NCBI RefSeq assembly: GCF_006539865.1
Contig: NZ_BJNV01000055.1
Span: 1-34,195 of the forward strand
Direction: 5' to 3'
DNA length: 34,195 nucleotides
DNA from: Zoogloea ramigera
GTDB taxonomy: Bacteria > Pseudomonadota > Gammaproteobacteria > Burkholderiales > Rhodocyclaceae
This document shows, piece after piece, positions 1 to 34,195 of the stretch. A program made the position numbers and the translations under genes. The first letter of the stretch is position 1. The number at the start of each line of letters is the position of its first letter. The notes beneath the pieces were generated by a model. The model had not been told where the DNA came from. It worked only from the letters and a program-made list of their open reading frames with translations, and ran no database searches.

Positions 1-93
1 CGAGTTCGAGTAGTCAGCGAGTTCGAGTAGTCAGCGAGTTCGAGTAGTCAGCGAGTTCGAGTAGTCAGCGAGTTCGAGTAGTCAGCGAGTTCG
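1..93. repeat. 17-bp direct tandem repeat, five full copies plus a partial
   Basis: The unit cgagttcgagtagtcag is repeated exactly and head to tail five times (1-85), followed by eight bases of a sixth copy (86-93), after which the sequence diverges. The array starts at the window edge, so it may be longer upstream. There are no spacers, so it is not a CRISPR array. The unit contains the internal near-repeat cgagttcgag. It lies at the outer side of the viperin/ankyrin island. Possible roles are an iteron-like protein-binding array or a slippage-prone minisatellite; the sequence does not decide between them. Confidence 0.95.
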
Positions 94-554
94 CGATTTT
101 GATCGGACCCTTCACGCAACGCCAAACAAGTTATTAGCTAGGCAAACGTATGGTGCCAAAGTGTCACCGTTTTGTCAATGTTGGTGGCCGTTTGACTCCG
201 CAGTGCCTCGTTAGAGACTGTTGTGTCATCACATCTGCGCGAGATGTTTGAAGAGGGTGAAGGCAAACTCGTCGCCGTCCGCCGAGGTCATGTCCAGCAC
301 GTGCCGAATCGGATGCTGGAGCCTCAGGCACGGACTGACGAGGGAGGTAATTCACGTGCTTCCTCTCTACCGGCAAGGCCCGCTTCGAGGGGCGGTGCTG
401 CACTGAGGTGGGGTTGCCGTCGTCCGGGGGGCAAGCGCCCTTCCCGAAAGATCCCCGCAGGTGAGCCCTTCAGCGAGGATGACGAAACAGGAGGGCGGTG
501 AGAGCTGGCTCGGCAGACGATCATGACTGCCCGCCAGTTCGCCATCCACCCCTT
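94..554. other. Intergenic stretch without a recognisable gene
   Basis: Between the tandem repeat and the stop codon of the ankyrin gene there are only short open frames of 60-92 codons on both strands. They overlap each other, are rich in R, P and S, and resemble no family I recognise. The first part (about 95-200) is visibly more AT-rich than the flanks. An imperfect inverted repeat (ggtgcca...tgtcacc) lies around 152-168. I see no convincing gene, RNA or mobile-element end here. Confidence 0.5.
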
Positions 555-3254
555 TTACCTCAGGCCGAGTTCAGCCGCACATTCCCGATAATCGGCATCG
601 GTCCCGGTCTTCCGTTTCTTCCTCCGCATCAAATCCCGCCAACCTGACAGATCGTCAAGAATATCGGCCATCATCTGCACGGGCGTCAGGTAGGCGTGAT
701 TGGTCCGCTCGACGAGTTCGGGAATCTTCAGCAGCTTCACGGTGGCTGGGTATCCCATCCTGACTGCCGTGTGAAGGGCGCTATTGCCCTCGGCGGTCGA
801 CACCCGGGTGAGGTCCGGGCCCCGAGCGAGAATGGCTGACACACAATCCGGCGATGCCCCTGTGACCGCCGAGTGGAGGGCCGTCCGGCCCAGGTAGTCC
901 TGGATGTTCAGATCAGCCCCGGCTTCGAGAAGGACCTTCACCATCGGCAGGTCACCTCGATCTGCTGCCAGCATCAGCGCCGTCTGCCCTTTGAAATCCT
1001 GCAAGTTCGCCTGCTCAGGCCAATTGTCGATCAGCAGATAGATAGCCTGGCGCCGCTTGACGACGTGCGCCTTCATCTTGGCTACGTCTCCTTGAAGCTC
1101 CGCAGGCACCTGAACAGCCAGCTCCGGCAATTTATCTTCAAACGTATGAAGCATCTTCAGCCAGATCATCAGGACGCTATCGCCGCGCACATCCCTGAGC
1201 CGCTTCTTACAGAAGTTGCCGGCGTTGCGCTTCAACCAGACGCGCAGCCCCTCCCAGTCGGCACACTCGATCAAGCCCATGGTTTCGCCGATGATCTTGC
1301 GGGCCTGCTCCGCAGCTATTGGCCTCCTTGAGGAGTAAGAAGGATAGGGCCGGTAGAGCGTATCCCAGAAGTATTCGGCGGCTCCTGCCGCGACGTTCTC
1401 GAGGGATGCCTCTGCGCCCTCGATCATTCCATTCGCGAGCATGTGGCGGTAGGGCTTCTCGTGGTTGCCCGGAACGAGCCGGCTATCCGCCACTTCGATG
1501 GCCAGTAGATCCCGCGCGATTTCGCCACGCGACGGGCCAAACTGTTGGTCTGCCCCCGCGTCGAGCGCCTCACGGAAGAGTTTTTTGGCAGCTTCGAAAT
1601 CATTGCGCGCGAGATGATGTTTGGCGCGGTACTGCAGCAGAACGGAGGCGTACGCCTCGCGGGCCGGGCTGGCCTCTGCCTCGGCAAGCAAGCTCTCGAC
1701 ATGCTGTTCGAGGTCTTTTGGCCGGTCGCGGCCCTCGGTGTCGAACGCCATGTGGAGGTCGATCAAGACAGCGCCTATTGCATGCCACGGCGTCGGTGCC
1801 AGTTCACGCATCCGCTTGGTGGCTACCGCACGGGCCTTGGGCGGCAGGCTTGCGGTTTGCGCCACCTGACTGACGACCCAGTAATCGTCTACAGACTGAA
1901 GAATGCGCCACGCCGACGAGCGGCGAATACGGTCCAGCACTTGTTCGACTTGCCGATCCTTCACCCGGTCGGAGGCGAGCTGTTGCAGTCGAGACGCGGC
2001 GATACGCGGCAGCTCCTTCTCGGTCACGGGCACCAGATCCGCCAGGGGCGCATCGGGCTCCAACTCTGCGAAACGCCGTGTCAGGAACCCACCCAGCTCT
2101 TGGTAGGCCGTGCCGAAACGGGACGGCAGGATCGAGAGGAACAGGGTGGCTGCGTCCAGAGGCGGGATCTGCGCTTCAAACCACTCGTTCTCTTCCTGCA
2201 CGTTTGTGCCGTGTTTGTGGGCTTCAATCGTCAGGTTGAAGACTGCCTTGAAGAGCTCCAACAGTTGCAAGACCTTGTTGCGGTAAGGATCGGGGCAGGT
2301 CGCCTCCACCCCGGGGCACAGGAACTTGACCAGCCGCTCATAGCCGTCCTGCATCATGCGTGCGACGCGCAGCCGCTGGCGGACAATGTGCATCGCCGGT
2401 CTGGCATAGCGCGTGGCAAGGCGATCTACGAAGAGCTGCTGCTCATCGTCTGTCGCGGTTCCGGCGAGAATCGCTTCAAGCCGGCCAGGCTGGGTCATCG
2501 GGATCTGCGCTCTCAGTTGCTCGGCATCCATGCCTTTCTGCGCCACAAAAGCCAGTGCAGCCCCAAAACGCTCGGCATCCGTTAGCCCGGCTGCCGGTTC
2601 GAACGTGCCATCGAAACGCAGTGACGCATCATCCGGAAAGTACTTTTCGATCGACTTGGCATCCAACAGTGTCTCGCCGGCCTTCCAGTGGTAGAGCGAG
2701 CGCTCCATCGAGTCTTGGGCATCGGCACGCTTGGCCCGCGCTCCGCCGACATCCTTCTTGAGTTCATCCATGGGCAGGCCGACGAGATCCATCAGCCACG
2801 CCAGCACGTGCTGCACCGGCAAACTGACCCGCGTCCGGCTCTCGTCCAGCATGGGCAGGAACCAGAACTCTCCACCGGGCATGCCGGCGTCGAACGCTTG
2901 CCCCAGATTCCAGTTGGCGACCAACCTCCCCAGCGCAGGCGCATAGCTGTACGCGCTCATGTGCCATACAACCTGTTGCGGGCTCGCCTGGCAGGTCCAG
3001 ATATTCTGAGCCAAGGCCTGATTGAAATTCACCCAGCTCAGAATGTTGAAGCTGACATCCCGTCGGGCTGCGGGATCCATCTCGAGGGCCTCGAAGATGG
3101 CATCGAGCTCGGCGGCCATCATTGCACGGTGAGTTGTGAGCAACAGACCGTAGGCGCGGAAATCCTCGTTCTTATCGGTGGAGTGACGGTTCTTGAGCCT
3201 AAGACTTTTCCGGATCTCCAGCAGGAGGGTTTCAAAATTCGGGATGGCTGCCAT
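555..3254 (-). CDS. Large TPR-like/ankyrin-repeat protein, divergent from viperin
   Basis: An 899-aa protein with no signal peptide or membrane segment, so probably cytoplasmic. The long helical N-terminus contains a segment at about 183-206 (SLYHWKAGETLLDAKSIEKY) that resembles the recognition half of an HTH domain. A TPR-like stretch follows at about 531-590. Ankyrin repeats lie at about 754-842, with typical GQTALMLAADRGD and GRTALHSAV signatures, and the tail is basic. The same order of parts is seen in the protein at 16970-19204, with locally matching segments (LPVQHVLAW here, PLEVVLDW there), so the two are probably distant homologues. It is transcribed away from the viperin gene across a 151-bp gap. 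The ATG at 3254 is the first one in frame, but I see no clear Shine-Dalgarno sequence before it. Ankyrin repeats normally bind proteins; no catalytic motif is evident. A sensor, regulator or effector role in defence is inference. Confidence 0.85.
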   Translation of the reverse strand: MAAIPNFETLLLEIRKSLRLKNRHSTDKNEDFRAYGLLLTTHRAMMAAELDAIFEALEMDPAARRDVSFNILSWVNFNQALAQNIWTCQASPQQVVWHMSAYSYAPALGRLVANWNLGQAFDAGMPGGEFWFLPMLDESRTRVSLPVQHVLAWLMDLVGLPMDELKKDVGGARAKRADAQDSMERSLYHWKAGETLLDAKSIEKYFPDDASLRFDGTFEPAAGLTDAERFGAALAFVAQKGMDAEQLRAQIPMTQPGRLEAILAGTATDDEQQLFVDRLATRYARPAMHIVRQRLRVARMMQDGYERLVKFLCPGVEATCPDPYRNKVLQLLELFKAVFNLTIEAHKHGTNVQEENEWFEAQIPPLDAATLFLSILPSRFGTAYQELGGFLTRRFAELEPDAPLADLVPVTEKELPRIAASRLQQLASDRVKDRQVEQVLDRIRRSSAWRILQSVDDYWVVSQVAQTASLPPKARAVATKRMRELAPTPWHAIGAVLIDLHMAFDTEGRDRPKDLEQHVESLLAEAEASPAREAYASVLLQYRAKHHLARNDFEAAKKLFREALDAGADQQFGPSRGEIARDLLAIEVADSRLVPGNHEKPYRHMLANGMIEGAEASLENVAAGAAEYFWDTLYRPYPSYSSRRPIAAEQARKIIGETMGLIECADWEGLRVWLKRNAGNFCKKRLRDVRGDSVLMIWLKMLHTFEDKLPELAVQVPAELQGDVAKMKAHVVKRRQAIYLLIDNWPEQANLQDFKGQTALMLAADRGDLPMVKVLLEAGADLNIQDYLGRTALHSAVTGASPDCVSAILARGPDLTRVSTAEGNSALHTAVRMGYPATVKLLKIPELVERTNHAYLTPVQMMADILDDLSGWRDLMRRKKRKTGTDADYRECAAELGLR

Positions 3255-3405
3255 GATGAAGTTCGGGTTGGTTGATGACGTTGAGAAGTATGTCGGAGCT
3301 GTCTCCCTCGGGCCAGTGAAACGTCACGTCCCCCCCCTGTCGTCTGGTTGAGGTAGCCGAAGAGGCCCGGCACAGTGGGGCTTCGCTCATCACCGGAGTC
3401 TCGTC
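3255..3405. promoter_or_regulatory. Divergent intergenic region between the ankyrin and viperin genes
   Basis: These 151 bp separate two outward-facing genes and must hold the promoter of at least the viperin gene. No strong sigma-70 hexamer pair stands out. A CGGAG at about 3393-3397 precedes the viperin GTG by a usable distance, which supports that start. The ankyrin side has only cttcatc directly before its ATG, so its translation may be weak or leaderless. A shared regulatory region is inferred from the gene layout alone. Confidence 0.4.
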
Positions 3406-4323
3406 GTGACCCGCCACTCAGCCCCCGATAACGAACTCGTCATCAACTGGCACATCACCGAAGCCTGCAACTACCGCTGCCGTTACTGCTACGCAAAGTG
3501 GGACAAGGCAAGCAACCGACGCGAACTGATCCACGACCAGTCCCGCAGCACGAAGCTGCTGGAAGAACTGGCTGCCTTCTTCCGGCCGGGCAACTCGCGC
3601 AATCCACTGAATCAGGCACTGGATTGGAAATCCCTGCGCCTTAACCTCGCCGGCGGCGAACCCCTGCTGTACCGCCGGGAGGTGCTGCGCATCGCCAACG
3701 AGGCGCGCCGGCTGGGTTTTGCCGTCTCGATCATCACCAACGCCAGCCGCCTGGATCACGATCTGATGGGCGAGCTGGCGGGCCTGCTATCGGTGCTTGG
3801 GATCAGCATCGATTCGGCTGATGCTCTGCGAAACCAGCAAATCGGTAGGGAAGATCGGCACCGCCATCGCCTGGAGCCGACCGCGCTCACCCGGGTGATT
3901 GCCCTTGGCCGGCAGCTGAATCCGGCGCTGCGCCTCAAGATCAACACCGTCGTCAATGCCCTGAACCACCGTGAGGACATGGCGCCACTGCTCCGCACAC
4001 TTGCCCCGGAAAAGTGGAAAGTCTTGCGGATGCTACCCAGCGTCACCGACGAACTTGCCGTCTCAACGATGCAATTCGATGCCTTCGTGAGTCGGCACCG
4101 CTCGGCTGACCTCCCCATGTATGTCGAAGACAACACCGACATGAGTGAGTCCTACATCATGATCGACCCGGATGGGCGCTTCTTTCAGAACTCTCCGACC
4201 CGTCGTGGTTACCACTACAGCCCGCCAATCCTGGATATCGGCGCAGCCGCAGCCTTCAGTCACATCCAGCTGTCTCCTGCCAGATATTTCCAACGCTACA
4301 CGTTGGCGGAGGCTTTCGAATGA
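3406..4323 (+). CDS. Prokaryotic viperin (antiviral radical SAM enzyme)
   Basis: A 305-aa radical SAM protein. Cysteines C21, C25 and C28 in the segment EACNYRCRYCYAKW bind the 4Fe-4S cluster, and AGGEP (82-86) is the SAM-binding motif. Viperin-specific features follow: S-x-D-S with IGR downstream (134-148), KINTVVNALNHREDM (178-192, compare human KINSVINRFNVEEDM), WKVLRMLP (204-211), FDAFVSRH (224-231), SYIMIDPDGRFF (249-260) and PILDIG (274-279). Known viperins use SAM to convert a nucleoside triphosphate into its 3'-deoxy-3',4'-didehydro form, which terminates viral RNA synthesis; the nucleotide used here cannot be read from the sequence. The start is GTG with CGGAG about 9 bases upstream. 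The human amphipathic N-terminal helix is absent, as in other bacterial members. The stop codon overlaps the next gene (ATGA). No nucleotide kinase gene is adjacent. Confidence 0.93.
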   Translation: MTRHSAPDNELVINWHITEACNYRCRYCYAKWDKASNRRELIHDQSRSTKLLEELAAFFRPGNSRNPLNQALDWKSLRLNLAGGEPLLYRREVLRIANEARRLGFAVSIITNASRLDHDLMGELAGLLSVLGISIDSADALRNQQIGREDRHRHRLEPTALTRVIALGRQLNPALRLKINTVVNALNHREDMAPLLRTLAPEKWKVLRMLPSVTDELAVSTMQFDAFVSRHRSADLPMYVEDNTDMSESYIMIDPDGRFFQNSPTRRGYHYSPPILDIGAAAAFSHIQLSPARYFQRYTLAEAFE

Positions 4324-4700
4324 AGTACTCCGCCGCCAAGGAGATCAACGCCCTCGTCCAGAAGCTCGTCAAGGACGGCTGGACCTACTGGCGTGGCGGT
4401 AGGCATGGGCGACTACAGGCGCCATCGGGCCATCCAACCCTCACGATTGGCTGTACGCCGAGCGATCGGCGCGCATTCCAGAATTTCAGACGTGACTTAC
4501 GAAATGCACTCTCGTTCCAGGAGACGGCCACAGGGACCCGGACGAAGCGACAACCCGTTCGTGGGGCGAGCGGATCGCCTCCTGCTCCTACGGCGCCAGC
4601 CTCTCCCGCTCCCAACGCCCATCCTCCTGCCGCCGGTAGGCGTAGCGATCATGCAGGCGCGAGGGGCGGCCCTGCCAGAATTCCCAGTAGTCCGGCGTGA
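4320..4700 (+). CDS. HicA-like small protein coupled to viperin, with an aberrant C-terminal extension
   Basis: A 126-aa frame overlapping the viperin stop by 4 bp (ATGA), so translation is probably coupled. Residues 8-65 resemble the HicA mRNA-interferase fold: a helix ending in KDGW, then RGGRHG with H29 where HicA carries its catalytic His, a short strand pair, CTPSD, and a final helix NFRRDLRN. It matches the 68-aa protein at 19201-19407 at about half of the aligned positions (27 of about 55, aligned by hand). That homologue stops just after the last helix. Here the frame continues for about 60 residues rich in P, A, S, R and G, and runs antisense into the last 113 bp of pdxH. The native stop was probably lost at the island junction around 4.5 kb. 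RNase activity is not shown, and no HicB gene is adjacent. Confidence 0.7.
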
Positions 4701-5235
4701 GCCGGTAGCCGCCCCAGTGGGGTGGGCGGGGGGGCTTCAGGCCGAACTTGAGGCCGTATTCGGCGGCGCGGGCCACGATCACCGCGCGGTTGGCGATGGC
4801 TTCGCTCTGGGGCGAGGCCCAGGCGCCGATGCGGTGGGACAGCGGGCGGCTGGCGAAGTAGGCGTCGGATTCCTCGTCGGAAACCTTGCTGACCCGGCCT
4901 TCGATGCGCACCACGCGCTCCAGCTCGACCCAGTGGAATTGCAGCGCGGCGAAGGGGTGGGCCGCAAGCTCGGCGCCCTTGCGGCTGGCGTAGTTGGTGA
5001 ACCAGACGATGCCCCGCTCGTTGTAGCCCTTGATGAGCACTGGCCGCGTGGACGGCCGGCCGTCGGCACCCACCGTGGCGACGGTCATCGCGTTGGGCTC
5101 GGGGAGGCCCTTGTCGAGGGCCTCGGCGAGCCAGGCGCCGAATTGGGCGAGGGGTTCGCCGGCCAGGTCGGCATCGTCGAGGCTGCCCTGCTCGTAGCTC
5201 TTGCGCAGGTCGGCGAGGGAGGTGTCCTTGCTCAT
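4588..5235 (-). CDS. pdxH: Pyridoxamine/pyridoxine 5'-phosphate oxidase
   Basis: A 215-aa cytoplasmic FMN enzyme that oxidises pyridoxine or pyridoxamine 5'-phosphate to pyridoxal 5'-phosphate with O2, the last step of vitamin B6 synthesis and salvage. Family hallmarks are PNAMTVATV near residue 47, [18 protein letters not shown] (FMN phosphate site), [16 protein letters not shown], the [10 protein letters not shown] block and the canonical C-terminal RLAP. Length is normal for the family. The start ATG at 5235 gives [17 protein letters not shown], the expected N-terminus. It lies downstream of rdgC with a stable hairpin between them. Its 3' end is overlapped antisense by the extended HicA-like frame, marking the edge of the accessory island. 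Confidence 0.97.
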
Positions 5236-5270
5236 CGGGGGGGCTCCGGGGAAGTGGATATTGGGTAGTT

Positions 5271-5306
5271 GGGAGTGGGAAATGGAGGGGTGGGTTTCCC
5301 ACTCCC
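5271..5306 (-). terminator. 12-bp stem-loop between rdgC and pdxH
   Basis: gggagtgggaaa (5271-5282) pairs perfectly with tttcccactccc (5295-5306) across a 12-nt loop. It begins just after the rdgC stop on the minus strand. There is no clear U-run after the stem, so it may be an imperfect terminator, an mRNA-stabilising 3' hairpin, or a leader structure for pdxH. Confidence 0.55.
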
Positions 5307-5310
5307 CAAA

Positions 5311-6219
5311 TCAGATCACGCCGTCCGGCTGTTCGCCGCCCAGCACTTCGATCAGAGCCGGGATCAGGCGCGAGAGTTCGCCGCTCATCAGCGCGAAGTC
5401 GGCTTCCATCTGCATGTCGGCGGCGTCGGCCTGCTTTTCGGCTTCTTCCTTGATCACGTCGAGGAAGGCGACGCGCTTGATCTCCATCTTCTCGGTGAGG
5501 ATGAAGCTCACGCGGTCGTCGAAGGTCATCGCCAGGCGGGTGGGCAGCTTGCCGGCGGCCAGGTGGTCCTGGATGTCCTGGCCGTCGAGGGCGTGGCGCA
5601 CGTAGCGCACGGCGGCCTTCTCGTCGGTGACGGCGCGCAGCTCGCAGTCGAGATCGATGGTGAAGTTGCCGGTGGCTTCGTTGGCGGCCAGCCAGGCGGT
5701 CATCACCGACACCGGCGACTGCTGGGTCTTGACCATCTTCACCGGCAGCTCGTCGAGGCTGTCGCGCAGGGCGTCGAGGATCTCCTCGGCGCGGGCCGGG
5801 CTGGCGGCGTCGATCACCAGCCAGCCGCCCACCGGGTCGATCCAGGTGAACACCTTGCGGCGGCGCGTGAAGGCGCGGGGCAGCAGCTCCTGCAGCACGG
5901 CCTCCTTGATCTCCTTCATCTGCTTGCGGCCGGGCTTGAAGCCCTGCTGGGCCTCGATGGCCTCGGCCTTGTCGGCGGCGACCTCATTGACCACCGACGA
6001 GGGCAGCAGCTTCTGTTCGACGGCCAGCGCCACCAGGTAGTGGCCGCCCACGGCCAGTACGAAGCGGTCGTCCTTGGTGGGCGAGCTCCAGCCGCGGCTC
6101 GCCATGTCCTGGCTGCCGCAGGGCTGGAAGGGATGGGCGGCGAGCTTTTCCTGCAGCGTGTCGGCGGTGAGGCCCCAGTTTACGGGGAGGCGGTAGATCT
6201 GCAGATTCTTGAACCACAT
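5311..6219 (-). CDS. rdgC: Recombination-associated protein RdgC
   Basis: A 302-aa protein matching RdgC over its whole length (E. coli RdgC is 303 aa). The N-terminus MWFKNLQIYRLP, CGSQDMASRGW, the LLPSSVVNE block, the RKVFTWIDP region and the C-terminal FILTEKMEIKRVAFLD are typical. RdgC forms a ring-shaped dimer around double-stranded DNA and limits RecA access and RecFOR-dependent recombination. It sits in a minus-strand run after bluB, with its own candidate promoter (TACAAT at 6256-6261) 36 bases upstream of the start. Confidence 0.97.
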   Translation of the reverse strand: MWFKNLQIYRLPVNWGLTADTLQEKLAAHPFQPCGSQDMASRGWSSPTKDDRFVLAVGGHYLVALAVEQKLLPSSVVNEVAADKAEAIEAQQGFKPGRKQMKEIKEAVLQELLPRAFTRRRKVFTWIDPVGGWLVIDAASPARAEEILDALRDSLDELPVKMVKTQQSPVSVMTAWLAANEATGNFTIDLDCELRAVTDEKAAVRYVRHALDGQDIQDHLAAGKLPTRLAMTFDDRVSFILTEKMEIKRVAFLDVIKEEAEKQADAADMQMEADFALMSGELSRLIPALIEVLGGEQPDGVI

Positions 6220-6255
6220 GGCTTGAAGCTTTCGTGCTGAGGGAAAAGAGGCGGC

Positions 6256-6261
6256 ATTGTA
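6256..6261 (-). promoter_or_regulatory. Candidate -10 box (TACAAT) for rdgC
   Basis: On the minus strand TACAAT lies 36 bases before the rdgC ATG. The matching -35 region is GC-rich and poor (tggcgg at 17-bp spacing), so this is a tentative sigma-70 promoter resting mainly on the -10 hexamer. Confidence 0.4.
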
Positions 6262-6268
6262 GCGATTG

Positions 6269-6289
6269 CCGGGCCGGCCGCCAGCCCGG
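6269..6289 (-). terminator. Hairpin downstream of bluB
   Basis: ccgggc (6269-6274) pairs with gcccgg (6284-6289) across a 9-nt loop, 14 bases beyond the bluB stop on the minus strand. There is no U-tract, so it is a weak terminator candidate. Confidence 0.35.
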
Positions 6290-6303
6290 AAAAGCGGGGG
6301 CCT

Positions 6304-6954
6304 TCAGGCGCCCGTCGGCCAGCTGTTTTCGGCCATCACGCTGTCGATGGGCATGCGCTCGGCCCATTGTTCCATCTCGAGCATGGGCCGCGGGTAGAAG
6401 GCCTCGACGTGGCCGATGCACAGGATCGCCACCGGGCGGGCGCCGGCCGGCATGCCCAGCAGGCGGGCGAGCTCGACGGGGTCGAAGATCGACACCCAGC
6501 CCAGCCCGATGCCTTCGGCGCGGGCCGCCAGCCACATGTTCTGGATCGCGCAGGCCACCGAGGCGAGGTCCATCTCGGGCAGCGTGCGGCGGCCGAAGAT
6601 GTGCTTCTCGCGCTCGTCGGCCAGCGCCACCACGACCACCTCGCCGGCGTCGAGCAGGCCTTCCACCTTCAGCCGCATGAAGTCGTCCTGGCGCTCGCCC
6701 AGCGCCTGGGCGGTGGCCTGGCGTTCGGTTTCTACCAGCGCGTGCATCTGCTCGCGCAGGGCCCGGCTCGTGACGCGGATGAAGCGCCACGGCTGCATGA
6801 AGCCGACGCTGGGCGCGTGGTGGGCGGCCCACAGCAGGCGCTGCAGCAGGGCCGGGGCGACGGGGTCGGGGCGGAAGTGGCGCATGTCGCGCCGCTCGGC
6901 GATGGCCCGGTAGACGGCGGCGATCTCCGGGTCGGAAAAGCGGTGGTCGGCCAT
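6304..6954 (-). CDS. bluB: 5,6-dimethylbenzimidazole synthase
   Basis: A 216-aa nitroreductase-fold protein. BluB breaks down reduced FMN with O2 to make 5,6-dimethylbenzimidazole, the lower ligand of vitamin B12. Supporting features are the N-terminal AIAERRDMRHFRPDPV (residues 18-32) with the Arg/Asp pair of BluB, HHAPSVGFMQPWRFI (45-59), the EMDLASVACAIQNMWLAA block and GLGWVSIFDP (150-159), followed by PVAILCIGHVE. It is not accompanied by other cob genes here, but the truncated frame at the right edge of the window could be a CobC-type phosphatase. It is 32 bp downstream of dbpA on the same strand. Confidence 0.93.
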   Translation of the reverse strand: MADHRFSDPEIAAVYRAIAERRDMRHFRPDPVAPALLQRLLWAAHHAPSVGFMQPWRFIRVTSRALREQMHALVETERQATAQALGERQDDFMRLKVEGLLDAGEVVVVALADEREKHIFGRRTLPEMDLASVACAIQNMWLAARAEGIGLGWVSIFDPVELARLLGMPAGARPVAILCIGHVEAFYPRPMLEMEQWAERMPIDSVMAENSWPTGA

Positions 6955-6986
6955 GGCGTTAGCTGTGTTCGGACGGAGCCGGCAGT

Positions 6987-8444
6987 TTACTCGTCGAGCA
7001 GCCGCACGCGCACTTTCTTACCCTTGATCTTGCCGTCCTGCAGGCGCTTGAGGGCCTGGCGGGCGATGCCGCGCTCGACCGCCACGTAGGTGGATTGCTC
7101 GTTCACGTTGATCTTGCCGATCTGGCTGGAGGTGAAGCCGGCCTCGCCGGTGAGCGCGCCGAGCACGTCGCCGGGGCGGATCTTTTCTTTGCGCCCGCCG
7201 AGGATCTGTAGCGTGACCATCGGCGGCTGGGGTACCGGCTGGTCTTCGGCGTGGAGCTCGGCGAGGGATTCCCACTGGGGCTCGAAGCCGTTGGCGCGGG
7301 CGATGGCGGCGACGCGGTTTTTCTCGGAGGGGCCGACCAGGCTGAGCGCCCAGCCGTTCTCGTCGGCGCGGCCGGTGCGGCCGATACGGTGGACATGCAC
7401 CTCGGGGTCGGGGGTCACGTCCACGTTGATCACCGCCTCGAGCTTGGCGATGTCGAGGCCGCGGGCGGCCACGTCGGTGGCCACCAGCACCGAGCAGCTG
7501 CGGTTGGCGAACTGCACCATCACCTGGTCGCGGTCGCGCTGGTCGAGCTCGCCGTGCAGCGCGAGCACGTGGAAGCCCTCGGCGTGGAGCACGTCGATGA
7601 GGTCGCGGCATTGCTGCTTGGTGTTGCAGAAGGCCAGGGTGCTCACCGGCCGGTAGTGGCGCAGCAGCAGGCCGACGGCGTGGAGGCGCTGGTCGTGGGC
7701 GACCTCATAGAAGCGCTGGCGGATCTTGTCGGCCTCGTGCTGGCCGGCCAGGGCGATCTCCTGGGGCTGGCGCATGAACTGGCGCGCCAGGCGCACCACG
7801 CCCTCGGGGTAGGTGGCCGAGAAGAGCAGGGTCTGGCGGGCTTTCGGGCAGGCCTTGGCGACGTAGGCGATGTCGTCGAAGAAGCCCATGTCGAGCATCC
7901 GGTCGGCCTCGTCGAGCACCAGCGTGGCGAGGGCGTCGAGCTGCAGGCTGCCGCGGGAGAGGTGGTCCATCAGCCGGCCCGGCGTGCCCACCACCACGTG
8001 GGCGCCGTGGGCGAGGCTGTCGGCCTGGGGGCGGATCGGGCTGCCGCCGCACAGGGTGAGCACCTTGATGTTCTCTTCGAAGCGGGCGAGGCGGCGGATC
8101 TCCTGGCTCACCTGCTCGGCGAGCTCGCGGGTCGGGCACAGCACCATCGCCTGTACCGCAAAGTTGCGCGGGTCGAGGCGCTGCAGCAGGGGCAGGCCGA
8201 AGGCGGCGGTCTTGCCGCTGCCGGTTTTGGCCTGGGCGATGAGGTCGTTGCCGGCTAGCGCCACCGGCAGGCTGGCGGCCTGGATCGGCGTCATCTGGTG
8301 GTAGCCGAGGCGGGCCAGGTTGGCCAGCACCGGGGCGGCCAGGCCGAGTTGTTCGAAGGGCGCGGCCACCACGGGGGCGGGCGGCGGGACGAAGGTGGCG
8401 TCGGCGGCGGGCGCCTCCGGCTGCAGGGGGGGAGTCGAGGTCAT
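6987..8444 (-). CDS. dbpA: ATP-dependent RNA helicase DbpA (DEAD-box)
   Basis: A 485-aa DEAD-box helicase. All motifs are visible: Q motif (FEQLGL...TPIQ, 30-54), AKTGSGKT (72-79), PTRELAEQ, TPGRL, DEAD (178-181), SAT, ATDVAARGLDI and HRIGRTGRA. The C-terminal domain from about 410 (RKEKIRPGDVLGALTGEAG, then VNEQSTYVAVERGIA) is the DbpA RNA-binding domain. That domain recognises 23S rRNA hairpin 92 and directs the helicase to late 50S subunit assembly. A Pro/Ala-rich N-terminal extension of about 28 residues precedes the core. The start ATG at 8444 precedes MTSTPPLQPEAP. Confidence 0.95.
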   Translation of the reverse strand: MTSTPPLQPEAPAADATFVPPPAPVVAAPFEQLGLAAPVLANLARLGYHQMTPIQAASLPVALAGNDLIAQAKTGSGKTAAFGLPLLQRLDPRNFAVQAMVLCPTRELAEQVSQEIRRLARFEENIKVLTLCGGSPIRPQADSLAHGAHVVVGTPGRLMDHLSRGSLQLDALATLVLDEADRMLDMGFFDDIAYVAKACPKARQTLLFSATYPEGVVRLARQFMRQPQEIALAGQHEADKIRQRFYEVAHDQRLHAVGLLLRHYRPVSTLAFCNTKQQCRDLIDVLHAEGFHVLALHGELDQRDRDQVMVQFANRSCSVLVATDVAARGLDIAKLEAVINVDVTPDPEVHVHRIGRTGRADENGWALSLVGPSEKNRVAAIARANGFEPQWESLAELHAEDQPVPQPPMVTLQILGGRKEKIRPGDVLGALTGEAGFTSSQIGKINVNEQSTYVAVERGIARQALKRLQDGKIKGKKVRVRLLDE

Positions 8445-8536
8445 GCCGGATTATCCCCTCAACCGGGCCCTGCGGCCGCGACTGTTTTACGCGGACGGGG
8501 CCGGCGCGGTGGTGAAAAACGGGCCCCGGCCAGGCC

Positions 8537-9388
8537 TCAGCGCTGCAGTTCGCGCCGCCACTGCTCCCGTTCGCGGGCCAGGCGCTGCTGGATGCGGGCG
8601 TCTTCCTCGGCCTGCTCGCGGCGGGCCTGGGCTTCTTGCTGCTGGCGCTCCCAGTTGGCCTTCTGCTTGTCCATCGCCTCCTGCATGCGCAGCTCGTTGG
8701 AGACCTGGTCGGCGTAGTTCTTGCGCTCGCGGAGGGCGCGTTCGCGGGCGTATTCCTCCTGCTTCTTCGCCTGCTCCTTGCGCCGATCTTCTTCCAGCGC
8801 GCGGTTTTCTTCGCGCTGCAGCACCGAGTTGTGTTCAAGCTCGGCGATCTCCTTGTCGGTGAGGTCGCCGTAGGTCTGGCGGCGTTCGGCGTCGATGAGC
8901 CGTTGCTGGGCCTCGAGGGCCGCGTCGCCGCTGCCGGCAACCTGGCGGAAGGCAAACACCGAGAAGAAGATCTGCAGGATGAGGCCGACAATCATCAGCG
9001 AGCCGATCACGCCGAGCATGATGCGCAGCGGCGAGCGCTTGGCAGATTTCAGCTCTACTTCGATCACCGGCGGCAGAACCCCCAGCGGGGGGAGCTCGGC
9101 GGCCGGCGCAGCGGGGCTGGCCTCGGAGGCAGGGGGCTGGCCGGCAGCCGTGGCCAGCGCCTGGGCGGCTGCCAGGCCGGTGTCGTAGGCGAGGCGACGG
9201 CCGGGGTCGGAGAGGGTCCACCAGGCGCCCTTGATGGCCTGGATGCGCTGGTCTGCTTCGGCCCCCGACAGGCCGTGGATGCCATTCTGGTAATGACGCA
9301 CCAGGCGCATGTGGGCGGCGTGGATGTCGCCCTCGCTCGCCGTGGGGGGCAAGCCGAGCACGTCATAGAGGGTGGCGGTGGCGTTCAT
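8537..9388 (-). CDS. Membrane protein with degenerate N-terminal J-domain and coiled coil
   Basis: 283 aa from the ATG at 9388. Residues 6-70 (LYDVLGLPPTASEGDIHAAH, then AYD) form a J-domain, but the HPD tripeptide that activates Hsp70 is replaced by HYQ (32-34). An Ala/Pro linker, one membrane helix (about 121-146, ending FFSVFAF) and a long charged coiled coil rich in E, R, Q and K (about 158-283) follow. An upstream in-frame ATG at 9433 is rejected because a good -10 box (9436-9441) lies against it and the J-domain starts right after 9388. Without HPD it is unlikely to stimulate DnaK; a scaffold or anchor role is possible. Specific function unknown. Confidence 0.8.
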   Translation of the reverse strand: MNATATLYDVLGLPPTASEGDIHAAHMRLVRHYQNGIHGLSGAEADQRIQAIKGAWWTLSDPGRRLAYDTGLAAAQALATAAGQPPASEASPAAPAAELPPLGVLPPVIEVELKSAKRSPLRIMLGVIGSLMIVGLILQIFFSVFAFRQVAGSGDAALEAQQRLIDAERRQTYGDLTDKEIAELEHNSVLQREENRALEEDRRKEQAKKQEEYARERALRERKNYADQVSNELRMQEAMDKQKANWERQQQEAQARREQAEEDARIQQRLAREREQWRRELQR

Positions 9389-9435
9389 CGGTGAAGGCAC
9401 TGGCGACAGCGGGGCGCGGAAACGAAGTCTCACCG

Positions 9436-9441
9436 ATTATA
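9436..9441 (-). promoter_or_regulatory. Consensus -10 box (TATAAT) upstream of the J-domain gene
   Basis: On the minus strand a perfect TATAAT lies 47 bases before the ATG at 9388. About 15-16 bases upstream is a T-rich stretch (cttttttg) as a loose -35. The placement supports the downstream start codon of the J-domain gene. Confidence 0.55.
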
Positions 9442-9570
9442 GAGACGGGTGCCCACAAAAAAGCGGGTGAAAGTCTCAGTCGACCGGGTTATGCATACGA
9501 AGCGCGCGTGTCATTTCAGCGCAGGGCAGGGGAATAAGCTGCCCCCGGCGGCCCGGGCAGGGGCCAGGCG

Positions 9571-10265
<695 letters not shown>

Positions 10266-10269
<4 letters not shown>

Positions 10270-11486
10270 GAGCGGATCGCCTGCACCGGGTCCATGCGCG
10301 CGGCGCGGCGGGCCGGGATCAATGCCGAGGCGAGCCCGACCACGGTGGCGACGAGGGCCGCGGCGACGATGAAGCGCGGCTCGAGCTGGGCCGAGAACAG
10401 CGGCGTGCCGTCGGCGTTGCGGTAGATCGCCGAAAACACCTGTAGCAGCGTGAAGGCCAGCAGGCTGCCGAGCACCGAGCCGACCGCCCCCACCAGCGCA
10501 CCCTGGATCAGGAACACCTGCAGGATCATGCCGCGGCTGGCGCCCATGGCGCGCAGGATGCCGATCTCCTTCTGCTTCTGGACGACGCTGACGACGAGCA
10601 CGCTGGCGATACCCAGCGCCACGATGATGATCACGAAGCTGCGGATCAGGTTGTTCGACACCGTCTGGTTGCGCAGCGCGGCGAGCAGCTGGGCGTTGGT
10701 CTGCATCCAGCTGTCGACGGTGAGGCCGCTGGCGCCGCGCAGACGGTCGGCGACGGCCTGGGCGTCGAAGATGTCGGCCACCGTGAGGTCGAGGTTGGAG
10801 ACGCCGCCGGGCAGGTCGAGCAGGCTCTGGGCCAGCGGCAGCGTCACGAAGACCCAGCGCCGGTTGAGGTCGCGGTTGCCGATGTCGAAGATGCCGCCCA
10901 CCACCAGCAGCTCGTCGCGGCCGTTGGGCAGCACCACCCGCAGCTTGTCCTCGAGGCCGATGCCGAGGTCCTTGGCCAGCTCGCTGCCGATCACCGTGCG
11001 CGGGCCCTCGACGGCGAAGCGGCCGGCCAGCATGTATTCCTCCATCCGCACGATGCGCCGGTAGCGCTCGGCGTCGACGCCCATCAGCGCCACCGACTTG
11101 CTGGCCTGCCCGCGCAGCGCGAAGGCCGGGCCGGTGACCACCGGCGACACCGCGGTGACGCCCGGTGTGTCGGCGGCCAGGCGGGCGATGTTCTCCCACT
11201 GGTCAACCGAGCGCAGGCGCTGGGCGCGGGGCTCGATGATGCGGGCGAAACCCTCGTCGTCGATGGCCGGGCGGTTGGCCTCTTCGAGGGGGCGGATCAC
11301 CACGTGGGCCTGGCTGCCCAGCACCCGGTCGATGATCTGCGCCTGCAGCTGGCTGATCAGCTGTGTCAGGAAGATGATCACCGCCACTCCGCCGGTGGTG
11401 CCGGCGAGGATCAGCAGGGTCTGCATCCGCCCCTCGCGCAGAAAGCGCAGCGCGACGAGGGGGGCGAAGGGGAGGCGGAGTTTCAT
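10266..11486 (-). CDS. ABC transporter permease, FtsX/MacB/LolCE type
   Basis: A 406-aa inner-membrane permease. One N-terminal membrane helix (about 24-43) is followed by a large periplasmic domain (about 45-275) and three C-terminal helices (about 283-305, 330-352 and 372-392). The FtsX-type loop [15 protein letters not shown] lies between the second and third helices. These four helices with a periplasmic domain after the first are the mechanotransmission design of MacB and LolC/E. It overlaps the ATPase gene by 4 bp and follows the adaptor gene by 16 bp, so the three form an operon. It lacks a fused ATPase domain, unlike MacB proper. Confidence 0.9.
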
Positions 11487-11502
11487 GAGGGGCGGCCGGG
11501 CC

Positions 11503-12741
11503 TCACTTGGTCATGCCCTGGGGCACCTGCAGGCCGCCAACGCGCGGCGCTTTGGGCGGGCGGACGCGCACCTTGTCGCCATCCAGGGCGCCGGAGGCGG
11601 GCAGGATCGCCTGATCGCCCTCGGCGAGGCCCTCGACGATCTCCACCTTGCCGACGCCGGCGAGGCCCACACGCACCTCGCGGCGCTGGGCCGTGCCGCC
11701 ATTGGCGACGAGCACCCACGGCTTGCCGCCGTCGGGCTCGCGCACCGCCTCGGTGGGCAGCACGAGGGTCGAATCCTTCCTGCCGGTGACGGTCTCCACC
11801 GAGATCGTCATGTCGGGGCGCAGGAAAGCCGGCGGTTTGGGCACCCGGAAGCGGATCTCCACGGTGCCGCGCAGCGGGTCGACGGCCGGGGCGAGGTAAT
11901 AAAGCTCGGCCTCGAAGGGCTGGCCGGGCCAGGCGTCGGCCACCGCGCGGGCCATTTGGCCGGGCTTCAAGAGGCGCAGGTTTTTTTCGTCGACGGTGGC
12001 GTGGATGCGCGTCTCGCCGGCGTCGGCCAGCTCCAGCAGCACCTTGCCGGCGCTGGCCACGTCGCCGGGCTCGGCCTTGCGGGTCAGCACGGTGCCGGCG
12101 GATGGGGCGCTGAGGGTGAGCAGCGCGGCGCGGGCGCGGGCGTTGGCGAGCTGGGCGCGGGCCTGCTCGAGGCGCGCCCGGGCGGCTTCGCGTTCGGTGC
12201 CGCCGGGCTGCTGGGCGGCCAGCTGGGCGCGGGCGGCGCTGGCCGCGGCGACGGCGTTGGCCTGGTTGCGGGCCGCGTCGTCGGCCTTGGACTGGGCGTA
12301 GAAACCCTGGGCCACCAGCTGGCGGGCCCGCTCGGCCTCGGCGGCGGCCACCTTGAGGTTGGCTTCGGCCTGGGCGAGCTGCTGGGCGGCCACCGGCTGG
12401 CCGACCTTTTCGATCTGGACGAGCCGCGCCTCGGCCTCGGCCTGCGCGGCGGCAGCCTGGGCCACCAGCGCGGCGGCGTCGTCGGCGCGCAGGCGGGCCA
12501 GCAGCTGGCCGGGCTTCACCACGTCGCCCTCGCGCACCGTGACTTCCAGCACCGTGGCGGCCAGCGGGCTGCCGATGGCGATGCGCGCCGGCGTGGCGAT
12601 GCGCCCGGTGGCCACCACCGACTGGGCCAGCGGCCCGCGGGCCACCGCCACCACGTCCACCTCACGCCCCTTCGGCCACAACAGCACCGCGGCCACCCCG
12701 CCGATGGCGAGGGCCGCGACGACCAGGCTGCGCGGCCTCAC
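11503..12741 (-). CDS. Periplasmic adaptor (HlyD/MacA family) of the ABC exporter
   Basis: A 412-aa membrane-fusion protein with an N-terminal membrane anchor (about 5-21). It has a first lipoyl half (VLEVTVREGDVVKPGQLLARL), a long Ala/Gln/Glu-rich coiled-coil hairpin (about 90-210), a second lipoyl half (LSAPSAGTVLTRKAEPGDV) and beta-barrel and membrane-proximal domains at the C-terminus. Such adaptors link an inner-membrane exporter to an outer-membrane TolC-type channel. The start is GTG at 12741, overlapping the TlpA-like stop by 4 bp (GTGA). The permease follows 16 bp downstream. No outer-membrane channel gene lies in the cluster. Confidence 0.9.
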   Translation of the reverse strand: MRPRSLVVAALAIGGVAAVLLWPKGREVDVVAVARGPLAQSVVATGRIATPARIAIGSPLAATVLEVTVREGDVVKPGQLLARLRADDAAALVAQAAAAQAEAEARLVQIEKVGQPVAAQQLAQAEANLKVAAAEAERARQLVAQGFYAQSKADDAARNQANAVAAASAARAQLAAQQPGGTEREAARARLEQARAQLANARARAALLTLSAPSAGTVLTRKAEPGDVASAGKVLLELADAGETRIHATVDEKNLRLLKPGQMARAVADAWPGQPFEAELYYLAPAVDPLRGTVEIRFRVPKPPAFLRPDMTISVETVTGRKDSTLVLPTEAVREPDGGKPWVLVANGGTAQRREVRVGLAGVGKVEIVEGLAEGDQAILPASGALDGDKVRVRPPKAPRVGGLQVPQGMTK

Positions 12742-13232
12742 GCCGGTTCGGCCAGCAGCTGGGCGATGCGGGCGTGGAGCTTGTCGAAGTCGGGCTCGCC
12801 GAGGAACTTCTGGACCACCTGGCCGCGCTTGTCGATGAGGAAGGTGGTGGGCGTCAGGCGCACGTCGTCGAAGCCCTTGGCGGCCTCGCCGCTGGCATCC
12901 ACCGCCACCTTGAAGGGCAGCGCGTTGTTGCGGGCGTAGTTGCGCACGTAGTCGGGCGGGTCGTAGCTCATGGCGATGGCGAGGGTCTCGAAGCCCTGGG
13001 CGGCGAACTTGTTGTGGGTGTCCACCAGCTTGGGCATCTCGGCCACGCAGGTGGTGCAGGTGGTGGCCCAGAAGTTAACCAGCACCACCTTGCCGCGCAG
13101 CGCCGAGAGGCGGCTGCTCTGGCCGTCGAGGGTGGTGAAGCTCACGTCCGGGGTGGCCGGCTGGCTGCAGCCGCCGACCAGTGCAACGAGGAGGAGCGGG
13201 GCCAGGAAGCGCGTGATAGCCTTGAGGAACAT
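12738..13232 (-). CDS. TlpA-like thioredoxin-fold lipoprotein
   Basis: 164 aa. The N-terminus is a lipoprotein signal with a lipobox ending LVGGC (lipidated C22). The thioredoxin-like domain has an active site of the form W-A-T-T-C-T-T-C (C59 and C62) and the cis-Pro block LTPTTFLID. TlpA/ResA proteins act in the periplasm as thiol-disulfide reductases, often in cytochrome c or copper-centre maturation. The CTTC centre differs from the usual CPPC or CEPC. It is first in the exporter operon, with a 4-bp overlap to the adaptor, which hints at a redox job linked to the exported substrate. It is divergent from the DUF4197 gene with only 29 bp between starts. Confidence 0.9.
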   Translation of the reverse strand: MFLKAITRFLAPLLLVALVGGCSQPATPDVSFTTLDGQSSRLSALRGKVVLVNFWATTCTTCVAEMPKLVDTHNKFAAQGFETLAIAMSYDPPDYVRNYARNNALPFKVAVDASGEAAKGFDDVRLTPTTFLIDKRGQVVQKFLGEPDFDKLHARIAQLLAEPA

Positions 13233-13261
13233 CGTTTTCTTACCGGAAAGAGAGGTTTGCC

Positions 13262-13942
13262 GTGCGTGCGATTCTGAGAGCTTTGCTGCTGCTTGTCATC
13301 TCCTGTCAGGCCTGGGCCGTGGGCCTCGCCGATCTCACCGACAAGGACGCCTCCGGCGGCCTGCGCGAGGCGCTGGTGCAGGGCGCTTCGAAAGCCGTCG
13401 GACAACTCGGCACCGACGGAGGTTTCCTCAACAACCCGAAAGTGAAGATCGGCCTGCCCGCCACCCTGGCGCCGGTGGAGGGCATGCTGCGCACCATGGG
13501 CCGCGGCAAGGACCTCGACGCCCTCGTCGACACCATGAACAAGGCCGCCGAGCAGGCCGTACCCAAGGCCAAGGTGCTGCTGGTGGATGCGGTGAAGAAG
13601 ATGAGCGTGGACGACGCCAAGAAGATCCTCGCCGGTGGCGACGACGCGGCCACCCAGTACTTCAAGGACAAGACCTCGGCTCAGCTCGCCGAATCCTTCC
13701 TGCCCACCGTCAAGGCCACCACCGACAAGCTGGCCCTGGCCGACAAGTACAACAAGATCGCCAGCAAGGCCGGCAGCTTCGGGCTGGGCGGCGACGAGCT
13801 GAAGATCGAGAACTACGTGACCCGCAAGGCCCTCGACGGCCTGTTCCTGATGATCGCCGAGGAAGAGCGGGCGATCCGCAAGGACCCGCTAGGCACTGCC
13901 ACCGGCCTCGCCAAGAAGGCCTTCGGCGCGCTTGGGCAGTAA
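13262..13942 (+). CDS. DUF4197 family secreted protein
   Basis: 226 aa with a signal peptide (about 1-19, cleaved near AWA-VGL). The mature protein matches the DUF4197 pattern: LREALVQGASKAVGQLG, FLNNPKVKIGLP, MNKAAEQAVPKAK, a central ILAGGDDAATQYFK and a C-terminal VTRKALDGLFLMIAEEERAIR. The family is periplasmic or envelope-associated with no known function. The start is GTG at 13262, preceded by GGAAAGAGAGG. It lies back to back with the TlpA-like gene and directly before pxpB; a functional link with pxpBC is uncertain. Confidence 0.9.
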   Translation: MRAILRALLLLVISCQAWAVGLADLTDKDASGGLREALVQGASKAVGQLGTDGGFLNNPKVKIGLPATLAPVEGMLRTMGRGKDLDALVDTMNKAAEQAVPKAKVLLVDAVKKMSVDDAKKILAGGDDAATQYFKDKTSAQLAESFLPTVKATTDKLALADKYNKIASKAGSFGLGGDELKIENYVTRKALDGLFLMIAEEERAIRKDPLGTATGLAKKAFGALGQ

Positions 13943-13945
13943 GCC

Positions 13946-14662
13946 TTGAGCCCGCCCGCCGCAGGCTTCCCCCGCCTGCTGGCGCTGGGCGATGCCGCCT
14001 TCACCGTCGAGTTCGGCGGCGGCATCGCCCCCGAAATCCACGCCCGGGTGCTCGGCTTTGCCGCAGCGCTGGCCGATTGCGCCATCCCCGGCGTGATCGA
14101 GCGGGTGCCCACCTTCCGCTCGGTCACCGTGCATTTCGACCCCGACCTCATCGACCCGCCGCGCCTCGCCGCCGACCTGCTGGCGCTGGCCCAGGCGGGC
14201 CACGAGGCCGCCGCCAGCGGCCGGCGCTGGGTGCTGCCGGTGTGCTTCGACGACGCGCTGGCGCCGGATCTACCCGACGTCGCCGCCCACTGCGGCCTCG
14301 CCCGCGAGGCGGTGATCGAACGCCTCACCGCCACCGAATTCAGCGTTTACATGCTCGGCTTCCTGCCCGGCTTTGCCTACCTGGGCGGCCTGCCGGCGGC
14401 CCTCGAGATGCCGCGCCTCGCCACCCCGCGCACCCGCGTGCCGGCCGGCTCGCTGGCCATCGCCGGGCGCATGGCGGCCATCTACCCCTGGGACAGCCCG
14501 GGCGGCTGGCGGCTCGTCGGGCGCACCGGGGTAGGGCTGTTCGATGCCGGCAACGCCACCCGCCCGGCCCTGCTGGCGGCGGGCGACCGGGTGCGCTTCA
14601 GGGCCGTGGCCAGCCTCGCCGAGGCGGCCGAGATCACCGAGACCGTGCCGGAGCTGCCATGA
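13946..14662 (+). CDS. pxpB: 5-oxoprolinase subunit B
   Basis: About 238 aa of the KipI/PxpB family. Features are the N-terminal ALGDAAFTVEFG, the core EFSVYMLGFLPGFAYLGGLP and TPRTRVPAGSLAIAG, and the closing YPWDSPGGWRLVGRT. With PxpA and PxpC it hydrolyses 5-oxoproline to glutamate using ATP, repairing a spontaneous glutamine breakdown product. The best start in frame is TTG at 13946, three bases after the preceding stop, so a 5' end a little further in is possible. Its stop overlaps pxpC by 4 bp (ATGA). Confidence 0.9.
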   Translation: MSPPAAGFPRLLALGDAAFTVEFGGGIAPEIHARVLGFAAALADCAIPGVIERVPTFRSVTVHFDPDLIDPPRLAADLLALAQAGHEAAASGRRWVLPVCFDDALAPDLPDVAAHCGLAREAVIERLTATEFSVYMLGFLPGFAYLGGLPAALEMPRLATPRTRVPAGSLAIAGRMAAIYPWDSPGGWRLVGRTGVGLFDAGNATRPALLAAGDRVRFRAVASLAEAAEITETVPELP

Positions 14663-15693
14663 GCGCCGCCCTCGAGATCGTCTCCGCCGGCCTCGGCGTG
14701 TCGGTGCAGGACGCCGGCCGGCCCGGCCACCGCAGCATCGGCGTACCGCTCTCCGGGGCCCTCGACCCGCTGCTGCTGGCCGCCGCCAACCACCTGGCCG
14801 GCAGCCTGGCGGGTGCGGCGGGGCTGGAGGTGCTGCTCGCCGGCCCCACGCTGCGTGCCACGGGCGGGCCGGTGTGCGTGGCGCTGGCGGGGGAACTCGC
14901 CGGGCGCATCGTTGGCGTGGGGGGTGACGTGCGGAGGCTCGCGGCCTGGTCGGCGGCGGTGCTGCAGCCGGGCGACAGCCTGCAGCTGGGCCGCCCGCAG
15001 GGCGTGGCCTACCTGGCGGTGGCCGGCGGCTTCCTCACCCCGCCCATGCTCGGCAGCCGCGCCACCTACGCCCGCGCCGGGCTGGGTGGCGTCGACGGGC
15101 GGGCCCTGGCGGCGGGCGTCCGACTGCCCTGCGCGCCCTTCGCCGGAGATCCGCAGCACGCCTTGCAGGCCGCGCCCCTGCTGCACCCGGGTGGCGCCAT
15201 CCGGGTGATCCCCGGCCCCCAGGCCGACCACTTCACCCCCGCCGCCCTCGCCAGTTTTTACAGCGAGCCGTGGACGCTCACCCCCGCCCGCGACCGCATG
15301 GGCCTGCGCCTCGCCGGCCCGCGCCTGGTGCATGTGCCGGGCGGCGCCGATATCGTCTCGGACGGCGTCACCCCCGGCGCGATCCAGGTGCCCGCCGACG
15401 GCCAGCCCATCGTGCTGCTGGCCGACTGCCAGACCGTCGGCGGCTACCCCAAGATCGCCACCGTGATCCGCGCCGACCTCCCGCGCCTGGCCCACCTGCC
15501 GCCCGGCGCCGAGATCCGCTTTGTGGCCGTCGACGCCACCCATGCCGCAGAGGCTCGCGCCGCCCAGGCCCGCCTGCTCGCCGGCTGGCGAACCACCCTG
15601 CGCCCGGCCGTCCGGCATGGCGACATCCCCACCGAAACCCTCCTCGCCGCCAACCTCGCCGGCGCCGCGCTGCGCGGAGACGAGGAGGGCTGA
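14659..15693 (+). CDS. pxpC: 5-oxoprolinase subunit C
   Basis: 344 aa of the KipA/PxpC (biotin-dependent carboxylase-like) family. It starts with LEIVSAGLGVSVQDAGRPGH and carries GVPLSGALDP, VAGGFLTPPMLGSRATY, the block RDRMGLRLAGP and the signature DGVTPGAIQVPADGQPIVLLAD (given here in part: GAIQVPADGQP). The start ATG at 14659 overlaps the pxpB stop; the open frame extends far upstream only because of base composition. The third subunit, pxpA (LamB/YcsF), is not next to it on either side and must be elsewhere if the enzyme is functional. Confidence 0.93.
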   Translation: MSAALEIVSAGLGVSVQDAGRPGHRSIGVPLSGALDPLLLAAANHLAGSLAGAAGLEVLLAGPTLRATGGPVCVALAGELAGRIVGVGGDVRRLAAWSAAVLQPGDSLQLGRPQGVAYLAVAGGFLTPPMLGSRATYARAGLGGVDGRALAAGVRLPCAPFAGDPQHALQAAPLLHPGGAIRVIPGPQADHFTPAALASFYSEPWTLTPARDRMGLRLAGPRLVHVPGGADIVSDGVTPGAIQVPADGQPIVLLADCQTVGGYPKIATVIRADLPRLAHLPPGAEIRFVAVDATHAAEARAAQARLLAGWRTTLRPAVRHGDIPTETLLAANLAGAALRGDEEG

Positions 15694-15706
15694 GGGGCGG
15701 GGGCCC

Positions 15707-15725
15707 CGTCGCGGATGCCGCGACG
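15707..15725 (+). terminator. Hairpin downstream of pxpC
   Basis: cgtcgcgg (15707-15714) pairs with ccgcgacg (15718-15725) around an atg loop, 14 bases after the pxpC stop. There is no U-run, so it could be a Rho-assisted terminator or a 3'-protecting hairpin. Confidence 0.4.
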
Positions 15726-15755
15726 AGCACGGTGCGCGATGCGGGGGTGTTATAG

Positions 15756-15833
15756 GGGCGACTTCAGTCGCCCTCAGCCGGCAAGACCAGGTCAGATCCT
15801 TGATTTGACCTCCGCGGGCGACTCAAGTCGCCC
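15756..15833. repeat. Pair of identical-arm hairpins (gggcgact...agtcgccc)
   Basis: The inverted repeat gggcgact/agtcgccc occurs twice in the same orientation, at 15756-15773 (loop tc) and 15816-15833 (loop ca). Between them is a smaller inverted repeat, aggtca (15789-15794) with tgacct (15806-15811). The whole 15694-16015 gap (322 bp) between pxpC and the next gene is otherwise non-coding. The arrangement resembles a REP-type (repetitive extragenic palindrome) element: two palindromes flanking a short linker. Confidence 0.75.
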
Positions 15834-16015
15834 CCACATGTCCCCCCCATAAGTCACCGCTACAGCCCCAGCTTCTTGCGCGCGAGCCACCCCATCGAGC
15901 TTTCGCCAAGCTGAGACGGATAAATGCATATACCATGGCAGGCGCGCGCCGGAATCGCCACGTCATTGCGGCTGGCTCGGCGCGACATTCCAGAAACCGT
16001 CACACGGAGCCCGCC

Positions 16016-16480
16016 ATGAAACAGAACCTGGTATCCCTCGTCTTCACCCCGGCCGAGATCGAGGATCTCAAGGCCGCCATCACCCGCATCGAGAAGTTCA
16101 CCGAGTCCTTCGTCACCCTCACCCCCGACGAGCTGCGCCGCCTCGCCAAGCTGGGTGACGGCACCGAGCCCTTCTGCCGCCAGGCCACGGTCGTCTTCGA
16201 GCAATACCCCCACGCCTTCCCCCCCAGCTTCGACCTCGCCGAGATGCAGCGTGACCTGGCCACCTTCGACGCCCTGCGCGGCCCGCTGCTGCGCCTGCAG
16301 CAGCTCGTCTCGCGCTTCGACGACACCGTCACCGCCCTCGGCAGCGACGCGCTGGTGGCCGCCCTGGAGGGCTACCGCCACATGCAGAGCGACGGCAAGA
16401 GCGAGGGCCTCGCCGCGCTGAAGGACGCCTACCCGGCCCGCCGCCCGCGGATCGTCAAGAAGGACGCCGGCACTGCTTGA
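16016..16480 (+). CDS. Conserved hypothetical protein
   Basis: 154 aa from the ATG at 16016, with GGAG nine bases before it; an upstream in-frame ATG at 15935 has no such site. It is soluble, mostly helical and without a signal peptide. Features seen are SLVFTPAEIEDLKAAI, LTPDELRRLAKLGDGTEPFC, PPSFDLAEMQRDLATFDALR and a central ALGSDALVAALEGY. I recall proteins of this kind in several bacterial phyla, but no function is known to me. It stands alone, convergent with the ankyrin locus and separated from it by the palindrome array. Confidence 0.8.
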   Translation: MKQNLVSLVFTPAEIEDLKAAITRIEKFTESFVTLTPDELRRLAKLGDGTEPFCRQATVVFEQYPHAFPPSFDLAEMQRDLATFDALRGPLLRLQQLVSRFDDTVTALGSDALVAALEGYRHMQSDGKSEGLAALKDAYPARRPRIVKKDAGTA

Positions 16481-16621
16481 GCACCCCACCCACCCGGCCG
16501 GCGCCCGCCGGTCGGCCCACCGGGGCCGTGTCACGACAGCCCGCGCCCCGGCCCGCGCTGCCTCCCACCACCCCGCCGCAGCCCTGCCGGCTGCCCCCCT
16601 TGCCCTGCGCCCCGCCAGAAA

Positions 16622-16912
16622 AGGGTGTCGGCGACCCTCGGGAGGGTCGTGGATACCCTCCCGAGGGTGTCCACGCCCCAACGGAGCCCCGCCGCGACCC
16701 TCCGGAGGGTCGCCGAGACCCAAGGAAGGGGCGCGAACACCCTCCGGAGGGTATCCCCATACCCTTCGATGCCCCAGCGCGGGGCATCCGAGGGTCGGCG
16801 CGGGGCAAGGGAGGGTATCGAGATACCCTTTTGCGCCCCGTTTTGGGGCATCAAAGGGGCGCTGCGACCCTCGGGAGGGTGGCGGGATACCCTTTCATAC
16901 CCCAAAGCGGGG
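16622..16912. repeat. Dense array of short palindromes (ACCCTCnnGAGGGT and GCCCC...GGGGC types)
   Basis: About 300 bp between two convergent genes hold repeated ACCCT/AGGGT arms. Clear palindromes are 16632-16649 (cgaccctc-gg-gagggtcg), 16655-16668, 16694-16713 (a perfect 20-bp palindrome), 16739-16752, 16761-16795 (outer accct/agggt enclosing gatgcccc-agcgc-ggggcatc), 16812-16829 (agggtatc-ga-gataccct) and 16867-16880. A second arm type, gcccc/ggggc, recurs at 16835-16849 and, as cccc/gggg, at 16900-16912. Spacing is irregular (roughly 30-70 bp). It is not CRISPR-like. Possible identities are a REP/BIME-type cluster, a bidirectional termination zone, or a target array for a binding protein. 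The rest of the gap 16481-16969 shows nothing else. Confidence 0.85.
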
Positions 16913-16969
16913 CATTGGAGGGGGCGTAGAAGTCAGGCAGACAGGAGGCCGCTTGGGCGGGGCTTCTGC

Positions 16970-19204
16970 TTACATCACGCCGATCTGTTGGAAGTGCTGG
17001 ATGACATTCCCCGACCTGAACCCGTTTGCGTGCACCCGGCAATCATGCCCCGCCGCGTCCCGGGCAAAGGGATCTCCCCCATGCTGCATCAGCAGTTCGA
17101 CGGCCTCCGGGGTGTCGTTCTCGACCGCCAGCATCAGCGGCGTCCGCCCGGCGGCAGGGTAGGCATGGCTGGCGTTCGGGTTGGCTCCATGGGCCAGCAG
17201 GCTGCGGGCGATCTGGAGCTGTTTTTCAACGGTGTGGCGGCGGAGAAAGTCGTCGACGACCCGATCGGTAACGACCTTGAAGATCTCATGCCCGGCCGGA
17301 TTGCGCATCGCATCGAACATCGATTGCTTGTCACCGAACACGCCCGCCACGCCCACGCCATATCGACGTAAGGTCTCACGCACCACCCCGTCACGATCGC
17401 CGCTGAGACTCTTGAGCACCATCGTCCGGATTGACTGGGCAGCCCGCTGGCCGCCCATGTTCCGGATGCATAGATAAAGCGGGGTCTGGTCATCGACATG
17501 GCCACGCAGATTGGGGTCAGCGCCCATTTCAAGGAGCTTCGCGACGACGTCGGGCTCACCGTAGTCGATCGCGCTGATCAAGGGCGTCAGCCGCTTCCTG
17601 GCAGTCCGCTGATTCAGGGTTTTGATGTTGTGCGGATGGGCGAGCAGCAGGTCGAGCACCTCGCGCTCGTTGCGGTCGGCGGCCCTCTGGATGGCGCCGA
17701 GCAAGGCCGAGCCATCCGAGTCGTCCAGAAGATCGACCGAGGCGCCTTTTTCGAGAAGTCTCCTTACGACGTCAACGGACCCGAACGACGCATGGCGCGA
17801 CAGCTGGCTCCAGCGCCGGATCTGATTGTCGACGGTGCGAACGCCGACGCGCTGATCCGGCTTGCGGTAGTTCGGCGCCCGCTTGGCCAGGGATTCGGTG
17901 TCGTACATCAGGAAAGGCAGGGCACCCATTTTGTTTTTGGGCTGCTCCACCTCGACGAAGCGCCCTTGCGGGGGGAACAGATGGTGAAACTGTTTGCGAA
18001 GCTCTTCGAGCTCCCAATCTTCAACGGCTTTTTTCTCATCCATGGGCGTGGCCATCAGCTCCAGGGCGATGGCCCGATGCTTCAGCTGCTTTAGAAAAGG
18101 CTTGGCGTTGCCCAGGTAGCCGGCGAGTGCCATGGCCTCGCCAACGATCTCTTTCCACGTCGCGCCGGCCCGGTAATCCGAAAGGGCCACGGCCTGTCGG
18201 TAATGCTCAAGCGCCCTGTCGCATTGGCCGGAAAGAACATACCAGCGTCCCCGATACCATTCGAGCGCGTAACGGCTTCGGCCTTCCGGGTCGTGGGTGG
18301 CCAGTTGCCCCGCGAAGTCGGCCAGATCCGCCTCCGCTCGGGCGCGGTCGCCGTCGGCCTTGGGCTTCGTACGGCTCAGGCCGACGAAGAGTTTTCCAAA
18401 GGGCTCCTTGAGCATCTCCAGCTTCTTCCCCGCCTCGATGGCAGCCAGCGACAGGATCTTGCCGATGTCCCACTGCTGGTGCCCGTTACGGATATGCCGG
18501 TTCATGATCTGCCGGAGGTGCAAGGGGTTGGCTTCGCGTTCGAACCAGGTCAGGGCGCGGGCGAGGAGTAGCCACTTGCGAAGCCCGGGCACCTTCTTCC
18601 GCTGTGCATCGGTTCCATTCTTCGCCAAGGCGTCGAGGAAGAGCTTGAGGCTGCCGAGATCCGGCAACTGGGTGCCATTCGCCCAGCGCGTCACCTTTTC
18701 CCGGTTGTCGAGATCCGCTGTGTCCGGGAAGGCGGCCTTGCCGAGGGTGTGGCTGCCGTCGGCCCAGTCGAGGACGACTTCGAGCGGATATTTCTCCGGG
18801 TTGAGGAATGCGGCCGGATCGGGGGCGTCGTCGGTCCAGACCGCTTTGAGGATACCGATTGCCTGGAAGGCGAAGAAATGCTCGATCAGGATGGGCAAGG
18901 CCTCGTCCCGGCTCATGCCGTCCAGGGAAATCGTTGAGACGATCCTCAGGTAGCTGGCGTGAACATGCTTTATGAACTGATCCAGGTGGTGAATGAACTC
19001 GTCGTCTGCACCGTATTTGCGCAGGGGGGTGAGGATGAGAGCCTCCCGCAGGTCGGAGAGCAGGGACCAGTCGGAGTCTCCCTCCCTCGCCAGGCGCTCG
19101 ACATCGCGGTTGTTGGACTTGGTGTCGAGCGCTTGTGCCAGGGCGCTGTAGAGCTCACCCAGGCGGGGGTAGGGGGGTGTTGCAGTGGTCGGTTGGATAG
19201 TCAT
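16970..19204 (-). CDS. Large TPR-like/ankyrin-repeat protein coupled to a HicA-like gene
   Basis: A 744-aa soluble protein. The N-terminal helical region includes PLEVVLDW (140-147) and an HTH-like segment REKVTRWANGTQLPDLGSLK (168-187). A TPR-like stretch follows at about 308-345 (YRGRWYVLSGQCDRALEHYR). Ankyrin repeats span about 465-715, for example VDVVRRLLEKGASVDLLDD, LTPLISAIDYGEPDVVAKLL and GRTPLMLAVENDTPEAVELL. The order of parts parallels the 899-aa protein at 555-3254, suggesting common descent with a longer ankyrin region here. Its ATG overlaps the stop of the HicA-like gene by 4 bp (ATGA), so the two are co-translated. No enzymatic motif was found. Roles as an antitoxin, sensor or effector partner are inference. 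Confidence 0.87.
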   Translation of the reverse strand: MTIQPTTATPPYPRLGELYSALAQALDTKSNNRDVERLAREGDSDWSLLSDLREALILTPLRKYGADDEFIHHLDQFIKHVHASYLRIVSTISLDGMSRDEALPILIEHFFAFQAIGILKAVWTDDAPDPAAFLNPEKYPLEVVLDWADGSHTLGKAAFPDTADLDNREKVTRWANGTQLPDLGSLKLFLDALAKNGTDAQRKKVPGLRKWLLLARALTWFEREANPLHLRQIMNRHIRNGHQQWDIGKILSLAAIEAGKKLEMLKEPFGKLFVGLSRTKPKADGDRARAEADLADFAGQLATHDPEGRSRYALEWYRGRWYVLSGQCDRALEHYRQAVALSDYRAGATWKEIVGEAMALAGYLGNAKPFLKQLKHRAIALELMATPMDEKKAVEDWELEELRKQFHHLFPPQGRFVEVEQPKNKMGALPFLMYDTESLAKRAPNYRKPDQRVGVRTVDNQIRRWSQLSRHASFGSVDVVRRLLEKGASVDLLDDSDGSALLGAIQRAADRNEREVLDLLLAHPHNIKTLNQRTARKRLTPLISAIDYGEPDVVAKLLEMGADPNLRGHVDDQTPLYLCIRNMGGQRAAQSIRTMVLKSLSGDRDGVVRETLRRYGVGVAGVFGDKQSMFDAMRNPAGHEIFKVVTDRVVDDFLRRHTVEKQLQIARSLLAHGANPNASHAYPAAGRTPLMLAVENDTPEAVELLMQHGGDPFARDAAGHDCRVHANGFRSGNVIQHFQQIGVM

Positions 19205-19407
19205 GAGGGGTGCTCCAGTTTGCGGATGTCCCGCTGAAAGTTTCGTAGCGCTCGGTGATCACTGGGGGTGCAGGGCACCGGAATGCGTCGCCCCGAGGGC
19301 GATGTAAGCTTTCCATGCCTGCCGCCGCGACAGAACTGCCAACCCTGCTTTACCAGTGATCGTATGAAGATGGCAAAGTCCTTGTCTTTGCAGAATCTTA
19401 ACGTCAT
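19201..19407 (-). CDS. HicA-like small protein coupled to the ankyrin gene
   Basis: 68 aa from the ATG at 19407. The open frame extends to 19632, but that upstream part is out of frame with the real small gene at 19458-19625 and has no domain character. Features are FIRSLVKQGWQF (14-25), RGGRHG (28-33) with H31 at the HicA catalytic-His position, CTPSD (46-50) and a final helix LRNFQRDIRK. The size fits HicA toxins (about 60-80 aa), but the surrounding gene is not a HicB antitoxin. It shares about half of its aligned residues with the protein encoded at 4320. Whether it cuts mRNA or only binds RNA through the dsRBD-like fold is unknown. Confidence 0.75.
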   Translation of the reverse strand: MTLRFCKDKDFAIFIRSLVKQGWQFCRGGRHGKLTSPSGRRIPVPCTPSDHRALRNFQRDIRKLEHPS

Positions 19408-19457
19408 TTTGTTTGCGCGTGGCCTGGACAGTCCTTGCCCTGCCCAGGCCGCTCCGA

Positions 19458-19625
19458 TTACGGTTTCTTGGGGGTGGTGTTGTGCGCCGCGGTGCGCTGG
19501 GCGCGTGCCGCGAAACTCTGGGGGCTGACCTGGCCGCCAGCGCTGCGGGCTTCGGCCGACTGGATGCGGCTGGCTGCGCCTTGTGTCATCGGGGTGCGGG
19601 GGGTGGATGCGGACTTTTTGGACAT
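19458..19625 (-). CDS. Small SMP-like protein (55 aa), first gene of the second locus
   Basis: Start ATG at 19625 with GGAG nine bases upstream; TAA at 19458-19460. The product begins MSKKSASTPRTPMTQGAASR and continues IQSAEARSAGGQVSPQSF, then AARAQRTAAHNTTPKKP. The pattern MT-x-x-AASRIQSA...GG-x-V...SFAARAQ-x-AA is one I recall from short bacterial proteins related to plant seed-maturation (SMP) domains, which are disordered and of unknown role. It lies 50 bp upstream of the HicA-like gene on the same strand, so the three genes probably form one operon. The viperin locus has no counterpart. Confidence 0.7.
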   Translation of the reverse strand: MSKKSASTPRTPMTQGAASRIQSAEARSAGGQVSPQSFAARAQRTAAHNTTPKKP

Positions 19626-19643
19626 GATTCAAATCTCCGGTTA

Positions 19644-19662
19644 CGTTGCCACGTCGGCAACG
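19644..19662 (-). promoter_or_regulatory. Inverted repeat in the leader of the second locus
   Basis: cgttgcc (19644-19650) pairs with ggcaacg (19656-19662) across acgtc, just before the Shine-Dalgarno region of the 55-aa gene. It could be an operator or an mRNA hairpin. Confidence 0.4.
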
Positions 19663-19715
19663 GATTGCATCCTAGGAGTGAATCGCGCCTGGGTCTGCCG
19701 CGCAGTGCGTCAGGA

Positions 19716-19728
19716 ATTTTTGAAAAAT
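19716..19728. promoter_or_regulatory. AT-rich palindrome upstream of the second locus
   Basis: attttt-g-aaaaat (19716-19728) is a short AT palindrome in an otherwise GC-rich leader, about 90 bp before the 55-aa gene. It lies where a promoter or operator of the SMP-like/HicA-like/ankyrin operon would be expected. No clear -35/-10 pair can be assigned. Confidence 0.35.
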
Positions 19729-19816
19729 GCCCACGCGTGAAGAGGCGAGGCTGGTCCAGTCTCCCGCTCGTCCAGCGAGGCCTGTCGCGATCTGAGTAGG
19801 AGCCCCTCCCACCCCC

Positions 19817-19853
19817 AAAAAAAGCACCCCGCACACCATGGGTGTGCGGGGTG
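19817..19853 (-). terminator. Strong intrinsic terminator, minus strand, without an obvious gene
   Basis: A perfect 13-bp stem (caccccgcacacc at 19825-19837 with ggtgtgcggggtg at 19841-19853, loop atg) is followed on the minus strand by gc and then seven T residues (A-run 19817-19823 on the plus strand). This is a textbook Rho-independent terminator. No minus-strand coding gene ends here: the next gene to the right, lysR, runs on the plus strand. The gap 19626-20007 holds this terminator, the leader elements listed separately and the lysR upstream region. Confidence 0.85.
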
Positions 19854-20007
19854 GAAGCGAGAGCGGTGTTGCGGCGGGAGGCGTTCCCGGGTGGTGCAGC
19901 TCGATCGTGTTGAGCACGAGCCCGGATTGTCGCCGTTATGCCTGGATTGATAAATGCGCTGGATTCGCCAACACTGTTTGCTTCATCCAAACAATTGAAG
20001 GCCCACC

Positions 20008-20907
20008 GTGGATCGTTTCCAGGCCATGCGCCTGTTCACCCGCATCGTCGAGCTGGGTAGTTTCAGCCGGGCTGCCGAGAACCTGGGGCTGCCGCGGGCG
20101 TCGGCGACGCAGATCATCAAGCAGCTCGAGGCCCACCTGGGGGTGCGCCTGCTCCAGCGCACCACCCGCCAGGTGCGCACCACCCTCGACGGGGATGGCT
20201 ATTACCAGCGCTGCGTGGCGATCCTGGCCGACATGGACGAGATGGAGTCGTCCTTCTCGCAGGCGGCCGGGCAGCCGCGGGGGCGCATCAAGGTGGATCT
20301 GTCGGTGTCCTTCGGGCGGCTGGTGATGATCCCGGCGCTGCCGGATTTCTGCGCCCGTTACCCGCAGATCCAGGTGGATGTGAGCGTCACCGACCGCCAG
20401 ATCGACCTGATCCGCGAGGGCGTCGATTGCGTGCTGCGGATCGGCGAGCTGCGCGACTCGTCGCTGGTGGCGCGCCGCCTTACGGTGCTGCCCCAGGTGT
20501 GCTGCGTGAGCCGCGCCTACCTGGCCCGCCACGGCACGCCGCAGGTGCTGGACGATCTGGCCGGCCACCGGGCGGTGGATTACCAGTCGGCCTCCACCGG
20601 CAAGTCGATCCCCTTCGAGTTCACCGTCGATGGCCGGGTCGAGGCGCGCAGCCTGCCCTACACGGTGGCGGTGAATAACGGCGACGCCTACGTGGCGGCC
20701 TGCGAGGCGGGCTTCGGGATCGTCCAGGTGCCGGCCTACCACGTCACCCGCCAGCTGGCGGCGGGCACGCTGGTGGAGGTGCTGGCGGGCTTCCGTGCGC
20801 CGCCGCTGCCGCTCACCGTGCTCTACCCGCAAAACCGCCACCTGTCGCCGCGGGTGCGGGTGTTCATCGACTGGCTGGCCGAATTGTTCGCCGAGCCCAA
20901 ACTGTGA
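20008..20907 (+). CDS. LysR-family transcriptional regulator
   Basis: A 299-aa regulator. The N-terminal winged HTH (about 1-60) reads MDRFQAMRLFTRIVELGSFS and continues RAAENLGLPRASATQIIKQL with LGVRLLQRTTR. The effector-binding domain follows from about 90 (GRIKVDLSVSFGRLVMIPAL, then the DLIREGVDCVLRIGEL block). It belongs to the CrgA/AaeR-like subgroup common in Proteobacteria. The start is GTG at 20008. The permease gene lies 94 bp downstream on the same strand and could be its target, though LysR regulators often act on divergent genes. The effector is unknown. Confidence 0.93.
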   Translation: MDRFQAMRLFTRIVELGSFSRAAENLGLPRASATQIIKQLEAHLGVRLLQRTTRQVRTTLDGDGYYQRCVAILADMDEMESSFSQAAGQPRGRIKVDLSVSFGRLVMIPALPDFCARYPQIQVDVSVTDRQIDLIREGVDCVLRIGELRDSSLVARRLTVLPQVCCVSRAYLARHGTPQVLDDLAGHRAVDYQSASTGKSIPFEFTVDGRVEARSLPYTVAVNNGDAYVAACEAGFGIVQVPAYHVTRQLAAGTLVEVLAGFRAPPLPLTVLYPQNRHLSPRVRVFIDWLAELFAEPKL

Positions 20908-21001
20908 TGTGCGCGGGGCGTGGTTTATCGCCGGCGCGGCGGCCCCTAGAATGGCGCTTTGCCGCACTGCGGCATGGCCTCCTTCTGCCCGCGGAGCCCC
21001 C

Positions 21002-21943
21002 GTGTTAGAAATCCTCGCCATCACCGGCCCCATCTTCCTCCTCATCGGCACCGGCTTCGCCGCGGTGCGTTCCGGCCTGCTGGAGCGGGCCGGCATCCGG
21101 CCGCTGGGCACCTTCGTGGTCAATTTCGCGTTGCCGGCGATGCTCTTCAAGACCATGGCCGAGCGCCGCCTCGACGAGGCGCTGCACTGGGACATGGTCA
21201 TCGCCTACGGCCTGGGTTCGCTGCTGATGGTGGCGCTGACGCTGGCCTTCACGCGCTTCGTGCAGCGCCGCGACCTGCTCACCGGCGCGGTGTTCTCGAT
21301 GGGCACGGCGATGGCCAACAGCAGCTTCGTCGGCTTCCCGATCGCGCTGCAGCTCTTCGGGCCGCAGGCCGGGGCGGCGCTGGCGGCCTACGCGGTGGTC
21401 GAGAGCGTGGTGATGTTCCCGCTCCTCTACGTGCTGGGCGACGCCGCGGCGAGCGGGCGCCAGCCGCTGCCGGTGCTGCTCCGCAGCATCGTCGAGCGGC
21501 TGGTCAAGAACCCCTTTTTGCTGAGCCTCGCGGCGGGGGCGGCGTGGGCGGCCGGCGGGGTGGCGCTGCCGGCACCGATCGGCCGGGCGGTGGGGATGCT
21601 GGCGTCCACCTCGGCGCCGGTGGCGCTGTTCTGCATCGGTGGCACCCTGGCCGGGCTCAGCCTGAAGGGCATGGGCAGCGACCTCGGGCTGCTGGTGGCT
21701 GGCAAGCTGCTGGTGCACCCGCTGGCGGTGTTCGTGGCGATGCAGGCCTTCCCGGTCGCCGACCCGCAGATGAAGACCGCGGTCCTCCTCAACGCGGCGA
21801 TGCCGATGATGAGCATGTACCCCATCCTCGGCCTGCGCTACGGCCGCGAGGGGATCTGCGCGGCGGCGGTGTTCGCGGCCACGCTGTGCTCGTTCTTCAC
21901 GATCAGTGCGGCGCTGTGGCTGATCGGCGTGGGAGCCGGCTGA
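21002..21943 (+). CDS. AEC-family (auxin efflux carrier-like) transporter
   Basis: 313 aa from GTG at 21002, giving (V)LEILAITGPIFLLIGTGF. It has about ten hydrophobic segments in two halves, including LGTFVVNFALPAMLFKTMAE, NSSFVGFPIALQLFG, a central loop near SIVERLVKNPFLLSL, and CIGGTLAGLSL. Bacterial AEC permeases move small organic acids such as malate or malonate. The stop codon overlaps the sfsA start (TGATG), so they are co-translated. It is preceded by a LysR gene; dctA, another organic-acid carrier, lies two genes downstream. Confidence 0.9.
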   Translation: MLEILAITGPIFLLIGTGFAAVRSGLLERAGIRPLGTFVVNFALPAMLFKTMAERRLDEALHWDMVIAYGLGSLLMVALTLAFTRFVQRRDLLTGAVFSMGTAMANSSFVGFPIALQLFGPQAGAALAAYAVVESVVMFPLLYVLGDAAASGRQPLPVLLRSIVERLVKNPFLLSLAAGAAWAAGGVALPAPIGRAVGMLASTSAPVALFCIGGTLAGLSLKGMGSDLGLLVAGKLLVHPLAVFVAMQAFPVADPQMKTAVLLNAAMPMMSMYPILGLRYGREGICAAAVFAATLCSFFTISAALWLIGVGAG

Positions 21944-22641
21944 TGCGCTTTGCCGAGCCCCTCGTCGAAGGCCGCCTGGTGCGCCGCTACCAGCGCTTTC
22001 TGGCGGACGTGGACACCGCCGCCGGCCGCGTCACCGCCCATTGCCCCAACACCGGCTCGATGCTGGGCTGCGCCGAGCCGGGGATGCGGGTGTGGCTGTC
22101 GCCGGCCAGCAACCCGGCGCGCAAGCTGGCCTGGACCTGGGAACTCGTCGAGGCGCTGCCCGGGGTGGTGGTGGGGATGCACACCGGGCGCAGCAACGGG
22201 CTGGTGCGCGAGGCCATCGAGGCTGGCCGGGTGGCGGAGCTGGCCGGCTACGCGGTGATCCGCCCCGAGGTGAAGTACGGCGCGGGCAGCCGCATCGACT
22301 TCCTGCTGCAGTCCCCGGGCCGGGCCGACTGCTACCTGGAGGTGAAGAACGTCACCGCCGCGGTGGAGGGCGGCGTGGGCTGGTTTCCGGATGCCGTCAC
22401 CACCCGCGGCACGAAGCACCTGAACGAGATGGCCGCGATGGTCGGCGCCGGCCACCGGGCGGTGCTGGTGTTCTGCGTGCAGCGGGGCGACGTGGACGCG
22501 GTGCGCCCCGCCGGGCATATCGACCCGGCCTACGCCCGCGCCTTCGACGAGGCCCGCGCCGCCGGCGTCGAGGTGATCGCCCTGGGGGCCGAGGTGTCGC
22601 CGGCGGGCATCGCGCTGACGCGGCGGCTGGAGGTGGGCTGA
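21943..22641 (+). CDS. sfsA: DNA/RNA nuclease-fold protein SfsA
   Basis: 232 aa, matching SfsA throughout. It has an N-terminal OB-like part (LVEGRLVRRYQRFLADV, then HCPNTGSMLGC), GMHTGRSNGLVREAI, EVKYGAGSRIDFLL, and the nuclease-like core CYLEVKNVT followed by FPDAVTTRGTKHL. The D/E-x-K type residues fit a PD-(D/E)XK fold. SfsA was named for an effect on maltose metabolism in E. coli; its biochemical role is still unclear. The start ATG at 21943 shares one base with the preceding stop. Confidence 0.95.
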   Translation: MRFAEPLVEGRLVRRYQRFLADVDTAAGRVTAHCPNTGSMLGCAEPGMRVWLSPASNPARKLAWTWELVEALPGVVVGMHTGRSNGLVREAIEAGRVAELAGYAVIRPEVKYGAGSRIDFLLQSPGRADCYLEVKNVTAAVEGGVGWFPDAVTTRGTKHLNEMAAMVGAGHRAVLVFCVQRGDVDAVRPAGHIDPAYARAFDEARAAGVEVIALGAEVSPAGIALTRRLEVG

Positions 22642-22665
22642 GGCGGGCCCCCGGTTTTCCACAAT

Positions 22666-22704
22666 AGGGCCGTCCCCAATGGGGACGCACACAATTTCGG
22701 CCCT
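22666..22704 (+). terminator. Nested hairpins between sfsA and dctA
   Basis: cgtcccc (22671-22677) pairs with ggggacg (22681-22687) around aat. Outer arms agggcc (22666-22671) and ggccct (22699-22704) could close a larger, competing structure. It lies 25 bp after the sfsA stop and 55 bp before the dctA start. It may end the sfsA transcript or act in the dctA leader; there is no U-run. Confidence 0.45.
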
Positions 22705-22758
22705 CCGGTGATGGCGCCAAGATACGCGCCATCAATACAAAACCGGAGACAAGCCGTC

Positions 22759-24060
22759 ATGAAGAAGCCGTTCTACAAGGTGCTGTACGTGCAGGTGCTG
22801 TTCGCCATCGCCTGCGGCGTGCTGCTGGGGTATTTCGAGCCCAAGCTGGGGGTCGATCTGAAGCCCCTGGGTGACGGCTTCATCAAGCTGGTCAAGATGA
22901 TCATCGCGCCGGTGATCTTCTGCACCGTGGTGCACGGCATCGCCGGCATGCAGGACATGAAGAAGGTTGGCCGGGTGGGCGGCAAGGCGCTGCTGTACTT
23001 CGAGCTGGTGTCCACGCTGGCGCTGGTGATCGGCCTCCTGGTGGCCAACATCGCCAAGCCGGGCGCAGGCTTCAACGCTGATCTTTCCACCCTCGACACC
23101 AAGGCCATCGATGGTTTCACGGCCAAGGCCCACGCCCAGTCGACGGTGGACTTCATCCTCAACATCATCCCCAACACCTTCATCGACGCCTTCGCCAAGG
23201 GCGACATCCTGCAGGTGCTGCTGATCGCCATTCTGTTCGGCTTCTCGCTGGCGGCGATGGGCGAGAAGGGCAAGCCGGTGTTCGACTTCGTCGAGCAGGT
23301 CTCCCACGTGCTGTTCGGCATCGTCAATAGCGTGATGAAGCTCGCCCCGCTGGGTGCCTTCGGCGCGATGGCGTTCACGATCGGCAAGTACGGTGTGGGT
23401 TCGCTGGTGCCGATGGCCAAGCTGATGGGCGCCTTCTACCTCACCTGCGGCCTGTTCATCTTTGTGGTGCTCGGCGCCATCGCCCGCTACACCGGCTTCT
23501 CCATCGTCAAGTTCATCAAGTACATCCGCGAAGAGCTGCTGATCGTGCTGGGCACCAGCTCGTCGGAGTCGGCCCTGCCCAAGCTGATGAACAAGCTCGA
23601 GAAGATGGGCTGCTCCCGTTCGGTGGTGGGCCTGGTGGTGCCCACCGGCTACTCCTTCAATCTCGACGGCACCAACATCTACATGACGATGGCGGCGCTC
23701 TTCATCGCCCAGGCCACCAACACCGAGCTCACCCTGATGCAGGAGCTGACCATCGTCGGCGTGGCGATGCTGACCTCGAAGGGTGCCAGCGGCATCACCG
23801 GCGCCGGCTTCATCACCCTGGCCTCGACGCTGGCGGTGGTGCCGAGCATTCCCATCGCCGGCATGGCGCTGATCCTCGGCATCGACCGCTTCATGAGCGA
23901 GGCCCGCGCGCTGACCAACATCATCGGCAACGCGGTGGCCACGGTAGTGGTGTCGCGCTCCGAGAACGAGCTCGACATGGAGCAGATGCGGCTGGCCCTG
24001 AACAGCGAGGTTCGCGACCCGCTGCCGCTGAACACCCGCCCGGCCCCCGCGGCCGACTGA
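22759..24060 (+). CDS. dctA: C4-dicarboxylate/H+ symporter DctA
   Basis: 433 aa from the ATG at 22759, which is preceded by CCGGAGAC. An upstream in-frame ATG at 22708 is rejected, as the DctA N-terminus begins [17 protein letters not shown]. It belongs to the DAACS (glutamate/dicarboxylate) family, with eight membrane helices and two hairpin loops. The serine-rich loop ([14 protein letters not shown]) and the motif [14 protein letters not shown] are present. It imports succinate, fumarate and malate. A strong terminator lies about 37 bp after the stop. Confidence 0.97.
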
Positions 24061-24096
24061 GCTCCACCCTCCGGCCCCGGCCGGAGCGCGACCCCC

Positions 24097-24139
24097 ACGG
24101 GCCGGCGTGACGCATGTCACGTCGGCCCGTAGTCCTTTT
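24097..24139 (+). terminator. Intrinsic terminator after dctA
   Basis: A 15-bp stem with one G-U pair is formed by 24097-24111 (acgggccggcgtgac) and 24116-24130 (gtcacgtcggcccgt), with loop gcat. It is followed by agtcc and TTTT (24136-24139). A smaller hairpin, ctccggcc/ggccggag (24069-24086), precedes it. It separates dctA from the histidine kinase gene. Confidence 0.85.
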
Positions 24140-24272
24140 GGCATTCGGTGAAAATGCCCACAGAATCAGGGCTGCGGGCCATTGGCCGAAGCGGCCCGGC
24201 CGGTCACAATACATACAATCTTACATATTCTGGGTCGGCCTCCCGTTGCGGGGCCGGCGTTTCCACTCTCGG

Positions 24273-25910
24273 ATGATCGATGACACCCGGGCCGCGGCCA
24301 TGGAATGGCTCCGCCGCCTGCCTCTTCTTGTCGGCTTCATTGGGCTCTACGTGGCACTCGATGCGGCCAGTTTCATCCACCCGCTCCACGGCCTCAACAT
24401 CACCCCGTGGAACCCGGCGCCGGCCCTGGGGCTGGTGCTGGTCGTCCGCCTGGGCCGGATCGCCTGGCTGCCGCTGACCATCGCGGTCGTCGTTGCCGAG
24501 CTGGCCATGCGCCGCGGCGGCCTGCCGACCTGGCAGGCGCTGGTGCCGGCGCTGGTGCTGGCCGGGGGTTACTTCCTGCTTGGCCGGCTGCTGGCCCGCC
24601 GGCTGGCCGCCGCGTCCCTGCTCAACGACCGGCGCACGCTTTTTGCATGGTGGTGGCGGGTGGCGGTGGGCACCTTTCTCATCAGCGTGGTCTACCTATT
24701 TGCGCTGCGGGTGGTGGGGCTGCTGCCCCCGGCCCGCTGGTGGATCGGCCTGCTGCGCTTCTGGGTGGGCGACGGGGTCGGCATCTCGATCATGATGCCG
24801 CTGATGTGGTGGCTTACCAGCCCGCGGGCCCGCGGCCTCTTGCGCCGCACCGTGGCGCGGCCCGAAAGCCTGGGCTACTTGCTGCTGGCCGGCGTCACCC
24901 TGTGGGTCGCCTTCGGGCTCGGCGGCCACAACGGCTTCAAGCTCTTCTACCTGCTCTTCCTGCCCGTGGTGTGGGCGGCGGCGCGCCAGGGCATGGCCGG
25001 GGCCATCGTGTGTGCGGCCTTCGTGCAGGTCGGCATCATCGTGGCGATGCGCCTGCTGCACTACAACGCGGTGTCGGTGGCCGAGCTGCAGATTCTGGCG
25101 ATGGCGATCGCGATGGTGGGTTTCTTCGTGGCGGCGGCGGTGGATGAACAGCGCCGCACCGGCCAGGAGCTGCGCCAGAGCCTGCGCCTGGCCGCCGCCG
25201 GCGAGATGGCCGCGACTCTGACCCACGAGCTCCACCACCCGCTGACCGCGCTCAGCGCCTATGCCGGCGCCTGCGAGCAGCTGCTCGAGCGGGGCGAGGT
25301 GGGCGAGCGCCTGCATTCGGCGATCCGCTGCGTGGTGCGCGAATCGGCGCGCACCAGCGAGGTCGTGCATCGCCTGCAGGGCTTCTTCCGCAGCGGTTCG
25401 CCGGAGCTCGAGAGCGTGAGCCTGGGCGAGCTGGTCGACAGCGCCGCCGCGCCCTACCGGCTGCGGGCGGAGCGCAGCGGCATCCGCCTGCGCATCGCCA
25501 CCATGCCCGACCTGACGCTGCGGGTCGACCGCCTGCAGGTCGAGGTGGTGCTGCGCAGCCTGCTCGGCTTCGCCTTCGACGCCGTCTCCGACAGCCCGCG
25601 CCAGCCGCGGCGGATCTGGGTGGCGGCCTGGAAGGACGGCCACGACCGGGTCTGCCTGCGCATCGAGGATTCCGGCTCGGGGCTCACCCCCGACCAGGTG
25701 CTGCACCTCTTCGAGCCCATCGCGCCGTCCGGCTCGGGCAAGCGCCAGTCGGGGCTGGCGATCAGCCGGGCCATCGTGCACTCCCACGGTGGCCGCCTGT
25801 GGGCCGAGACGTCCAACCACGGCGTGCTCAAGTGCGAGCTGCCGATCGAGCGCCACACCGTCGCCCCCGCTCCGGTGGCACCGAACGAAGCCGCCCCGGC
25901 GGTCTCCTGA
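24273..25910 (+). CDS. MASE1-domain sensor histidine kinase with an altered N-box
   Basis: 545 aa from the ATG at 24273 (a second ATG at 24300 is possible). Residues 1 to about 289 are a MASE1 integral membrane sensor of about eight helices, with WNPAPALGL and RFWVGDGVGIS. The kinase core has an H-box of the form THELHHPLTALSAY with phospho-acceptor H318. The ATPase domain has DSGSGLT (466-472) and the GLAIS loop (494-498). The N-box region reads SLLGFAFDAV, with Phe433 where kinases carry the Mg-binding Asn. ATP use may therefore be impaired or unusual. No response regulator is adjacent. It lies after the dctA terminator, so it is probably expressed independently; a DctB-like role is not supported because the periplasmic domain is missing. 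Confidence 0.88.
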   Translation: MIDDTRAAAMEWLRRLPLLVGFIGLYVALDAASFIHPLHGLNITPWNPAPALGLVLVVRLGRIAWLPLTIAVVVAELAMRRGGLPTWQALVPALVLAGGYFLLGRLLARRLAAASLLNDRRTLFAWWWRVAVGTFLISVVYLFALRVVGLLPPARWWIGLLRFWVGDGVGISIMMPLMWWLTSPRARGLLRRTVARPESLGYLLLAGVTLWVAFGLGGHNGFKLFYLLFLPVVWAAARQGMAGAIVCAAFVQVGIIVAMRLLHYNAVSVAELQILAMAIAMVGFFVAAAVDEQRRTGQELRQSLRLAAAGEMAATLTHELHHPLTALSAYAGACEQLLERGEVGERLHSAIRCVVRESARTSEVVHRLQGFFRSGSPELESVSLGELVDSAAAPYRLRAERSGIRLRIATMPDLTLRVDRLQVEVVLRSLLGFAFDAVSDSPRQPRRIWVAAWKDGHDRVCLRIEDSGSGLTPDQVLHLFEPIAPSGSGKRQSGLAISRAIVHSHGGRLWAETSNHGVLKCELPIERHTVAPAPVAPNEAAPAVS

Positions 25911-26075
25911 GCGTCCCCAGGGCCGGGCTCCGCCCCGCCCGCCCCCCAGGAGGGCAAGGAAACTTTGGGCGGCCCTGCGTTTGCTTGAGCGCCCCGCGTC
26001 GGCCAGCGGGCGTTGTCGCCCGCGGCGGGCGGTTGCATACTGGGTCCTGTCGCCATTCAAGCGGAGGACGCAGCA

Positions 26076-26738
26076 ATGGTTCAGCACCCCGGCCGTACCA
26101 GCCAGCCCGACGACGAGGACGAGGAGCCCTTCGGCGGGCTCGTCCGCTACGAGCGCCACATGCCCATCCATCAGGTGTCCTACTACCTGTGTGGCGAGCT
26201 GCAGGCGCCGCAGTACTACACCGAGCTGTTCTACACCCTGCGCACCGCCGCCGAAACCGACCTGATCTATCTGCACATCAACTCCCCGGGCGGCGATTTC
26301 AACACCGGGCTGCAGATCATCAACAACATGCTGGCCTCCGAGGCGCACGTGGTCACCGTGCTCGAGGCGCGCGCCTATTCGATGGCGGCCTTCATCTTCC
26401 TGTCGGGCGACGAGCTGATCGTGCACGACAACTGCCAGCTGATGTTCCACACCTACTCAAGCAGCTTCGCCGGCAAGGGCAGCGAGCAGCTCGCCGAAGT
26501 GCACGCCCTCGGCAACTGGTTCGAGAAGGTCACCACCCGGCTGTGCACGCCCTTCCTGAGCGCCGCCGACATCAACCACATCCTGCAGGGCAGCGACCTG
26601 TGGATGGATTCGGACGAGATCCGGCGGCGGCTGGAGCGCATGAAGCCGGTCAAGCCGGCGGTGCGGAAGAAGGCGGTGGGGGCCAAGGAGCCTGCAGGGG
26701 TGGCAAGAAAGGTGGCGCGCGGAGCGGGTACGAAATAG
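26076..26738 (+). CDS. ClpP-like serine protease homologue
   Basis: 220 aa from the ATG at 26076, with GGAGG ten bases upstream. It has the ClpP/crotonase fold: YLHINSPGGDFNTGL (65-79), the nucleophile region EARAYSMAAFIFLSGDE with S102, and MFHTYSS with H125. The acidic residue would come from the C-terminal part (WMDSDEI). The N-terminus is acidic (PDDEDEEPFGG). The C-terminus ends in a basic tail rich in K and A that is unusual for ClpP. It is not next to clpX or tig, so it is not the housekeeping ClpP. It resembles the stand-alone ClpP-like proteins found in bacteria and phage; the substrate is unknown. Confidence 0.87.
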   Translation: MVQHPGRTSQPDDEDEEPFGGLVRYERHMPIHQVSYYLCGELQAPQYYTELFYTLRTAAETDLIYLHINSPGGDFNTGLQIINNMLASEAHVVTVLEARAYSMAAFIFLSGDELIVHDNCQLMFHTYSSSFAGKGSEQLAEVHALGNWFEKVTTRLCTPFLSAADINHILQGSDLWMDSDEIRRRLERMKPVKPAVRKKAVGAKEPAGVARKVARGAGTK

Positions 26739-26841
26739 GCGGACTCAGGGCCAGGGTGGTCTAGGATCAAAGCAGCCGGCACGCCAGGCGGCGCGCCGTG
26801 CAGAGTCTGGCCTGATGACGCGCTTGAATGAGGAGGCTGTG

Positions 26842-27408
26842 ATGCTGGCGAGTTTGATAAGACAGGGAGTTTCCATCAGGGGCCTTGCCGAACTGCTGAA
26901 CGGTGGGGGTGGGGTCGTCGGTGGGGATCGTGGGCAGATAGACCGAGGCATCAACGGCAGCTATACGGCCAGCGGCGACGTCATCACCTTCTTTGGCGAC
27001 ACATCCGGCGAGCACCCGGTCAACATCCTCCCCTACGTTGCGGGCGCCATCTCTTATTCGCAGATGCGGGGCAAGGAGACCATCAGCGGCGAATTCACCG
27101 GCTGCGTGATGGCCATCTACAACGACGCTGGAACCACCCGCGTGTGTCATGTGGATACCGCCAAGCCCAGCTCGGGTGACGCACCAAGCAAGACAAGGTG
27201 GGCACAGATCAAGGGCCAGGCAGGCTTCGAGATGGCGGATGAACTGTCGACGAACGGAATGCTCGGCAAGTTTCTGGACACCCATGCGCCCGACGAGAGC
27301 TTCCGCACCCTGAGCATTCTCGGTGTGGCGACGCCGGTGATCGGGATCACCAGCTATTACGTGACCAGGCAGAACGGTGTGTACACCGTTGTCGGGTTGG
27401 GGACGTGA
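26842..27408 (+). CDS. Hypothetical protein with a TGC...HVDT motif
   Basis: 188 aa from the ATG at 26842, chosen because GAGGAGG lies five bases before it; an in-frame ATG at 26815 has no such site. It begins MLASLIRQGVSIRGLAELL, followed by a Gly-rich stretch (21-28). The central EFTGCVMAIYNDAGTTRVCH places C88 and H103 in a pattern that could be a Cys-His pair, but no family was recognised and catalysis is speculative. There is no signal peptide or membrane helix. It follows the ClpP-like gene by 103 bp on the same strand. Base composition is less GC-rich than its neighbours, hinting at a later arrival. Confidence 0.65.
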   Translation: MLASLIRQGVSIRGLAELLNGGGGVVGGDRGQIDRGINGSYTASGDVITFFGDTSGEHPVNILPYVAGAISYSQMRGKETISGEFTGCVMAIYNDAGTTRVCHVDTAKPSSGDAPSKTRWAQIKGQAGFEMADELSTNGMLGKFLDTHAPDESFRTLSILGVATPVIGITSYYVTRQNGVYTVVGLGT

Positions 27409-27493
27409 GGGCTTGAGCCAGGGCCGTGAAATCCGGCACCAGTCTCCCCGTTCTGCTCGAGCGCCACGATGCTCCGCCTCATCATCCGTTAGG

Positions 27494-27509
27494 GCGCAGT
27501 CGTCTGCGC
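27494..27509. terminator. Small hairpin between convergent genes
   Basis: gcgcag (27494-27499) pairs with ctgcgc (27504-27509) around tcgt in the gap between the hypothetical gene (plus) and pqiC (minus). A short T-run (cttttc) follows about 20 bases later on the plus strand. Weak evidence for termination. Confidence 0.3.
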
Positions 27510-27591
27510 GTTGAGGCGGGCGCTTTTCAGTAGTGTGACGATGTCGCTGCGGCTACCCCGGTAGTCAGGGTTGAGCATCGTCCTTGGGCCC

Positions 27592-28167
27592 CTACGGCAG
27601 CGCCGCCGCAATCTCCGCCGCCAGCGCATCCACCAGCCGTCCGTGGGCGCTGGCGAGGGCCTCGAAGGTGGGGGCGGCGATGGCTTCGGTGGCGCTGAAG
27701 CGGCGGCTGGTGATGTCGCGGCCGGCCTGGCGGATTGTCCACACGGCTTCCAGCGTGACCCGCTCGAAGCCGTCGGCTTCGAAGCGCTGCACGTCGATCG
27801 GCACGCTCAGCGTGGGCTCGGCGATGCTGGCCTGGGGCCAGGCGACGCTGCGCGCGTAGGGGCTGCGGCGGGCCAGGTCGGCGGCGACGCGGCGGGCGAT
27901 CTCGGTTTTGAGGGGCGCGGCCCAGCGGTGGTGCTCGGCAACCTCGGCGCGGCTGCCGGCGAGGCGCACGATGAGCAGGCGGTCGATGGTGGCCGGCACG
28001 CTCACCGGGCCGACCACCAGGCTCGCGCCGGTGCTGGCCGGGGCGCTTGCGGCCGGCGGCGGGGCGAGGGGGCCGAGGGTGTAGAACTGGAGCGGCGGGG
28101 TGCTGCTGCAGGCGCCGAGCAGGCCGGCCAGGGCGAGGGCGGGCAGGGCTTTGAGGAGGTGTTTCAT
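27592..28167 (-). CDS. pqiC: PqiC-like outer-membrane lipoprotein
   Basis: 191 aa. The lipoprotein signal peptide ends LLGAC (C20). The mature part has the PqiC/ABC-type auxiliary lipoprotein pattern: FYTLGPLAP near the start, SLVVGPVSVPATIDRLLIV, and AEHHRWAAPLKTEIARRVAA. PqiC is the outer-membrane partner of the PqiAB intermembrane lipid transport tunnel. The true start is the ATG at 28167, which shares one base with the stop of the preceding gene (TGATG); the longer open frame upstream is the antisense-like extension of another gene. It is last in the pqi operon. Confidence 0.9.
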   Translation of the reverse strand: MKHLLKALPALALAGLLGACSSTPPLQFYTLGPLAPPPAASAPASTGASLVVGPVSVPATIDRLLIVRLAGSRAEVAEHHRWAAPLKTEIARRVAADLARRSPYARSVAWPQASIAEPTLSVPIDVQRFEADGFERVTLEAVWTIRQAGRDITSRRFSATEAIAAPTFEALASAHGRLVDALAAEIAAALP

Positions 28168-28709
28168 CAGCGGGCCTCGGGGCTGGGGCGGGCCGGCGCG
28201 GCGCATTGGGTGGCTACCCAGCGGGCGTCGGTGTCGGCCTGCATGTCGCCCTGGGCGCCGCGCATGTGGATGCGGGTGGTGAAGTGCTCGGGGCTGGCGA
28301 TGGTCGTCTCGAAATCGGCGGTGCCCGGGGGCTGGGTGCAGTTGAGGCGGCCGCGCACGGTGTTGCCGGCCCTGGTGACGCTGGCCAGGGTGCAGCCGCC
28401 GTCGGTCTTGCCGGTGTAGATGTTGTCCTGGCGGGCCTGTTCGGGGGTGATGCAGCTGCGCACCGCGCCGTCCTTGCCGAGCTGCACGCCGCGGGCGGCC
28501 ATCTGTTGCTGGAGCATGCGCTGGGTTTCGGGGGGCAGGTTCTTCATCTGCTTCTGCATTTCGGCCATCTGGGCCGACATGTCGGGCATGCCGGCGGCGC
28601 TCATGCGCGTGGAGCGGAACTCCCACAGGCCGGGGCGGATGTCGGCGGCCTGGGCGGTGGCGGCAGCCAGCAGGAGCAGGCCGGCGGCGAGGCGGTGGGC
28701 GGTGTTCAT
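28167..28709 (-). CDS. DUF3617 secreted protein within the pqi operon
   Basis: 180 aa with a signal peptide (about 1-22, cleaved after AQA). The mature part begins ADIRPGLWEFRSTRM, followed by a Met/Gln-rich helix (MSAQMAEMQKQMKNLPPETQ), then two cysteines in RSCITPEQA and DGGCTL and a final MQADTDARWVATQCA. This is the DUF3617 pattern: periplasmic, function unknown. It lies between pqiB (32 bp upstream) and pqiC (one-base overlap), a place normally empty in pqi operons, so a role in envelope lipid transport is plausible by position only. Confidence 0.88.
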   Translation of the reverse strand: MNTAHRLAAGLLLLAAATAQAADIRPGLWEFRSTRMSAAGMPDMSAQMAEMQKQMKNLPPETQRMLQQQMAARGVQLGKDGAVRSCITPEQARQDNIYTGKTDGGCTLASVTRAGNTVRGRLNCTQPPGTADFETTIASPEHFTTRIHMRGAQGDMQADTDARWVATQCAAPARPSPEAR

Positions 28710-28741
28710 GATCGGCTTCCTTTCGTGCGGCGTTGCGTGGC

Positions 28742-30376
28742 TCACGGCTTTTCCTCGGGCTTGCCGCGCAGCAGGGCTTCGGGGTGGCGGTCGAGGGTGT
28801 CGGCCAGGTGGCGCAGGGCCTGGGCGGCGCGGCCGAGCTCCTGCAGGCTGGCGCGCAGGTCCTGCTGCAGCGGGGCGTCGCTGGCGATGAGCTTGCGGGT
28901 GTCGGCGATGGCCGAGCGGGCTTCGACGATGGTGCTGCGCACCTCGCCGTCGGTGAGATTGTCGATGCGTTTCAGCAGCGCCTCGGTTTCGTCGACGCTG
29001 CGCTGCAGGCTGGCGAGCAGCTTGCGGGTGTCGGTGCCGATCTGTTCGATGGGCAGCTTGTCGAGCTTGCCGACGATGCGCATCAGGGTGGTCTGCAGCT
29101 CGTCGAGGCTGCCGCGCTGGGTCGGCAGCCGGGGCGGGCTGGCGGCCCAGTCGGGGCGGGCCGCGCCGGCGCCGGGGAAGAAGTCGAGGGCCACGTAGAG
29201 CTGGCCGGTGACCAGGTTGCCGTTGCGCAGCTGGGCGCGCAGGCCCTTGGCGACGAGCTGGTCGACAAACGCACGGAAGGCCGCGTCTTCGCTGGTGGCG
29301 CCGGCCGGCAGGCGCGACTTGCTGCCCGCGGTGCGCAGGCGGCCGGGTTGCAGGGAGACTTCGACGTGCATGCTGATGTCGGCGCTGTCGAGGTTGAGCT
29401 GGGGCTGGATGGCGACGACCTCGCCGATGGTGATGCCGCGGAAATCCACCGGCGCGCCCACCGACAGGCCGCGGACCGATTCGGTGAAGCGCAGCACGTA
29501 GTGCTGGCGCTCGTCCACCTGCCGGCGGATGGCTTCTTCGCGGTTGGCAAACAGGCGGAAGCTGCGTTCGGCGGCGGCGGGCTCGTCGGGGCTGTCGGCG
29601 GGGGTCAGGAAGGCCAGGCCGCCGGCCAGGATGGCGGTGAGCGATTCGGTGTTCACCTGCACGCCGTCGGCGCCGACCTTGACGTCGACGCCGCCGGCGT
29701 TCCAGAAGCGGGTGTCGTTGGTCACGAAGCGGTCGTAGGGGGCCTTGATGAAGACGCGCACCTCGATCCGCTTGCCGTGCTCGCCCAGGCGGTAGCCGGT
29801 GACCTGGCCGGCCGGCATGCGGCGGAAATAAACCGGGGTGCCGACGCCGATCGAGCCGAGGGTCTCGGCGTGCAGCGTGAAATAGCGCCCGGGCACGTCG
29901 AAGCTGACCACCGGCGCGTCGTCGAGGGCGGTGAATTCGCGCCGTGCCTCGGCCGACTTGCCGGCGTCGAGGCCCACGTAGGTGCCGCTCAGGAGGGTGC
30001 CGAGGCCCGACACGGCGCTGCCCGACACCCGCGCGCTGACCATCCAGAAGCGGGTGTCGTCCACCAGCAGGTGGTCGGCCGAGCGGGCCAGGCGGGCGCC
30101 GGCGATCACATAGCTGCCGTCCTCGGCAAGGGTCACCGAGTCGATCTGGCCGACGTCCACGTCCTTGTACTTGATGCGCGTCTTGCCCGCTTCGAGGCCT
30201 TCGCCGGTCTTGAAGCGGATGGTGATGTCGGGCCCCTGCTGGTACCAGGTGTGGAGGGCCAGGAAGACCCCGATCAGCGCGGCGACGAGGGGGATCACCC
30301 ACACCAGCGGGATGCGGAAGCGCCGCGGCGTGTCGACGCGGGCGGTGGGCAGGGAGGAGGGCGTCGGTTCAGTCAT
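28742..30376 (-). CDS. pqiB: Intermembrane transport protein PqiB (MCE family)
   Basis: 544 aa with one N-terminal membrane helix (about 21-43). Three MCE domains follow in the periplasm: about 47-140 (IRFKTGEGLEAGKTRIKYKD), 163-260 (GRYFTLHAETLGSIGVGTPV) and 290-400 (YVLRFTESVRGLSVGAPVDF). A long helical C-terminus (about 430-535) would form the tunnel needle that spans the periplasm. PqiB stacks MCE rings to move lipids between inner and outer membrane. It overlaps the second pqiA gene by 8 bp. Confidence 0.95.
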   Translation of the reverse strand: MTEPTPSSLPTARVDTPRRFRIPLVWVIPLVAALIGVFLALHTWYQQGPDITIRFKTGEGLEAGKTRIKYKDVDVGQIDSVTLAEDGSYVIAGARLARSADHLLVDDTRFWMVSARVSGSAVSGLGTLLSGTYVGLDAGKSAEARREFTALDDAPVVSFDVPGRYFTLHAETLGSIGVGTPVYFRRMPAGQVTGYRLGEHGKRIEVRVFIKAPYDRFVTNDTRFWNAGGVDVKVGADGVQVNTESLTAILAGGLAFLTPADSPDEPAAAERSFRLFANREEAIRRQVDERQHYVLRFTESVRGLSVGAPVDFRGITIGEVVAIQPQLNLDSADISMHVEVSLQPGRLRTAGSKSRLPAGATSEDAAFRAFVDQLVAKGLRAQLRNGNLVTGQLYVALDFFPGAGAARPDWAASPPRLPTQRGSLDELQTTLMRIVGKLDKLPIEQIGTDTRKLLASLQRSVDETEALLKRIDNLTDGEVRSTIVEARSAIADTRKLIASDAPLQQDLRASLQELGRAAQALRHLADTLDRHPEALLRGKPEEKP

Positions 30377-31025
30377 GGGGCGGTTCGGAGGGGGAGGCGT
30401 CGGCGATCGGGTCCCAGATCAGGCGGGGGTCGAAGCTCATCGCGGCAAACATGGTGAGCACCACCACCGCCCCGAAGGCAACTGCCGCCGGGCCGGCCTG
30501 GATGGTGGCGAGGCCCTGGAACTGCACCAGCGCCACGAGGATGGTGATGACGTAGATGTCGAGCATCGACCAGCGGCCGACGAACTCGACCAGCCGGTAC
30601 AGCCGGGTGCGCTGCAAGGGCTGCCGGCGCGATCGCCGCTGGGCCGAGGCGGCCAGGTACACCAGGGCCATGATCTTGAGCAGCGGCACCATCACGCTGG
30701 CGAAGAACACCACCGCGGCCAGCGGCCAGGAGCCAGACTGCCACAAAAAGATGACCCCGCTCATGATCGTGTCGTGCTGCGTGCCGAGCAGCGAGGCGGT
30801 GGTCATCATCGGCAGCAGGTTGGCCGGCACGAAGAGGATCGCCGCCGCCAGCACCAGGGCCCAGGTGGTGGCCAGGCTGGCCGGCTTGCGCAGGTGCAGC
30901 GGTGCATTGCAGCGCGGGCAGCGCAGGGCGTGGCCACCCGTGGCCGGCGGGCGGGCGAGCTGGCCGCAGATGTGGCAGCTCAAGAGGCCGGCCTGGCGGG
31001 CGGTGAGGGCGGGGCGGTGGGTCAT
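30369..31025 (-). CDS. pqiA: PqiA-family membrane protein, second half
   Basis: 218 aa. An N-terminal zinc-ribbon-like pair (CHICGQ and CPRCNA) is followed by four membrane helices, with the PqiA signatures PANLLPMMTT and the sequence GRWSMLDIYVITILVALVQF. It corresponds to the C-terminal half of a full-length PqiA. It overlaps the upstream half-gene by 4 bp (ATGA) and pqiB by 8 bp, so the three are co-translated. PqiA is the inner-membrane partner of PqiB. Confidence 0.92.
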   Translation of the reverse strand: MTHRPALTARQAGLLSCHICGQLARPPATGGHALRCPRCNAPLHLRKPASLATTWALVLAAAILFVPANLLPMMTTASLLGTQHDTIMSGVIFLWQSGSWPLAAVVFFASVMVPLLKIMALVYLAASAQRRSRRQPLQRTRLYRLVEFVGRWSMLDIYVITILVALVQFQGLATIQAGPAAVAFGAVVVLTMFAAMSFDPRLIWDPIADASPSEPPHD

Positions 31026-31678
31026 GGGGTTGCGGTCGGGGCTGGCGTGGAGGCTTGCTCTGGGGTTTGCCAGATGAGCCGCGGGTCGAAGGCGCGGCCG
31101 GCCAGGGTGAGCACGACGATCAGCGCCGCCATCGCCCAGAACGCGGTGCCCAGGATCACCGTGGCCAGGTGCGACAGCTTGACCAGCGACACCAGCATGC
31201 CGAGCAGGAAGACTTCGACCATGCCCCACGGCTGCACCGAGCGTACCAGCCGGAAGAAGGGCGCCAGCCGCGGCGAGGCCCGCCCGAGGCGCAGGGGCAC
31301 CAGCACGGCGAGGATCATCAGCAGCTCAAGCACCGGAAACAGCAGGGCGGTGACGCCCACCAGCGCCGCCACCGGCCCCATGCCGTCGTGCCACAGGATG
31401 TGCAGCGCGCCGGCCAGGGTGACCTCGACGCGGCGGCCCTGCATCTCTAGGCCGACCAGCGGGTAGAGATTGGCGATGAGGTAGAGCACGGCGGCGGTGC
31501 ACGCCAGGGCCAGGCTGCGGTCGATGCTGTCGGGCGGGTTGCGCGCCAGCAGGGCGCCGCAGCGCGCGCAGCGGGCCGTCTCGCCGGGGGCGAGGGCGGG
31601 CTCGCGCTGGAGCAGGTCGCATTCGTGGCAGGCGATCAGGTCGGCCGGCAGGAGGGGGTGCGCATCAGGCGCCAGCAT
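31022..31678 (-). CDS. pqiA: PqiA-family membrane protein, first half
   Basis: 218 aa. It has two CxxC pairs (CHECDLL and CARCGAL) followed by four membrane helices, with LIANLYPLVGLEMQGRR and the sequence SVQPWGMVEVFLLGMLVSLV. It corresponds to the N-terminal half of full-length PqiA, the two halves being homologous repeats. It is the first gene of the pqi operon. The upstream gap to the PEP-CTERM gene is 93 bp and shows no strong promoter motif. Confidence 0.92.
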   Translation of the reverse strand: MLAPDAHPLLPADLIACHECDLLQREPALAPGETARCARCGALLARNPPDSIDRSLALACTAAVLYLIANLYPLVGLEMQGRRVEVTLAGALHILWHDGMGPVAALVGVTALLFPVLELLMILAVLVPLRLGRASPRLAPFFRLVRSVQPWGMVEVFLLGMLVSLVKLSHLATVILGTAFWAMAALIVVLTLAGRAFDPRLIWQTPEQASTPAPTATP

Positions 31679-31771
31679 GGACGGCCCCGGGAAAATGACG
31701 GTTAATTTTGCGGTGCAGTGATGCCCGGACGCAAGGGGGGCGGCCCGAAATGAGCGCGCCGGAGCGCGGGC

Positions 31772-32404
31772 TCAGCGCCGGCGGACCAGCCCGAGGGCCG
31801 CCAGCCCAAGGCCGAGCAGGGCCAGCGTGACGGGTTCGGGGATCGCGGACAGACCGTCGTCGAACTGCACTTCGTCGATGAGCAGCCAGGGGCCGTTCGC
31901 GGTGGCGGCCACCCGCAGGTAGCGGGCTTCGGTGCCCAGGCCGGGCAGGGTCAGGAAGCCGTGGGGGGCGCTGCTGCTGGGGTCGACGCCGTTGGCCGGC
32001 GTGGCCGCCACGCTGAGGGACAGGATCTGCGACCAGGTGGCGCCGTCATCGCTGCTGAACACCGTGACGGAGGGGAGCATCACGTCAGCGTGGCTGTCCT
32101 GGGTGCTGCCGACCCGCACGGTGTCGATCAGGCGACGGGTGCCGAAGTCGAAATCCACGTTCACCGTCCGGTCGTAGGCCCAGCCTGCCCATTCCTGGCC
32201 GTCGTTCACGGCCCAGCCGGCCTTGCCCAGCACGCCGTCGGTGAGCTTGGTGTAGGCCGGGTCGTGGTAGCACCAGGTGCCGCAATCGGTGGCCTGGTCG
32301 AAGCTGTAGGAAGCCGGGTTGATCGGGGCTGCGGCGGCACCGCCCTGCAGGAGGCCGGTGATGATGGTGGCCAGGGCAAGCTGGCGGAGGGTGGGCAGGC
32401 TCAT
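31772..32404 (-). CDS. PEP-CTERM sorted exoprotein with discoidin-like domain
   Basis: 210 aa. A signal peptide (about 1-26) precedes a domain resembling F5/8 type C (discoidin) carbohydrate-binding folds: WAYDRTVNVDFDFGTRRLID, then VRVGSTQDSHAD, FSSDDGATW and ARYLRVAATANGPWLLIDEV. The C-terminus is a classical exosortase signal: IPEPVTLALLGLG, a hydrophobic helix and a final RRR. PEP-CTERM proteins are processed by exosortase EpsH and exported with the exopolysaccharide or floc matrix. The start ATG at 32404 has no clear Shine-Dalgarno. A sigma-54-like promoter lies upstream. Confidence 0.92.
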   Translation of the reverse strand: MSLPTLRQLALATIITGLLQGGAAAAPINPASYSFDQATDCGTWCYHDPAYTKLTDGVLGKAGWAVNDGQEWAGWAYDRTVNVDFDFGTRRLIDTVRVGSTQDSHADVMLPSVTVFSSDDGATWSQILSLSVAATPANGVDPSSSAPHGFLTLPGLGTEARYLRVAATANGPWLLIDEVQFDDGLSAIPEPVTLALLGLGLAALGLVRRR

Positions 32405-32470
32405 GATCGGGTGTTGCTTGATGTCCGGATGCCGCAGGTGTTCTGTTTCTAGCGGCGGATGGTTGAATCA

Positions 32471-32486
32471 AGCAAAGATTGAGCCT
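32471..32486 (-). promoter_or_regulatory. Sigma-54-like promoter for the PEP-CTERM gene
   Basis: On the minus strand the 16 bases AGGCTCAATCTTTGCT match the -24/-12 consensus TGGCACG-N4-TTGCW in register: GG and GC are ten bases apart and the -12 half (TTTGCT) is exact. Expected transcription start is near 32460, giving a leader of about 56 bases. Sigma-54 control by the PrsK/PrsR pair is known for PEP-CTERM genes in related floc-forming bacteria. Confidence 0.6.
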
Positions 32487-32530
32487 ATTTTTATATCTCC
32501 ATGAATACGTTGAGATTTATATTTTTGATT

Positions 32531-32546
32531 TGTGACTTAAATCACG
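32531..32546. promoter_or_regulatory. CRP-like palindrome TGTGA-N6-TCACG
   Basis: tgtgacttaaatcacg (32531-32546) is close to the CRP/FNR-type palindrome TGTGA-N6-TCACA, in an AT-rich island. It lies about 70-85 bp upstream of the expected sigma-54 start of the PEP-CTERM gene and overlaps the last codons of the GspC-like gene. It could bind a CRP/FNR regulator or an enhancer-binding protein. Confidence 0.5.
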
Positions 32547-33030
32547 TTTTGTCAGATTTTTCGACACTTTGAGTGCCGTTCTCCGGTGGCCGCGGAGTGG
32601 CTTCGGGGTGCCCGTCGGGCGGCTTCTGCCCATCGGGGGCGGTGACGCCGGGCAGCACTGTCAGGGGCAGGGCGATCGGCAGGCTGTCACCCTTGCGCCG
32701 CAGCACCACGTGGTCTGGCATCACCCGCTCGACGCGGATGTCTTCGTTGTAGGGGAAGCCTTCCTGGACGAGCTGGGGCCGCTTGCCGACTTCGGCCAGG
32801 ATGGCGATCCCCGGCGCCGAACCCGAGCCGGGGATGACGCCCTGCAGGACCAGCCGCGACAGGGGCGTGAGGGGCACGCCGTCGGGCGCGGCGGCCTGCA
32901 GCATCGATTTCTGGATCGGCGGGGCGACCATCAGCAGCCCGCTTTCCTCGGCCAGCCAGAGGGCTGCGACGGCCGCCACGCCGATGATCACGACGAAGCG
33001 CTGGATGCGGTCGTAGTCGAAGCCTTGCAT
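32542..33030 (-). CDS. Orphan GspC/PulC-like bitopic membrane protein
   Basis: 162 aa from the ATG at 33030, which has GGAG upstream; an in-frame ATG at 33099 is less likely. One membrane helix (about 11-27) is followed by a linker and a region (about 58-122: SRLVLQGVIPGSG, IAILAEVGKRPQLVQEGFPY, RVMPDHVVLRRKG) with the pattern of the homology-region domain of type II secretion protein GspC or of PilP. The Pro-rich tail (about 128-162) is probably disordered. No gsp genes are adjacent. It may be an accessory clamp for a secretion or exopolysaccharide system; function is inferred from fold resemblance only. Confidence 0.65.
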   Translation of the reverse strand: MQGFDYDRIQRFVVIIGVAAVAALWLAEESGLLMVAPPIQKSMLQAAAPDGVPLTPLSRLVLQGVIPGSGSAPGIAILAEVGKRPQLVQEGFPYNEDIRVERVMPDHVVLRRKGDSLPIALPLTVLPGVTAPDGQKPPDGHPEATPRPPENGTQSVEKSDKT

Positions 33031-33172
33031 AGGGAATCTCCGTCGGGCGAACCGGCTTGAATACGGTGCCCTACCTTCCGTCATGGGAACAGGGCTCACC
33101 GTATCACCGATGGATACTCTTTCTGCAGTGCTCCGGGGTGTTTGTAACGCTGATTAACGGATTTAACGTGAT

Positions 33173-34015
33173 TTACCCGTGGGAGCCCCCGGAGACGAAG
33201 TCGAGCACGTCGCGAACGAAGCGTTCCCGCTCCCACAGGTGCGGGGCGTGGTCGACGCCGGGGTAGGTATGCAGCACGGCATTGGGGATGCTGTCGCGCA
33301 CATATTGGGCGGTGCCGGCCGAGTAGAAGTTGCTGGCGCCGCCATACACCAGCAGGGCCGGGATGCCGATGCCGGCGAGTACGTCGCGGTAGTCGGCGGC
33401 GGTGAGGCTGGCCCAGCAGTCGATCAGCGGCTGCGGGTCGAGGGCGCGCAGGCGTTCGCGGGCGAGCTGGATGCCGTTGGCGTTTTCCTGGTAAAGGGCG
33501 CGGGCCTGCGGGTTGTGGCCGAGGGCGACGAGGCGCAGCACCGCTTCGGCAAAATCCTGCTGCAGTTCGGCCATGAAGGTGGCGCTGCGCTCGGGGCCGA
33601 AGTCGCCGTAAATGCCGCCCTGCCAGCCTTCGCCGGTGAGGAGCCGCGGCGACTGGTCGATGAACACCAGCCGCGACAGGCGGCGCTCGCCGAAATCCCG
33701 CAGGTATTGCCACAGGGTGAGGGCGCCCATCGAGTGGCCGACCGCGACAGCCTGGTCGAGCCGGTAGTGGTCGAGCAGGTTCTGCAGGTCGCGGGCCATG
33801 CGCTCGGCGGTCGGCGCGCCGGGGCTCTTCAGCGGGTGACCGCCGTGGCCGCGGGCGTCCCAGCGGAAGACCCGGAAGTGCGGCGCGAAGGCGTCGATGA
33901 AGGGGTTCCAGTCGCGGTGGCTGGAGGTCCAGCCGTGGAGCAGCACCAGCGACGGGCCGTCGCCGCTGATCCTGAGGTGGATCTTTTCGCCGTCGTCGGC
34001 AATGAAGTGGTCCAT
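33173..34015 (-). CDS. Alpha/beta hydrolase
   Basis: 280 aa with LLHGWT (25-30; oxyanion region), RWDARGHG, the nucleophile elbow GHSMG with S95, a lid from about 125-200, and PALLVYGG. The likely catalytic His is in GVDHAPHLWERERF near the C-terminus. AAGAGG lies six bases before the ATG at 34015. It follows the truncated phosphatase gene by 21 bp on the same strand, so they are co-transcribed. The substrate cannot be told; esterase, lactonase or C-C hydrolase are all possible. Confidence 0.92.
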   Translation of the reverse strand: MDHFIADDGEKIHLRISGDGPSLVLLHGWTSSHRDWNPFIDAFAPHFRVFRWDARGHGGHPLKSPGAPTAERMARDLQNLLDHYRLDQAVAVGHSMGALTLWQYLRDFGERRLSRLVFIDQSPRLLTGEGWQGGIYGDFGPERSATFMAELQQDFAEAVLRLVALGHNPQARALYQENANGIQLARERLRALDPQPLIDCWASLTAADYRDVLAGIGIPALLVYGGASNFYSAGTAQYVRDSIPNAVLHTYPGVDHAPHLWERERFVRDVLDFVSGGSHG

Positions 34016-34036
34016 CGGGAGCCTCTTGGAGGTGTT

Positions 34037-34195
34037 TCAGTTGGCCGTGCTGGCTTCGCGGCGGTTGAACCAGCGCAGCACGGTGCCCCAGTCGTGGAGG
34101 TCGATGCGGGTCGCCTCGCCGCAGGCGAAATCGAGGCCCAGCCAGTTTTCGGGCGGCAGGCCGAGCAGCGCGCCGGCGATGGCGCGCAGCGGCCC
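34037..34195 (-). CDS. C-terminal end of a probable histidine phosphatase (partial)
   Basis: The last 52 codons of a minus-strand gene that runs off the window. The visible peptide includes GPLRAIAGALLGLPPENWLG, then LDFACGEATRIDLHDWGTVL and RWFNRREASTAN. The start resembles the segment after the second catalytic His of phosphoglycerate-mutase-like phosphatases (HGGxxRA), followed by LLGLP and a W-N/F-type end. Alpha-ribazole phosphatase (CobC) is one candidate, which would fit bluB elsewhere in the window, but the catalytic residues are outside the window. Confidence 0.6.
   Translation of the reverse strand, partial: GPLRAIAGALLGLPPENWLGLDFACGEATRIDLHDWGTVLRWFNRREASTAN

What the first reader, a model, noticed from the sequence alone, without database searches (positions are those of the whole stretch)
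555..19625. Two paralogous HicA-like + TPR/ankyrin modules 12 kb apart
The loci at 0.55-4.7 kb and 16.97-19.6 kb each contain a HicA-like protein with RGGRHG and CTPSD motifs (27 of about 55 aligned residues identical by hand) and a large protein with the same order of parts: N-terminal helices, HTH-like W-x-x-G segment, TPR-like region, ankyrin repeats. In one the HicA-like gene follows viperin; in the other it is coupled to the ankyrin gene. Repeated pairing of the same two families is strong evidence for a functional module with an exchangeable third part, possibly an undescribed defence system.
Basis: partly seen in the sequence, partly recalled or inferred. Interest (0 to 1): 0.92.

Follow-up and report, generated by a model that had tools for sequence, protein, structure and literature searches.

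The report
HicA-like RNase modules with exchangeable partners
Two separate gene clusters in this bacterium each carry the same kind of tiny RNA-cutting-toxin-like protein next to a large repeat protein; one is a known antiviral (viperin) cluster, while the other looks like an undescribed three-gene operon found in many proteobacteria, probably a toxin-based or phage-defence module.

Summary
Both loci are real. Module 1 (555-4700): an ankyrin/TPR protein, divergent from a prokaryotic viperin followed by a HicA-like gene; all three match PADLOC models, and viperin-hicA linkage is published (Gerdes 2024). Module 2 (16970-19625): a 55-aa SMP-type protein, a HicA-like gene and a 744-aa ankyrin/TPR protein. 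The two HicA-like proteins are homologous (28/62 identical) and are distant HicA relatives; the His at HicA's active-site position is present in 85 of 85 sequences. The two large proteins are not shown to be paralogues. A motif scan of 84,980 genomes gave 64 HicA-like loci: 26 viperin-linked, 24 with the module-2 partner, 9 with other large partners, 5 other; none had viperin and the module-2 partner within 6 kb. All 24 module-2-type loci carry exactly one tiny gene upstream, SMP (15) or an unrelated NxPS-T-G-SG-GR-N peptide (9). So HicA is constant in this sample, and viperin, large partner and tiny peptide are exchangeable. Best reading: a HicA-type RNase toxin held by a large sensor/inhibitor. 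Activity and defence are inferred, not shown. Module 2 was not found in the held literature.

The parts
555..3254 (-). Large partner 'ANK1' (899 aa): N-terminal helical domain with W-x-x-G segment, TPR-like helices, C-terminal ankyrin repeats; divergent from viperin
   Evidence: PADLOC PDLC02908 'Ankyrin', residues 1-885, E=5.3e-250; Pfam Ank; AlphaFold2 model of residues 1-728, pLDDT 83.4
3406..4323 (+). Prokaryotic viperin (305 aa, GTG start)
   Evidence: NCBIfam NF038283, 340.5 bits, cut-off 180; PADLOC pVip 1e-95
4320..4700 (+). HicA-like gene 1; homologous core about 4320-4517; overlaps the viperin stop by 4 bases; the last ~40 codons lie beyond ~4577, where DNA shared with relative G005 begins, and overlap pdxH on the other strand
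   Evidence: PADLOC HicA-like PDLC02910, E=2.4e-28, residues 1-62; boundary from G005:C13; pdxH
19458..19625 (-). Small protein of 55 aa, SMP family (seed maturation protein motif), first gene of module 2
   Evidence: Pfam PF04927, 26.3 bits, cut-off 22; SMP gene upstream of HicA in 15 of 24 module-2-type scan loci
19201..19407 (-). HicA-like gene 2 (68 aa from ATG at 19407); stop overlaps the start of the ankyrin gene (ATGA)
   Evidence: PADLOC HicA-like, E=1.5e-26; Pfam HicA 19.9 bits, below the cut-off of 27; sequence
16970..19204 (-). Large partner 'ANK2' (744 aa): N-terminal helical domain with W-x-x-G segment, TPR-like helices, C-terminal ankyrin repeats
   Evidence: Pfam Ank; AlphaFold2 model of residues 1-465, pLDDT 87.6; same family next to HicA-like genes in 24 of 64 scan loci
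4577..4588 (.). Right edge of module 1: from about here on the DNA is shared with G005 (94%)
   Evidence: blastn of the window against genus regions
19626..19808 (.). Right edge of module 2 lies in or near this stretch: from 19808 on the DNA is shared with G005 and G007 (92-93%)
   Evidence: blastn of the window against genus regions

Best explanation
Both loci are versions of one modular arrangement built on a small HicA-family protein. In module 2 the operon SMP - HicA-like - ANK2 would work as a toxin module without HicB. The HicA-like protein, with its conserved His, is the RNA-cutting toxin. The large HTH-like/TPR/ankyrin protein, whose gene overlaps it, binds and restrains the toxin and senses the trigger (most likely a phage product). 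The tiny peptide tunes or bridges that complex. On infection the toxin is released, cuts mRNA and stops growth before phage are made. In module 1 the same type of toxin is paired with a different large partner (ANK1) and with viperin, which makes chain-terminating nucleotides as a second effector (activity of viperins from the literature). Shown here: the gene families, their order, their conservation, the HicA homology and the conserved His. Inferred: RNase activity, neutralisation by the large partner, sensing, defence.
For: HicA homology: profile of 84 HicA-like sequences against 25 HicA sequences, probability 96%, E=3.3e-9, with GSH of HicA aligned on the conserved His; reversed controls E 0.06 and 0.07. 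His in 85 of 85 sequences scoring over 50 bits (four of them second fetches of one locus), and not part of the pattern used for the genome scan. Pairing: of 64 scan loci, 26 viperin, 24 ANK2, 9 other large partners without viperin, 5 other; none with viperin and ANK2 within 6 kb. The HicA and ANK2 genes mostly overlap or abut. HicA and ANK2 distances correlate, r=0.82, 0 of 999 permutations as high, 26 loci. All 24 ANK2 loci have exactly one of SMP (15) or the tiny peptide (9). Of 199 genomes searched (own included) 5 have a viperin over cut-off, and all 5 have HicA-like directly downstream. No HicB family appeared in the Pfam scans of the two large partners of the window or of members of five further partner families.
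Against: No experiment. The HicA-like proteins score below Pfam's HicA cut-off (12.5 and 19.9 against 27 bits). Few defence genes show beside ANK2-type loci: for 95 neighbour proteins the 25 Pfam families shown (of 94) include 2 cytosine methylases, 1 McrBC and 1 N6 methylase among many housekeeping families, and the 25 PADLOC families shown (of 196) are methyltransferase-type models on 2 members each plus mad3 on 3; no background was measured. Large partner and small peptide occur without HicA in some loci: SMP with a frame-split ANK2 in G283 and with a short ANK2 in a Salinimonas plasmid, and the tiny peptide with C4 in G009 and with ANK1 in G075, so the large protein may do something else. 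Best PDB fold matches are weak TPR-type solenoids (best E 0.043 and 0.069).
Confidence: 0.45

Rival explanations
1. The tiny peptide (SMP or the GGGRGN-type peptide) is the direct antitoxin of HicA-like, and the large ANK/TPR protein is only the sensor or a scaffold.
For: A tiny peptide gene is present in 24 of 24 ANK2-type loci and in 8 of 9 other large-partner loci without viperin, against 3 of 26 viperin loci; two unrelated peptides take the same place, as antitoxins can (inference).
Against: 23 of 26 viperin-linked HicA-like genes have no such peptide upstream. The GGGRGN-type peptide also occurs without a HicA-like gene in the fetched flanks (about 1.5 kb a side) in 9 of 13 positive genomes; a tenth match was weak. 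SMP distances do not follow ANK2 (r=0.20, 119 of 999 permutations as high), although they follow HicA somewhat (r=0.48, 3 of 999; 16 loci).
Confidence: 0.15
2. The core pair is tiny peptide plus large HTH/TPR protein, an intracellular peptide-responsive switch in the manner of RRNPP regulators, and HicA-like and viperin are exchangeable outputs controlled by it.
For: Peptide plus large partner remain together where HicA is missing (G283, G009, G075, Salinimonas plasmid). The weak PDB matches include peptide-sensing TPR regulators (ComR and Rap for ANK1, NprR and PlcR for ANK2). A W-x-x-G-x-x-x-P segment resembles XRE helix-turn-helix signatures (likeness recalled); two C4 partners match Pfam HTH_3, one over its cut-off.
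Against: Fold matches are not significant (none with E<=1e-3). No export signal is apparent in the peptides by eye. In 2 of these 4 loci ANK2 is split or short, which also fits decay.
Confidence: 0.15
3. Plain addiction (toxin-antitoxin) modules that persist on mobile elements and have no defence role.
For: Patchy presence, lower GC than most of the surroundings (about 0.60-0.64 against 0.66-0.78), copies on plasmids; few defence genes in the lists for ANK2-type loci.
Against: The same HicA-like family sits with viperin, an antiviral enzyme, in 26 of 64 loci and in all 5 searched genomes with a viperin over cut-off; the very large conserved partner exceeds what addiction needs (inference).
Confidence: 0.2
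4. The HicA-like protein is not a toxin but an RNA-binding subunit of a ribonucleoprotein with the large repeat protein.
For: Below the Pfam HicA cut-off; the conserved C-terminal half (TPSD..R..NF.RD.R) differs from HicA.
Against: Conserved His at the HicA active-site position.
Confidence: 0.1

Closest known systems
Viperin-linked hicA, Class 10 of Gerdes 2024 (PMC10865869; abstract and passages seen) and PADLOC-DB models pVip / HicA-like / Ankyrin
   Same: Module 1 fits part for part: viperin followed by a HicA gene, with a near full-length match of the large protein to PADLOC 'Ankyrin'.
   Different: The paper's main text has no word beginning with 'ank' or 'TPR', so the ankyrin partner is not discussed there under those names. 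Module 2 has no viperin.
HicAB type II toxin-antitoxin
   Same: Small HicA-related protein with a conserved His, first gene of an overlapping pair.
   Different: No HicB found; the partner is a helical/ankyrin protein of mostly 743-783 aa; an extra tiny gene; the HicA-like C-terminal half differs.
RRNPP peptide-sensing TPR regulators (recalled; ComR, NprR, PlcR and Rap appear among weak fold matches)
   Same: HTH-like plus TPR protein next to a tiny peptide gene.
   Different: No significant fold match; no export signal apparent in the peptide; ankyrin repeats added.

Membership tests
HicA superfamily | Profile similarity to HicA | tested here: met
   hhalign 96%, E=3.3e-9, over 40 columns; reversed controls fail. 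Below the Pfam gathering score
HicA superfamily | Conserved active-site His | tested here: met
   85 of 85 sequences over 50 bits
HicA superfamily | RNase activity / toxicity | not testable with these tools
   bench assay needed
HicAB toxin-antitoxin system | Adjacent HicB antitoxin | tested here: not met
   No HicB family in Pfam scans of the large partners; recurrent neighbours are SMP, tiny peptide, viperin, WG lipoprotein and large partners. Not every small neighbour was scanned
Gerdes Class 10 / pVip system (module 1) | hicA directly downstream of a viperin gene | tested here: met
   3406-4323 and 4320-4700, 4-base overlap; NF038283 and PDLC02910
Gerdes Class 10 / pVip system (module 2) | viperin gene next to hicA | tested here: not met
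   No viperin at module 2; none of the 24 ANK2-type scan loci has one within 6 kb
PADLOC 'Ankyrin' family | Full-length match to PDLC02908 | tested here: met
   ANK1, residues 1-885, E=5.3e-250
PADLOC 'Ankyrin' family (ANK2) | Match to PDLC02908 outside the ankyrin repeats | tested here: not met
   21.8 bits, best stretch profile 745-833, the repeat end
RRNPP regulators | Significant fold similarity to RRNPP TPR receptors | tested here: inconclusive
   Listed but with E of 0.096 to 1
Anti-phage defence system | Protection against phage | not testable with these tools
   needs phage challenge

The most novel reading that the evidence does not exclude
Viperin clusters and HicA-ANK operons are members of one modular immune class: a large HTH-like/TPR(/ankyrin) receptor, in many loci paired with a tiny peptide (SMP-type or GGGRGN-type), that switches on exchangeable effectors, a HicA-like RNase alone or together with viperin. 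Module 2 (SMP - HicA - ANK2) would then be an undescribed defence system, and the tiny peptides an unrecognised class of immune ligands or antitoxins.
Probability: 0.25. Interest if true: 0.8.

Novelty: new variant of a known kind. Interest (0 to 1): 0.6.

Why it matters
If right, it gives a partner, and so a way to test regulation, for the HicA genes beside bacterial viperins, whose control Gerdes names as an open question (passage). It adds a three-gene operon found in beta-, gamma- and alphaproteobacteria and, with the other tiny peptide, in a Desulfuromonas MAG. No HicA gene is listed at the match in the A. soli and Sulfitobacter plasmid tables (those tables are incomplete). The exchange of two unrelated tiny peptides at one operon position makes the antitoxin, ligand or bridge question directly testable.

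Tried and rejected
Paralogy of the two large proteins: BLASTP, whole-family hhalign, and hhalign of parts with 60 block-permuted decoys each and a reversed control. Decoys scoring as high or higher, without and with helix strings: N-part 55 and 59 of 60; TPR part 4 and 10 of 60; all non-ankyrin columns 4 and 3 of 60. Such decoys keep TPR pieces, so they are harsh. The first five helices have similar lengths (11/8/18/22/27 and 11/9/18/24/24), noted only as a hint. Similarity among the other large partners (C3, C6, C4, ANK1b, D343): none found in the pairs compared.

Secreted ankyrin effector: NCBIfam Dot/Icm Ank models score far below their cut-offs, in the repeat region. HicA in the PDB by profile: HicA3 (4p78) at E=0.48, no better than an unrelated lectin at 0.4. 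Pfam HicA in the own genome hits only another contig. SMP by Pfam model in 199 genomes: 1 hit, and the window's own copy was missed, so absence there means little; SMP in plasmids by tblastn: none, although L090 carries one, so that search is insensitive too. The tiny peptide as HicA-specific: rejected. The VIP label of L106 was wrong (the hit came from an extended viperin frame); counts here use 26 viperin loci. A tiny-peptide hit at window 2530-2691 lies antisense inside the ANK1 gene and was dropped. Two truncated HicA pieces (L138, L154) are counted among 'other'. Three of the 26 viperin loci show only part of viperin (L129, L133; L108 at a contig edge).

Papers: searches. Of Gerdes I saw abstract, outline and passages; of PMC13064858 passages; of the rest only listings. 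Bernheim 2021 is not held; what it says of hicA is taken from Gerdes.
Full report
What is there. The window is contig C55 of a 4.6 Mb genome. Module 1 has a large ankyrin protein (555-3254, minus), divergent from a viperin (3406-4323, plus) whose stop overlaps the start of a HicA-like gene (4320-4700). Module 2, all on the minus strand, has a 55-aa SMP-type gene (19458-19625), a HicA-like gene (19201-19407) and a 744-aa ankyrin protein (16970-19204). The modules have about 60-64% GC against 66-78% between them, where the genes include pdxH, rdgC, a DEAD-box helicase and a MacB/HlyD pair. Relative G005 matches the window from 4577 and G005 and G007 match it from 19808, each with no match on the module side of that contig; the left edges were not examined. 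Against this, G007 has a contig end identical to window 1-1276, so it shares at least the end of ANK1. Separate insertion of the two modules is my inference. The module-1 HicA frame runs over the junction at 4577, so its last ~40 residues are probably not part of the original protein. The genus is probably Zoogloea: same-genus genome G003 has a contig of the same length and HicA match coordinates as Zoogloea sp. 1C4.

Identity of the small protein. The two copies share 28 of 62 residues. Both match PADLOC 'HicA-like' strongly and Pfam HicA only below its cut-off. A profile of 84 HicA-like sequences (four are second fetches of one locus) against 25 HicA sequences from relatives gives 96% and E=3.3e-9, with HicA's GSH histidine on the conserved His; reversed alignments give nothing. 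The His is present in 85 of 85 sequences over 50 bits. It is thus a distant HicA, probably catalytic; activity is not shown.

Identity of the large proteins. ANK1 is the PADLOC 'Ankyrin' family. ANK2 matches that model only in the repeats. AlphaFold2 models of both parts before the repeats are confident and almost wholly helical, but no PDB fold matches at E<=1e-3. The profile alignment is colinear and pairs the W-x-x-G segments, but its score does not exceed decoys. They may be very distant relatives; that is not established.

Census. A scan of 84,980 genomes with one HicA-like peptide pattern, blind to neighbours, gave 85 pattern matches and 64 HicA-like loci. Class counts after correction of L106: viperin 26, ANK2 24, other large partner without viperin 9 (ANK1 4, ANK1b 3, C4 2), other 5. 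No locus has viperin and ANK2 within 6 kb. In 23 of 26 viperin loci one of six large-partner families lies within 6 kb: ANK1 8, C3 7, C6 4, D343 2, ANK1b 1, C4 1. These families were defined from the same loci, and several C3 and C6 loci are close relatives. In 6 of the 7 ANK1 or ANK1b loci without viperin, a WG-repeat lipoprotein of about 92 aa lies before HicA. In the HicA-like tree the labels are clustered (ANK2 10 changes against 22.8 in shuffles; L106 still carried its wrong label) and not monophyletic, with few columns and weak deep forks; the window's two copies are far apart.

Tiny peptides. All 24 ANK2 loci carry exactly one of SMP (15) or a peptide with N-[WGA]-P-[ST] and R-x-N motifs (9); so do 8 of 9 other large-partner loci without viperin (peptide type), 3 of 26 viperin loci and 0 of 5 others (the peptide profile was iterated on these regions, which favours finding it). 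The peptide is not specific to HicA: it matched 13 of 138 genomes (own among the 125 without a match). Four sites in 3 of the 13 genomes have a HicA-like gene in the fetched flanks (G012, G051 twice, G083); 9 genomes do not, among them G009, which has C4 beside the peptide, and G075, which has ANK1; one further match (G163) was weak.

Tests not seeded by HicA. Viperin over cut-off: 5 of 199 genomes, own included, all 5 with HicA-like directly downstream. ANK1 over 150 bits: 9 of 199 genomes, own included, 6 with HicA-like beside it, 2 without, 1 cut by a contig end. ANK2 N-part: 2 of 368 other class genomes, one with HicA-like (G387), one (G283) with SMP, a frame-split ANK2 and no HicA-like; ANK1 N-part: 0 of 368. 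Plasmids: one ANK2 N-part match, Salinimonas, with SMP, a 457-aa ANK2 and no HicA-like. ANK1 matches four Acinetobacter plasmids; of the three looked at, all show a partial match next to an IS transposase. Pairs found through HicA on plasmids: A. soli, with HicA next to an ankyrin gene, and Sulfitobacter unnamed4, with an IS5 element before the ankyrin gene.

How it may work. The best-supported reading is a HicA-type RNase kept silent by the large partner and released on a trigger, with viperin as an optional second effector. The steps from HicA homology to RNase, from linkage to neutralisation, and from viperin association to phage defence are inferences. Neighbour scans do not settle defence. 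Only the 25 most frequent families of each scan were shown. For 95 neighbours of the 24 ANK2 loci they include few defence genes. For 115 neighbours of 25 of the 27 loci then labelled viperin (L106 among them) they include AbiEi and AbiEii (2 members each), a GajA, an AbiD and an Old match and 7 phage integrases. No background was computed.

Known and new. Module 1 is known. The SMP - HicA - ANK2 operon, the exchange of SMP for the other peptide, and the exchange of large partners were not found in the held library; most subscription papers, including the 2021 viperin paper, are not held.

Noticed in passing
L277-L280, L282-L284 (relatives G019, G011, G145, G052, G025, G029, G018): The tiny NWPSTTG/SGGGRGN-type peptide also occurs away from any HicA-like gene in the fetched flanks; in L280 and L284 it stands near homologous ~370-aa proteins (65% identical) of unknown family.
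   Followed up: partly
L070/L096, L073, L095, L097-L100, L104-L106, L114: A WG-repeat lipoprotein (~92 aa; name and lipobox by eye) lies before HicA or viperin in these loci.
   Followed up: partly
L123, L127, L130-L133, L137 (C3); L072, L124, L126, L140, L149, L157 (C6); L086, L122, L125 (D343): Large proteins recur beside viperin-HicA pairs in Marinobacter and other marine gammaproteobacteria, Pseudomonas and Roseobacteraceae; the members scanned (L130; L126 and L072; L086) match no family over a cut-off.
   Followed up: partly
window 1-1276: Contig C249 of relative G007 is 100% identical here, while other DNA shared with G005 and G007 is 92-97% identical; recent shared acquisition or cross-contamination.
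   Followed up: no
L076 / L138 (Zoogloea sp. 1C4, 1701-1787): A 29-residue piece of HicA-like 1 at 93% identity: probably a remnant of a module-1 copy.
   Followed up: no
L129 and L132 (Marinobacter changyiensis, one contig, about 12 kb apart); Sulfitobacter SK025 plasmids L086 and L090: Other genomes also hold two HicA-like loci; the Sulfitobacter strain has one viperin type and one ankyrin type, on two plasmids.
   Followed up: no
loci L013-L020, L022-L028 and L031: A second group of weak HicA-like matches (about 22-28 bits), many in frames of 171-197 aa, in relatives; perhaps a different family, not examined.
   Followed up: no
L091 6203-6355; L092 (Arthrobacter phage AWGoat gene 53); L158-L166: HicA-like matches without a recognised large partner in the map: a gonococcal record with a 50-aa Gln/Asn-rich frame after it, and phage or viral contigs.
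   Followed up: no
window 19936-21201: 421-aa frame on the minus strand with no Pfam match at E<=0.1 and no NCBIfam match; DNA of this region matches 22 of 23 genus genomes (own included), many only in part or at several places.
   Followed up: no
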